Source of the DNA: Craspedostauros australis
Lineage: Eukaryota; Bacillariophyta; Bacillariophyceae; Mastogloiales; Achnanthaceae
Direction of reading: 5' to 3'
DNA length: 64,000 nucleotides
Assembly: GCA_026770025.1 (NCBI GenBank)
Contig: JAMXDE010000021.1
Span: forward strand, 1-64,000
Shown here one piece after another: positions 1 through 64,000 of the stretch. Within the stretch, counting starts at the first letter, position 1; each line of letters begins with the position of its first letter. The position numbers and the translations under genes were made by a program. Below the pieces are notes generated by a model, which worked only from the letters and a program-made list of their open reading frames with translations, did not search any database and was not told where the DNA came from.

Positions 1-3000
1 ATTGAACAAATGCATTTTTGAGTCAATGATTGAAGTGTGCAGTCCATGTCGATCATCAGTGCGAATATTCAGACGGATGGAGCTAGCTCCATCAACAACT
101 GGGGATGCTAACGTTTATTTCGTCTGCCCTGTTCGTTGCTGTGGTCTCCTCGCACGCAGAGACGGGCTTTGCGCTTCATAATGGATCCATCTGGGAAATC
201 TTTTGCGACGAAAGACCCAGGTTGAAGGGATGATGTCGTGGTTGATTGCCCATTGACGAGGAACCACGCGGGAATGGTCTTTGTCAAGAAGTGTTCCAAT
301 TTCAGCGTTCATGCTTTTCGCCAAAGGCTCGTTCGTTTAGGTCAGGGCAGTCCAAGAACGTCGGCAAGAGATGGCATGATCGTCATCGTTCGCTTTGGCT
401 TGGAGATGAGAGGGTCCATATCGTAGATTTCGTTGAGAGTTGGACTGGTAGACGCTTCCAGTAGGATCTGGTAGCGGCTTGGGATGTCGAAGTTGTCGTT
501 GATGTCCCATTGAGGTTTTTGGAAGAAGAGTGGTGATGTCTGTGGTCGAGGTCCGCGCCCGCGGCACCAGAGAGCATGTAATGCGATGAAAGGAAGGTGT
601 TGCGAGAGGTTGCTTCGTTCTGACGGTAGCGAGCGGGTCTGCGAATGCGTCGTCCGGATCGAGATCGTATAACTGGAGAGTTATCTTCGGCCGTTGGTGG
701 CTCTGGCTGTGGCATAGTGCCAGTGTTGTTTTCATTTTCAAGGGAAGATCTGGTAGCGGTATGCCGGCGTTGTCGTCCTCGGTCGCCGCTGTCCACTTCG
801 GTGCCAGGCGGCAGATCATGGATGCTTGTATCGGGTGATGTGCGAGGGACGAATCCGTCGTCATCATCGTTTCTGATGATTGTTGCCGGCGGATAATGAG
901 CGGGAGGCATGCGTGGTTCGGGGGCGATGCTGGCGATTCCATTCTTCTCGTTCTTCGTCGTCATGAATTCGGGATCTTGCGTCAGGCAGAGGTCCGTCGA
1001 TGTCTTCGTCGTGGTCTTCGGCGTAGTTATCGCTTTTCGAAACGGATGATGTCATGCCAGTTGGGGTCGATGTCGTCTTCTCCGTCGTCGGTTGTTGCGA
1101 TGGTAGAAAAGCGTTCGTCGAAGGCGCAGTGATATTGACTGCTGATGTGACCGGTACGAGGATTGAGGATGGATGCGACGGTTGAGGAGAACTCGCGGTT
1201 GAAGCCAAGTGAATTGGCCCATCCGAGCTCTTGCTTCCCATTTTGGAATCTTGTGTTCTTGTCTTGGAGGTTCTTGTGCCAGGACGTATGCTGGGCAAAC
1301 CCCATACGCGCGATCGCTGGAGCATTACACAGCTGTCGTCAGATCCCGTGAACTTTGCCATGGAGAGCTGTTGGAGTTTTTCGCTGCGGAATGTGGTTGT
1401 ATGTCCCGGTGGCGTAGGTGAATGCGAGCGGCCAAAGTTCGACAATCGAATTGATCGGGCCAGTGGAGGCTGACGTAATGAGCATTGCTCTCGCCCTGTT
1501 CATGATGACTCGGATAGCGACCTCTGCAGCTCCATTTTGATGGTGCCTCCTTGCGACGCAAACCGGATGCTCTGATTGGCAGTCAACGATTCGCGGAAGG
1601 TGCGGGAGGAGAGAGAGCTTGGTCCGTAGGTACATCTTGATGGACACGTTGCTCTGGCTGGCAAATGTACTCGATTCGTTTCTTGGCTTGGATGGTGTCG
1701 TGTGCGCCGAGAGATGCCTGATGGAAGGTATGGATGAACCCGCTGTAGCTGTCGTAGAAGATGGTTCCGCCAACATATTTGCTGGATACGGGTTCGCGCC
1801 CTTGGTGTGTTCGAGGCGTCCTTTCACTGCAACGTGGTAGTGATCCACAGAGACGAGGTGACCTGGTTTGGTTGCGTTTGGAGCAATTGGACGTTGGTCT
1901 TCGGATGGATGTGAGGTTCTTGTAGGTATTGGTCGACGCTTGGCCGTTTGCGATGGCGCAGGCTTGGCAGAGTGGGTTGATGCAGTTGGCAGGTCCCTTT
2001 CCTCGCCCTGGAAGGCAAGGGGTCTCAATCCATCTTTGCGCAGGTCCGGAGAGACGTCTTACTCTGCGTGTGAGTCGATAAAGTTGTTTCACATGATCCA
2101 TTCCGAGATGTCCGAAGCGTTGATGATCCAGGTAGCAGTTGTTTCTGATTTGCGGTGAGGTTCTCGTTTGCGGGTGACAGGACGGATGGTAAGAGCGTGG
2201 GTGATTTGGCATTCAAAACAAGTGTGAGACTTGCATTGGCAGGGTATTGCATCCGGTTTTTCTGCAAGTTGGTGTTGAGGATCGCGCGCCAATCTGCGGT
2301 CGGAATATTCGTGAATGGATGGATAGGACAGTTCATTACGCTGCCATCCTCCAACTCGAATGAGAAGGATTCCGTGTCTCCGTAATATGGTTGGCGATCG
2401 GTCTTGATGCTGTGGTATTGAGCGTAGGCTTGCGGAGAGAAGAGGCGGATGTGTGCTTCCTCCACATAATGTGCTCTGGTTCGGACAGGTGCGATGTTTC
2501 CATTTAGGGATAGCACTTGCCATTGGACGGTGCCTATGCCAGAGATTTGAAGTTTGCCGCTTGCTGTTTGGATGTCTCCGAAGTTACCGAGATGTGGTCC
2601 CGTAATGAAGTCCTCCTTTCGATATGTCATGGAGAATGAGCACCAGTGTCGAGGATGATGGGACACATGGCGCGCTTGTTGGTGAGACCGGGAGTATGGT
2701 AGTGACGGGAGACGAGAACGTCCATGAAGTTCGGTGCTTTGGATGCTTCATAGGCAGTGGAGGCCAGATAGGAGACGGCTTGCACCTGTGTTCGAAGTTT
2801 ATCTGACTGAAGGGTGAAGAAAGATGGAGTGATCGAAAAGCAGTGCTTTGGTTGAGACGGAGGTAGAGACATTGCGCGTTGTTGAGCATCCGCGGCAATG
2901 CGTCGGTTCATCATGAATGAGTCAAACTCATCATGGAATCCGGAGAGATGAAGGAAGCGAGCTGGCAGCGGGTCGTTCTTGCGTGTTGTGCTCGTCGTTC

Positions 3001-3242
3001 CATCCGTCGCCAAAGAGCAGTTGATCGTAGTCGAGAGGCTGGTGTTTGTTGTAAAAGCGTTGTTGGTGTTTCCAGCGATCGGTAGTGAGTGTTGAAAGGA
3101 AGAATAGTGTTGTCGATGGGATCATCACAGCGGATAGAAGGAAGAGACGACTCCAGAAGCCCATCCTCATGCGTTGCGTTGAGGCGAATATGGTCGGTGG
3201 TGCTTTGGAGCGACAGACTCGGTAGCTCTTGCGTCCGCGCAT
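1..3242 (-). pseudogene. pol region of Copia-1 (fossil, partial)
   Basis: Corresponds to about the first 1070 codons of the Copia-2 pol frame: protease, integrase and the beginning of reverse transcriptase. The catalytic YVDD part of reverse transcriptase and RNase H would lie left of the window. Interrupted many times. Confidence 0.8.
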
Positions 3243-3376
3243 GATGTTGACGTGGTTGAAGGTTTGGTGACAGTTGGCAGATAATGCCAGGACGTATGTT
3301 GTGAATGTGGATGCGAGCAGGTGCCAGAGGAGAGACGGGAATAGCAGGATCGGACTTACGACAATGAAAGCTGCCT

Positions 3377-5530
3377 TTAAAAACCCTCTTGTTCAGAGAA
3401 TCTCAAAAGCTTGCGAGTTTCGTCGTCGTTCCCTTTTGGTTCCGCTTGCTTGTTTGAGTTGTTGGAGGATCCCTTTCTACCTCGGCCGCGACGGTTGCGT
3501 TGGCGAGAGTACGAAGTCGTCATGTCCGTCGGTTGGATGGTTGCCCCATCGTTTGCAGGTTTCATGGTCACACCAGTATTCAGTCTTGCCGTGGGTGATG
3601 CGCTCGTGTGCCTCGCCCTGCTTTGGAGGCGTGTAGTCGATGGGCTGACCTCCGCGGTCATGGGAAGGTCGGCTGCGTCCTGAAGAGTCCTTGACGTTGG
3701 TGTTGGCTTTGCTCCTGATGCCTCTGAATCGGGTGTTCTTGGATTTGGTCGGAGCAAACCATATCTCTTGATTGATGAGGCTGGTGTACTTCTTCAGAGC
3801 CATTTCGAGGATTTGCTCCCAAGTGAAAGGGTCGTTGCCAGTTGCGTCGAGGGCAGCTTCACGCATGTTGAAGTAGTCGACGAAGGGCTTGTTTGTGCAG
3901 GTTCTGATAACCTTCAAGAGCATGTCGTTCATGTCAGCTGGAATCCCAAGCGGTGAGGCTTTGATTCGATGGATGGCTGCTCTCATGATCTGGCAGAATG
4001 TTTCAATGTTTTGGCTTTTGATGTTGGTCATCCTGAACTGAGCGATCTTGTTCGTGATAGCTCGAGCAGTTTCAGATGTTGTCCTTGCGGCGATGCATTC
4101 CATGAAGTAGTAGGCCATTGGTCCTGTGCGGAGCTCCTCCGGGATCTGTTGCATGCGAGCAGCAATGGCTTCGATGAGAGAGTCGTCACAAGAGGAAAGG
4201 ATGAGCTCAAGCGACCATTGGAGGTTCTGCTGGTTGACTTTCCCACCGAAGAGAGAGTAGATCTCGGTAGAACGGAGCACAACGTCTTGGTCGAGCGTGA
4301 ACGCGTTGTCCAGCAGATCAATGAAGGTATCGTCTGCGGCGGTTCGATCGAAGACAAGATCCCCGGCCTCGTTCCGAGTGGATCGGATGATTTGGAATGG
4401 CTCGTACATTGAGTACATCTTGAGGCGGCTGCGGAGGTTTTCCTTGAGTCGGGCGAAGTCATAGTTCTTTTCGAGGAACTTGTTGTCATTAATGGCAGTG
4501 GTTTGGTTCACCATCACAAAGAGCGGCTCGAGAGGCTCAACAGCTTGTTCTCTAACCTTGGTGCGGTCCTTGCCTTCGAGTGCAGCGCGTTCTTCCTTGG
4601 TAATGAGGATACGGTTGTTGGCTCGGGTGGCCGCATCATCGGGATCCGCGCTGAAACGTGACATCCTTGGTCGAGTCGTGGATGAGGTCGAAACGTGGGT
4701 CGTGCGAACAGTTGGAATGGCGGTTTCACCGGTTACTGTGTCAGTGACGTCAGCAGGAATTTCGACAGTGAGATTCGTGTCAGCAAAAATGCCAGGACGA
4801 ATGTTGCCAGGATCTGCGAGGGCTGACTGGAGTTCCTCAAGGGCTTGGGATTCAAAAGTGTCCAAGGTTAAGTCCAGAATTTCGCCTTCAGCCAGAAGAA
4901 GTTCCGGTTCTGTTCGAAGAGGAGTTCTGTCACGCGGAAGTTGTGGTTGCTGCGCGAAGACGCCAGCTGCCTGTGTGCTGGTGTCCTGTGCAGCTCGTGT
5001 TGTTGTTGTTGTTGAAACAGAAGGAGAGGCGCGTCCGCCTGGTCCTGTGCTGTCTCTTGAGGTGCAGGAGAAGAGGCTTCTTGAGCGGTCTCGGTCGCTG
5101 CAGGTCGTTGCTGAAGAGAGGCAGGTGTTGCGGTCTCAGGTTGTTGCTGTGCGAGAGGAGGGACGGTGATGTCGGCTGCGGTCTCGACTTGTTCAGGTGG
5201 CTGGAGAGGAGGGACGAGTGCGTCGGCTGCGGTCTCTGCCTGTTGTTGTTGTCGTCCGAGAGGAGGGACAGAATCGTCGGCTGCGGTCTCGGAGAGTGCG
5301 ACCTCGGGCTCTTCTGCTAGCGAAGGCGGGTCGGAGTCGTCTGTGTCACTGGAGGAGGTTGCGTTCGTTGTCTGTTGACGATGCGGGTCCATGAGCTTTG
5401 CGTTGTTTTGTTGTTTGTGTTGGATGATTGCGACGGTGAGAGTTTGTCTGTGTTTTGGTCGCTGTCGGCAATGTGCATCCACACGCGGCATCGCTGTGAT
5501 GGAGCGCGTTCGCCATGGTGCAGTTAGCAC
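3377..5530 (-). pseudogene. gag region of Copia-1 (fossil)
   Basis: Corresponds to the 717-codon gag frame of Copia-2 and keeps the same order: a Gln/Ala/Pro-rich N-terminal part, a helical capsid-like middle and a Cys/His zinc-finger-like motif near the C terminus. It is in a few open pieces, so it is taken as broken. Confidence 0.8.
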
Positions 5531-5584
5531 CGTGTGGTGCGGCAGGTGACGAACAGGCAGTGCCTGCGGTCCAGGCTCATAACC

Positions 5585-5831
5585 TAATTGCTACGGGCAA
5601 GTGTGTGAGTGCGTGTGTGTGTGTGTGCTAAAGTTGAGTTGTGCCCATTTAGAGGGCCCATGGAAGGTCCCATGGAATTGTGAGCTTATTCTACTGTGGT
5701 CTTGACTTTGCGTCAAGTTCGCTAAATGTTGCGTGCGTCGCGGGCGCTCCTAATCGTGGCGTTGCTGACGCAGCGGCGTGCTGGTTCGGGTTTGGTGTCG
5801 TATCGATCAGCTGGACTAATTCATGATAACA
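5585..5831 (-). repeat. 5' LTR of Copia-1
   Basis: 247 bp matching both Copia-2 LTRs with no difference seen by eye. On the minus strand it begins TGTTATCATG and ends GCAATTA. It contains a GT-rich run near 5600-5630. It is followed in element direction by the same GGTTATGAGCC primer-binding sequence as Copia-2. Confidence 0.9.
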
Positions 5832-6593
5832 GTCACCATCCATTCCAATCTTCGAAGCGAGCAGTGCCAGTGTGGTGGAAAAACAAGAACCGACGAGCCA
5901 GCGCAGTCCAAGCATCCAGAGAGCTTGACGAGCAACAGAAGAAACCAACGAATCAACCAACCAACGAACCAACAAGCAACCCCATGCAGAGTGCGAGTAT
6001 TGTATTGCGGATCATGGTTGACACAGAGTTTCCATATGGCACAAGAATCATGCGGTCAGCGATCCATGGACCATGAGCACTGTATTCCCACATGTCCTCC
6101 TTCGTGGTGCTCCCAACTTCGTTGATGAGGCGGATGTTCTTGTCGATCGCCTCGGTTGAGCATCGATGCTCTGAAAGTCATGAGCCAAGACGGCGGCGCT
6201 CGTGCCTCTGGATAGAGCGCGCATGGTATTGTATGTTTGTGGTGGCGTGCAACAGGAACAGTGGAGGTGGCACGGTATCACTCCACCTGTTGATTGCTGA
6301 ACGTGTCACCCCATCCCAATATGCAATGTGGTGTTGGTTGGATGTTGAGGACTCTTGTTGCCCGCGCGGATGGTGATGCTTGCAATGCGGTGGGATGGCA
6401 ACCAGCCAAATCCAACTGAGATGGGTCGCAACCAACAGAGGCAATCAACAAAGGCAGTCACATTGGTGGCTTCATCTTTGTCCGAGGCATTGGCTCACAA
6501 CCTCAAGTTGGTGCTTGCGATGGCAGGCGGACGAGGGTCAGATGTCTTGCAGATGCCACGATGACGCAAGCAAGCGTGGGCCATGGTGCACAT
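5832..6593 (-). pseudogene. Gene N, copy U1: unknown protein, fragmented
   Basis: The family is not recognised. Conserved minus-strand blocks are seen: an ATG at 6593 opening MCTMAHACLRHRGICK, a block with FVDCLCW and FGWLPSHRI, and a block with EAIDKNIRLINEVG followed by TKEDMW and VPYGNS. The blocks lie in different frames. A TTTCAG just before the third block and AGGTGTGAG after the first could be splice sites, so this may be an intron-bearing gene. In type A the third block runs on in one frame into the Copia LTR. The P frame of the preceding cassette overlaps it antisense. Confidence 0.3.
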
Positions 6594-7111
6594 GGTGGTG
6601 GCGACGATGACAGCTCTCTGTGTTTCCGAAGACTTTCACGTTGTTTGCTTCGGATTGGTGTTGCGTTGATTGTGGCCAAACGAGAACTCTGTTGTGGTGC
6701 TTCTTTCTTGTTGTTGGTCGCACGCATTTTCGTGATGGATGGGAACAGAAAGATCCAATCCGCGCGAACCAGACGCGTTTGATCAAGAGAAGGAGACAAA
6801 CACAGGCAAACAGAAGGAGGAGACCATGCGAACAAGACAACAACACATACACACCACTCAACCGCATACTCAACCGCGTGAACAACAGACATCGAATTGC
6901 CACTCATATTCATCACACAGCGTATGGTGCTCATACTCATACTAATACAAGCTGTTGCATACACAAACATCGATATCTCTTCCATAGGCAGCTCCGACCA
7001 CAGACATCCTCGACAGCCAATCCAACGTAAATCGTCCAACGTCCAACGTCCAACGTCCAACGTCCAACGTCCAACGTCAATCGTCCAACAACCATCGACC
7101 ATCCTCTCAAA
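6594..7111. other. Upstream region between N and ANK
   Basis: A 518-base divergent interval between the putative N start and the ANK start. It holds A/C-rich and CA-rich stretches and the GTCCAAC microsatellite, but no convincing gene, TATA box or other named promoter element. The matching intervals in other copies are 14122-14627, 29309-29826, 43494-43999, 51321-51826 and 59148-59653. Confidence 0.5.
7034..7089. repeat. (GTCCAAC)n microsatellite before ANK, type A
   Basis: Six perfect 7-base GTCCAAC units, one variant (GTCAATC) and one more perfect unit, ending 22 bases before the ANK start codon. The same eight units occur at 29749-29804 in U3. Confidence 0.95.
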
Positions 7112-7894
7112 ATGCCGAATGTTTCGAACGAACAACTCTTTGATGCTGTCGAGGCAGGTGACTTGTCAGTGTTGAAGGAGTGGAAGAAGCAGAACGAGAC
7201 ACATAATGAAGGAAATGGTGTCGACAATGTCACAGACTGGAATGGTTCCACTCCCCTTCATGATGCATGCTCCAACGGCCACCTGGAGTGTGTCAAGTAC
7301 CTCATCGAATCATGTGAGGCGGACATCAGCTGCACCGCCAATGATGGTGACACTCCCCTTCATTGGGCATGCTACAACGGCCACCTGGAGTGTGTCAAGT
7401 ACCTCATCGAATCATGTGAGGCGAACATCAACTGCAAAGACAACGATGGTGACACTCCCCTTCATCTGGCATGCTACAACGGCCACCTGGAGTGTATCGA
7501 GTACCTCATCGAATCAGGTAGGGCTAACATCAACTGTCAAAACAACCGAGGTGAAACTCCCCTTCGTTGGGCATGCACGCATGGCCACCTGGAGTGTATG
7601 GAGTCCCTCATTAGAGGACTTTCACCTTCAGCTCACCCACAACTGCAACAACTGCAGCAACACTTACAACAAAACGAACAAGCAAATGAACAACCACAAG
7701 AACAGTTGAGACAGCAGTTGAAGCGAAAGAGCCAAGAGAATGAACACAAACACAGCAGCAACAAGAGGACCAACATCAACATTGGAGAAGATCGGCCATA
7801 TCCTTCCAAACCGAGAACAGGGCAGACACCATCCCCTCGTGTGGACAGAGCGACCAACAACAACCAATCAAGGCAAACTCTGGAGTCCTCATGA
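7112..7894 (+). CDS. Cysteine-rich ankyrin-repeat protein, type A (260 aa), U1
   Basis: Starts at ATG 7112 in CAAAATGCC. Domains: an N-terminal cap resembling a degenerate repeat (EAGDLSVLKEW, residues 13-25); four ankyrin repeats, three of 34 residues and one short (about residues 48-170), with the TPLHxAC and GHLECVKYL signatures; then a Gln-rich, probably coiled-coil segment (about 175-210) and a Lys/Asn/Ser-rich basic tail. Ankyrin repeats bind proteins; no enzyme domain, signal peptide or membrane segment is seen. Most repeats have Cys at positions 7, 14, 22 and 28, which is unusual. Its stop overlaps the ATG of the BTB frame (TCATGATC), suggesting the two were once one ankyrin-BTB gene. 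Type A keeps the full C-terminal tail that type B loses. Confidence 0.8.
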   Translation: MPNVSNEQLFDAVEAGDLSVLKEWKKQNETHNEGNGVDNVTDWNGSTPLHDACSNGHLECVKYLIESCEADISCTANDGDTPLHWACYNGHLECVKYLIESCEANINCKDNDGDTPLHLACYNGHLECIEYLIESGRANINCQNNRGETPLRWACTHGHLECMESLIRGLSPSAHPQLQQLQQHLQQNEQANEQPQEQLRQQLKRKSQENEHKHSSNKRTNINIGEDRPYPSKPRTGQTPSPRVDRATNNNQSRQTLESS

Positions 7895-8645
7895 TCGCTG
7901 CCCCATCCATTGAGACACTGATCAACTCTGGAATCCAACATCAATGCGCACATGATGGCACCAAGGACGGCGCGGCTCAATCCAAACAACCATCCCTCTT
8001 CCCCACCTCCAACCAAGGCACGTCCGATACGTCCTCCAATGCATCTACACAGGCAAGATATCCTTCAATGACAGCGCTCGTGACAACGCCGCCGCTCACA
8101 TCGGTGCTCACGCCAACGCTCACCACGATACAGATGCCTCTCACCAGCCAACTCATATCCTCACTGGACAGGATGATCTGCAACAGCTGATCCTTGTGGC
8201 CAACGAGTTCAGCTTCTGGCGACTCAAGCTTGTTCTTGAAGCAGAGTTGGCCCGCAATCATCTCACAGAAGACACCATGATAGATGTGTTGATATTCGCC
8301 CACCAACACAACTGCGTGGTGTTGAAGGATATGGCGATGAGAATGGCAGCTGAAAGTGAGAAGGATACGTTCACTCATCTAGATTTAAGCAAACTAATTC
8401 TACAACCTCAACTGATGGGAGGTATTCGTGTCCTCCGCAATGGGGGAGCGGAGAGTGATGGTATTGATGATGAGTACAGCCACATGTCCATGGTGGAGCT
8501 GTACAAGGTTATGGATCAGGATGAGGGTACAGCACAAGTGGATTCATACATGGATTGGGTGACATTGGTGGACTTCGTCCGCTCTCTGAGTACCAAATCA
8601 TCCATAGTGGTTGAGACGGACGGTGCTGCTGCAGAAGAGGAGTGA
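7891..8645 (+). pseudogene. BTB/POZ domain, back half only, copy U1
   Basis: The conserved part reads IPLPHLQP, RYVLQCIYTGKI, then LQQLILVANEFSFWRLKLV, LTEDTMIDVLIFAHQHN and VLKDMAMRMA. This is the second half of a BTB/POZ domain plus the start of a BACK-like helix bundle, as in substrate adaptors for cullin-3 ubiquitin ligases. The first half of the domain is not found nearby. In type A the frame opened by ATG 7891 does not connect to the conserved part: a shift between about 7960 and 7990 separates them. The conserved frame is open from 7956 to the stop at 8645 and ends in an acidic AAAEEE tail. Confidence 0.6.
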
Positions 8646-8649
8646 AGTG

Positions 8650-9830
8650 TCAGACCATTTCATACCATGCCATACCGTACCAGAAATCTTCCACAAGTGA
8701 ACGCATGGCGGAATTGAGTTGATTGATAAAAATAGTCGTCAGAATAGTCATTAGGATAGTAACTATATGAAAGGAGCTGGAGCAATTTATGATCGATTCA
8801 TTCAATGGTGCGTCCGGCATTCCTTCACCGTCCACCCTATCGTTCGCAGCGCGGTCTGGTTGGGCCGCGAGATACGCATAATCTTCTGTGAATGAATTGC
8901 AGATGATCCCGGTTGGCGTATGGCACGTTGGTGTGCATCATCATTTGCCAATGCGACATGAAGACGATGATTCAGCCACCGCTGTCATCGTCATGGTCGT
9001 CATTGCCGATCATATGGTTTCCGCATTTGCTTGTTTCGTTGGTGTGGAAGGAGGTGCGTGGGAAGCTATGGTGGACCTCGCTGGCGTCATGCATGGCTTG
9101 TAGGAATCGAATCCAACGTGACGGAGCGGGATGTACTACGGCTGTCAGCTTGTTGGTGGTGGTGGTGCTGCAGTTCGTGCATGATGTCGCGCAGGGCACA
9201 AGCGCATGCCAACAGCTGCTGTATGGTTTTCGATATGGCGGACCAAGATGATGAGCCATGGGAGAAGTTGCCAACGTCATTGTACACGGTTTCAATAATG
9301 GTGGATCCGATGAGAGCATGCCTCTATCTCATCGTTTGCGGTTTGTGGCGGAGATGCATCGCTTCGAGCATCGGTATGAGCAGGCGTGGCTGGTTGTGGT
9401 GCGTGTTGTGGAAACTGAGGAACATCTCCGAACTGATGGCTCTGTTGGTCTCGGGAAAGTCGCTGCGTCCGATCTCACGGATGCACCTGTCCAACATGTG
9501 CTGAATCTCCGTTTCAGACAACGCATCGGATGTTTATGTGCGTGGATGCTGCTGCTGATGACTTGAATCCAGACCGCACCATGGGCCATGACAAGTCTTG
9601 CCATTGCTGTTGGTTCTGTTGTTGGCTCTGCGATTTCACATGTCCCAAGCTCTCCTCTACTCCGGAGCAGTTGGTGTGATATCTTCCTTTCGGATGTCGC
9701 TGAGCGATGCGACAAGTTTGAGATAGCTGTTCATCACCGCTTGCCATTCATCATCGGCATCAGCGTCATCGTTGGCATCGTCATCGTCTCTTGCCATGGT
9801 CGCCTTCGTTGATTCTGGTTGGCGTGCCAT
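8650..9830 (-). pseudogene. Gene M, copy U1: unknown acidic/His-rich protein, broken
   Basis: The family is not recognised. From ATG 9830: an acidic start (MARDDDDA), DIRKEDI, ALSETEIQHMLDRCIREIG, PETNRAIS, LLIPMLEAM, GSTIIE, a coiled-coil-like ALRDIMHELQ with a short His run, then VHHSFPRTSFH and IGNDDHDDDS. Type A has an in-frame TAG after KPQTMR and has lost about 37 bases near 8825, which removes the IRECMEQHAVHI block seen in type B and shifts the end, so it lacks the type B PLNE stop. The gene converges on BTB with almost no gap. Confidence 0.4.
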
Positions 9831-10185
9831 ATTTGCGCAGCCGCCGCTTGCTTGATTACTTCATTGCTTCATTGCTCTGCTGCTTGACGGACAACGTCTC
9901 AGTGTTGGCTGATACCTCCATCAATGCAAACATAGTCATGCCACTTCATCTCTCTTGCTCTCTCTCTCTCTCTCTCTCTCTCTTTTGTGTTGATGTTGAT
10001 GTTGTTTGATGGATCATTGTGCAAAATCGGAGATTCGTCATTTGTGCGGCGCCAAGAATTTTTGGCGCGTTTGGTGGGTGCTCGTCTGTCTGCCATCCGT
10101 CGTTCATTCAACCAATGACACACGCACACACTCGCGACAAACATCACCAATGCGTTGTCTTCGTGCAATGCAACTCTGTTCGACG
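9831..10185. promoter_or_regulatory. Divergent M/S interval with (CT)n tract, type A
   Basis: A 355-base interval between the divergent starts of M and S, a natural place for a shared promoter. It contains an uninterrupted CT run of about 26 bases at 9958-9983 (U3: 32673-32698). In type B this is replaced by a short mixed pyrimidine stretch. No TATA box was recognised. Confidence 0.4.
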
Positions 10186-12569
10186 ATGGTGAGGGTGATG
10201 GCAACCACTCCAATGACGCCGCATCCCTTCACATTGGTATCACCACCACCAACACCAACGCAAACACAAACAATCAGACAAGATGACGAGGCATCGACAT
10301 CCAAGAGGAACTGTGGGAAGGCTCGCCAGTTGCTCCGTACCCTTGACCCACCCGTCGTACGATTATGAGTATTACTATGGAACCTTCCATGAGTACGATC
10401 TACTCTGGGAGTTGCCACAGCAAAGCGTCCAGCCTGATACTCTGTTCGAACCTGCGTCCAGCCCGTGCGCTCATGACAATCGAAGTTGCTGGAAGAGGAC
10501 GGTGACAGACTGATAGCAGAGAAGCAAACGGAGACCAGGCGACCGCAACAGGCCGACACGAAATCGAAGGCGAACAAGCCCACCAGCGTTGCCAAAGAGG
10601 CCAAACCAGCTGCAAAATCAGGTGGTCGTGCCAGTGTCAGCACAGATACACCAAGCAGCGCCAATAGAAGGACAGCCAAAGATGCGAAAGCTTCGGCTGT
10701 GAAACGATCACGTGCAAAGAGTCTGGAGATGCTCGACATGCAAGCTCACGAGATGTCATTCAGCTCCCTTGATCCCAACAAGTTCATCAACAACGAATCG
10801 ATGCCGGTGCCAATCACCCCAGGTGGACTCAGCTTCGCCACAGCCCCAGCACTTAGCGCAACCCGCAAATGGAGCAGTCAAGACAAGATGATGCTTGCGC
10901 AGAGTCGGAGACGCAGGCCAAGGACACAAACGAATTCCAACGCAACGACCAGCGGCGACAAATCGAGGAGCAAGAGTTTGGAATTCTCGAAGGACGGACA
11001 CAACATGCCAGTCACACCAGACACATTAGGCACATTGAGCGCAGCCAGCACCCTGGCTCTACCTCGAGTGGCGACAACGGAGACGTCACGCAGCAACAGC
11101 CTGGAGTCACGCTCCAATCTTCCAAATCTCCACGATGATGACAACGTCGACGTTGCGACAAGTGCTGCTGCAACGAATGGTGGGAGAAGCTTGGCGGCCC
11201 CTGTCACGCCTGGAGGTCGGAGCTCAGCATCTACACCAGCCCCGTTCAGCCACATACATGAATAGAGACAACAGTCTTCGTCGTTGAACAAGCGCAGGTC
11301 GACGTTGGCAAGCATCCTCAAGATCAAATCATCATCATTACGTGAAGTGTCGTCAACCAATCCTCCCAAATCGAAGCAACGACCATCTCTCGAATCCCGA
11401 CCATCGCAATTGGCCGACCTTGCCTTGACCAAAGCATCCGCAACGGCGTCATCATCATCGCCGTCACCACCGTCATCATCATCACAGTCCAAATCCAAGC
11501 TCAATCTTCAACAGTTCGAACGCAACCACGGAGGTGTCTCGGCCACAACCCCAAGCCCCATCCAGTCCTGGAGCCTTGAGTTTGGGAATCGAATTGCAAT
11601 CGAGCAAGAAGGAACGAGGGGCTCCTTCTCACAACAGATCTGCATGCAGTTCGTTGCGCCCAAGTGAAGACTCGAAGCAACGACGTTCACGCGGACGAAG
11701 CACGGGTGCTCTGCGTGAGGCGATCAAGGAAAGGATCTCCAAGGTGCTTGGCAATGGCCCCCGACGTCACCACTCCAGCAAAACAAGAGACGTGTCATCA
11801 CCATCGATACCACCATCGTTATCACCGTCGCCACGGCATCGGCGGAGAAGCGCGCATCACACCAGTGGCAAACCGCACTCGACATCGTCAAGATCAAAGA
11901 GTGTGGAGCGTTCGACATCATTGTGCCATCGTCGTGACGGAGCAATTCACACTTGCTCCTCTGGAAGAAGCCGCCGCTCGCCATCGGTGCGGAGTCGTCG
12001 AAGTCCGTCCGATCGCGATCACAGAAGAACTGCGCAAGTATCGATGGACTCATCGCCATCATCACGGCGACAACGAGCATCTGGCAGTTCGGATGATGTG
12101 AACGCAGCCTCGCGTTCACGCCAATCCAACTCAAATGCGCACTCCACCGGTACTGGTTTGCACCAACGCAAGGGCTCACCTTCCCGAACGCATGCCCGGG
12201 GAAGTTCACGAAGACCAAATCAATGTGGCCGTAGCCAATCGACACCACGTGGCGAAGATCAGCGAAGGAAGTCCTCTGATGAACGATCACCATCGGCGCG
12301 ACAACAAAGCAGATCAAGAGGATATCGAAATTAGAGCGTCGAACGGCACAGCGATGAGAGAGATGAAGATGGACGACATGGCGAACAACAACATGGCAAC
12401 AAACGTTCGTCATCACACGAGGCCCTTCAATCAAATTGTTGTGGACGAAGCAGATCATCGACTCGCGATGCTGTCTACCATGAGAAGCTGTCTGACACAA
12501 AGCCACTGCAACTCATATCAAAGAAAGCAGTCAGGAACAAGAGCGCGTCTCAGTACCGCCATCCCTTGA
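10186..12569 (+). pseudogene. Gene S, copy U1: Ser/Arg-rich low-complexity protein, broken
   Basis: Opens at ATG 10186 (MVRVMATTPM). Seen in order: a Tyr-rich block (YDYEYYYGTFHEYDLLWEL); a Lys/Ala/Ser-rich block; the related motifs VPITPGGLSFATAP and APVTPGGRSSASTPAP; NKRRSTLASIL; and an RS-type region (SRSKSVERS, SRSRGY) like that of SR-related splicing proteins. Breaks: a frame change near 10335 not present in type B; a frame change near 10485 shared with type B; TAG at 11263-11265; and a frame change near 11530. The frame from 11534 is open to 12334, and a shifted frame runs on to 12569. AATAAA lies at 12706. Confidence 0.55.
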
Positions 12570-12794
12570 TGAATGGTACCAAAACTCCCACCCTGTGATG
12601 CATCACGACATGATGGGATGGAATGAGATGGATGGGCCGCTCCGTATTTGTATCATACTCATAGAGGTATGGTAGACTCATGTCGCTGTATGAAATACAC
12701 CTACGAATAAACTGTACTTCTCTACGTATGTTTGGAACAGTACCGCATGCACTATATCTGCTCGTGCAATAGAACACTGTGATGAAGTCACCGG

Positions 12795-13676
12795 ATGTTT
12801 CAAGAGATTGAAGGGCTGGATACTGCTCCCGCGCTGCCTCTGCCTTGTCTACGACTACTCGTGTGCGCCCTCTGCAGTACATACCCACACAGGGATGTTG
12901 CCGATGTCATTCACGAACGGATTGGACATCTGTGGTTCCATCCACACTCCGCCATGAGCATCGTTGTTGGTTCGTTGCTCAGACAAAGGACGCATGGCAG
13001 CAGCATTATCACAAGCCGTGCGGTCGTCACCGTGCCGCCGGATTCACACACAGAACACTCCACTCCAAGTCACACTGCCAAACAGATTGAAAGCTACAGT
13101 GCCGATGCCAGCCGATCCAAGCTTCTGAAAGAGGCGATCTACGAAGAGCACATGGCGAACAAGGCAGAGGGAGATGATGAGAAGTCACGAGGAGCATGGG
13201 TGCTGCACGGTTCCATCGACTGTCTCGTATCACGCTATTGTCCTCATCTCTCCATGAGTTGCACTCCGCCATTGTGCCAAAACTGCAGTCGAGACCCTTG
13301 CCAAGCCCCAGGAGGAGTGATCACTCGCGGTTACAGCAACAATTGCCAGGGTCACCATCCATTCCAATCTTCGAAGCGAGCAGTGCCAGCGCGGCGGAAA
13401 TACAAGAATCGACGAGCCAGCGCAGTCCAAGCATCCAGAGAGCTTGACGAGCAAAAGAAGAAACCAACGAATCAACCAACCAACCAACAAGCAACCCCAT
13501 GCAGAGTGCGAGTGCCGTATTGCGGATCATGGTTGGCACAGAGTTTCCGTATGGCACAAGAAGCACATGGTCAGCGATCCCTGGCCCATTCGCGCACCGT
13601 ATACCCACATGTCCTCCTTCGTGGTGCTCCCAACTTCGTTGATGAGGCGGATGTTCCTGTCGATCGCCTCAGTTGA
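12795..13676 (+). CDS. P: 293-aa open frame of unknown function, U1
   Basis: Opens at ATG 12795 and crosses the cassette boundary into U2. Features: VADVIHERIGHLWFHPH, a Lys/Glu helix (KLLKEAIYEEHMANKAEGDD), then a cluster of Cys (CLVSRYC, CTPPLCQNCSRDPC) that could bind metal, and a Lys/Arg-rich C-terminal third. No family is recognised. It stays open in four of five copies, but its last third is antisense to gene N, so only one of the two may be real. Confidence 0.35.
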   Translation: MFQEIEGLDTAPALPLPCLRLLVCALCSTYPHRDVADVIHERIGHLWFHPHSAMSIVVGSLLRQRTHGSSIITSRAVVTVPPDSHTEHSTPSHTAKQIESYSADASRSKLLKEAIYEEHMANKAEGDDEKSRGAWVLHGSIDCLVSRYCPHLSMSCTPPLCQNCSRDPCQAPGGVITRGYSNNCQGHHPFQSSKRAVPARRKYKNRRASAVQASRELDEQKKKPTNQPTNQQATPCRVRVPYCGSWLAQSFRMAQEAHGQRSLAHSRTVYPHVLLRGAPNFVDEADVPVDRLS

Positions 13677-14121
13677 GCATCGATGCTCTGGAAGTCACGA
13701 GCCAAGACGGCGGCACTCATGCCTATTGATAGAATGCGCATGGTATTGTATGTTGGTGGTCCGTGTGGCAGGAACAGCGGAGGTGGCACGGTATCACTCC
13801 ACCTGTTGATTGCTGGACGTGTCAACTCATCCCCAATACACAATGTGGTGTTGGTTTGATGTTGGGGACTCTTGTTGCCCGTGCGGATGGTGATGGTTGC
13901 AATGCGGTGGGATGGCAACCAGCCAAATCCAAATGAGATGGGTCGCGACCAACACAGGCAATCAACAAAGGCAGTCACATTGGTGGCTCCATCGGTGGCT
14001 TCATGGTTGTTCGAGGCATTGGCTCACACCTCAAGTTGGTGCTTGTGATGGCAGGCGGACGAGGGGCAGCGGTCTTGCAGATGCCACGATGACGCAAGCA
14101 AGCGTGGGCCATGGTGCACAT
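13527..14121 (-). pseudogene. Gene N, copy U2, fragmented
   Basis: Type B version. Blocks: MCTMAHACLRHRGICK from ATG 14121, ITIRTGNKSPQH, ELTRPAINRWSDTVPPPL, MRILSIGMSAAVLARDFQ, then in another frame EAIDRNIRLINEVG and TKEDMWVYGARMGQG, ending LCQP at a TGA (13527). Compared with type A it shifts frame again after GARMGQG, so the VPYGNS block is out of frame. Unknown family; may contain introns. Confidence 0.3.
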
Positions 14122-14627
14122 GGTGGTGGCGGCGGTGGCGGCGACGATGACAGCTCTCTCTGTTTCCGAAGACTTTCACGTTGTTTGCTTCGGATTGGTG
14201 TTGCATTGATTGTGGCCAAACGAGAACTCTGTTGTGGTGCTTCTTTCTTGTTGTTGGTCGCACGCATTTTCGTGATGGATGGGAAACAGAAAGATCCAAT
14301 CCGCGCGAACCAGACGCGTTTGATCAAGGAGGAGACAAACACAGGCAAACAGAAGGAGGAGACCATGCGAACAAGACAACAGCACACACATCACCCAACC
14401 CCATACTCAACCGCGTGAACAACAGACATCGAATTGCCACTCATATTCATCACACAGCGTATGGCACTCATACTCATACTACTACAAGCTGTTGCAGACA
14501 CAAACATCGATATCTCTTCCATAGGCAGCTCCGACCACAGACATCCTCGACAGCCAATCCAACATAAATCGTCCAACGTCCAACGTCCAACGTCTATCGT
14601 CCAGCGACCATCCACCATACTCTCAAA

Positions 14628-15482
14628 ATGCCGAGTGTTACGAACGAACAACTCATTGATGCTGCCAAGGCAGGTGACTTGTCAGTGTTGAAGGAGTGGA
14701 AGAAGCAGAACGAGACACATAATGAAGGAAATGGTGTCAACATGGTTACAGACTGGGTTGGTCGGACTCCCCTTCTTTGGGCATGCTCCAACGGCAAGCT
14801 GGAGTGTGTCAAGTACCTCATCGAATCATGTGAGGCGGACATCAACTGCAAAACCAACCAAGGTTCCACTCCCCTTCATCTGGCATGCTACAACGGCCAC
14901 CTGGAGTGTGTCAAGTACCTCATCGAATCATGTGAGGCGGACATCAACTGCAAAGACAACGGTGGTGACACTCCCCTTCATGATGCATGCTACAACGGCC
15001 ACCTGGAGTGTGTCAAGTACCTCGTCGAATCATGTGAGGCGGACATCAACTGCAAAAGCAACCATGGTTCCACTCCCCTTCATCGGGCATGCTCCAACAG
15101 CCACCTGGAGTGTGTGAAGTACCTCATCGAATCATGTGAGGCGAATATCAACTGCCAAGACAGCGATGGTTGGACTCCCCTTCATGTGGCATGCCACAAA
15201 GGCCAGCTGGTGTGTGTGGAGTACCTCATCAAATCATGTGGGGCCGACGTCAACTGCAAAGCCAACAGTGGTTGGACTCCCCTTCATGACGCATGCTGCA
15301 ACGGCCACCTGGAGTGTATGGAGTCCCTCATCAGAGGACTTTCGCCTTCAGTTCACCCACAACTGCAACAACTGCAGCAACGCTTACAACAAAACGAGCA
15401 AGAGAATAAGCAGCCACAAGAACAGTTGGGACAGCAGTTGACACAGAAGGAACAGAGAATGAGCAACTGCAACAACAGCTGA
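14628..15482 (+). CDS. Cysteine-rich ankyrin-repeat protein, type B (284 aa), U2
   Basis: ATG 14628. It has the same cap as type A but six ankyrin units (five of 34 residues and one short, about residues 47-240), two more than type A. A 53-base insertion in the Gln-rich tail, just before ...NCNNS, shifts the frame and ends the protein early. The remaining type A tail (KRKKQENEHKHS...) can still be read out of frame downstream. The predicted protein is identical in U2, U4, U5 and U6. Confidence 0.78.
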   Translation: MPSVTNEQLIDAAKAGDLSVLKEWKKQNETHNEGNGVNMVTDWVGRTPLLWACSNGKLECVKYLIESCEADINCKTNQGSTPLHLACYNGHLECVKYLIESCEADINCKDNGGDTPLHDACYNGHLECVKYLVESCEADINCKSNHGSTPLHRACSNSHLECVKYLIESCEANINCQDSDGWTPLHVACHKGQLVCVEYLIKSCGADVNCKANSGWTPLHDACCNGHLECMESLIRGLSPSVHPQLQQLQQRLQQNEQENKQPQEQLGQQLTQKEQRMSNCNNS

Positions 15483-15663
15483 GACAGCAGTTGAAGCGAA
15501 AGAAGCAAGAGAATGAGCACAAACACAGCACCCACAAGAGGACCAACATCAGCATTGGAGAAGACAGCTCAGATGCTTCCAAACCAAGAACAGGACAGAC
15601 CCCATCTTCTTGTGTGGACAGGGCGACGAACAACAACGAATCAAAGCAAACTCTGAACTTCTC

Positions 15664-16452
15664 ATGATCACCGTCCCATCCATTGAGACACTGATCGACA
15701 AAGGAATCCGACATCAGCACACGAATGATGACACTCACGATGGAACTGAATCCATGCAAGTAACCATTCCTCTTCCCGATCTTCAACCAAGGCATGTCCG
15801 ATAAATCCTCCAATACATCTACACAGGCAAGATATCCTTCAATGACAGCGCTCGTGACAACTCTGCTGCTCACGCCAGTGCTCATGTTGGCGCCCACGTT
15901 CACGCCCACACTCACCACGATGTGGATGCCTCTTACCAGCCAACTCCCATCCTCACTGGACAGGATGATCCGCAACAGCTGATCCTTGTGGCCAACGAGT
16001 TCGGTTTCTGGCGACTCAAGCTTGTTCTTGAAGCAGAGTTGGCCCGCAAGCATCTCACAGAAGACACCATGATAGATGTGTTGATATTCGCCCACCAACA
16101 CAACGGCGTGGTGTTGAAGGATGCAGCAATGAGAATGGCAACTGCAAGTGATAAAGATATGTTCACTCATCTAGATTTAAGCAAACTGATTCTACAACCC
16201 CAACTGATGATAAGTATTCTTGCCCTCCGCAGTGAGGGAGCCAAGAGTGATGGTATTGATGATGAGTACAGTCACATGCCCATGGTGGACCTGCACAAGG
16301 TCATAGATGAGGAGAAGGGTACAGCACAAGTGGATTCATACATGGATCGGGAAACATTGGTGGACTTCGTCCGCTCAATGAGAACCAGCTCTATGAGAGC
16401 CAATGGATCCGAAGTGATTGTGGTGGACGGCACTGCCGAGGAAGAGGAGTGA
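15664..16452 (+). pseudogene. BTB/POZ domain, back half, copy U2 with internal stop
   Basis: Unlike type A, ATG 15664 is in frame with the conserved part: VTIPLPDLQPRHVR, then a TAA stop (15802-15804), then ILQYIYTGKISF and LQQLILVANEFGFWRLKLV to the stop at 16452. In type A the matching codon is TAC. The first half of the BTB fold is again missing. Confidence 0.6.
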
Positions 16453-16590
16453 AGTGTCAGACCATACCAAATCATAACAGAAGTCTTCAAGAAGTGAACG
16501 CATGACAGAATTGAGTCGATGGATAAAACTAGTCGTCAGAATAGTCATTAGGATAGTAACTATGTGAAAGGAGCTGGAGCAAATAGTGAT

Positions 16591-17678
16591 TCATTCATTC
16601 AATGGTGCGTCCGGCATTCCTTCACCGTCGCCTTTGGTGATGTGCACAGCATGCTGCTCCATGCACTCCCGTATCGTTCGCAGCGCGGTTTGGTTGGGCC
16701 GCGAGATGCGCAAGGTCTTCTGTGCATGAATTGCAGATGATCCTGGTTGGTGTTCGGCACGTTGCCGTGCATCATCATTGGCCAATGCGACATGAAGAGG
16801 ATGGAGCAGCCACCGCTGTCATCGTCGTGGTCGTCATTGCCGATCAAATGGTTTCCGCGTTCGTTGGTTTCGTTGGCGTGGAAGGAGTTGTGTGGGAAGC
16901 TATGGTGGACCCTGTTGGCGTCATGCATGGCTTGTTGGACTCGAATCCAACATGACGAGGTGGAGCGTATTGCGACAGTTAGCTTGTTGTTGGTGGTGGT
17001 GGTGGTGCTGCTGCTGCAGTTTGTGCACGATGTCGCGCAAGGCACGCATGTATGCCAGCAGCTGCATGGTTTTCGATAGGTATGGCCGACAAAGATGACG
17101 AGCAATGGAAGAAGTTGCCAACGTCATTGCACAGGATTTCAATAATGGTGGATCCAAGGAGACAGTGCCTCTGTCTCATCATTTGCGGTTTGTGGTGGCG
17201 ACGTATCGCTTCGAGCATCGGTATGAGCAGGCGTGGCTGGTTGTGGTGCGTGTAGTGGGGACTGAGGAACATCTCCACACTGATGGCTCTGTTGGTCTCG
17301 GGAAAAGTCGCTGCGTCCAATCTCACAGATGCATCCGTCCAACATGTGTTGAATCTCCGTTTCCGACAACGCATCGTACGTTTCTGTGCGTGCGCGCGGC
17401 TGCTGATGACTTGAATCCAGACCGCACCACGGGCCATGACATGTCTTGCCGTTGCTGTTGACACTGTTGTTGGCGCTGCGATTTCCCATGTCCCAAGCTC
17501 TCCTCTACTCCGGAGCAGTTGGTTTGATATCTTCCTTTCTGATGTTTCTGAGCGATGTGGCACGTTGGAGATCGCTGTTCGTCGCCGCTTGCCATTCATC
17601 ATCTGTATCAGCGTCATCATCGGCATCGTCATCGTCTCTTGCCATGGCCGCCTTCGTTGATTCTGGTTGGCGTGCCAT
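16591..17678 (-). pseudogene. Gene M, copy U2 (type B), broken
   Basis: Type B keeps the C-terminal block lost in A (KTLRISRPNQTALRTIRECM, then MPDAPLNE and TGA). It has other faults: an extra A in GAAAAGT near 17304 shifts the frame within GRSDFPETN, and two extra bases near 17079 shift it before SKTMQLLAYMRALRDIVHKL. The His/Gln run after that helix is longer than in type A. Confidence 0.4.
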
Positions 17679-18022
17679 AGTTGCGCAGCCGCAGCTTGCT
17701 TGATTACATCATTTCTTCGTTGCTGTTTTTATTCATTTCTTTGTTGGAGAATGTCTCAGTGTTGGCTGATACCTCCATCAATGTAAACATCGTCATGCCA
17801 TTTCATCACCCTCTCTTTCCTTCTCTCTTGTTGTGTTGATGTTGTTTGATGGATCTTGTGCAAAATGGAAGATCCGTTGTTTTGGGTGGTGTCAAGAATT
17901 TTTGGCGCGTTTGGTAAGCACTCGTCTGTCTGCCATCCGTTGTTCATTCAACCAATGACACACACAAACACTCACAACGAACACCACCAATGCGTTGTCT
18001 TCGTGCAATGCAACTCTGATCC

Positions 18023-20445
18023 ATGATTGTGAGGGTGATGGCAACCACTCCAATGACGCCGCATCCCTTCACATTGGTACCACCGACGCAAACACCAACA
18101 CAAACAATCAGACAAGATGACGAGGCATTGACATCCAAGAGGAACTGTGGGAAGGCTCGCCGGTTGCTCCGCACCTTGACCCACCCGTCCTACGACTATG
18201 AGTATTACTATGGAACCTTCCATGAGCACGATCTACTCTGGGAGTTGCCACAGCAAAGCGTCCAGCCTGATACTCTGTTCGAACCTGCGTCCAGCCCGTG
18301 CGCTCATGATAATCGAAGTTGCTGGAAGAGGACGGTGTCAGACTGATAGCAGAGAAGCAAACGGAGACCAGGCAACCGCAACAGGCCGACACGAAATCAA
18401 AGGCGAGCAATCCCACCAGCGTTGCCAAAGAGGCCAAAGCAGCTGCAAAATCAGGTCGTCATGCGAGTGTCAGCACAGATACACCAAGCAGCACCAATAG
18501 AAGTACAGCAAAAGATGCGAAAGCTTCAGCTGTGAAACCATCACGTGCGAAGAGTCTGGACATGCTCGACATGCAAGCTCATGAGATGTCATTCAGCTCC
18601 CTTGATCCCTGCAAGTTCATCAACAACGAACCGATGTCGGTGCCAATCACCCCAGGTGGACTCAGCTTCGCCACAGCCCCAACTCTCGGCACAATCCGCG
18701 AACGGATCAACCAAGACAAGACGAAGCTTGCGCAGAGTCGGAGACGCAGGCCAAGGACACAACCGAATTCCAACGCAACGACCAGCGGCGACAAATCGAG
18801 GAGCAAGTGTTTGGAATTCTCGAAGGACGGACGCAACATGCCAGGCACAACATACACATCAGACATACCAGGCGCGATGAGCGCAGCCAGCACCCCGACT
18901 CTACCTCAAGTTGCGACAACGGAGACGTCACGCAGCAACAGCCTGGAGTCACGCTCCAATCTTCCAAATCTCCACGATGATGACAACGTCGACGTTGCGA
19001 CAAGTGCTGCTGCAACGAATGGTGGGAGAAGCTCTGTGGCCCCTGTCACACCTGGAGGTCGGAGTGCGGCATCTACACCAGCCCCCTTCAACCGCACACA
19101 TGAAGAAAGACAACAGTCTTTGTCGTTGAACAAGCGCAGGTCAACGTTGGCAAGCATCCTCAAGGCCAAACGATCATCATTACGTGAAGTATCGTCGACC
19201 AATCTTCCCAAATCGAAGCAATGACCATCTCTCGAATCTCGACCATCGCAATTGGCCGATCTTGCCTTGACTGAAGCATCCGCAAAGGCGCCATCATCGC
19301 CATCATCATCGCCGTCGCCACCGTCATCATCATCATCGCAGTCCAAATCCAAACTCAATCTTCAACAGTTCGAACGCAACCACGAACATGGAGGTGTCTC
19401 GGCCACAACCCCAAGCCCCATCCAGTCCTGGAGCCTTGAGTTTGGGAATCGAATGGCAATCGAGCAAGAAGGAACGAGGGGCTCCTTCTCACAACAGATC
19501 TGCATGCAGTTCGTTGCGCCCAAGTGAAGACTCAAGGCAACGACGTTCACGCGAATGAAGCACGGATGCTCTGCGCGATGAGATCAAGGAAAGGATCTCC
19601 AAGGTGCTTGGCAATGGGCCCCGACGTCACCACTCCAGCAAAACAAGAGACTCGTCATCACCATTGATAGTACCATCGAGATCACCGTCGCCACGACATC
19701 GGCGGAGAAGCGCACAGCACACCAGTGGCAAGCCTCACTCGACATCGTCAAAATTACAGAGTGTGGAGCGTTCGACATCATTGTGCCATCGTCGTGACGG
19801 AGCAATTCACACTTGCTCCTCTGGAAGAAGCCGCCGCTCGCCATCGGCGCGGAGTCGTCGAAGTCCGTCCGATCGCGATCACAGAAGACTGCGCAACTAT
19901 CGATGGACTCATCGCCATCATCACGGCGACAACGAGCATCTGGCAGTTCGGACGATGTGAACGCAGCCTCACGTTCACGCCAATCCAACTCAAATGCGCA
20001 CTCCACTGGTACTGGTTTGCACCAACGCAAGGGCTCACCTTCACGAAATCATGTCCGAGGAAGTTCGCGAACACCAAATCAACGTGACCGTAGCCAATCG
20101 ACACCACGTGGCGAAGATCAGCGAAGGAAGTCCTCCCATGAACGATCACCATCGGCGCGACAACGAAGCAGATCAAGAGGATATCGAAATTACAGCGTCG
20201 AACAGCACAGCGATGAGCGAGATGAAGATGGACGGCATGGCAAGGAGCGACATGCCAACAACAACATGGCGACAAACGTTCGTCATCACGCGGGGCCCTT
20301 CCATCGAATCGTCGTGGACGAAACAGATCGTCGACTCGCGATGCTGTCTACCATGAGAAGATATCTGGTACAAAGCCACTGCAACTCACACCAAAGAAAG
20401 CAGTCAGGAGCAAGAACGCGTCTCAGTACCGCCATCGCTCGATGA
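18023..20445 (+). pseudogene. Gene S, copy U2: Ser/Arg-rich protein, broken
   Basis: The front half is type B: MIVRVMATTPM, an open Tyr-rich block, the shared frame change near 18319, then an open frame to CAATGA (TGA at 19222-19224) where type A has CGA. The back half is A-like (ATTPSPIQSW) with its own extra stop after QRRSRE near 19557. The RS-like frame at the end continues further than in U1, through YSVEQHSDERDEDGRHGKER to 20445. AATAAA at 20579. Confidence 0.55.
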
Positions 20446-20667
20446 ATGGCACCAAAACTCCCACCCTGTGATGCATCACGATACGATGGGATGGAATGAG
20501 ATGGAGGGGCGGCTCCGTATTCGTATCATACTCATAGAGGTATGGTAGATCCACATCCCTGTATGTAATACACCTACGAATAAACTGTACTTCTCTACGT
20601 ATGCTTGGAACAGTACCGCATGCACTATATCTGCTTGTGCAATAGAACACTGTGATGAAGTCACCGG

Positions 20668-21063
20668 ATGTTTCAAGAGATTGAAGGGCTGGATACTGCT
20701 CCCGCGCTGCCTCTGCCTCGTCTACGACGAGTCTGGTCTGCTCTCTACGATACATACGCACAGACGAATGTTGCCGATGTCATTCATGAGCAGATTGGAC
20801 ATCCGTGGTTCCATCCACACTCTACCATCAACATCGTTGTTGGTTCATTGCGCAGACAAAGGACACATGGCAGCAGCATTATCACAAGCCGTGCGGTCGT
20901 CACCATGCCACCGGATTCGCACACAGAGCAATCTACTCCAAGTTACACTACCAAGCAGATTGAAAACGACAGTGCCGATGCCAGTCGATTCAAGTTGCTG
21001 GAAGAGACGATCTACGAAGAACACATAGCAAACAAGGCAGAGAGAAATGATGAGAAGCCATGA
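20668..21063 (+). pseudogene. P frame, copy U2, shortened (131 aa)
   Basis: Divergent version of P with many amino-acid changes. It ends at a TGA after NDEKP, where the other copies read on into the Cys cluster; the Cys-cluster part is still recognisable downstream (YCPHLSMSYTPPLCQN). Copia-2 sits 165 bases after the stop. Confidence 0.45.
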
Positions 21064-21223
21064 GGAGCATGGTTGCTGTGCGTCTCCATCGACCGTCCCG
21101 TATCGCGCTATTGTCCTCATCTCTCCATGAGTTACACTCCGCCATTGTGCCAGAACCGCAGTCGAGACCCTTATCAAGTCCCAGGAGGAGCAATCACTCA
21201 CCGTTGTAGCAACACATGCCAGG

Positions 21224-21228
21224 GTCAC
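21224..21228. repeat. Target-site duplicate GTCAC of Copia-2 (left)
   Basis: The partner copy is at 28549-28553. Cassettes without the element show a single GTCAC at this place (13351, 36066, 50550, 58377), which fixes the element ends. Five bases is the usual length for Ty1/Copia. Confidence 0.9.
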
Positions 21229-21475
21229 TAATTGCTACGGGCAAGTGTGTGAGTGCGTGTGTGTGTGTGTGCTAAAGTTGAGTTGTGCCCATTTAGAGGG
21301 CCCATGGAAGGTCCCATGGAATTGTGAGCTTATTCTACTGTGGTCTTGACTTTGCGTCAAGTTCGCTAAATGTTGCGTGCGTCGCGGGCGCTCCTAATCG
21401 TGGCGTTGCTGACGCAGCGGCGTGCTGGTTCGGGTTTGGTGTCGTATCGATCAGCTGGACTAATTCATGATAACA
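21229..21475 (-). repeat. 3' LTR of Copia-2
   Basis: 247 bp. On the minus strand it starts TGTTATC and ends CAATTA; no difference from 28302-28548 was seen by eye, which points to a recent insertion. It contains a GTGTGT-rich stretch. Confidence 0.92.
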
Positions 21476-21498
21476 CTCGCCCTCAGGTGTTGAATGCG

Positions 21499-24400
21499 TT
21501 ACCAACCCATGATCAGCTTTCGGGCTGCCACGAATTTGGCTCGCGCCAATGGCTTCGTCATGATGTCGGCTTTCTGAAGAGTTGAATCGATGTACTTGAT
21601 TTCGAAGGATCCTTTCTTGAGGTGAGATCGAAACCAATGGTATTTGATGGCGATGTGTTTTGATCTTGGTGTCATCCGCGGCGGCTTCGTTGTTGCTAAG
21701 GTGATGGCAGCTTGGTTATCCTCGAAGATGGTGGTCAGTTCTGATTCTGCCGTTGATTTGATGTGGAAGGCGTGCATGAGTTGTTTGAGAGCGTTCTTGA
21801 GAGGTATGACTGATCTCATTGCGGTTGAGAGTGCAATGTACTCTGCTTCTTGTGTTGACATTGCGATTTCGGACTGAATCTTTGATTTCCAAATGATGGG
21901 CATGTTACCAAGGGTGATGATGAATCCAGTGCGGGATCGGACGGAGTTGGGATCTTGAGGATCTTCCTTGCCCCAGACTCCGGCAAAGTCAGCGTCGACA
22001 TAGCAGTCCATGGAGCCGATTGCTGATCGTTTGACTTGGATGCCTTGGTCTTTCGTTCCGAGGAGGTAGCGTCCGATGCGTTTGAGTGCGAGTTCATGAG
22101 GATGTTTCGGATCATGGCTGAATCGAGCGCATTGATTGATGGCAAATGCGCAGTCTGGTCTTGTGTTCGTGCCAAGATACATCATCATTCCCAATACGGA
22201 TCTGTAGTTGAATTGATTGGAAATGGAATCGGCATCTGGATTCTTGCCAAGAGTGGCGTCTGCTGGAATTACGCGGGAGGATCCTTGTTGCAGTCCGAGG
22301 GCTTCAATGACTTTGGCTGTGAGGCCAGGCTGAGAAAGCTTGATTTGGTCATCGTTGGATTTCTCGATCTTTATACCGAGGTATGCAGAGAGATCTCCTT
22401 CGCATGTGAGGTCAAAACCTTCTTGATGCAGCTGTTGGATAGTCGATTGAACAGTTTCCATCGTTGTGCCACAGAGGATCGCATCATCCACGTAGACGCA
22501 AATGATGATGTTGCTCTTGAGGAACAGACAGGGATCTTGCTCAGCCATTCTGAATCCGAATTTGTCGCTGATGAGGGCGTCGCGAAGATGTTCGTACCAC
22601 AGGCGTGGCGCTCTTCGGTCACCGTAAAGACTCTTGTTGACTTGTAGGATAGGGCGGTCCTTCTCTGGAATGTTTGGATTGTTGATAGGAATCGGTCCAG
22701 GGGGAGGAAGCATGTAGATTGGAGCAGGCAGATGAGATTGAACAAATGCATTTTTGAAGTCAATTGATTGAGTGTGCAGTCCATGTTCGATCATCAGTGC
22801 GAATATCAGACGGATGGAGCTCCATTCAACAACGGGAGCAAACGTTTCATTTCTGTCTCGCCCTGTTCGTTGCTGTTGGTCTCCTCGCACGCAGAGACGG
22901 GCTTTGAGCTTCATAATGGATCCATCTGGGAATCTTTTGCGACGAAAGACCCAGGTTGAAGGGATGATTTCGTGGTTGATTGCCATTGACCGAGGAACCA
23001 CGCGGAATGTCTTCTTGTCAAGAAGCTGTTCAATTTCAGCGTTCATTGCTTTTCGCCATATGGCTCGTTCGTTTAGGTCAGGGCAGTTCAGAACGTCGGC
23101 AAGAGATGGATGATCGTCATCGTGCGCTTTGGCTTGGAGAATGAGAGGGTCCATATCGTAGATTTCGTTGAGAGTTGGACTGGTAGACGCTTCCAGTAGG
23201 ATCTGGTAGCGGCTTGGGATGTCGAAGTTGTCGTTGATGTCCCAATTGAGGTTTTGGAAGAAGAGTGGTGATGTCTGTGGTCGAGGTCCGCGCCCGCGGC
23301 AGAGAGCATGAATGCGATGAAAGACGGTGTTGCGAGAGGTTGCTTCGTTCTGACGGTAGCGAGCGGGTCTGCGAATGCGTCGTCCGGATCGAGATCGTAT
23401 AACTGGAGAGTTATCTTCGGCCGTTGGTGGCTCTGGCTGTGGCATGCCAGTGTTGTTTTCATTTTCAAGGGAAGGATCTGGTAGCGGTATGCCGGCGTTG
23501 TCGTCCTCGTCGCCGCTGTCCACTTCGGTGCCAGGCGGCAGATCATGGATGCTTGTATCGGGTGATGTGCGAGGGACGAATCCGTCGTCATCATCGTTTC
23601 TGATGATTGTTGCCGGCGGATGAATGAGCGGAGGCATGCGTGGTTCGGGGCGATGCTGGCGATTCCATTCTTCTCGTTCTTCGTCGGTCATGAATTCGGG
23701 ATCTGCGTCAGGCAGAGGTCCGTCGATGTCTTCGTCGTGGTCTTCGGCGTAGTTATCGCTTTCGAAACGGATGATGTCATGCCAGTTGGGGTCGATGTCG
23801 TCTTCTCCGTCGTCGGTTGTTGCGATGGTAGAAAAGCGTTCGTCGAAGGCGCAGTGATATTGACTGCTGATGTGACCGGTACGAGGATTGAGGATGGATG
23901 CGACGGTTGAGGAGAACTCGCGGTTGAAGCCAAGGAATTGGCCCATCCGAGCTCTTGCTTCCCATTTTGGAATCTTGTTCTTGTCTTGGAGGTTCTTGTG
24001 CAGGACGTATGCTGGGCAACCCCATACGCGCGATCGCTGGAGCATTACACAGCTGTCGTCAGATCCCGTGAACTTTGCCATGGGAGAGCTGTTGGAGTTT
24101 CGCTGCGGAATGTGGTTGTATGTCCAGGTGGCGTAGGTGACTGCGAGCGGCCAAAGTTCGACATCGAATTGATCGGGCCAGTGGAGGCTGACGTGAATGA
24201 GCATTGCTCTCGCCCTGTTCATGATGACTCGGATAGCGACCTCTGCAGCTCCATTTTGATGGTGCGCTCCTTGCGACGCAAACCGGATGCTCTGATTGGC
24301 AGTCAACGATTCGCGGAAGGTGCGGGAGGAGAGAGAGCCTTGGTCCGTATGGTACATCTTGATGGACACGTTGCTCTGGCTGGCAATGTACTCGAAGTCG

Positions 24401-25959
24401 TTCTTGGCTTGGATGGTGTCGTGTGCGCCGAGAGATGCCTGATGGAAGGTATGGATGAACCCGCTGTAGCTGTCGTAGAAGATGGTTCCGCCAACATATT
24501 TGCTGGATACGGGTTCGCGCCCTTTGGTGTGTTCGAGGCGTCCTTTCACTGCAACGTGGTAGTGATCCACAGAGACGAGGTGACCTGGTTTGGTTGCGTT
24601 TGGAGCAATTGGACGTTGGTCTTCGGATGGATGTGAGGTTCTTGTAGGTATTGGTCGACGCTTGGCCGTTGCGATGGCGCAGGCTTGGCAGAGTGGGTTG
24701 ATGCAGTTGGCAGGTCCCTTTCCTCGCCCTGGAAGGCAAGGGGTCTCAATCCATCTTTGCGCAGGTCCGGAGAGACGTCTTACTCTGCGTGTGAGTCGAT
24801 AAAGTTGTTTCACATGATCCATTCCGAGATGTCCGAAGCGTTGATGATCCAGTAGCAGTTGTTTCTGATTTGCGGTGAGGTTCTCGTTTGCGGGTGACAG
24901 GACGGATGGTAGAGCGTGGGTGATTTGGCATTCAAAACAAGTGTGAGACTTGCATTGGCAGGGTATTGCATCCGGTTTTTCTGCAAGTTGGTGTTGAGGA
25001 TCGCGCGCCAATGCGGTCGGAATATTCGTGAATGGATGGATAGGACAGTTCATTACGCTGCCATCCTCCAACTCGAATGAGAAGGATTCCGTGTCTCCGT
25101 AATATGGTTGGCGATCGGTCTTGATGCTGTGGTATTGAGCGTAGGCTTGCGGAGAGAAGAGGCGGATGTGTGCTTCCTCCACATAATGTGCTCTGGTTCG
25201 GACAGGTGCGATGTTTCCATTTAGGGATAGCACTTGCCATTGGACGGTGCCTATGCCAGAGATTTGAAGTTTGCCGCTTGCTGTTTGGATGTCTCCGAAG
25301 TTACCGAGATGTGGTCCCGTAATGAAGTCCTCCTTTCGATATGTCATGGAGAATGAGCACCCAGTGTCGAGGATGATGGGACACATGGCGCGCTTGTTGG
25401 TGAGACCGGGAGTATGGTAGTGACGGGAGACGAGAACGTCCATGAAGTTCGGTGCTTTGGATGCTTCATAGGCAGTGGAGGCCAGATAGGAGACGGCTTG
25501 CACCTGTGTTCGAAGTTTATCTGACTGAAGGGTGAAGAAAGATGGAGTGATCGAAAAGCAGTGCTTTGGTTGAGACGGAGGTAGAGACATTGCGCGTTGT
25601 TGAGCATCCGCGGCAATGCGTCGGTTCATCATGAATGAGTCAAACTCATCATGGAATCCGGAGAGATGAAGGAAGCGAGCTGGCAGCGGGTCGTTCTTGC
25701 GTGTGTGCTCGTCGTTCCATCCGTCGCCAAAGAGCAGTTGATCGTAGTCGAGAGGCTGGTGTTTGTTGTAAAAGCGTTGTTGGTGTTTCCAGCGATCGGT
25801 AGTGAGTGTTGAAAGGAAGAATAGTGTTGTCGATGGGATCATCACAGCGGATAGAAGGAAGAGACGACTCCAGAAGCCCATCCTCATGCGTTGCGTTGAG
25901 GCGAATATGGTCGGTGGTGCTTTGGAGCGACAGACTCGGTAGCTCTTGCGTCCGCGCAT
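21499..25959 (-). CDS. Copia-2 pol polyprotein (1486 aa)
   Basis: ATG at 25959. Domains in order: an N-terminal segment with a hydrophobic stretch (about residues 28-50); aspartic protease with DTG at D198; a zinc-type pre-integrase region; integrase core with catalytic candidates D465, D539 and E573; reverse transcriptase with YVDD at residues 1156-1159; and RNase H with DADFAG, STQEAEYIALS and TKHIAIKYHW. This is the Ty1/Copia order (integrase before reverse transcriptase). It is in another frame from gag and begins 134 bases after the gag stop, so it is probably made through frame change, splicing or separate initiation. Confidence 0.93.
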   Translation of the reverse strand: MRGRKSYRVCRSKAPPTIFASTQRMRMGFWSRLFLLSAVMIPSTTLFFLSTLTTDRWKHQQRFYNKHQPLDYDQLLFGDGWNDEHTRKNDPLPARFLHLSGFHDEFDSFMMNRRIAADAQQRAMSLPPSQPKHCFSITPSFFTLQSDKLRTQVQAVSYLASTAYEASKAPNFMDVLVSRHYHTPGLTNKRAMCPIILDTGCSFSMTYRKEDFITGPHLGNFGDIQTASGKLQISGIGTVQWQVLSLNGNIAPVRTRAHYVEEAHIRLFSPQAYAQYHSIKTDRQPYYGDTESFSFELEDGSVMNCPIHPFTNIPTALARDPQHQLAEKPDAIPCQCKSHTCFECQITHALPSVLSPANENLTANQKQLLLDHQRFGHLGMDHVKQLYRLTRRVRRLSGPAQRWIETPCLPGRGKGPANCINPLCQACAIATAKRRPIPTRTSHPSEDQRPIAPNATKPGHLVSVDHYHVAVKGRLEHTKGREPVSSKYVGGTIFYDSYSGFIHTFHQASLGAHDTIQAKNDFEYIASQSNVSIKMYHTDQGSLSSRTFRESLTANQSIRFASQGAHHQNGAAEVAIRVIMNRARAMLIHVSLHWPDQFDVELWPLAVTYATWTYNHIPQRNSNSSPMAKFTGSDDSCVMLQRSRVWGCPAYVLHKNLQDKNKIPKWEARARMGQFLGFNREFSSTVASILNPRTGHISSQYHCAFDERFSTIATTDDGEDDIDPNWHDIIRFESDNYAEDHDEDIDGPLPDADPEFMTDEEREEWNRQHRPEPRMPPLIHPPATIIRNDDDDGFVPRTSPDTSIHDLPPGTEVDSGDEDDNAGIPLPDPSLENENNTGMPQPEPPTAEDNSPVIRSRSGRRIRRPARYRQNEATSRNTVFHRIHALCRGRGPRPQTSPLFFQNLNWDINDNFDIPSRYQILLEASTSPTLNEIYDMDPLILQAKAHDDDHPSLADVLNCPDLNERAIWRKAMNAEIEQLLDKKTFRVVPRSMAINHEIIPSTWVFRRKRFPDGSIMKLKARLCVRGDQQQRTGRDRNETFAPVVEWSSIRLIFALMIEHGLHTQSIDFKNAFVQSHLPAPIYMLPPPGPIPINNPNIPEKDRPILQVNKSLYGDRRAPRLWYEHLRDALISDKFGFRMAEQDPCLFLKSNIIICVYVDDAILCGTTMETVQSTIQQLHQEGFDLTCEGDLSAYLGIKIEKSNDDQIKLSQPGLTAKVIEALGLQQGSSRVIPADATLGKNPDADSISNQFNYRSVLGMMMYLGTNTRPDCAFAINQCARFSHDPKHPHELALKRIGRYLLGTKDQGIQVKRSAIGSMDCYVDADFAGVWGKEDPQDPNSVRSRTGFIITLGNMPIIWKSKIQSEIAMSTQEAEYIALSTAMRSVIPLKNALKQLMHAFHIKSTAESELTTIFEDNQAAITLATTKPPRMTPRSKHIAIKYHWFRSHLKKGSFEIKYIDSTLQKADIMTKPLARAKFVAARKLIMGW

Positions 25960-26093
25960 GATGTTGACGTGGTTGAAGGTTTGGTGACAGTTGGCAGATA
26001 ATGCCAGGACGTATGTTGTGAATGTGGATGCGAGCAGGTGCCAGAGGAGAGACGGGAATAGCAGGATCGGACTTACGACAATGAAAGCTGCCT

Positions 26094-28247
26094 TTAAAAA
26101 CCCTCTTGTTCAGAGAATCTCAAAAGCTTGCGAGTTTCGTCGTCGTTCCCTTTTGGTTCCGCTTGCTTGTTTGAGTTGTTGGAGGATCCCTTTCTACCTC
26201 GGCCGCGACGGTTGCGTTGGCGAGAGACGAAGTCGTCATGTCCGTCGGTTGGATGGTTGCCCCATCGTTTGCAGGTTTCATGGTCACACCAGTATTCAGT
26301 CTTGCCGTGGGTGATGCGCTCGTGTGCCTCGCCCTGCTTTGGAGGCGTGTAGTCGATGGGCTGACCTCCGCGGTCATGGGAAGGTCGGCTGCGTCCTGAA
26401 GAGTCCTTGACGTTGGTGTTGGCTTTGCTCCTGATGCCTCTGAATCGGGTGTTCTTGGATTTGGTCGGAGCAAACCATATCTCTTGATTGATGAGGCTGG
26501 TGTACTTCTTCAGAGCCATTTCGAGGATTTGCTCCCAAGTGAAAGGGTCGTTGCCAGTTGCGTCGAGGGCAGCTTCACGCATGTTGAAGTAGTCGACGAA
26601 GGGCTTGTTTGTGCAGGTTCTGATAACCTTCAAGAGCATGTCGTTCATGTCAGCTGGAATCCCAAGCGGTGAGGCTTTGATTCGATGGATGGCTGCTCTC
26701 ATGATCTGGCAGAATGTTTCAATGTTTTGGCTTTTGATGTTGGTCATCCTGAACTGAGCGATCTTGTTCGTGATAGCTCGAGCAGTTTCAGATGTTGTCC
26801 TTGCGGCGATGCATTCCATGAAGTAGTAGGCCATTGGTCCTGTGCGGAGCTCCTCCGGGATCTGTTGCATGCGAGCAGCAATGGCTTCGATGAGAGAGTC
26901 GTCACAAGAGGAAAGGATGAGCTCAAGCGACCATTGGAGGTTCTGCTGGTTGACTTTCCCACCGAAGAGAGAGTAGATCTCGGTAGAACGGAGCACAACG
27001 TCTTGGTCGAGCGTGAACGCGTTGTCCAGCAGATCAATGAAGGTATCGTCTGCGGCGGTTCGATCGAAGACAAGATCCCCGGCCTCGTTCCGAGTGGATC
27101 GGATGATTTGGAATGGCTCGTACATTGAGTACATCTTGAGGCGGCTGCGGAGGTTTTCCTTGAGTCGGGCGAAGTCATAGTTCTTTTCGAGGAACTTGTT
27201 GTCATTAATGGCAGTGGTTTGGTTCACCATCACAAAGAGCGGCTCGAGAGGCTCAACAGCTTGTTCTCTAACCTTGGTGCGGTCCTTGCCTTCGAGTGCA
27301 GCGCGTTCTTCCTTGGTAATGAGGATACGGTTGTTGGCTCGGGTGGCCGCATCATCGGGATCCGCGCTGAAACGTGACATCCTTGGTCGAGTCGTGGATG
27401 AGGTCGAAACGTGGGTCGTGCGAACAGTTGGAATGGCGGTTTCACCGGTTACTGTGTCAGTGACGTCAGCAGGAATTTCGACAGTGAGATTCGTGTCAGC
27501 AAAAATGCCAGGACGAATGTTGCCAGGATCTGCGAGGGCTGACTGGAGTTCCTCAAGGGCTTGGGATTCAAAAGTGTCCAAGGTTAAGTCCAGAATTTCG
27601 CCTTCAGCCAGAAGAAGTTCCGGTTCTGTTCGAAGAGGAGTTCTGTCACGCGGAAGTTGTGGTTGCTGCGCGAAGACGCCAGCTGCCTGTGTGCTGGTGT
27701 CCTGTGCAGCTCGTGTTGTTGTTGTTGTTGAAACAGAAGGAGAGGCGCGTCCGCCTGGGTCCTGTGCTGTCTCTTGAGGTGCAGGAGAAGAGGCTTCTTG
27801 AGCGGTCTCGGTCGCTGCAGGTCGTTGCTGAAGAGAGGCAGGTGTTGCGGTCTCAGGTTGTTGCTGTGCGAGAGGAGGGACGGTGATGTCGGCTGCGGTC
27901 TCGACTTGTTCAGGTGGCTGGAGAGGAGGGACGAGTGCGTCGGCTGCGGTCTCTGCCTGTTGTTGTTGTCGTCCGAGAGGAGGGACAGAATCGTCGGCTG
28001 CGGTCTCGGAGAGTGCGACCTCGGGCTCTTCTGCTAGCGAAGGCGGGTCGGAGTCGTCTGTGTCACTGGAGGAGGTTGCGTTCGTTGTCTGTTGACGATG
28101 CGGGTCCATGAGCTTTGCGTTGTTTTGTTGTTTGTGTTGGATGATTGCGACGGTGAGAGTTTGTCTGTGTTTTGGTCGCTGTCGGCAATGTGCATCCACA
28201 CGCGGCATCGCTGTGATGGAGCGCGTTCGCCATGGTGCAGTTAGCAC
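26094..28247 (-). CDS. Copia-2 gag protein (about 700 aa)
   Basis: The open frame spans 26094-28247; the first ATG is at 28208 (MPRVDAHCRQ), giving about 704 residues. The N-terminal third is low-complexity, with repeats like ETAADxxVPPL and Gln/Ala/Pro. The middle is helical and capsid-like. Near residues 654-671 is a C-x4-C and His motif (WCDHETCKRWGNH), resembling the zinc-binding motif of Copia gag proteins, followed by an Arg/Gly-rich segment (RNRRGRGRKG) likely to bind RNA. Confidence 0.88.
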   Translation of the reverse strand: MLTAPWRTRSITAMPRVDAHCRQRPKHRQTLTVAIIQHKQQNNAKLMDPHRQQTTNATSSSDTDDSDPPSLAEEPEVALSETAADDSVPPLGRQQQQAETAADALVPPLQPPEQVETAADITVPPLAQQQPETATPASLQQRPAATETAQEASSPAPQETAQDPGGRASPSVSTTTTTRAAQDTSTQAAGVFAQQPQLPRDRTPLRTEPELLLAEGEILDLTLDTFESQALEELQSALADPGNIRPGIFADTNLTVEIPADVTDTVTGETAIPTVRTTHVSTSSTTRPRMSRFSADPDDAATRANNRILITKEERAALEGKDRTKVREQAVEPLEPLFVMVNQTTAINDNKFLEKNYDFARLKENLRSRLKMYSMYEPFQIIRSTRNEAGDLVFDRTAADDTFIDLLDNAFTLDQDVVLRSTEIYSLFGGKVNQQNLQWSLELILSSCDDSLIEAIAARMQQIPEELRTGPMAYYFMECIAARTTSETARAITNKIAQFRMTNIKSQNIETFCQIMRAAIHRIKASPLGIPADMNDMLLKVIRTCTNKPFVDYFNMREAALDATGNDPFTWEQILEMALKKYTSLINQEIWFAPTKSKNTRFRGIRSKANTNVKDSSGRSRPSHDRGGQPIDYTPPKQGEAHERITHGKTEYWCDHETCKRWGNHPTDGHDDFVSRQRNRRGRGRKGSSNNSNKQAEPKGNDDETRKLLRFSEQEGF

Positions 28248-28287
28248 CGTGTGGTGCGGCAGGTGACGAACAGGCAGTGCCTGCGGT

Positions 28288-28301
28288 CCAGGCTCATAAC
28301 C
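28288..28301 (-). other. Primer-binding site of Copia-2
   Basis: Directly after the 5' LTR the minus strand reads GGTTATGAGCCTGG. This is complementary to GGCTCATAACC, the anticodon-arm sequence of methionine initiator tRNA, not to a tRNA 3' end. Drosophila copia uses a half-tRNA primer of this kind. Confidence 0.75.
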
Positions 28302-28548
28302 TAATTGCTACGGGCAAGTGTGTGAGTGCGTGTGTGTGTGTGTGCTAAAGTTGAGTTGTGCCCATTTAGAGGGCCCATGGAAGGTCCCATGGAATTGTGA
28401 GCTTATTCTACTGTGGTCTTGACTTTGCGTCAAGTTCGCTAAATGTTGCGTGCGTCGCGGGCGCTCCTAATCGTGGCGTTGCTGACGCAGCGGCGTGCTG
28501 GTTCGGGTTTGGTGTCGTATCGATCAGCTGGACTAATTCATGATAACA
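28302..28548 (-). repeat. 5' LTR of Copia-2
   Basis: 247 bp, matching the 3' LTR at an offset of 7073. It is flanked on the right by GTCAC (28549-28553), after which cassette U3 begins. Confidence 0.92.
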
Positions 28549-29308
28549 GTCACCATCCATTCCAATCTTCGAAGCGAGCAGTGCCAGTGTGGTGGAAAAA
28601 CAAGAACCGACGAGCCAGCGCAGTCCAAGCATCCAGAGAGCTTGACGAGCAACAGAAGAAACCAACGAATCAACCAACCAACGAACCAACAAGCAACCCC
28701 ATGCAGAGTGCGAGTATTGTATTGCGGATCATGGTTGACACAGAGTTTCCATATGGCACAAGAATCATGCGGTCAGCGATCCATGGACCATGAGCACTGT
28801 ATTCCCACATGTCCTCCTTCGTGGTGCTCCCAACTTCGTTGATGAGGCGGATGTTCTTGTCGATCGCCTCGGTTGAGCATCGATGCTCTGAAAGTCATGA
28901 GCCAAGACGGCGGCGCTCGTGCCTCTGGATAGAGCGCGCATGGTATTGTATGTTTGTGGTGCGTGCAACAGGAACAGTGGAGGTGGCACGGTATCACTCC
29001 ACCTGTTGATTGCTGAACGTGTCACCCCATCCCAATATGCAATGTGGTGTTGGTTGGATGTTGAGGACTCTTGTTGCCCGCGCGGATGGTGATGCTTGCA
29101 ATGCGGTGGGATGGCAACCAGCCAAATCCAACTGAGATGGGTCGCAACCAACAGAGGCAATCAACAAAGGCAGTCACATTGGTGGCTTCATCTTTGTCCG
29201 AGGCATTGGCTCACACCTCAAGTTGGTGCTTGCGATGGCAGGCGGACGAGGGTCAGATGTCTTGCAGATGCCACGATGACGCAAGCAAGCGTGGGCCATG
29301 GTGCACAT
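28549..29308 (-). pseudogene. Gene N, copy U3, fragmented
   Basis: As in U1 but without its two extra bases. The block ATNVTAFVDCLCWLRPISVG is open here for about 60 codons (to HIGMG and TGA), and the EAIDKNIRLINEVG frame is open until it enters the Copia-2 LTR. The putative start is ATG 29308. Confidence 0.3.
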
Positions 29309-29826
29309 GGTGGTGGCGACGATGACAGCTCTCTGTGTTTCCGAAGACTTTCACGTTGTTTGCTTCGGATTGGTGTTGCGTTGATTGTGGCCAAACGAGA
29401 ACTCTGTTGTGGTGCTTCTTTCTTGTTGTTGGTCGCACGCATTTTCGTGATGGATGGGAACAGAAAGATCCAATCCGCGCGAACCAGACGCGTTTGATCA
29501 AGAGAAGGAGACAAACACAGGCAAACAGAAGGAGGAGACCATGCGAACAAGACAACAACACATACACACCACTCAACCGCATACTCAACCGCGTGAACAA
29601 CAGACATCGAATTGCCACTCATATTCATCACACAGCGTATGGTGCTCATACTCATACTAATACAAGCTGTTGCATACACAAACATCGATATCTCTTCCAT
29701 AGGCAGCTCCGACCACAGACATCCTCGACAGCCAATCCAACGTAAATCGTCCAACGTCCAACGTCCAACGTCCAACGTCCAACGTCCAACGTCAATCGTC
29801 CAACAACCATCGACCATCCTCTCAAA

Positions 29827-30609
29827 ATGCCGAATGTTTCGAACGAACAACTCTTTGATGCTGTCGAGGCAGGTGACTTGTCAGTGTTGAAGGAGTGGAA
29901 GAAGCAGAACGAGACACATAATGAAGGAAATGGTGTCGACAATGTCACAGACTGGAATGGTTCCACTCCCCTTCATGATGCATGCTCCAACGGCCACCTG
30001 GAGTGTGTCAAGTACCTCATCGAATCATGTGAGGCGGACATCAGCTGCACCGCCAATGATGGTGACACTCCCCTTCATTGGGCATGCTACAACGGCCACC
30101 TGGAGTGTGTCAAGTACCTCATCGAATCATGTGAGGCGAACATCAACTGCAAAGACAACGATGGTGACACTCCCCTTCATCTGGCATGCTACAACGGCCA
30201 CCTGGAGTGTATCGAGTACCTCATCGAATCAGGTAGGGCTAACATCAACTGTCAAAACAACCGAGGTGAAACTCCCCTTCGTTGGGCATGCACGCATGGC
30301 CACCTGGAGTGTATGGAGTCCCTCATTAGAGGACTTTCACCTTCAGCTCACCCACAACTGCAACAACTGCAGCAACACTTACAACAAAACGAACAAGCAA
30401 ATGAACAACCACAAGAACAGTTGAGACAGCAGTTGAAGCGAAAGAGCCAAGAGAATGAACACAAACACAGCAGCAACAAGAGGACCAACATCAACATTGG
30501 AGAAGATCGGCCATATCCTTCCAAACCGAGAACAGGGCAGACACCATCCCCTCGTGTGGACAGAGCGACCAACAACAACCAATCAAGGCAAACTCTGGAG
30601 TCCTCATGA
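29827..30609 (+). CDS. Cysteine-rich ankyrin-repeat protein, type A (260 aa), U3
   Basis: Predicted protein identical to the U1 copy (four ankyrin units, Gln-rich segment, full basic tail). Preceded by the eight-unit GTCCAAC microsatellite at 29749-29804. Confidence 0.8.
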   Translation: MPNVSNEQLFDAVEAGDLSVLKEWKKQNETHNEGNGVDNVTDWNGSTPLHDACSNGHLECVKYLIESCEADISCTANDGDTPLHWACYNGHLECVKYLIESCEANINCKDNDGDTPLHLACYNGHLECIEYLIESGRANINCQNNRGETPLRWACTHGHLECMESLIRGLSPSAHPQLQQLQQHLQQNEQANEQPQEQLRQQLKRKSQENEHKHSSNKRTNINIGEDRPYPSKPRTGQTPSPRVDRATNNNQSRQTLESS

Positions 30610-31360
30610 TCGCTGCCCCATCCATTGAGACACTGATCAACTCTGGAATCCAACATCAATGCGCACATGATGGCACCAAGGACGGCGCGGCTCAATCCAA
30701 ACAACCATCCCTCTTCCCCACCTCCAACCAAGGCACGTCCGATACGTCCTCCAATGCATCTACACAGGCAAGATATCCTTCAATGACAGCGCTCGTGACA
30801 ACGCCGCCGCTCACATCGGTGCTCACGCCAACGCTCACCACGATACAGATGCCTCTCACCAGCCAACTCATATCCTCACTGGACAGGATGATCTGCAACA
30901 GCTGATCCTTGTGGCCAACGAGTTCAGCTTCTGGCGACTCAAGCTTGTTCTTGAAGCAGAGTTGGCCCGCAATCATCTCACAGAAGACACCATGATAGAT
31001 GTGTTGATATTCGCCCACCAACACAACTGCGTGGTGTTGAAGGATATGGCGATGAGAATGGCAGCTGAAAGTGAGAAGGATACGTTCACTCATCTAGATT
31101 TAAGCAAACTAATTCTACAACCTCAACTGATGGGAGGTATTCGTGTCCTCCGCAATGGGGGAGCGGAGAGTGATGGTATTGATGATGAGTACAGCCACAT
31201 GTCCATGGTGGAGCTGTACAAGGTTATGGATCAGGATGAGGGTACAGCACAAGTGGATTCATACATGGATTGGGTGACATTGGTGGACTTCGTCCGCTCT
31301 CTGAGTACCAAATCATCCATAGTGGTTGAGACGGACGGTGCTGCTGCAGAAGAGGAGTGA
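30606..31360 (+). pseudogene. BTB/POZ domain, back half, copy U3
   Basis: Same state as U1: ATG 30606 overlaps the ANK stop, and the BTB-like frame (CIYTGKI, LVANEFSFW) lies in a shifted frame, open to 31360. Confidence 0.6.
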
Positions 31361-31364
31361 AGTG

Positions 31365-32545
31365 TCAGACCATTTCATACCATGCCATACCGTACCAGAA
31401 ATCTTCCACAAGTGAACGCATGGCGGAATTGAGTTGATTGATAAAAATAGTCGTCAGAATAGTCATTAGGATAGTAACTATATGAAAGGAGCTGGAGCAA
31501 TTTATGATCGATTCATTCAATGGTGCGTCCGGCATTCCTTCACCGTCCACCCTATCGTTCGCAGCGCGGTCTGGTTGGGCCGCGAGATACGCATAATCTT
31601 CTGTGAATGAATTGCAGATGATCCCGGTTGGCGTATGGCACGTTGGTGTGCATCATCATTTGCCAATGCGACATGAAGACGATGATTCAGCCACCGCTGT
31701 CATCGTCATGGTCGTCATTGCCGATCATATGGTTTCCGCATTTGCTTGTTTCGTTGGTGTGGAAGGAGGTGCGTGGGAAGCTATGGTGGACCTCGCTGGC
31801 GTCATGCATGGCTTGTAGGAATCGAATCCAACGTGACGGAGCGGGATGTACTACGGCTGTCAGCTTGTTGGTGGTGGTGGTGCTGCAGTTCGTGCATGAT
31901 GTCGCGCAGGGCACAAGCGCATGCCAACAGCTGCTGTATGGTTTTCGATATGGCGGACCAAGATGATGAGCCATGGGAGAAGTTGCCAACGTCATTGTAC
32001 ACGGTTTCAATAATGGTGGATCCGATGAGAGCATGCCTCTATCTCATCGTTTGCGGTTTGTGGCGGAGATGCATCGCTTCGAGCATCGGTATGAGCAGGC
32101 GTGGCTGGTTGTGGTGCGTGTTGTGGAAACTGAGGAACATCTCCGAACTGATGGCTCTGTTGGTCTCGGGAAAGTCGCTGCGTCCGATCTCACGGATGCA
32201 CCTGTCCAACATGTGCTGAATCTCCGTTTCAGACAACGCATCGGATGTTTATGTGCGTGGATGCTGCTGCTGATGACTTGAATCCAGACCGCACCATGGG
32301 CCATGACAAGTCTTGCCATTGCTGTTGGTTCTGTTGTTGGCTCTGCGATTTCACATGTCCCAAGCTCTCCTCTACTCCGGAGCAGTTGGTGTGATATCTT
32401 CCTTTCGGATGTCGCTGAGCGATGCGACAAGTTTGAGATAGCTGTTCATCACCGCTTGCCATTCATCATCGGCATCAGCGTCATCGTTGGCATCGTCATC
32501 GTCTCTTGCCATGGTCGCCTTCGTTGATTCTGGTTGGCGTGCCAT
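31365..32545 (-). pseudogene. Gene M, copy U3 (type A), broken
   Basis: Same lesions as U1: TAG after KPQTMR, loss of the IRECMEQHAVHI block and altered C-terminal end. Putative start at ATG 32545. Confidence 0.4.
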
Positions 32546-32900
32546 ATTTGCGCAGCCGCCGCTTGCTTGATTACTTCATTGCTTCATTGCTCTGCTGCTT
32601 GACGGACAACGTCTCAGTGTTGGCTGATACCTCCATCAATGCAAACATAGTCATGCCACTTCATCTCTCTTGCTCTCTCTCTCTCTCTCTCTCTCTCTTT
32701 TGTGTTGATGTTGATGTTGTTTGATGGATCATTGTGCAAAATCGGAGATTCGTCATTTGTGCGGCGCCAAGAATTTTTGGCGCGTTTGGTGGGTGCTCGT
32801 CTGTCTGCCATCCGTCGTTCATTCAACCAATGACACACGCACACACTCGCGACAAACATCACCAATGCGTTGTCTTCGTGCAATGCAACTCTGTTCGACG

Positions 32901-35284
32901 ATGGTGAGGGTGATGGCAACCACTCCAATGACGCCGCATCCCTTCACATTGGTATCACCACCACCAACACCAACGCAAACACAAACAATCAGACAAGATG
33001 ACGAGGCATCGACATCCAAGAGGAACTGTGGGAAGGCTCGCCAGTTGCTCCGTACCCTTGACCCACCCGTCGTACGATTATGAGTATTACTATGGAACCT
33101 TCCATGAGTACGATCTACTCTGGGAGTTGCCACAGCAAAGCGTCCAGCCTGATACTCTGTTCGAACCTGCGTCCAGCCCGTGCGCTCATGACAATCGAAG
33201 TTGCTGGAAGAGGACGGTGACAGACTGATAGCAGAGAAGCAAACGGAGACCAGGCGACCGCAACAGGCCGACACGAAATCGAAGGCGAACAAGCCCACCA
33301 GCGTTGCCAAAGAGGCCAAACCAGCTGCAAAATCAGGTGGTCGTGCCAGTGTCAGCACAGATACACCAAGCAGCGCCAATAGAAGGACAGCCAAAGATGC
33401 GAAAGCTTCGGCTGTGAAACGATCACGTGCAAAGAGTCTGGAGATGCTCGACATGCAAGCTCACGAGATGTCATTCAGCTCCCTTGATCCCAACAAGTTC
33501 ATCAACAACGAATCGATGCCGGTGCCAATCACCCCAGGTGGACTCAGCTTCGCCACAGCCCCAGCACTTAGCGCAACCCGCAAATGGAGCAGTCAAGACA
33601 AGATGATGCTTGCGCAGAGTCGGAGACGCAGGCCAAGGACACAAACGAATTCCAACGCAACGACCAGCGGCGACAAATCGAGGAGCAAGAGTTTGGAATT
33701 CTCGAAGGACGGACACAACATGCCAGTCACACCAGACACATTAGGCACATTGAGCGCAGCCAGCACCCTGGCTCTACCTCGAGTGGCGACAACGGAGACG
33801 TCACGCAGCAACAGCCTGGAGTCACGCTCCAATCTTCCAAATCTCCACGATGATGACAACGTCGACGTTGCGACAAGTGCTGCTGCAACGAATGGTGGGA
33901 GAAGCTTGGCGGCCCCTGTCACGCCTGGAGGTCGGAGCTCAGCATCTACACCAGCCCCGTTCAGCCACATACATGAATAGAGACAACAGTCTTCGTCGTT
34001 GAACAAGCGCAGGTCGACGTTGGCAAGCATCCTCAAGATCAAATCATCATCATTACGTGAAGTGTCGTCAACCAATCCTCCCAAATCGAAGCAACGACCA
34101 TCTCTCGAATCCCGACCATCGCAATTGGCCGACCTTGCCTTGACCAAAGCATCCGCAACGGCGTCATCATCATCGCCGTCACCACCGTCATCATCATCAC
34201 AGTCCAAATCCAAGCTCAATCTTCAACAGTTCGAACGCAACCACGGAGGTGTCTCGGCCACAACCCCAAGCCCCATCCAGTCCTGGAGCCTTGAGTTTGG
34301 GAATCGAATTGCAATCGAGCAAGAAGGAACGAGGGGCTCCTTCTCACAACAGATCTGCATGCAGTTCGTTGCGCCCAAGTGAAGACTCGAAGCAACGACG
34401 TTCACGCGGACGAAGCACGGGTGCTCTGCGTGAGGCGATCAAGGAAAGGATCTCCAAGGTGCTTGGCAATGGCCCCCGACGTCACCACTCCAGCAAAACA
34501 AGAGACGTGTCATCACCATCGATACCACCATCGTTATCACCGTCGCCACGGCATCGGCGGAGAAGCGCGCATCACACCAGTGGCAAACCGCACTCGACAT
34601 CGTCAAGATCAAAGAGTGTGGAGCGTTCGCCATCATTGCGTCATCGTCGTGACGGAGCAATTCACACTTGCTCCTCTGGAAGAAGCCGCCGCTCGCCATC
34701 GGTGCGGAGTCGTCGAAGTCCGTCCGATCGCGATCACAGAAGAACTGCGCAAGTATCGATGGACTCATCGCCATCATCACGGCGACAACGAGCATCTGGC
34801 AGTTCGGATGATGTGAACGCAGCCTCGCGTTCACGCCAATCCAACTCAAATGCGCACTCCACCGGTACTGGTTTGCACCAACGCAAGGGCTCACCTTCCC
34901 GAACGCATGCCCGGGGAAGTTCACGAAGACCAAATCAATGTGGCCGTAGCCAATCGACACCACGTGGCGAAGATCAGCGAAGGAAGTCCTCTGATGAACG
35001 ATCACCATCGGCGCGACAACAAAGCAGATCAAGAGGATATCGAAATTAGAGCGTCGAACGGCACAGCGATGAGAGAGATGAAGATGGACGACATGGCGAA
35101 CAACAACATGGCAACAAACGTTCGTCATCACACGAGGCCCTTCAATCAAATTGTTGTGGACGAAGCAGATCATCGACTCGCGATGCTGTCTACCATGAGA
35201 AGCTGTCTGACACAAAGCCACTGCAACTCATATCAAAGAAAGCAGTCAGGAACAAGAGCGCGTCTCAGTACCGCCATCCCTTGA
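32901..35284 (+). pseudogene. Gene S, copy U3: Ser/Arg-rich protein, broken
   Basis: Carries the same four type A lesions as U1, so they predate the block duplication. It differs in the RS region: KSVERSPSLRHRR here against KSVERSTSLCHRR in U1, with the U3 form closer to type B. AATAAA at 35421. Confidence 0.55.
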
Positions 35285-35509
35285 TGAATGGTACCAAAAC
35301 TCCCACCCTGTGATGCATCACGACATGATGGGATGGAATGAGATGGATGGGCCGCTCCGTATTTGTATCATACTCATAGAGGTATGGTAGACTCATGTCG
35401 CTGTATGAAATACACCTACGAATAAACTGTACTTCTCTACGTATGTTTGGAACAGTACCGCATGCACTATATCTGCTCGTGCAATAGAACACTGTGATGA
35501 AGTCACCGG

Positions 35510-36433
35510 ATGTTTCAAGAGATTGAAGGGCTGGATACTGCTCCCGCGCTGCCTCTGCCTTGTCTACGACTACTCGTGTGCGCCCTCTGCAGTACATACC
35601 CACACAGGGATGTTGCCGATGTCATTCACGAACGGATTGGACATCTGTGGTTCCATCCACACTCCGCCATGAGCATCGTTGTTGGTTCGTTGCTCAGACA
35701 AAGGACGCATGGCAGCAGCATTATCACAAGCCGTGCGGTCGTCACCGTGCCGCCGGATTCACACACAGAACACTCCACTCCAAGTCACACTGCCAAACAG
35801 ATTGAAAGCTACAGTGCCGATGCCAGCCGATCCAAGCTTCTGAAAGAGGCGATCTACGAAGAGCACATGGCGAACAAGGCAGAGGGAGATGATGAGAAGT
35901 CACGAGGAGCATGGGTGCTGCACGGTTCCATCGACTGTCTCGTATCACGCTATTGTCCTCATCTCTCCATGAGTTGCACTCCGCCATTGTGCCAAAACTG
36001 CAGTCGAGACCCTTGCCAAGCCCCAGGAGGAGTGATCACTCGCGGTTACAGCAACAATTGCCAGGGTCACCATCCATTCCAATCTTCGAAGCGAGCAGTG
36101 CCAGCGCGGCGGAAATACAAGAATCGACGAGCCAGCGCAGTCCAAGCATCCAGAGAGCTTGACGAGCAAAAGAAGAAACCAACGAATCAACCAACCAACC
36201 AACAAGCAACCCCATGCAGAGTGCGAGTGCCGTATTGCGGATCATGGTTGGCACAGAGTTTCCGTATGGCACAAGAAGCACATGGTCAGCGATCCCTGGC
36301 CCATTCGCGCACCGTATACCCACATGTCCTCCTTCGTGGTGCTCCCAACTTCGTTGATGAGGCGGATGTTCCTGTCGATCGCCTCAGTTTGTTGGAACAT
36401 GACGAATATTCAGATTCGTGTATGACCCGGTAG
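35510..36433 (+). CDS. P open frame, copy U3, running into Copia-3 LTR
   Basis: Same P sequence as U1 up to VPVDRLS. Copia-3 inserted at its end, so the last 15 or so codons are LTR sequence. The first 293 codons correspond to the other copies. Confidence 0.35.
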   Translation: MFQEIEGLDTAPALPLPCLRLLVCALCSTYPHRDVADVIHERIGHLWFHPHSAMSIVVGSLLRQRTHGSSIITSRAVVTVPPDSHTEHSTPSHTAKQIESYSADASRSKLLKEAIYEEHMANKAEGDDEKSRGAWVLHGSIDCLVSRYCPHLSMSCTPPLCQNCSRDPCQAPGGVITRGYSNNCQGHHPFQSSKRAVPARRKYKNRRASAVQASRELDEQKKKPTNQPTNQQATPCRVRVPYCGSWLAQSFRMAQEAHGQRSLAHSRTVYPHVLLRGAPNFVDEADVPVDRLSLLEHDEYSDSCMTR

Positions 36434-36546
36434 GGGTCACAGTTGCGCAAATGACTGCTCACACATATTTGTTTGTCCAGAACTCCTTCTCACGATCAAA
36501 TGTTCCAAACCCGAAAACGGAAAATTCACAGCAGAATCCTCGAATA

Positions 36547-37295
36547 TCCATAATGAGGTTTTTCATGTCTGTGGAGACAAACTCTACGTAGCTTGTCTCC
36601 ACAGGCAAATTGAAGTCTCAATTTGCCTCCACAGGCAAATCGACCCCCATTTGCCTGTGGAGACAAACGGAAGGTCGCCGAAAATGGCAACGTACTACTT
36701 AAGTCCCACATTCCTCCACGATGTCCCGTGTTGCAGAAAAAAAAAACCGATTTCGCTCCGAAACCCGAAAGTGGGTTGTTTTTTTTTCTGACTCCTTCGA
36801 GTAACTCATTTATTTGGCGATTTTATAAAAAAAAACCTCGCGATGCAGCACGGCGTCATTGGTCATGTCTCAGGGGTTCCTTTCCGTGCGCCTGTCTTGC
36901 TTTTCTGACGTCATGGGATCTAAGGTAATGAGCTTTTACTTTTTGATTTCGATGTCATCCACCACGCTCCTGACAACAACACCAAAATCCTGGCAACGGT
37001 GTGACACGACAAGGAGGGTGGAGCACGAATAATGATTATTGTTTGTTCAATTACCACAACTGCAGCGATTATTATAGAACTAAGACATGAGGCATGTCGT
37101 GAGTCGAGCTGGCCAGCGAAAAAGGGTTTGAAAAAAAAACGGCTTCTCATAAAGCGTATTTGGGCGAGTCCGTTGAGTCGCAGTTTGTCTGTGGAGACAA
37201 ATGGACCCCAATTTGCCTGTGGAGACAAATTGCACCTCCAATTTGCCTGGGGAGACAAGCCACGTAGGCCAGTACCAGGCCGAAATCATTATGGA
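36547..37295. mobile_element. Non-autonomous inverted-repeat DNA transposon (MITE-like, 749 bp)
   Basis: Ends TCCATAATGA...TCATTATGGA, flanked by TA (36545-36546 and 37296-37297; the surrounding ATAT leaves a 2-4 base ambiguity). The empty site is read directly in the 3' LTR (CGAATATGACG). Subterminal arrays of TTTGCCTGTGGAGACAAA-like units lie in both orientations at 36565-36668 and 37183-37258, with a longer inverted match TACGTRGCTTGTCTCC near both ends. No transposase frame. The TA target suits a Tc1/mariner or PIF-like helper, but no family is recognised. Confidence 0.85.
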
Positions 37296-37412
37296 TATGA
37301 CGAAAGAATCTCGGAATCTTCAGAAACAAATAATCTACCGATCGAGAGGAATCTAACGTCAGCGGGAACGTGAGGAGCAGAGCATGAACGTCAGCAGAGG
37401 AGCAAGACCAGA

Positions 37413-37420
37413 TATATATG
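37413..37420 (+). promoter_or_regulatory. Putative TATA box in Copia-3 5' LTR
   Basis: TATATATG in the right half of the LTR; the same box is at 42649-42656 in the 3' LTR. It lies downstream of the nested transposon, so a transcript starting here would leave that insertion out. Confidence 0.5.
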
Positions 37421-37801
37421 GATGAGAGGAATCACTTAGGTAAGACGTCAGGATTAGAGACTGACGCAATCGAGTTCCTGAATCTCTGTCTGACACAACC
37501 AAGACCAAATAAGACAACAACACGACGAACTGCGGGAAACTGGCGCAGGTCGAGGATTCACATCACGGTGGATCGTTAGGAATTAGGAAATGATCTGACT
37601 CAATAGGAGTCAGAACTACACGAGTTTGCAGGGCAACTGGAGATTGACATGAGTTGACTTTTGACAGACAAGTCGAGCTCATAAATCGCAGAGAAAGAGG
37701 AATCACCAACCTACAAACCCGGGATAACAGAACAACTAACTTAGTGAACCAATTGTAGCCCCACCCGGTCTACATGAGCAACAGGATTGAGACCTGTTTC
37801 A

Positions 37802-37819
37802 ACACGTTTTAAAACGTGT
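37802..37819. other. 18-bp perfect palindrome at LTR/leader junction of Copia-3
   Basis: ACACGTTTTAAAACGTGT covers the last three LTR bases and the position where a primer-binding site is expected. No complement to a tRNA end or to the initiator-tRNA anticodon arm is recognised here. The leader continues to 37875 with no other feature seen. Confidence 0.6.
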
Positions 37820-37875
37820 CTTGAGACACTCAGACACACGAAGTTGGGCCATCAGGGCTGAAGAACAACGACAAG

Positions 37876-40800
37876 ATGGATGAAGACGGGGTCAAGTCGG
37901 TGAAGATCGTCAAGTTCGATGGCGAGGACTTTGACGAGTGGTTGGACGTCTTCATGGCTCTCGCTGCGTGCAAGGGGTATGATGAGGTGTTGGACGAGAC
38001 AGTCGCGGTACCAAGGCATGATCAGGCAGCCAAGAGCGAAGCAGAGAAGAAGGCTGAGCGGATGAACAAGGCAGCATACAGCACGCTGATGCTCAGCACT
38101 GAGGGACTGGCGAGAAGCATTGTGAGGGAGTGCAAGACAGATCACCAACCCAAGGGTGATGCTGTGGCAGCGTTGAAGGCACTTCAGGACAGGTATGCGC
38201 CGCGGGACAAGGCAGACAAGGTGACGAAGCTCAACGAGTTCACCATGTGTACACTGCAGACTCCGGAAGAGGATCCAAGCCAGTGGATGATGAGAATCAA
38301 CAAGATTGTGAAGGAGCTGAAGGATTTTGGCGTGGAGAAGACGGATGACGACTGCATTGCGCATGTGATGGTGAACCTACCGGAGGAGATCTACAGCGAG
38401 GTGAAGACTACACTGGATAGAGAGCTGAATGATGGAGACCTCAAGTGGGAGTCACTGAAGAAGTCCCTGATCCGATTCTGGAAGAGGAAGGTGAGGACGA
38501 GTGAGGATGGGAGCACTGCTTCGACTTCAACCAACAAGGCCTTCAACACCATGACGAAGGGGTATCAGAGCGGGTTCAAGGGCACGTGTCGCAAGTGTGG
38601 AGAATACGGACACAAGGCAGCAGAGTGCACCAAGCCACCAACCAACAACAATGACTACCTCCAACGAATCAAGTGCTACAGATGCAAGAAGCAAGGGCAC
38701 AAGGCCAAGGATTGTCTGGAGAAGAGCGGACAGGGCGGACAAGCAGGAGGATCTGGGAACACCCACTCTGGAATGTTCGTTGGTATGGCGGCGATATCTC
38801 ATGTAACTGGGACAGATGGCAGGCAGGCTGGAGACAAGAACAAGTGGCTGGCGGACACCGGAGCTACATGCCATGTGACCTGGTCAACCGAAGGGATCAC
38901 AGATCTGGTGGCGGTCACCGACGACAGACAGGTGCAGGTGGGAGACCGCAACATGGTGACACCAACCCATGTGGGGGAATTCCATGGAGAGTGTCTGGAT
39001 GGTACCGAGTTCATCTTGAAGTCAGTCTTCGTGGTCCCAGGATTCGCGCACAACATCATCAGTATTCCCCAATTCCTGGAGAAGGGATGCACGCTCAGTG
39101 GAGGCAAGGATGATATCACTTTGAAGCATCCAAGCGCCAACATCAGTCTGAAGTTCCAACATGAAGAGGACAATGGAGACGGCAACCTGTACTTCCTCAA
39201 ATGCAAGTCAAAGGGGAAGCCAACGGAATCCATCATGGCCACGGGAACTGTGGAGAGGAAGAGCACCATGGATGTCAATCGAGCTCATCGCATCCTGGGG
39301 CATCCAAACGAGCGCTACACCAAGCTGACAGCAGCAAAGGCAGGCTGGTCACTCACTGGGACTTGGAGAGCATGTGAGGCGTGTGCAAAGGCAAAAGCAA
39401 AGGCGAAGGGAGTGCGGAAGAAGGCCTTTGAGAAGGCTACCAACATCGCTCAACGCCTATACCTGGACATCTCTGGTCCATACAAGAAGACGGCCAAAGG
39501 AAGCAACTACTGGCTGTTGATCGTGGATGAGGTTTCGAAGAAGAAGTGGAGTTACTTCCTGACGAACAAGAGCCAGCTTGCAGGACAGGTGGAGACTCTG
39601 CTCACCAAACTCAAAGGTGCGGACCTGAAGGTGGAGGCCATTCGGTGTGACAACGCTGGTGAGAACCAAGGGAAGCTGGAGAAGGTCTGTGACGAGCACG
39701 GAATCCAACTGGAGTACACTGCCCCCAATACACCAATGATGAATGGTGTTGTCGAGAGAGGATTCGTGACGATTCGAGATTCGGCACTGGCGCTCATGTT
39801 GGATGCTGATCTCACTGATGAGGCACAAGGACGGCTTTGGGCGGAGGCAATCCACACGGCAACTCGGCTCCATAACCTGACGGTCACGACAGGCAACAAC
39901 AAGAGTCCAGATGAAACCTTCTACGGCCAGAATCCCAAGCTCTATCCGCATCTGATGGAATGGGGACGCGTCGGATACGTAACGGATCGCGCCAAGAAGC
40001 CGAAGCTGACACCGAAAGCATTCAAAACGGTGATGCTGGGCTATGCTGACAACCATGCAGGCGATACCTACCGGATGCTGAAGGTCGATACCAACAAGGT
40101 GGTGATGTCCAGAGACCTGAACTGGATGGAGTGGCACGGAGCAGGGGTTGTGGACGGTGTGGAGATCATTGCACAACCTGAGCCTGCATCCAGTCCAACA
40201 CCAGCAGCAGCCGCAGCCGCAGTCCCAGATGAGAAGGCTGTGGCCGACGCGAATGTTCCACTGATGATGACTCCGTCCAACGGGGAGAGAGCGGCAACCA
40301 CCAAGATTCCAAAGATGGTCAGCATCGATGAACTTCCTCATGTCATTTCGGACGATGAGAGCGGTGTGATGGCGGACCCAACCGACCATGTCCGGGACGA
40401 TATCAACGGAATCGTTGTGGATCCTGGGCTTGTCTCTGATTCGGATGGAAATGAGGGCATGGATGACTTCGAGATGGTGGATGTGCATCAGGCGAATGAA
40501 CGGCGTGTGACACCTGCGAACCAACGTGAGAGACATCCAACTCGTCTGGCAGTTCCGCAAGCTGGGAGAGGGTCATCCAAGATGGAGAGAGAGCGAGCGA
40601 AACTACAGACCTGGAGATCCTACGAGGTGCAAGGCCGGAATGATGGAAGGCCAAACACCAGATCCGGGAGAGTGTTGATGGTTTTCAACGCTTCCCTTAC
40701 TTCTGATCCAGGGCTGCCGAAGACGCTCAAGGACGCTCTGAGCAGGCCAGATGGTGACAAGTGGAAGGGAGCAGCTGAAAAGGAGGTTCACAACTTCCAG

Positions 40801-42324
40801 AAGCGCGACTGTCTCCAAGTCATTGATCGAGGCAGCATGGGACGAGGACGCACTGCACTCAAGTCTCGCTGGATATTCGTGAAGAAGTCCGAACAGGATG
40901 GATCAACACGGTACAAAGCGAGGCTGGTGGTGAAGGGATACGAACAGATCCCTGGAGTGGACTTCACAGAGTCATTCTCCCCGGTCGCAAGTGATACCAC
41001 AATTCGAACAATGCTGGCGGTGTGCCTGGCCAACACTGGATGGGTGATCGAAGCCCTGGATGTGGAGGCAGCATTCCTGAACGCAGAGATTGAAGAAGAG
41101 GTGTACATCGAGATCCCAGAAGGATTCGTGGACGGAGACTTTGACGGAAGGGCAGATCCAGAATATCGTCACAAGCATGTTGCAAAACTGCTGAAGGCGG
41201 TGTATGGAACGGTTCAAGCACCCAGAGCATGGATGAAGACTTTCACAGCAGCACTGGTGGACATTGGATTCACCAAGAGTCTGGCAGATCCATGCTTGTT
41301 CGTGTACAAGTCGAGCGGGCAAGTCACAGCACTGGTGATAGTGTATGTCGACGATGCTGCTATCGGAGGAGACCCAGTCACAGTCGAATGGATCAAGGAA
41401 GAGATCGCACGCAAGTTCAACATCACGGACCTTGGAGAGCTCACCAAACATCTGGGAGTATGGTACAAGAGGATGACTGATGCAGATGGCAAGTGCCTGG
41501 TGGTCAGCATGGACGACTTCGTGGAGCAGATGATCAAGGAATTCGAACAGCACTACGGATCGAACATCAGACTCTTTGAGACCCCAGGATACCCATCAAC
41601 TACCCTGGTGAAGGCGGCCGAAGATGATGAAGTGGACAATCGCGCTGGATACCGATCCATTGTTGGCAAGCTCCTCTGGATGATGAAGAAAGTGGGACCA
41701 GAGTGTGCCAACGCTGTCAGAGAACTTGCATCACATCTGGAGCATCCAACCAAGGAACACTGGAAGGCGATGGCGAGACTGATCGGATACATCAAGGCTG
41801 AGATTGCGAAGGAGGACAGCTATGCCATCAAACTCAGGAAGCCGCGCAAGCTGGAGATCGAAGCATGGTGCGATTCGGATTACGCAACGAACAAGGATCA
41901 TCGTCGCAGCGTCTCAGGCAACATCGTGACGGTCGGAGGGTGTCTTGTGAGCTGGCAGTCCAAGACACAGCGATCGGTGACACTCTCGAGCACAGAGGCG
42001 GAGTACGTGTCGATGGCAAACTGCGCAACCGAATGCAAGTTCGCCAAGATGCTGCTGGATGAGATGACCGGAACCAACACGCAGATCACTCTACATGGCG
42101 ACAACACTGGAGCAATCTTCTTGACCAAGAACCAGCAGGTTGGACTACGCACCAAGCACATCGATGTGGCATATCACTTCATCAAGGAGATGGTACAGGG
42201 AGGAGAGATGACCATGAAGTTCACACCATCCGAGATGAACTTCGCGGATCCCATGACCAAGAATGTGAAGGAGAGCATTCATGAGAGACTGGTGCCATCC
42301 ATCAGACAAGGAGGGTTGAAGTGA
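37876..42324 (+). CDS. Copia-3 gag-pol polyprotein (1482 aa)
   Basis: One open frame from ATG 37876. Domains: an N-terminal capsid region of the UBN2-like gag type (about residues 8-215); two CCHC zinc knuckles (C238-C251 and C267-C280); aspartic protease DTG at D327; a zinc-type pre-integrase region (HRILGHP, CEACAK, about 470-505); integrase core D531, D592, E627; reverse transcriptase with YVDD at 1157-1160; RNase H with D1333, E1374 and TKHIDVAYHF. The absence of a gag/pol frame change contrasts with Copia-2. A short tail separates the stop from the 3' LTR, with a purine stretch ACAGGGAGAG just before it. Confidence 0.95.
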   Translation: MDEDGVKSVKIVKFDGEDFDEWLDVFMALAACKGYDEVLDETVAVPRHDQAAKSEAEKKAERMNKAAYSTLMLSTEGLARSIVRECKTDHQPKGDAVAALKALQDRYAPRDKADKVTKLNEFTMCTLQTPEEDPSQWMMRINKIVKELKDFGVEKTDDDCIAHVMVNLPEEIYSEVKTTLDRELNDGDLKWESLKKSLIRFWKRKVRTSEDGSTASTSTNKAFNTMTKGYQSGFKGTCRKCGEYGHKAAECTKPPTNNNDYLQRIKCYRCKKQGHKAKDCLEKSGQGGQAGGSGNTHSGMFVGMAAISHVTGTDGRQAGDKNKWLADTGATCHVTWSTEGITDLVAVTDDRQVQVGDRNMVTPTHVGEFHGECLDGTEFILKSVFVVPGFAHNIISIPQFLEKGCTLSGGKDDITLKHPSANISLKFQHEEDNGDGNLYFLKCKSKGKPTESIMATGTVERKSTMDVNRAHRILGHPNERYTKLTAAKAGWSLTGTWRACEACAKAKAKAKGVRKKAFEKATNIAQRLYLDISGPYKKTAKGSNYWLLIVDEVSKKKWSYFLTNKSQLAGQVETLLTKLKGADLKVEAIRCDNAGENQGKLEKVCDEHGIQLEYTAPNTPMMNGVVERGFVTIRDSALALMLDADLTDEAQGRLWAEAIHTATRLHNLTVTTGNNKSPDETFYGQNPKLYPHLMEWGRVGYVTDRAKKPKLTPKAFKTVMLGYADNHAGDTYRMLKVDTNKVVMSRDLNWMEWHGAGVVDGVEIIAQPEPASSPTPAAAAAAVPDEKAVADANVPLMMTPSNGERAATTKIPKMVSIDELPHVISDDESGVMADPTDHVRDDINGIVVDPGLVSDSDGNEGMDDFEMVDVHQANERRVTPANQRERHPTRLAVPQAGRGSSKMERERAKLQTWRSYEVQGRNDGRPNTRSGRVLMVFNASLTSDPGLPKTLKDALSRPDGDKWKGAAEKEVHNFQKRDCLQVIDRGSMGRGRTALKSRWIFVKKSEQDGSTRYKARLVVKGYEQIPGVDFTESFSPVASDTTIRTMLAVCLANTGWVIEALDVEAAFLNAEIEEEVYIEIPEGFVDGDFDGRADPEYRHKHVAKLLKAVYGTVQAPRAWMKTFTAALVDIGFTKSLADPCLFVYKSSGQVTALVIVYVDDAAIGGDPVTVEWIKEEIARKFNITDLGELTKHLGVWYKRMTDADGKCLVVSMDDFVEQMIKEFEQHYGSNIRLFETPGYPSTTLVKAAEDDEVDNRAGYRSIVGKLLWMMKKVGPECANAVRELASHLEHPTKEHWKAMARLIGYIKAEIAKEDSYAIKLRKPRKLEIEAWCDSDYATNKDHRRSVSGNIVTVGGCLVSWQSKTQRSVTLSSTEAEYVSMANCATECKFAKMLLDEMTGTNTQITLHGDNTGAIFLTKNQQVGLRTKHIDVAYHFIKEMVQGGEMTMKFTPSEMNFADPMTKNVKESIHERLVPSIRQGGLK

Positions 42325-42376
42325 CAATCGACGTCATTTTGAGATGAAAGGAGAGGTTCTGCACAAACAGGGAGAG

Positions 42377-43040
42377 TGTTGGAACATGACGAATATTCAG
42401 ATTCGTGTATGACCCGGTAGGGGTCACAGTTGCGCAAATGACTGCTCACACATATTTGTTTGTCCAGAACTCCTTCTCACGATCAAATGTTCCAAACCCG
42501 AAAACGGAAAATTCACAGCAGAATCCTCGAATATGACGAAAGAATCTCGGAATCTTCAGAAACAAATAATCTACCGATCGAGAGGAATCTAACGTCAGCG
42601 GGAACGTGAGGAGCAGAGCATGAACGTCAGCAGAGGAGCAAGACCAGATATATATGGATGAGAGGAATCACTTAGGTAAGACGTCAGGATTAGAGACTGA
42701 CGCAATCGAGTTCCTGAATCTCTGTCTGACACAACCAAGACCAAATAAGACAACAACACGACGAACTGCGGGAAACTGGCGCAGGTCGAGGATTCACATC
42801 ACGGTGGATCGTTAGGAATTAGGAAATGATCTGACTCAATAGGAGTCAGAACTACACGAGTTTGCAGGGCAACTGGAGATTGACATGAGTTGACTTTTGA
42901 CAGACAAGTCGAGCTCATAAATCGCAGAGAAAGAGGAATCACCAACCTACAAACCCGGGATAACAGAACAACTAACTTAGTGAACCAATTGTAGCCCCAC
43001 CCGGTCTACATGAGCAACAGGATTGAGACCTGTTTCAACA
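42377..43040 (+). repeat. 3' LTR of Copia-3
   Basis: 664 bp, TGTTGGAACA...TTTCAACA, apparently identical to the 5' LTR outside the nested insertion; it gives the empty-site sequence for that insertion. Confidence 0.93.
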
Positions 43041-43493
43041 TCAGTTGAGCATCGATGCTCTGGAAGTCACGAGCCAAGACGGCGGCACTCATGCCTATTG
43101 ATAGAATGCGCATGGTATTGTATGTTGGTGGTCCGTGTGGCAGGAACAGCGGAGGTGGCACGGTATCACTCCACCTGTTGATTGCTGGACGTGTCAACTC
43201 ATCCCCAATACACAATGTGGTGTTGGTTTGATGTTGGGGACTCTTGTTGCCCGTGCGGATGGTGATGGTTGCAATGCGGTGGGATGGCAACCAGCCAAAT
43301 CCAAATGAGATGGGTCGCGACCAACACAGGCAATCAACAAAGGCAGTCACATTGGTGGCTCCATCGGTGGCTTCATGGTTGTTCGAGGCATTGGCTCACA
43401 CCTCAAGTTGGTGCTTGTGATGGCAGGCGGACGAGGGGCAGCGGTCTTGCAGATGCCACGATGACGCAAGCAAGCGTGGGCCATGGTGCACAT

Positions 43494-43999
43494 GGTGGTG
43501 GCGGCGGTGGCGGCGACGATGACAGCTCTCTCTGTTTCCGAAGACTTTCACGTTGTTTGCTTCGGATTGGTGTTGCATTGATTGTGGCCAAACGAGAACT
43601 CTGTTGTGGTGCTTCTTTCTTGTTGTTGGTCGCACGCATTTTCGTGATGGATGGGAAACAGAAAGATCCAATCCGCGCGAACCAGACGCGTTTGATCAAG
43701 GAGGAGACAAACACAGGCAAACAGAAGGAGGAGACCATGCGAACAAGACAACAGCACACACATCACCCAACCCCATACTCAACCGCGTGAACAACAGACA
43801 TCGAATTGCCACTCATATTCATCACACAGCGTATGGCACTCATACTCATACTACTACAAGCTGTTGCAGACACAAACATCGATATCTCTTCCATAGGCAG
43901 CTCCGACCACAGACATCCTCGACAGCCAATCCAACATAAATCGTCCAACGTCCAACGTCCAACGTCTATCGTCCAGCGACCATCCACCATACTCTCAAA
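43494..43999. other. Upstream region between N and ANK, type B
   Basis: 506 bases without a convincing gene. It carries the same CA-rich stretches as type A and a shorter GTCCAAC tract. Nothing else is recognised. Confidence 0.45.
43943..43977. repeat. (GTCCAAC)n microsatellite before ANK, type B
   Basis: Three perfect and two variant 7-base units, against eight units in type A. Same tract at 14571-14605, 51770-51804 and 59597-59631. Confidence 0.93.
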
Positions 44000-44854
44000 A
44001 TGCCGAGTGTTACGAACGAACAACTCATTGATGCTGCCAAGGCAGGTGACTTGTCAGTGTTGAAGGAGTGGAAGAAGCAGAACGAGACACATAATGAAGG
44101 AAATGGTGTCAACATGGTTACAGACTGGGTTGGTCGGACTCCCCTTCTTTGGGCATGCTCCAACGGCAAGCTGGAGTGTGTCAAGTACCTCATCGAATCA
44201 TGTGAGGCGGACATCAACTGCAAAACCAACCAAGGTTCCACTCCCCTTCATCTGGCATGCTACAACGGCCACCTGGAGTGTGTCAAGTACCTCATCGAAT
44301 CATGTGAGGCGGACATCAACTGCAAAGACAACGGTGGTGACACTCCCCTTCATGATGCATGCTACAACGGCCACCTGGAGTGTGTCAAGTACCTCGTCGA
44401 ATCATGTGAGGCGGACATCAACTGCAAAAGCAACCATGGTTCCACTCCCCTTCATCGGGCATGCTCCAACAGCCACCTGGAGTGTGTGAAGTACCTCATC
44501 GAATCATGTGAGGCGAATATCAACTGCCAAGACAGCGATGGTTGGACTCCCCTTCATGTGGCATGCCACAAAGGCCAGCTGGTGTGTGTGGAGTACCTCA
44601 TCAAATCATGTGGGGCCGACGTCAACTGCAAAGCCAACAGTGGTTGGACTCCCCTTCATGACGCATGCTGCAACGGCCACCTGGAGTGTATGGAGTCCCT
44701 CATCAGAGGACTTTCGCCTTCAGTTCACCCACAACTGCAACAACTGCAGCAACGCTTACAACAAAACGAGCAAGAGAATAAGCAGCCACAAGAACAGTTG
44801 GGACAGCAGTTGACACAGAAGGAACAGAGAATGAGCAACTGCAACAACAGCTGA
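44000..44854 (+). CDS. Cysteine-rich ankyrin-repeat protein, type B (284 aa), U4
   Basis: ATG 44000. Six ankyrin units of mostly 34 residues whose coding DNA is close to a 102-base tandem repeat, which makes unit gain and loss easy. Same early end after NCNNS as U2. Protein-binding adaptor role inferred from the repeats only. Confidence 0.78.
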   Translation: MPSVTNEQLIDAAKAGDLSVLKEWKKQNETHNEGNGVNMVTDWVGRTPLLWACSNGKLECVKYLIESCEADINCKTNQGSTPLHLACYNGHLECVKYLIESCEADINCKDNGGDTPLHDACYNGHLECVKYLVESCEADINCKSNHGSTPLHRACSNSHLECVKYLIESCEANINCQDSDGWTPLHVACHKGQLVCVEYLIKSCGADVNCKANSGWTPLHDACCNGHLECMESLIRGLSPSVHPQLQQLQQRLQQNEQENKQPQEQLGQQLTQKEQRMSNCNNS

Positions 44855-45035
44855 GACAGCAGTTGAAGCGAAAGAAGCAAGAGAATGAGCACAAACACAG
44901 CACCCACAAGAGGACCAACATCAGCATTGGAGAAGACAGCTCAGATGCTTCCAAACCAAGAACAGGACAGACCCCATCTTCTTGTGTGGACAGGGCGACG
45001 AACAACAACGAATCAAAGCAAACTCTGAACTTCTC

Positions 45036-45824
45036 ATGATCACCGTCCCATCCATTGAGACACTGATCGACAAAGGAATCCGACATCAGCACACGAATGA
45101 TGACACTCACGATGGAACTGAATCCATGCAAGTAACCATTCCTCTTCCCGATCTTCAACCAAGGCATGTCCGATAAATCCTCCAATACATCTACACAGGC
45201 AAGATATCCTTCAATGACAGCGCTCGTGACAACTCTGCTGCTCACGCCAGTGCTCATGTTGGCGCCCACGTTCACGCCCACACTCACCACGATGTGGATG
45301 CCTCTTACCAGCCAACTCCCATCCTCACTGGACAGGATGATCCGCAACAGCTGATCCTTGTGGCCAACGAGTTCGGTTTCTGGCGACTCAAGCTTGTTCT
45401 TGAAGCAGAGTTGGCCCGCAAGCATCTCACAGAAGACACCATGATAGATGTGTTGATATTCGCCCACCAACACAACGGCGTGGTGTTGAAGGATGCAGCA
45501 ATGAGAATGGCAACTGCAAGTGATAAAGATATGTTCACTCATCTAGATTTAAGCAAACTGATTCTACAACCCCAACTGATGATAAGTATTCTTGCCCTCC
45601 GCAGTGAGGGAGCCAAGAGTGATGGTATTGATGATGAGTACAGTCACATGCCCATGGTGGACCTGCACAAGGTCATAGATGAGGAGAAGGGTACAGCACA
45701 AGTGGATTCATACATGGATCGGGAAACATTGGTGGACTTCGTCCGCTCAATGAGAACCAGCTCTATGAGAGCCAATGGATCCGAAGTGATTGTGGTGGAC
45801 GGCACTGCCGAGGAAGAGGAGTGA
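45036..45824 (+). pseudogene. BTB/POZ domain, back half, copy U4 with internal stop
   Basis: ATG 45036; TAA at 45174-45176 within the YIYTGKI-containing strand/helix region; then open to 45824. It ends in a Glu-rich tail. There is no ANK stop/ATG overlap in use here, since the type B ANK frame ends earlier. Confidence 0.6.
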
Positions 45825-45962
45825 AGTGTCAGACCATACCAAATCATAACAGAAGTCTTCAAGAAGTGAACGCATGACAGAATTGAGTCGATGGATAAAA
45901 CTAGTCGTCAGAATAGTCATTAGGATAGTAACTATGTGAAAGGAGCTGGAGCAAATAGTGAT

Positions 45963-47050
45963 TCATTCATTCAATGGTGCGTCCGGCATTCCTTCACCGT
46001 CGCCTTTGGTGATGTGCACAGCATGCTGCTCCATGCACTCCCGTATCGTTCGCAGCGCGGTTTGGTTGGGCCGCGAGATGCGCAAGGTCTTCTGTGCATG
46101 AATTGCAGATGATCCTGGTTGGTGTTCGGCACGTTGCCGTGCATCATCATTGGCCAATGCGACATGAAGAGGATGGAGCAGCCACCGCTGTCATCGTCGT
46201 GGTCGTCATTGCCGATCAAATGGTTTCCGCGTTCGTTGGTTTCGTTGGCGTGGAAGGAGTTGTGTGGGAAGCTATGGTGGACCCTGTTGGCGTCATGCAT
46301 GGCTTGTTGGACTCGAATCCAACATGACGAGGTGGAGCGTATTGCGACAGTTAGCTTGTTGTTGGTGGTGGTGGTGGTGCTGCTGCTGCAGTTTGTGCAC
46401 GATGTCGCGCAAGGCACGCATGTATGCCAGCAGCTGCATGGTTTTCGATAGGTATGGCCGACAAAGATGACGAGCAATGGAAGAAGTTGCCAACGTCATT
46501 GCACAGGATTTCAATAATGGTGGATCCAAGGAGACAGTGCCTCTGTCTCATCATTTGCGGTTTGTGGTGGCGACGTATCGCTTCGAGCATCGGTATGAGC
46601 AGGCGTGGCTGGTTGTGGTGCGTGTAGTGGGGACTGAGGAACATCTCCACACTGATGGCTCTGTTGGTCTCGGGAAAAGTCGCTGCGTCCAATCTCACAG
46701 ATGCATCCGTCCAACATGTGTTGAATCTCCGTTTCCGACAACGCATCGTACGTTTCTGTGCGTGCGCGCGGCTGCTGATGACTTGAATCCAGACCGCACC
46801 ACGGGCCATGACATGTCTTGCCGTTGCTGTTGACACTGTTGTTGGCGCTGCGATTTCCCATGTCCCAAGCTCTCCTCTACTCCGGAGCAGTTGGTTTGAT
46901 ATCTTCCTTTCTGATGTTTCTGAGCGATGTGGCACGTTGGAGATCGCTGTTCGTCGCCGCTTGCCATTCATCATCTGTATCAGCGTCATCATCGGCATCG
47001 TCATCGTCTCTTGCCATGGCCGCCTTCGTTGATTCTGGTTGGCGTGCCAT
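45963..47050 (-). pseudogene. Gene M, copy U4 (type B), broken
   Basis: Reading from ATG 47050 (a second in-frame ATG at 47017 precedes RDDDDAD) to TGA 45963. Frame changes lie near 46676 (an extra A) and near 46451 (two extra bases), and the VQQAMHDANRVHH block is in yet another frame. It converges on BTB with 138 bases between stops. Confidence 0.4.
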
Positions 47051-47394
47051 AGTTGCGCAGCCGCAGCTTGCTTGATTACATCATTTCTTCGTTGCTGTTT
47101 TTATTCATTTCTTTGTTGGAGAATGTCTCAGTGTTGGCTGATACCTCCATCAATGTAAACATCGTCATGCCATTTCATCACCCTCTCTTTCCTTCTCTCT
47201 TGTTGTGTTGATGTTGTTTGATGGATCTTGTGCAAAATGGAAGATCCGTTGTTTTGGGTGGTGTCAAGAATTTTTGGCGCGTTTGGTAAGCACTCGTCTG
47301 TCTGCCATCCGTTGTTCATTCAACCAATGACACACACAAACACTCACAACGAACACCACCAATGCGTTGTCTTCGTGCAATGCAACTCTGATCC
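47051..47394. promoter_or_regulatory. Divergent M/S interval, type B
   Basis: 344 bases between the divergent M and S starts, with a short pyrimidine stretch (CCCTCTCTTTCCTTCTCTC) where type A has a pure CT run. A shared promoter is inferred from the gene layout only. Confidence 0.35.
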
Positions 47395-49769
47395 ATGATT
47401 GTGAGGGTGATGGCAACCACTCCAATGACGCCGCATCCCTTCACATTGGTACCACCGACGCAAACACCAACACAAACAATCAGACAAGATGACGAGGCAT
47501 TGACATCCAAGAGGAACTGTGGGAAGGCTCGCCGGTTGCTCCGCACCTTGACCCACCCGTCCTACGACTATGAGTATTACTATGGAACCTTCCATGAGCA
47601 CGATCTACTCTGGGAGTTGCCACAGCAAAGCGTCCAGCCTGATACTCTGTTCGAACCTGCGTCCAGCCCGTGCGCTCATGATAATCGAAGTTGCTGGAAG
47701 AGGACGGTGTCAGACTGATAGCAGAGAAGCAAACGGAGACCAGGCAACCGCAACAGGCCGACACGAAATCAAAGGCGAGCAATCCCACCAGCGTTGCCAA
47801 AGAGGCCAAAGCAGCTGCAAAATCAGGTCGTCATGCGAGTGTCAGCACAGATACACCAAGCAGCACCAATAGAAGTACAGCAAAAGATGCGAAAGCTTCA
47901 GCTGTGAAACCATCACGTGCGAAGAGTCTGGACATGCTCGACATGCAAGCTCATGAGATGTCATTCAGCTCCCTTGATCCCTGCAAGTTCATCAACAACG
48001 AACCGATGTCGGTGCCAATCACCCCAGGTGGACTCAGCTTCGCCACAGCCCCAACTCTCGGCACAATCCGCGAACGGATCAACCAAGACAAGACGAAGCT
48101 TGCGCAGAGTCGGAGACGCAGGCCAAGGACACAACCGAATTCCAACGCAACGACCAGCGGCGACAAATCGAGGAGCAAGTGTTTGGAATTCTCGAAGGAC
48201 GGACGCAACATGCCAGGCACAACATACACATCAGACATACCAGGCGCGATGAGCGCAGCCAGCACCCCGACTCTACCTCAAGTTGCGACAACGGAGACGT
48301 CACGCAGCAACAGCCTGGAGTCACGCTCCAATCTTCCAAATCTCCACGATGATGACAACGTCGACGTTGCGACAAGTGCTGCTGCAACGAATGGTGGGAG
48401 AAGCTCTGTGGCCCCTGTCACACCTGGAGGTCGGAGTGCGGCATCTACACCAGCCCCCTTCAACCGCACACATGAAGAAAGACAACAGTCTTTGTCGTTG
48501 AACAAGCGCAGGTCAACGTTGGCAAGCATCCTCAAGGCCAAACGATCATCATTACGTGAAGTATCGTCGACCAATCTTCCCAAATCGAAGCAATGACCAT
48601 CTCTCGAATCTCGACCATCGCAATTGGCCGATCTTGCCTTGACTGAAGCATCCGCAAAGGCGCCATCATCGCCATCATCATCGCCGTCGCCACCGTCGCC
48701 ATCATCACAGTCCAAATCCAAACTCAATCTTCAACAGTTCGAACGCGAACACGAACACAGAGGTGTCTCGGCCGCACCCCCAGCCTCATCCACTCCTGAA
48801 GCCTTGAGTTTGGGAATCAAATGGCAATCGAGCAAGAAGGAACAGGTGACTCCTTCTCGCAACAGATCTGCATGCAGTTCGTTGCGCCCAAGTGAAGACT
48901 CAAAGCAACGACGTTCACGCGGACGTAGCACGGGTGCTCTGCGCGATGAGATCAAGGAAAGGATCTCCAAGGTGCTTAGCAATGGGCCCCGACATCACCA
49001 CTCCAGCAAAACAAGAGACGTGTCATCACCATCGATATCACCGTCGCCACGACATCGGCGGAGAAGCGCACAGCACACCAGTGGCAAGCCTCACTCGACA
49101 TCGTCAAGATCAAAGAGTGTGGAGCGTTCGCTATCATTGCGTCATCATCGTGACGGAGAAATTCACACATCCTCCTCTGGAAGAAGCCGCTGCTCGCCAT
49201 CGGCGCGGAGCCGTCGAGGCCCGTCCGACCGCGGCCGCAGAAGAACTGTGAAAGTATCGACGGACTCATCGCCATCATCACGGCGACAAGGAGCATCTGG
49301 CAGTTCGGATGATATACACGCAGTCTCGCGCTCACGCAAAGCCAACTCAAATGCGCACTCCACCGGTACTGGTTTGCACCAACGCAAGTCTCACCTTTCC
49401 GAACGCATGCCCGAGGAAGGTCGCGAAGACCAAATCAACGTGACCGTAGCCAATCGACACCACGTGGCGAAGATAAGTGAAGGAAGTCCTCTGATGAACG
49501 ATCACCATCGGCACGACAATGAAACAGATCAAGAGGATATCGAAATTACAACGTCGAACAGCACAGCAATGCGAGAGATGAAGATGGACGGCATTGCAAG
49601 GAACGTCCGTCATCACGCGGGGGCCTTCAATCAAATCGTCGTGGACGAAGCAGATCATCGACTCGCGATGCTGTCTACCATGAGAAGCTGTCCGGCACAA
49701 AATCACTGCAACTCACACCAAAGAAAGTGGTCAGGAACAAGAGCGCGTCTCAGTGCCGCCATCCCTTGA
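47395..49769 (+). pseudogene. Gene S, copy U4 (type B): Ser/Arg-rich protein, broken
   Basis: From ATG 47395: the Tyr-rich block is open through to TVSD (47718), followed by the shared frame change near 47691, an open frame to TGA 48594-48596, then about 390 codons open to 49769. Type B lacks the type A stop after FSHIHE (it reads THEERQQ). The RS region has SKSVERS, SGRSRCSPSARSRRG and RGRRRT. Near 49395 a short deletion changes frame, so the end reads MPEEGREDQINV rather than the RS-like SRGYRN end of type A. Confidence 0.55.
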
Positions 49770-49904
49770 TGAATGGTACCAACCTCCCAACCCGTAATGC
49801 ATGACGACACGATGGGATGGAATGAGATGTGTGGGCCGCTCCGTATTTGTATCATGCTCATAGAGGTATGGTAGACCCACATCCCTGTATGTAATACACC
49901 TACG

Positions 49905-49910
49905 AATAAA
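49905..49910 (+). terminator. Putative poly(A) signal AATAAA after gene S
   Basis: A conserved AATAAA in CCTACGAATAAACTG lies about 135 bases after the S stop. Equivalents are at 12706, 20579, 35421 and 57732. Consistent with a polyadenylation signal; there is no transcript evidence. Confidence 0.4.
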
Positions 49911-49993
49911 CTGTACTTCTCTACGTATGCTTGGAACAGTACCGCATGCACTATATCTGCTTGTGCAACAGAACACTGTGATGAAGTCACCGG

Positions 49994-50875
49994 ATGCTTC
50001 ACGAGATTGAAGGGCTGGATACTGCTCCCATGCTGCCTCCGCCCTGTCTACGACGAGTCTGGTCTGCTCTCTACGATACATACGCACAGACGGATGTTGC
50101 CGATGTCATTCACAAGCAGATTGGACATCTGTGGTTCCATCCACACTCCGCCATGAGCATCGTTGTTGGTTCGTTGCTCAGACAAAGGACGCATGGCAGC
50201 AGCATTATCACAAGCCGTGCGGTCGTCACCGTGCCGCCGGATTCACACACAGAACACTCCACTCCAAGTCACACTGCCAAACAGATTGAAAGCTACAGTG
50301 CCGATGCCAGCCGATCCAAGCTTCTGAAAGAGGCGATCTACGAAGAGCACATGGCGAACAAGGCAGAGGGAGATGATGAGAAGTCACGAGGAGCATGGGT
50401 GCTGCACGGTTCCATCGACTGTCTCGTATCACGCTATTGTCCTCATCTCTCCATGAGTTGCACTCCGCCATTGTGCCAGAACTGCAGTCGAGACCCTTGC
50501 CAAGCCCCAGGAGGAGTGATCACTCGCGGTTACAGCAACAATTGCCAGGGTCACCATCCATTCCAATCTTCGAAGCGAGCAGTGCCAGCGCGGCGGAAAG
50601 ACAAGAACCGACGAGCCAGCGCAGTCCAAACATCCAGAGAGCTTGACGAGCAAAAGAAGAAACCAACGAATCAACCAACCAACCAACAAGCAACCCCATG
50701 CAGAGTGCGAGTGCCGTATTGCGGATCATGGTTGGCACAGAGTTTCCGTATGGCACAAGAAGCACATGGTCAGCGATCCCTGGCCCATTCGCGCACCGTA
50801 TACCCACATGTCCTCCTTCGTGGTGCTCCCAACTTCGTTGATGAGGCGGATGTTCCTGTCGATCGCCTCAGTTGA
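49994..50875 (+). CDS. P: 293-aa open frame, copy U4
   Basis: N-terminal 35 residues differ from type A (PPPCLRRVWSALYDTYAQTD against LPLPCLRLLVCALCSTYPHR); the rest is almost identical. The Cys cluster and basic C-terminal third are unchanged. Function unknown; the last third overlaps N antisense. Confidence 0.35.
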   Translation: MLHEIEGLDTAPMLPPPCLRRVWSALYDTYAQTDVADVIHKQIGHLWFHPHSAMSIVVGSLLRQRTHGSSIITSRAVVTVPPDSHTEHSTPSHTAKQIESYSADASRSKLLKEAIYEEHMANKAEGDDEKSRGAWVLHGSIDCLVSRYCPHLSMSCTPPLCQNCSRDPCQAPGGVITRGYSNNCQGHHPFQSSKRAVPARRKDKNRRASAVQTSRELDEQKKKPTNQPTNQQATPCRVRVPYCGSWLAQSFRMAQEAHGQRSLAHSRTVYPHVLLRGAPNFVDEADVPVDRLS

Positions 50876-51320
50876 GCATCGATGCTCTGGAAGTCACGAG
50901 CCAAGACGGCGGCACTCATGCCTATTGATAGAATGCGCATGGTATTGTATGTTGGTGGTCCGTGTGGCAGGAACAGCGGAGGTGGCACGGTATCACTCCA
51001 CCTGTTGATTGCTGGACGTGTCAACTCATCCCCAATACACAATGTGGTGTTGGTTTGATGTTGGGGACTCTTGTTGCCCGTGCGGATGGTGATGGTTGCA
51101 ATGCGGTGGGATGGCAACCAGCCAAATCCAAATGAGATGGGTCGCGACCAACACAGGCAATCAACAAAGGCAGTCACATTGGTGGCTCCATCGGTGGCTT
51201 CATGGTTGTTCGAGGCATTGGCTCACACCTCAAGTTGGTGCTTGTGATGGCAGGCGGACGAGGGGCAGCGGTCTTGCAGATGCCACGATGACGCAAGCAA
51301 GCGTGGGCCATGGTGCACAT
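50726..51320 (-). pseudogene. Gene N, copy U5, fragmented
   Basis: Uninterrupted type B copy and the clearest place to inspect N: start block from ATG 51320, a long open stretch covering FVDCLCW to ARDFQ (51177 downwards), then the EAIDRNIRLINEVG block after CTTCCAG, a possible splice acceptor. Confidence 0.32.
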
Positions 51321-51826
51321 GGTGGTGGCGGCGGTGGCGGCGACGATGACAGCTCTCTCTGTTTCCGAAGACTTTCACGTTGTTTGCTTCGGATTGGTGT
51401 TGCATTGATTGTGGCCAAACGAGAACTCTGTTGTGGTGCTTCTTTCTTGTTGTTGGTCGCACGCATTTTCGTGATGGATGGGAAACAGAAAGATCCAATC
51501 CGCGCGAACCAGACGCGTTTGATCAAGGAGGAGACAAACACAGGCAAACAGAAGGAGGAGACCATGCGAACAAGACAACAGCACACACATCACCCAACCC
51601 CATACTCAACCGCGTGAACAACAGACATCGAATTGCCACTCATATTCATCACACAGCGTATGGCACTCATACTCATACTACTACAAGCTGTTGCAGACAC
51701 AAACATCGATATCTCTTCCATAGGCAGCTCCGACCACAGACATCCTCGACAGCCAATCCAACATAAATCGTCCAACGTCCAACGTCCAACGTCTATCGTC
51801 CAGCGACCATCCACCATACTCTCAAA

Positions 51827-52681
51827 ATGCCGAGTGTTACGAACGAACAACTCATTGATGCTGCCAAGGCAGGTGACTTGTCAGTGTTGAAGGAGTGGAA
51901 GAAGCAGAACGAGACACATAATGAAGGAAATGGTGTCAACATGGTTACAGACTGGGTTGGTCGGACTCCCCTTCTTTGGGCATGCTCCAACGGCAAGCTG
52001 GAGTGTGTCAAGTACCTCATCGAATCATGTGAGGCGGACATCAACTGCAAAACCAACCAAGGTTCCACTCCCCTTCATCTGGCATGCTACAACGGCCACC
52101 TGGAGTGTGTCAAGTACCTCATCGAATCATGTGAGGCGGACATCAACTGCAAAGACAACGGTGGTGACACTCCCCTTCATGATGCATGCTACAACGGCCA
52201 CCTGGAGTGTGTCAAGTACCTCGTCGAATCATGTGAGGCGGACATCAACTGCAAAAGCAACCATGGTTCCACTCCCCTTCATCGGGCATGCTCCAACAGC
52301 CACCTGGAGTGTGTGAAGTACCTCATCGAATCATGTGAGGCGAATATCAACTGCCAAGACAGCGATGGTTGGACTCCCCTTCATGTGGCATGCCACAAAG
52401 GCCAGCTGGTGTGTGTGGAGTACCTCATCAAATCATGTGGGGCCGACGTCAACTGCAAAGCCAACAGTGGTTGGACTCCCCTTCATGACGCATGCTGCAA
52501 CGGCCACCTGGAGTGTATGGAGTCCCTCATCAGAGGACTTTCGCCTTCAGTTCACCCACAACTGCAACAACTGCAGCAACGCTTACAACAAAACGAGCAA
52601 GAGAATAAGCAGCCACAAGAACAGTTGGGACAGCAGTTGACACAGAAGGAACAGAGAATGAGCAACTGCAACAACAGCTGA
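51827..52681 (+). CDS. Cysteine-rich ankyrin-repeat protein, type B (284 aa), U5
   Basis: Six ankyrin units; translation identical to U4. Its immediate upstream tract is the five-unit microsatellite at 51770-51804. Confidence 0.78.
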   Translation: MPSVTNEQLIDAAKAGDLSVLKEWKKQNETHNEGNGVNMVTDWVGRTPLLWACSNGKLECVKYLIESCEADINCKTNQGSTPLHLACYNGHLECVKYLIESCEADINCKDNGGDTPLHDACYNGHLECVKYLVESCEADINCKSNHGSTPLHRACSNSHLECVKYLIESCEANINCQDSDGWTPLHVACHKGQLVCVEYLIKSCGADVNCKANSGWTPLHDACCNGHLECMESLIRGLSPSVHPQLQQLQQRLQQNEQENKQPQEQLGQQLTQKEQRMSNCNNS

Positions 52682-52862
52682 GACAGCAGTTGAAGCGAAA
52701 GAAGCAAGAGAATGAGCACAAACACAGCACCCACAAGAGGACCAACATCAGCATTGGAGAAGACAGCTCAGATGCTTCCAAACCAAGAACAGGACAGACC
52801 CCATCTTCTTGTGTGGACAGGGCGACGAACAACAACGAATCAAAGCAAACTCTGAACTTCTC

Positions 52863-53651
52863 ATGATCACCGTCCCATCCATTGAGACACTGATCGACAA
52901 AGGAATCCGACATCAGCACACGAATGATGACACTCACGATGGAACTGAATCCATGCAAGTAACCATTCCTCTTCCCGATCTTCAACCAAGGCATGTCCGA
53001 TAAATCCTCCAATACATCTACACAGGCAAGATATCCTTCAATGACAGCGCTCGTGACAACTCTGCTGCTCACGCCAGTGCTCATGTTGGCGCCCACGTTC
53101 ACGCCCACACTCACCACGATGTGGATGCCTCTTACCAGCCAACTCCCATCCTCACTGGACAGGATGATCCGCAACAGCTGATCCTTGTGGCCAACGAGTT
53201 CGGTTTCTGGCGACTCAAGCTTGTTCTTGAAGCAGAGTTGGCCCGCAAGCATCTCACAGAAGACACCATGATAGATGTGTTGATATTCGCCCACCAACAC
53301 AACGGCGTGGTGTTGAAGGATGCAGCAATGAGAATGGCAACTGCAAGTGATAAAGATATGTTCACTCATCTAGATTTAAGCAAACTGATTCTACAACCCC
53401 AACTGATGATAAGTATTCTTGCCCTCCGCAGTGAGGGAGCCAAGAGTGATGGTATTGATGATGAGTACAGTCACATGCCCATGGTGGACCTGCACAAGGT
53501 CATAGATGAGGAGAAGGGTACAGCACAAGTGGATTCATACATGGATCGGGAAACATTGGTGGACTTCGTCCGCTCAATGAGAACCAGCTCTATGAGAGCC
53601 AATGGATCCGAAGTGATTGTGGTGGACGGCACTGCCGAGGAAGAGGAGTGA
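52863..53651 (+). pseudogene. BTB/POZ domain, back half, copy U5 with internal stop
   Basis: TAA at 53001-53003, as in the other type B copies; the BACK-like part is open to 53651. Confidence 0.6.
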
Positions 53652-53789
53652 AGTGTCAGACCATACCAAATCATAACAGAAGTCTTCAAGAAGTGAACGC
53701 ATGACAGAATTGAGTCGATGGATAAAACTAGTCGTCAGAATAGTCATTAGGATAGTAACTATGTGAAAGGAGCTGGAGCAAATAGTGAT

Positions 53790-54877
53790 TCATTCATTCA
53801 ATGGTGCGTCCGGCATTCCTTCACCGTCGCCTTTGGTGATGTGCACAGCATGCTGCTCCATGCACTCCCGTATCGTTCGCAGCGCGGTTTGGTTGGGCCG
53901 CGAGATGCGCAAGGTCTTCTGTGCATGAATTGCAGATGATCCTGGTTGGTGTTCGGCACGTTGCCGTGCATCATCATTGGCCAATGCGACATGAAGAGGA
54001 TGGAGCAGCCACCGCTGTCATCGTCGTGGTCGTCATTGCCGATCAAATGGTTTCCGCGTTCGTTGGTTTCGTTGGCGTGGAAGGAGTTGTGTGGGAAGCT
54101 ATGGTGGACCCTGTTGGCGTCATGCATGGCTTGTTGGACTCGAATCCAACATGACGAGGTGGAGCGTATTGCGACAGTTAGCTTGTTGTTGGTGGTGGTG
54201 GTGGTGCTGCTGCTGCAGTTTGTGCACGATGTCGCGCAAGGCACGCATGTATGCCAGCAGCTGCATGGTTTTCGATAGGTATGGCCGACAAAGATGACGA
54301 GCAATGGAAGAAGTTGCCAACGTCATTGCACAGGATTTCAATAATGGTGGATCCAAGGAGACAGTGCCTCTGTCTCATCATTTGCGGTTTGTGGTGGCGA
54401 CGTATCGCTTCGAGCATCGGTATGAGCAGGCGTGGCTGGTTGTGGTGCGTGTAGTGGGGACTGAGGAACATCTCCACACTGATGGCTCTGTTGGTCTCGG
54501 GAAAAGTCGCTGCGTCCAATCTCACAGATGCATCCGTCCAACATGTGTTGAATCTCCGTTTCCGACAACGCATCGTACGTTTCTGTGCGTGCGCGCGGCT
54601 GCTGATGACTTGAATCCAGACCGCACCACGGGCCATGACATGTCTTGCCGTTGCTGTTGACACTGTTGTTGGCGCTGCGATTTCCCATGTCCCAAGCTCT
54701 CCTCTACTCCGGAGCAGTTGGTTTGATATCTTCCTTTCTGATGTTTCTGAGCGATGTGGCACGTTGGAGATCGCTGTTCGTCGCCGCTTGCCATTCATCA
54801 TCTGTATCAGCGTCATCATCGGCATCGTCATCGTCTCTTGCCATGGCCGCCTTCGTTGATTCTGGTTGGCGTGCCAT
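53790..54877 (-). pseudogene. Gene M, copy U5 (type B), broken
   Basis: Identical to U4 by eye, with the same two frame changes and the intact PLNE end. Confidence 0.4.
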
Positions 54878-55221
54878 AGTTGCGCAGCCGCAGCTTGCTT
54901 GATTACATCATTTCTTCGTTGCTGTTTTTATTCATTTCTTTGTTGGAGAATGTCTCAGTGTTGGCTGATACCTCCATCAATGTAAACATCGTCATGCCAT
55001 TTCATCACCCTCTCTTTCCTTCTCTCTTGTTGTGTTGATGTTGTTTGATGGATCTTGTGCAAAATGGAAGATCCGTTGTTTTGGGTGGTGTCAAGAATTT
55101 TTGGCGCGTTTGGTAAGCACTCGTCTGTCTGCCATCCGTTGTTCATTCAACCAATGACACACACAAACACTCACAACGAACACCACCAATGCGTTGTCTT
55201 CGTGCAATGCAACTCTGATCC

Positions 55222-57596
55222 ATGATTGTGAGGGTGATGGCAACCACTCCAATGACGCCGCATCCCTTCACATTGGTACCACCGACGCAAACACCAACAC
55301 AAACAATCAGACAAGATGACGAGGCATTGACATCCAAGAGGAACTGTGGGAAGGCTCGCCGGTTGCTCCGCACCTTGACCCACCCGTCCTACGACTATGA
55401 GTATTACTATGGAACCTTCCATGAGCACGATCTACTCTGGGAGTTGCCACAGCAAAGCGTCCAGCCTGATACTCTGTTCGAACCTGCGTCCAGCCCGTGC
55501 GCTCATGATAATCGAAGTTGCTGGAAGAGGACGGTGTCAGACTGATAGCAGAGAAGCAAACGGAGACCAGGCAACCGCAACAGGCCGACACGAAATCAAA
55601 GGCGAGCAATCCCACCAGCGTTGCCAAAGAGGCCAAAGCAGCTGCAAAATCAGGTCGTCATGCGAGTGTCAGCACAGATACACCAAGCAGCACCAATAGA
55701 AGTACAGCAAAAGATGCGAAAGCTTCAGCTGTGAAACCATCACGTGCGAAGAGTCTGGACATGCTCGACATGCAAGCTCATGAGATGTCATTCAGCTCCC
55801 TTGATCCCTGCAAGTTCATCAACAACGAACCGATGTCGGTGCCAATCACCCCAGGTGGACTCAGCTTCGCCACAGCCCCAACTCTCGGCACAATCCGCGA
55901 ACGGATCAACCAAGACAAGACGAAGCTTGCGCAGAGTCGGAGACGCAGGCCAAGGACACAACCGAATTCCAACGCAACGACCAGCGGCGACAAATCGAGG
56001 AGCAAGTGTTTGGAATTCTCGAAGGACGGACGCAACATGCCAGGCACAACATACACATCAGACATACCAGGCGCGATGAGCGCAGCCAGCACCCCGACTC
56101 TACCTCAAGTTGCGACAACGGAGACGTCACGCAGCAACAGCCTGGAGTCACGCTCCAATCTTCCAAATCTCCACGATGATGACAACGTCGACGTTGCGAC
56201 AAGTGCTGCTGCAACGAATGGTGGGAGAAGCTCTGTGGCCCCTGTCACACCTGGAGGTCGGAGTGCGGCATCTACACCAGCCCCCTTCAACCGCACACAT
56301 GAAGAAAGACAACAGTCTTTGTCGTTGAACAAGCGCAGGTCAACGTTGGCAAGCATCCTCAAGGCCAAACGATCATCATTACGTGAAGTATCGTCGACCA
56401 ATCTTCCCAAATCGAAGCAATGACCATCTCTCGAATCTCGACCATCGCAATTGGCCGATCTTGCCTTGACTGAAGCATCCGCAAAGGCGCCATCATCGCC
56501 ATCATCATCGCCGTCGCCACCGTCGCCATCATCACAGTCCAAATCCAAACTCAATCTTCAACAGTTCGAACGCGAACACGAACACAGAGGTGTCTCGGCC
56601 GCACCCCCAGCCTCATCCACTCCTGAAGCCTTGAGTTTGGGAATCAAATGGCAATCGAGCAAGAAGGAACAGGTGACTCCTTCTCGCAACAGATCTGCAT
56701 GCAGTTCGTTGCGCCCAAGTGAAGACTCAAAGCAACGACGTTCACGCGGACGTAGCACGGGTGCTCTGCGCGATGAGATCAAGGAAAGGATCTCCAAGGT
56801 GCTTAGCAATGGGCCCCGACATCACCACTCCAGCAAAACAAGAGACGTGTCATCACCATCGATATCACCGTCGCCACGACATCGGCGGAGAAGCGCACAG
56901 CACACCAGTGGCAAGCCTCACTCGACATCGTCAAGATCAAAGAGTGTGGAGCGTTCGCTATCATTGCGTCATCATCGTGACGGAGAAATTCACACATCCT
57001 CCTCTGGAAGAAGCCGCTGCTCGCCATCGGCGCGGAGCCGTCGAGGCCCGTCCGACCGCGGCCGCAGAAGAACTGTGAAAGTATCGACGGACTCATCGCC
57101 ATCATCACGGCGACAAGGAGCATCTGGCAGTTCGGATGATATACACGCAGTCTCGCGCTCACGCAAAGCCAACTCAAATGCGCACTCCACCGGTACTGGT
57201 TTGCACCAACGCAAGTCTCACCTTTCCGAACGCATGCCCGAGGAAGGTCGCGAAGACCAAATCAACGTGACCGTAGCCAATCGACACCACGTGGCGAAGA
57301 TAAGTGAAGGAAGTCCTCTGATGAACGATCACCATCGGCACGACAATGAAACAGATCAAGAGGATATCGAAATTACAACGTCGAACAGCACAGCAATGCG
57401 AGAGATGAAGATGGACGGCATTGCAAGGAACGTCCGTCATCACGCGGGGGCCTTCAATCAAATCGTCGTGGACGAAGCAGATCATCGACTCGCGATGCTG
57501 TCTACCATGAGAAGCTGTCCGGCACAAAATCACTGCAACTCACACCAAAGAAAGTGGTCAGGAACAAGAGCGCGTCTCAGTGCCGCCATCCCTTGA
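55222..57596 (+). pseudogene. Gene S, copy U5 (type B), broken
   Basis: Same state as U4, with TGA at 56421-56423 and a long open second half (56451-57596). Confidence 0.55.
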
Positions 57597-57820
57597 TGAA
57601 TGGTACCAACCTCCCAACCCGTAATGCATGACGACACGATGGGATGGAATGAGATGTGTGGGCCGCTCCGTATTTGTATCATGCTCATAGAGGTATGGTA
57701 GACCCACATCCCTGTATGTAATACACCTACGAATAAACTGTACTTCTCTACGTATGCTTGGAACAGTACCGCATGCACTATATCTGCTTGTGCAACAGAA
57801 CACTGTGATGAAGTCACCGG

Positions 57821-58702
57821 ATGCTTCACGAGATTGAAGGGCTGGATACTGCTCCCATGCTGCCTCCGCCCTGTCTACGACGAGTCTGGTCTGCTCTCTA
57901 CGATACATACGCACAGACGGATGTTGCCGATGTCATTCACAAGCAGATTGGACATCTGTGGTTCCATCCACACTCCGCCATGAGCATCGTTGTTGGTTCG
58001 TTGCTCAGACAAAGGACGCATGGCAGCAGCATTATCACAAGCCGTGCGGTCGTCACCGTGCCGCCGGATTCACACACAGAACACTCCACTCCAAGTCACA
58101 CTGCCAAACAGATTGAAAGCTACAGTGCCGATGCCAGCCGATCCAAGCTTCTGAAAGAGGCGATCTACGAAGAGCACATGGCGAACAAGGCAGAGGGAGA
58201 TGATGAGAAGTCACGAGGAGCATGGGTGCTGCACGGTTCCATCGACTGTCTCGTATCACGCTATTGTCCTCATCTCTCCATGAGTTGCACTCCGCCATTG
58301 TGCCAGAACTGCAGTCGAGACCCTTGCCAAGCCCCAGGAGGAGTGATCACTCGCGGTTACAGCAACAATTGCCAGGGTCACCATCCATTCCAATCTTCGA
58401 AGCGAGCAGTGCCAGCGCGGCGGAAAGACAAGAACCGACGAGCCAGCGCAGTCCAAACATCCAGAGAGCTTGACGAGCAAAAGAAGAAACCAACGAATCA
58501 ACCAACCAACCAACAAGCAACCCCATGCAGAGTGCGAGTGCCGTATTGCGGATCATGGTTGGCACAGAGTTTCCGTATGGCACAAGAAGCACATGGTCAG
58601 CGATCCCTGGCCCATTCGCGCACCGTATACCCACATGTCCTCCTTCGTGGTGCTCCCAACTTCGTTGATGAGGCGGATGTTCCTGTCGATCGCCTCAGTT
58701 GA
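57821..58702 (+). CDS. P: 293-aa open frame, copy U5
   Basis: Translation identical to U4. It crosses into U6. Confidence 0.35.
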   Translation: MLHEIEGLDTAPMLPPPCLRRVWSALYDTYAQTDVADVIHKQIGHLWFHPHSAMSIVVGSLLRQRTHGSSIITSRAVVTVPPDSHTEHSTPSHTAKQIESYSADASRSKLLKEAIYEEHMANKAEGDDEKSRGAWVLHGSIDCLVSRYCPHLSMSCTPPLCQNCSRDPCQAPGGVITRGYSNNCQGHHPFQSSKRAVPARRKDKNRRASAVQTSRELDEQKKKPTNQPTNQQATPCRVRVPYCGSWLAQSFRMAQEAHGQRSLAHSRTVYPHVLLRGAPNFVDEADVPVDRLS

Positions 58703-59147
58703 GCATCGATGCTCTGGAAGTCACGAGCCAAGACGGCGGCACTCATGCCTATTGATAGAATGCGCATGGTATTGTATGTTGGTGGTCCGTGTGGCAGGAA
58801 CAGCGGAGGTGGCACGGTATCACTCCACCTGTTGATTGCTGGACGTGTCAACTCATCCCCAATACACAATGTGGTGTTGGTTTGATGTTGGGGACTCTTG
58901 TTGCCCGTGCGGATGGTGATGGTTGCAATGCGGTGGGATGGCAACCAGCCAAATCCAAATGAGATGGGTCGCGACCAACACAGGCAATCAACAAAGGCAG
59001 TCACATTGGTGGCTCCATCGGTGGCTTCATGGTTGTTCGAGGCATTGGCTCACACCTCAAGTTGGTGCTTGTGATGGCAGGCGGACGAGGGGCAGCGGTC
59101 TTGCAGATGCCACGATGACGCAAGCAAGCGTGGGCCATGGTGCACAT
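58553..59147 (-). pseudogene. Gene N, copy U6, fragmented
   Basis: Same blocks and frame changes as U5; putative start at ATG 59147. Confidence 0.3.
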
Positions 59148-59653
59148 GGTGGTGGCGGCGGTGGCGGCGACGATGACAGCTCTCTCTGTTTCCGAAGACT
59201 TTCACGTTGTTTGCTTCGGATTGGTGTTGCATTGATTGTGGCCAAACGAGAACTCTGTTGTGGTGCTTCTTTCTTGTTGTTGGTCGCACGCATTTTCGTG
59301 ATGGATGGGAAACAGAAAGATCCAATCCGCGCGAACCAGACGCGTTTGATCAAGGAGGAGACAAACACAGGCAAACAGAAGGAGGAGACCATGCGAACAA
59401 GACAACAGCACACACATCACCCAACCCCATACTCAACCGCGTGAACAACAGACATCGAATTGCCACTCATATTCATCACACAGCGTATGGCACTCATACT
59501 CATACTACTACAAGCTGTTGCAGACACAAACATCGATATCTCTTCCATAGGCAGCTCCGACCACAGACATCCTCGACAGCCAATCCAACATAAATCGTCC
59601 AACGTCCAACGTCCAACGTCTATCGTCCAGCGACCATCCACCATACTCTCAAA

Positions 59654-60508
59654 ATGCCGAGTGTTACGAACGAACAACTCATTGATGCTGCCAAGGCAGG
59701 TGACTTGTCAGTGTTGAAGGAGTGGAAGAAGCAGAACGAGACACATAATGAAGGAAATGGTGTCAACATGGTTACAGACTGGGTTGGTCGGACTCCCCTT
59801 CTTTGGGCATGCTCCAACGGCAAGCTGGAGTGTGTCAAGTACCTCATCGAATCATGTGAGGCGGACATCAACTGCAAAACCAACCAAGGTTCCACTCCCC
59901 TTCATCTGGCATGCTACAACGGCCACCTGGAGTGTGTCAAGTACCTCATCGAATCATGTGAGGCGGACATCAACTGCAAAGACAACGGTGGTGACACTCC
60001 CCTTCATGATGCATGCTACAACGGCCACCTGGAGTGTGTCAAGTACCTCGTCGAATCATGTGAGGCGGACATCAACTGCAAAAGCAACCATGGTTCCACT
60101 CCCCTTCATCGGGCATGCTCCAACAGCCACCTGGAGTGTGTGAAGTACCTCATCGAATCATGTGAGGCGAATATCAACTGCCAAGACAGCGATGGTTGGA
60201 CTCCCCTTCATGTGGCATGCCACAAAGGCCAGCTGGTGTGTGTGGAGTACCTCATCAAATCATGTGGGGCCGACGTCAACTGCAAAGCCAACAGTGGTTG
60301 GACTCCCCTTCATGACGCATGCTGCAACGGCCACCTGGAGTGTATGGAGTCCCTCATCAGAGGACTTTCGCCTTCAGTTCACCCACAACTGCAACAACTG
60401 CAGCAACGCTTACAACAAAACGAGCAAGAGAATAAGCAGCCACAAGAACAGTTGGGACAGCAGTTGACACAGAAGGAACAGAGAATGAGCAACTGCAACA
60501 ACAGCTGA
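59654..60508 (+). CDS. Cysteine-rich ankyrin-repeat protein, type B (284 aa), U6
   Basis: Six ankyrin units; translation identical to U2, U4 and U5. Confidence 0.78.
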   Translation: MPSVTNEQLIDAAKAGDLSVLKEWKKQNETHNEGNGVNMVTDWVGRTPLLWACSNGKLECVKYLIESCEADINCKTNQGSTPLHLACYNGHLECVKYLIESCEADINCKDNGGDTPLHDACYNGHLECVKYLVESCEADINCKSNHGSTPLHRACSNSHLECVKYLIESCEANINCQDSDGWTPLHVACHKGQLVCVEYLIKSCGADVNCKANSGWTPLHDACCNGHLECMESLIRGLSPSVHPQLQQLQQRLQQNEQENKQPQEQLGQQLTQKEQRMSNCNNS

Positions 60509-60689
60509 GACAGCAGTTGAAGCGAAAGAAGCAAGAGAATGAGCACAAACACAGCACCCACAAGAGGACCAACATCAGCATTGGAGAAGACAGCTCAGAT
60601 GCTTCCAAACCAAGAACAGGACAGACCCCATCTTCTTGTGTGGACAGGGCGACGAACAACAACGAATCAAAGCAAACTCTGAACTTCTC

Positions 60690-61478
60690 ATGATCACCGT
60701 CCCATCCATTGAGACACTGATCGACAAAGGAATCCGACATCAGCACACGAATGATGACACTCACGATGGAACTGAATCCATGCAAGTAACCATTCCTCTT
60801 CCCGATCTTCAACCAAGGCATGTCCGATAAATCCTCCAATACATCTACACAGGCAAGATATCCTTCAATGACAGCGCTCGTGACAACTCTGCTGCTCACG
60901 CCAGTGCTCATGTTGGCGCCCACGTTCACGCCCACACTCACCACGATGTGGATGCCTCTTACCAGCCAACTCCCATCCTCACTGGACAGGATGATCCGCA
61001 ACAGCTGATCCTTGTGGCCAACGAGTTCGGTTTCTGGCGACTCAAGCTTGTTCTTGAAGCAGAGTTGGCCCGCAAGCATCTCACAGAAGACACCATGATA
61101 GATGTGTTGATATTCGCCCACCAACACAACGGCGTGGTGTTGAAGGATGCAGCAATGAGAATGGCAACTGCAAGTGATAAAGATATGTTCACTCATCTAG
61201 ATTTAAGCAAACTGATTCTACAACCCCAACTGATGATAAGTATTCTTGCCCTCCGCAGTGAGGGAGCCAAGAGTGATGGTATTGATGATGAGTACAGTCA
61301 CATGCCCATGGTGGACCTGCACAAGGTCATAGATGAGGAGAAGGGTACAGCACAAGTGGATTCATACATGGATCGGGAAACATTGGTGGACTTCGTCCGC
61401 TCAATGAGAACCAGCTCTATGAGAGCCAATGGATCCGAAGTGATTGTGGTGGACGGCACTGCCGAGGAAGAGGAGTGA
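60690..61478 (+). pseudogene. BTB/POZ domain, back half, copy U6 with internal stop
   Basis: TAA at 60828-60830; otherwise as U4. Confidence 0.6.
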
Positions 61479-61616
61479 AGTGTCAGACCATACCAAATCA
61501 TAACAGAAGTCTTCAAGAAGTGAACGCATGACAGAATTGAGTCGATGGATAAAACTAGTCGTCAGAATAGTCATTAGGATAGTAACTATGTGAAAGGAGC
61601 TGGAGCAAATAGTGAT

Positions 61617-62704
61617 TCATTCATTCAATGGTGCGTCCGGCATTCCTTCACCGTCGCCTTTGGTGATGTGCACAGCATGCTGCTCCATGCACTCCCGTAT
61701 CGTTCGCAGCGCGGTTTGGTTGGGCCGCGAGATGCGCAAGGTCTTCTGTGCATGAATTGCAGATGATCCTGGTTGGTGTTCGGCACGTTGCCGTGCATCA
61801 TCATTGGCCAATGCGACATGAAGAGGATGGAGCAGCCACCGCTGTCATCGTCGTGGTCGTCATTGCCGATCAAATGGTTTCCGCGTTCGTTGGTTTCGTT
61901 GGCGTGGAAGGAGTTGTGTGGGAAGCTATGGTGGACCCTGTTGGCGTCATGCATGGCTTGTTGGACTCGAATCCAACATGACGAGGTGGAGCGTATTGCG
62001 ACAGTTAGCTTGTTGTTGGTGGTGGTGGTGGTGCTGCTGCTGCAGTTTGTGCACGATGTCGCGCAAGGCACGCATGTATGCCAGCAGCTGCATGGTTTTC
62101 GATAGGTATGGCCGACAAAGATGACGAGCAATGGAAGAAGTTGCCAACGTCATTGCACAGGATTTCAATAATGGTGGATCCAAGGAGACAGTGCCTCTGT
62201 CTCATCATTTGCGGTTTGTGGTGGCGACGTATCGCTTCGAGCATCGGTATGAGCAGGCGTGGCTGGTTGTGGTGCGTGTAGTGGGGACTGAGGAACATCT
62301 CCACACTGATGGCTCTGTTGGTCTCGGGAAAAGTCGCTGCGTCCAATCTCACAGATGCATCCGTCCAACATGTGTTGAATCTCCGTTTCCGACAACGCAT
62401 CGTACGTTTCTGTGCGTGCGCGCGGCTGCTGATGACTTGAATCCAGACCGCACCACGGGCCATGACATGTCTTGCCGTTGCTGTTGACACTGTTGTTGGC
62501 GCTGCGATTTCCCATGTCCCAAGCTCTCCTCTACTCCGGAGCAGTTGGTTTGATATCTTCCTTTCTGATGTTTCTGAGCGATGTGGCACGTTGGAGATCG
62601 CTGTTCGTCGCCGCTTGCCATTCATCATCTGTATCAGCGTCATCATCGGCATCGTCATCGTCTCTTGCCATGGCCGCCTTCGTTGATTCTGGTTGGCGTG
62701 CCAT
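61617..62704 (-). pseudogene. Gene M, copy U6 (type B), broken
   Basis: Same as U4 and U5. Confidence 0.4.
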
Positions 62705-63048
62705 AGTTGCGCAGCCGCAGCTTGCTTGATTACATCATTTCTTCGTTGCTGTTTTTATTCATTTCTTTGTTGGAGAATGTCTCAGTGTTGGCTGATACCT
62801 CCATCAATGTAAACATCGTCATGCCATTTCATCACCCTCTCTTTCCTTCTCTCTTGTTGTGTTGATGTTGTTTGATGGATCTTGTGCAAAATGGAAGATC
62901 CGTTGTTTTGGGTGGTGTCAAGAATTTTTGGCGCGTTTGGTAAGCACTCGTCTGTCTGCCATCCGTTGTTCATTCAACCAATGACACACACAAACACTCA
63001 CAACGAACACCACCAATGCGTTGTCTTCGTGCAATGCAACTCTGATCC

Positions 63049-64000
63049 ATGATTGTGAGGGTGATGGCAACCACTCCAATGACGCCGCATCCCTTCACAT
63101 TGGTACCACCGACGCAAACACCAACACAAACAATCAGACAAGATGACGAGGCATTGACATCCAAGAGGAACTGTGGGAAGGCTCGCCGGTTGCTCCGCAC
63201 CTTGACCCACCCGTCCTACGACTATGAGTATTACTATGGAACCTTCCATGAGCACGATCTACTCTGGGAGTTGCCACAGCAAAGCGTCCAGCCTGATACT
63301 CTGTTCGAACCTGCGTCCAGCCCGTGCGCTCATGATAATCGAAGTTGCTGGAAGAGGACGGTGTCAGACTGATAGCAGAGAAGCAAACGGAGACCAGGCA
63401 ACCGCAACAGGCCGACACGAAATCAAAGGCGAGCAATCCCACCAGCGTTGCCAAAGAGGCCAAAGCAGCTGCAAAATCAGGTCGTCATGCGAGTGTCAGC
63501 ACAGATACACCAAGCAGCACCAATAGAAGTACAGCAAAAGATGCGAAAGCTTCAGCTGTGAAACCATCACGTGCGAAGAGTCTGGACATGCTCGACATGC
63601 AAGCTCATGAGATGTCATTCAGCTCCCTTGATCCCTGCAAGTTCATCAACAACGAACCGATGTCGGTGCCAATCACCCCAGGTGGACTCAGCTTCGCCAC
63701 AGCCCCAACTCTCGGCACAATCCGCGAACGGATCAACCAAGACAAGACGAAGCTTGCGCAGAGTCGGAGACGCAGGCCAAGGACACAACCGAATTCCAAC
63801 GCAACGACCAGCGGCGACAAATCGAGGAGCAAGTGTTTGGAATTCTCGAAGGACGGACGCAACATGCCAGGCACAACATACACATCAGACATACCAGGCG
63901 CGATGAGCGCAGCCAGCACCCCGACTCTACCTCAAGTTGCGACAACGGAGACGTCACGCAGCAACAGCCTGGAGTCACGCTCCAATCTTCCAAATCTCCA
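63049..64000 (+). pseudogene. Gene S, copy U6, partial (window edge)
   Basis: The front part of type B S: Tyr-rich block, frame change near 63345, Lys/Ala/Ser-rich block and the first TPGG motif. The RS region lies beyond the window. Confidence 0.5.

Follow-up and report, generated by a model that had tools for sequence, protein, structure and literature searches.

Broken ANK-BTB gene segments in a tandem array of Craspedostauros australis, probably one cluster of a genome-wide gene family

The window analysed here is the first 64,000 nucleotides of contig JAMXDE010000021.1 (C19 below) of Craspedostauros australis. The initial annotation described a cassette of 7.5-7.9 kb repeated six times, and self-BLAST of the window bears out this large direct repeat: six units of 7.5-7.9 kb each follow one another across 5832-64000, the last of them running beyond the window end. 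These are U1 (5832-13350, 7519 bp), U2 (13351-21228, 7878 bp), U3 (28549-36065, 7517 bp), U4 (36066-50549, 7833 bp without a 6651-bp insert), U5 (50550-58376, 7827 bp) and U6 (58377-64000, cut by the window end and reaching 66208 in C19), all on the forward strand. Direct repeats of this kind go far beyond what chance would give. Identity among the units is 90-100%, with 90.4% for U1 against U2, only 3 substitutions and 2 gap columns between the near-identical U1 and U3, and exact identity for U5, U6 and most of U4, U6 equalling U5 as far as the two were compared. The stretch 43041-59359 is the same as 50868-67186, exactly over 16,319 bp. The head-to-tail arrangement holds for the direct repeats, but it is interrupted by a 7320-bp copia element between U2 and U3 and by an LTR element that splits U4. 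Position 5832, previously taken as a unit start, is a copia junction, and the array begins before the window, as the end of contig C8 matches C19:1-30858. We reject both 5832 and 28549 as unit boundaries, since both are copia insertion sites with the target duplication GTCAC. No RNA family reached the gathering threshold in the window.

Both interruptions carry the marks of Ty1/copia elements, namely LTRs, a target duplication and an integrase before RVT_2, with RVT_2 and an SH3-like domain above the cut-off in each and the integrase-core matches (rve, rve_3) below it. The element between U2 and U3 (21229-28548, reverse strand) has an ORF at 21499-25959 (RVT_2) and two identical LTRs of 247 bp (21229-21475 and 28302-28548), with GTCAC as its target duplication. 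An incomplete copy of it lies at the contig end (1-5831, reverse strand), where the breaks in its frames near 1-3500 seem to reflect errors of the consensus at the end of the contig. The element in U4 (36390-43040, forward strand) has an ORF at 37825-42321 (gag, integrase and RVT_2), and its right LTR is identical to the outer parts of the left LTR, one of 158 bp and one of 510 bp. Nested in that left LTR is a 747-bp insertion (36548-37294), to which DNA at C6:601833-602590 is related (87%). The two copia elements that interrupt the array are young.

What had been annotated as separate ANK and BTB genes are, on sequence comparison, frameshifted parts of a single putative ANK-BTB gene. The frame is broken in all six units of the window, with one set of lesions in U1 and U3 and a distinct one in U2, U4, U5 and U6. 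In U1 (remnant 7112-8642, forward strand, as are all the others) the ANK ORF spans 7112-7894, and BTB pieces start from 7798 and 7980 in two further frames; U3 (29827-31357) has the same lesions. In U2 (14628-16449) the ANK ORF spans 14628-15482 and matches Pfam Ank, and the BTB part begins at 15598 in a frame other than that of ANK and contains one internal stop; these lesions recur in U4 (44000-45821), U5 (51827-53648) and U6 (59654-61475). Unless spliced, no window unit therefore combines the two domains in a single open frame, and introns could in principle remove some of the lesions. Searched against Pfam, the BTB part of the window (15805-16449) gave no hit at E<=10. The predicted structure of the U2 ANK ORF shows two helices per repeat.

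Downstream of these remnants lies the reading frame named S, found on the forward strand in U1 (10480-11379, a fragment of a Ser/Arg-rich gene with an internal TAG), U3 (33195-34094), U4 (47685-48593), U5 (55512-56420) and U6 (63339-64000, running on to 64247 in the contig). In U2 the region of S and P (18344-21197, forward strand) matches a locus on contig C39 in two blocks, 18344-20481 (88%) and 20485-21197 (86%), between which 1838 bp of the C39 locus are absent. Judged from these matches, S is a truncated copy of the Ser/Arg-rich gene that is open on C39, and both S+ and P+ derive from one other locus. A single-copy source for the cassette had been suggested as something to search for; we found many related loci instead, and for S the longer open frame on C39.

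The frames of the cassette were compared by counting stops in other copies against a simulation that assumes independent substitutions and unrelated copies. It covered 15 frames in five copies (two copies for N-, 13571- and 13894+, and four for P), and the stretches used for C6a, C17 and U8 begin close to the start of the BLAST homology. ANK has 0 stops where 18.1 are expected, and each of its alignments has 1-3 gap runs that are not a multiple of three. The counts seen and expected are 3 and 8.7 for BTB, 4 and 9.6 for S, 0 and 5.8 for P, 3 and 8.4 for 19798+, 1 and 4.5 for 19559+ and 1 and 2.3 for 13894+. On the reverse strand they are 15 and 12.9 for M-, 1 and 2.5 for N-, 2 and 4.0 for 13571-, 8 and 4.3 for 19778-, 2 and 3.4 for 18108- and 7 and 6.8 for 17139-. 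Two antisense frames, 15331- (over ANK and BTB, 4 against 11.2) and 18906- (over S, 1 against 4.5), are also poor in stops, which leaves ANK as the single striking value, and the deficits of S and BTB, which these antisense deficits resemble, are not specific. We find no support for M- as a gene, as its 15 stops in the five other copies compare with 12.9 by chance, nor for N- (14031-14390), as it is missing from 3 of the 5, where the homology extends back only to 14325-14586. Neither P, S and M nor additional ORFs taken from the unit gave a Pfam match above the cut-off. Codon periodicity of the variation among units is weak everywhere, which alone neither proves nor excludes genes. Apart from ANK-BTB, the genes proposed for the segment resemble remnants or frames that are open by chance. 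With M- and N- unsupported and ANK+ and BTB+ being one gene, the earlier picture of a unit with four to six genes in alternating orientation, and with two divergent intervals, falls away.

Some units are patchworks. U5 is chimeric: 50868-56524 is identical to U2, beyond this the identity drops to 87-94% per 300-bp step, and the final ~480 bp are 97-99% like U1. A further unit, U0, on contig C8 is 99.8% identical to U2 from 14868 on (12 clustered substitutions), and upstream of that breakpoint, which falls within the ankyrin repeats, its ankyrin part is only ~84% identical. Over 21,522 bp, the comparison of two higher-order copies shows 14 substitutions, which form two clusters. The intra-unit breakpoints of U2/U5 and U0/U2 point to unequal recombination as the probable process. 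The match between C19:1-30858 and the end of C8 (2578663-2609500) is 99.66%, with no substitutions in 14868-30858. Since the ~31 kb with which the window opens are found again as the end of C8, the assembly has a break within the array, and the copy number is uncertain.

Related segments are spread over the genome. The S part occurs at 64 loci on 26 contigs, counting 8 in the array region of the window and the C39 gene itself. A BTB match on the same strand lies 1-3.5 kb upstream of S at 37 of the 64 loci (8 of the 37 in the array region) and 894-931 bp upstream at 5 further ones; it lies 1-3.5 kb downstream at one locus, and at none of the 64 is there an opposite-strand BTB within 12 kb. Of the S-S spacings, 26 are shorter than 30 kb; 12 of these measure 6.5-8.5 kb, three of them inside the window and nine elsewhere. 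Outside the window's units the BTB frame is often open: among the BTB matches listed, 50 of 150 lie stop-free in a frame of at least 500 aa, a count made on BTB without regard to ankyrin. In all three open relatives studied, which were picked for being open, Pfam Ank and BTB score above the cut-off in a single frame, and BACK-type matches fall below it. With the BTB region of an open relative as query, a single PDB chain, SPOP, was matched (E=0.62). Seven BTB pairs have dN/dS values of 0.50-0.78 and eleven S pairs values of 0.56-1.10; constraint among the compared copies therefore looks weak. The genome has a Cullin-3-like gene, scoring 474 bits to Cullin-3 and 386 to Cullin-4B.

Among 103-115 ankyrin repeats, variation is concentrated at positions 1-3, 5, 10, 13 and 14 of a conserved framework. 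At positions 2, 3, 5, 10, 13 and 14, pN is 0.513 against an overall pS of 0.198 (ratio 2.24-3.04), and a looser selection of repeats gives 0.522 against 0.261 (resampling ratio 1.46-2.72); this amino-acid excess at the predicted binding face comes from plain pairwise counting, the positions counted had been picked in the data set itself, and silent change at the variable codons themselves is also high (0.424). The stricter repeat pattern required P7, L8, L17, C19, T/P at 6 and G/S at 15, so the constancy of these residues is by construction; with the looser pattern (T-P-L at 6-8 only) L17 is found in 108 and C19 in 107 of 115 repeats. Homogenisation of repeats within genes (concerted evolution) was not seen, the distances within genes (0.458/0.115) and between genes (0.496/0.134) being alike. 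For 75 of 109 repeats the closest relative belongs to a different gene, an outcome that chance alone would favour too. Identical repeats common to different genes number 4 of 103, all shared by U0 and U2, and in our sample none links a broken cassette to an open gene. A diversity-generating retroelement as the source of the variable codons was rejected, because TGG, ATG, TTG and ACG misfit adenine-only change. The variation suggests a repertoire of variable ankyrin binders on putative Cullin-3-type BTB adaptors.

We consider it probable that the array is one recombining cluster within an ANK-BTB gene family that extends over the genome. Each repeat would consist of an ANK-BTB gene and downstream DNA holding a shortened copy of the Ser/Arg-rich gene, and we infer that unequal homologous recombination between units, by crossing-over or conversion, made the array grow. 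The open relatives are probably Cullin-3 adaptors, in which the BTB(-BACK) part would bind Cullin-3 and targets would be selected by the ankyrin solenoid, whose predicted binding face is variable; the window copies are probably dead or dying members. As a repeat, the array is ordinary gene-cluster amplification and decay, and the gene family to which it belongs is of more weight. If open members truly are variable Cullin-3 adaptors, they would be a natural counterpart to designed binder-degraders, and this genome would be a place to study how a eukaryote could diversify intracellular recognition.

Other readings have to be weighed against this one. An array over-counted or mis-joined by the assembler is unlikely, even though the contig begins within the array, C19:1-30858 duplicates the end of C8, consensus errors cluster at both contig ends and 43041-67186 contains exact repetition. 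Assemblers usually collapse exact repeats rather than add them. The 10% divergence of U1 and U2, together with the private insertions and breakpoints of the units, argues against a pure artefact, as do the nine spacings of 6.5-8.5 kb outside the window. A functional cassette, in which four to six genes were co-amplified for dosage or variation, is very unlikely: the stop-free ANK in the five other copies and the deficits of S and of P (in the four copies having it) would fit it, but BTB is broken in every unit, 1838 bp of the longer gene have no counterpart in S, M- and 19778- exceed their expected stops, antisense frames show deficits comparable to those of S and BTB, N- is absent from three of five copies, and the variation has little codon periodicity.

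Two further readings give the broken copies a role. Pseudogene archives feed variable surface antigens by recombination, and by analogy the cassettes could hold broken ankyrin segments in store, to be recombined into open ANK-BTB genes. The ANK part staying open while BTB decays, the U0 breakpoint inside the ankyrin repeats and the nearest relatives in other genes (which chance favours too) are in line with such a store; the sharing confined to U0 and U2, with no identical repeat linking a broken cassette to an open gene, is not, and we regard the store as quite unlikely. Unlikely as well is a natural DARPin-like library, with probably >100 solenoids on one framework, ~6-7 varied binding positions per repeat, many of them coupled to BTB for Cullin-3-driven target destruction, and the broken cassettes as its recombination reservoir; its probability was lowered because the ratio of variable to silent change fell from 2.24-3.04 to 1.46-2.72.

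Placing the probable ANK-BTB cluster beside known systems brings out what is particular to it. Macrosatellites such as D4Z4 and DXZ4 consist of multi-kilobase tandem units. The array resembles them in its multi-kilobase head-to-tail units, and to this extent the name macrosatellite given to it stands, but the locus-specific sense of that name fits less well, as here the unit is a gene-family segment and part of it is dispersed at 64 loci. The MATH-BTB families of nematodes and grasses are large BTB adaptor families with a fast-evolving substrate-binding domain, which is MATH there and ankyrin repeats here. DARPins are varied at positions 2, 3, 5, 13, 14 and 33. According to the available parts of two accounts, their libraries are engineered, and a fixed framework is varied at six positions in each repeat (PMC9611651, PMC8683736). 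The fixed framework with varied positions is shared, whereas here it is natural and position 10 varies too.

Positive selection and repeat shuffling are reported, in the accessible part of the paper, for those repeat domains of fungal NLRs that are highly conserved internally (PMC4986451). As there, the ankyrin repeats are closely alike, with hypervariability at a few positions of the predicted binding surface; unlike there, the partner is BTB rather than NOD/NACHT, and the repeats are hardly more alike within than between genes. We found no tandem ANK-BTB cassette in the literature on such cassettes or on protist ANK-BTB expansions, as covered largely outside subscription journals. The closest match for the expansion is the account of plasmodiophorid ANK proteins, the available part of which draws on predicted secretomes, lists 17 with a SKP1/BTB/POZ domain and contains no tandem cassette (PMC12503489). 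The protein start here (MP..NEQL.DA.KAGDLSVLKEWKK and variants) differs from those secretome proteins in having, by eye, no hydrophobic leader; as far as that part goes, an expanded ANK family, ANK and BTB in one protein, and a polymorphic repeat surface are common to both.

Self-BLAST bears out the large tandem repeat claimed in the initial annotation, with six units found within the window: U1 (5832-13350), U2 (13351-21228), U3 (28549-36065), U4 (36066-50549), U5 (50550-58376) and U6 (from 58377). The window is the first 64,000 bases of the source contig, C19, which is 1,281,368 bp long in a 74.8-Mb genome of 90 contigs; actin genes and cullins mark the genome as eukaryotic. Repetition on C19 is exact, with a 7827-bp period, from 43041 to 67186. 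Farther along, C19:70425-78486 holds an additional, more diverged unit and C19:88448-90856 part of another; the intervals between these later copies (67187-70424 and 78487-88447) have no cassette match among the listed alignments of at least 600 bases. Apparent unit boundaries are set by retroelements. A 7320-bp Ty1/copia element lies at 21229-28548, bounded by 247-bp LTRs of identical sequence and flanked by the target duplication GTCAC, and an incomplete copy occupies 1-5831, with the same junction then at 5832. This element has 20 matches genome-wide, seven of them full length at 96-100%, although two of these seven, at the end of contig C8, coincide in position with the window's two copies and so are not separate DNA. 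U4 is split by a further copia element (36390-43040), whose empty site is seen in U2 and U5. The right LTR of this element matches the two outer blocks (158 and 510 bp) of the left LTR exactly, and the left LTR carries a nested 747-bp piece (36548-37294) with internal inverted repeats and related DNA at C6:601833-602590.

The assembly breaks inside the array, and six units is the count as assembled. C19:1-30858 matches C8:2578663-2609500 at 99.66% (compared without the last 994 bases of C8), thus the first ~31 kb of the window are not additional copies relative to C8. Within 14868-30858 the two contigs differ by 17 one-base indels without a single substitution; 10 of the indels lie past 29,000, on the C8-end side, and on the opposite side the differences are concentrated in C19:1-3500. 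Both array-sharing contig ends show the pattern of poor contig-end consensus, and with differences crowded there the broken frames in the first copia copy (1-5831) should not be taken as decay.

The similarity among units is uneven. U1 is separated from U3 by just 3 substitutions and 2 gap columns, U2 is 90% identical to both, and U2 and U5 are 97.7% identical across the whole unit. Between 50868 and 56524 the U5 sequence equals that of U2; beyond this, identity is 87-94% per 300-bp step, and the final ~480 bp of U5 are 97-99% like U1. From 14868 on, the related unit on C8, U0, agrees with U2 at 99.8%, its 12 substitutions all falling inside 85 bp; before that point, in the ankyrin part, the two are about 84% identical with a shifted register, which places a breakpoint within the ankyrin repeats. 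Comparing two copia-U1-U2 higher-order copies over 21,522 bp gives 14 substitutions, in two clusters. Such identity breakpoints and clustered substitutions were probably left by unequal recombination and conversion among the units.

Of the genes proposed per unit, ANK+ and BTB+ had been read as separate, and this does not hold, as three relatives elsewhere in the genome, chosen because they are open, have ankyrin repeats and BTB in a single frame. These are L001 (645 aa in the stretch analysed) and two C15 proteins (705 and 671 aa); BTB is over the cut-off in all three and the BACK-type match is weak. None of the six window units carries this gene intact: U1 and U3 have frame changes before and within BTB, and U2 and U4-U6 have a frame change ahead of BTB plus one stop inside it. 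In this part U3 duplicates U1 and U4-U6 duplicate U2, so there are two sets of lesions, not six independent ones. A Ser/Arg-rich open frame at C39 (1858 aa in the genome search, 1746 aa in the stretch analysed) aligns with S+ and the sequence that follows it, and the C39 protein has no Pfam family match; the cassette copy has its start cut off and 1838 bp missing. Stops in five other cassette copies, set against those expected by chance, single out ANK (0 against 18.1) and leave M- at chance level (15 against 12.9), while N- is absent from three of five copies, so neither M- nor N- is supported as a cassette gene. BTB (3/8.7), S (4/9.6) and P, the region after S (0/5.8, four copies), are also below expectation, but two antisense frames are likewise low (4/11.2 and 1/4.5) and we do not take these deficits as proof of genes. 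The shared ANK start codon is preceded by 0 to 8 copies of the 7-bp unit TCCAACG (7021-7089, 14558-14610 and shortly before further ANK starts), and of the 21 starts found, 19 have a leader that ends in CTCAAA.

The search for a single-copy source locus did find the longer S frame at C39, but S itself is dispersed. Its 94 genome matches merge into 66 loci, or 64 on 26 contigs without the two in the C8 overlap; eight are in this array region, one is the C39 gene, and some matches are incomplete or weak, with identity as low as 32%. Among the 150 BTB matches listed of 305 candidates, a same-strand BTB lies upstream of S within 12 kb at no fewer than 44 of the 64 loci (median 1865 bp), and at 1-3.5 kb at no fewer than 37, eight of them in this array region. 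The same matches place BTB 1-3.5 kb downstream at one locus, on the opposite strand within 12 kb at none, and give no BTB for 20. Twelve of the 26 S-S spacings below 30 kb are 6.5-8.5 kb and nine of the twelve are outside the window, which indicates tandem cassettes of this size at several loci. By our reading, at least nine cassettes elsewhere (among the matches listed) have BTB within an open frame at least 500 aa long, including L001, the one in which a domain check confirmed ankyrin and BTB. An open frame of 2469 aa at C2:355283-362497 combines numerous ankyrin repeats with a BTB match.

Across 103 different ankyrin repeats of 34 residues, taken from 11 sources that include open and broken genes alike, positions 1, 2, 3, 5, 10, 13 and 14 are the most variable, and the same seven lead by entropy (1.98-3.41; next 1.76) in a looser selection of 115. 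Positions 2, 3, 5, 10, 13 and 14 jointly, chosen from the same data used to measure them, have pN 0.513 against an all-position pS of 0.198, and 0.522 against 0.261 in the looser set (ratio 1.46-2.72 when sources are resampled). The pS at the variable codons is itself high (0.424 and 0.457), thus the contrast depends on the all-position pS. Over all positions of the looser set, pN (0.244) is close to pS (0.261), and framework positions outside the selection pattern have pN 0.099 and pS 0.167 there. The four-fold silent difference between genes is 0.056 at framework codons and 0.121 in BTB. The ANK region has dN/dS above 1 in seven of ten pairs (0.61-1.32), and BTB 0.50-0.78 (seven pairs, each with U2). 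In an AlphaFold single-sequence model of the U2 ANK ORF (mean pLDDT 72.9; four other models 36-39), each repeat forms two helices, and by our reading of it the varied positions lie in the loop before the first helix and inside that helix. A study of fungal ankyrin repeats reports variable and selected sites on this concave face (PMC4986451), and in DARPins six positions are randomised per repeat (PMC9611651).

The separate ingredients have precedents in ANK-BTB proteins, diversifying ankyrin repeats and tandem gene clusters; their combination, a tandem cassette at dispersed loci in which the repeat framework is conserved, was not found among the papers listed by searches on ANK-BTB cassettes and expansions and on ankyrin repeat evolution. 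In the open members, BTB probably docks on the Cullin-3-like protein encoded on C24 (best PDB match Cullin-3, 474 bits), and the ankyrin face would pick the targets. No hydrophobic leader is visible by eye at the shared protein start, which suggests that the ANK-BTB proteins stay inside the cell. The window copies are probably a decaying cluster that recombines and acquires retroelements. At another locus, C6:1241609-1255120, four actin genes in mixed orientations lie inside 14 kb.
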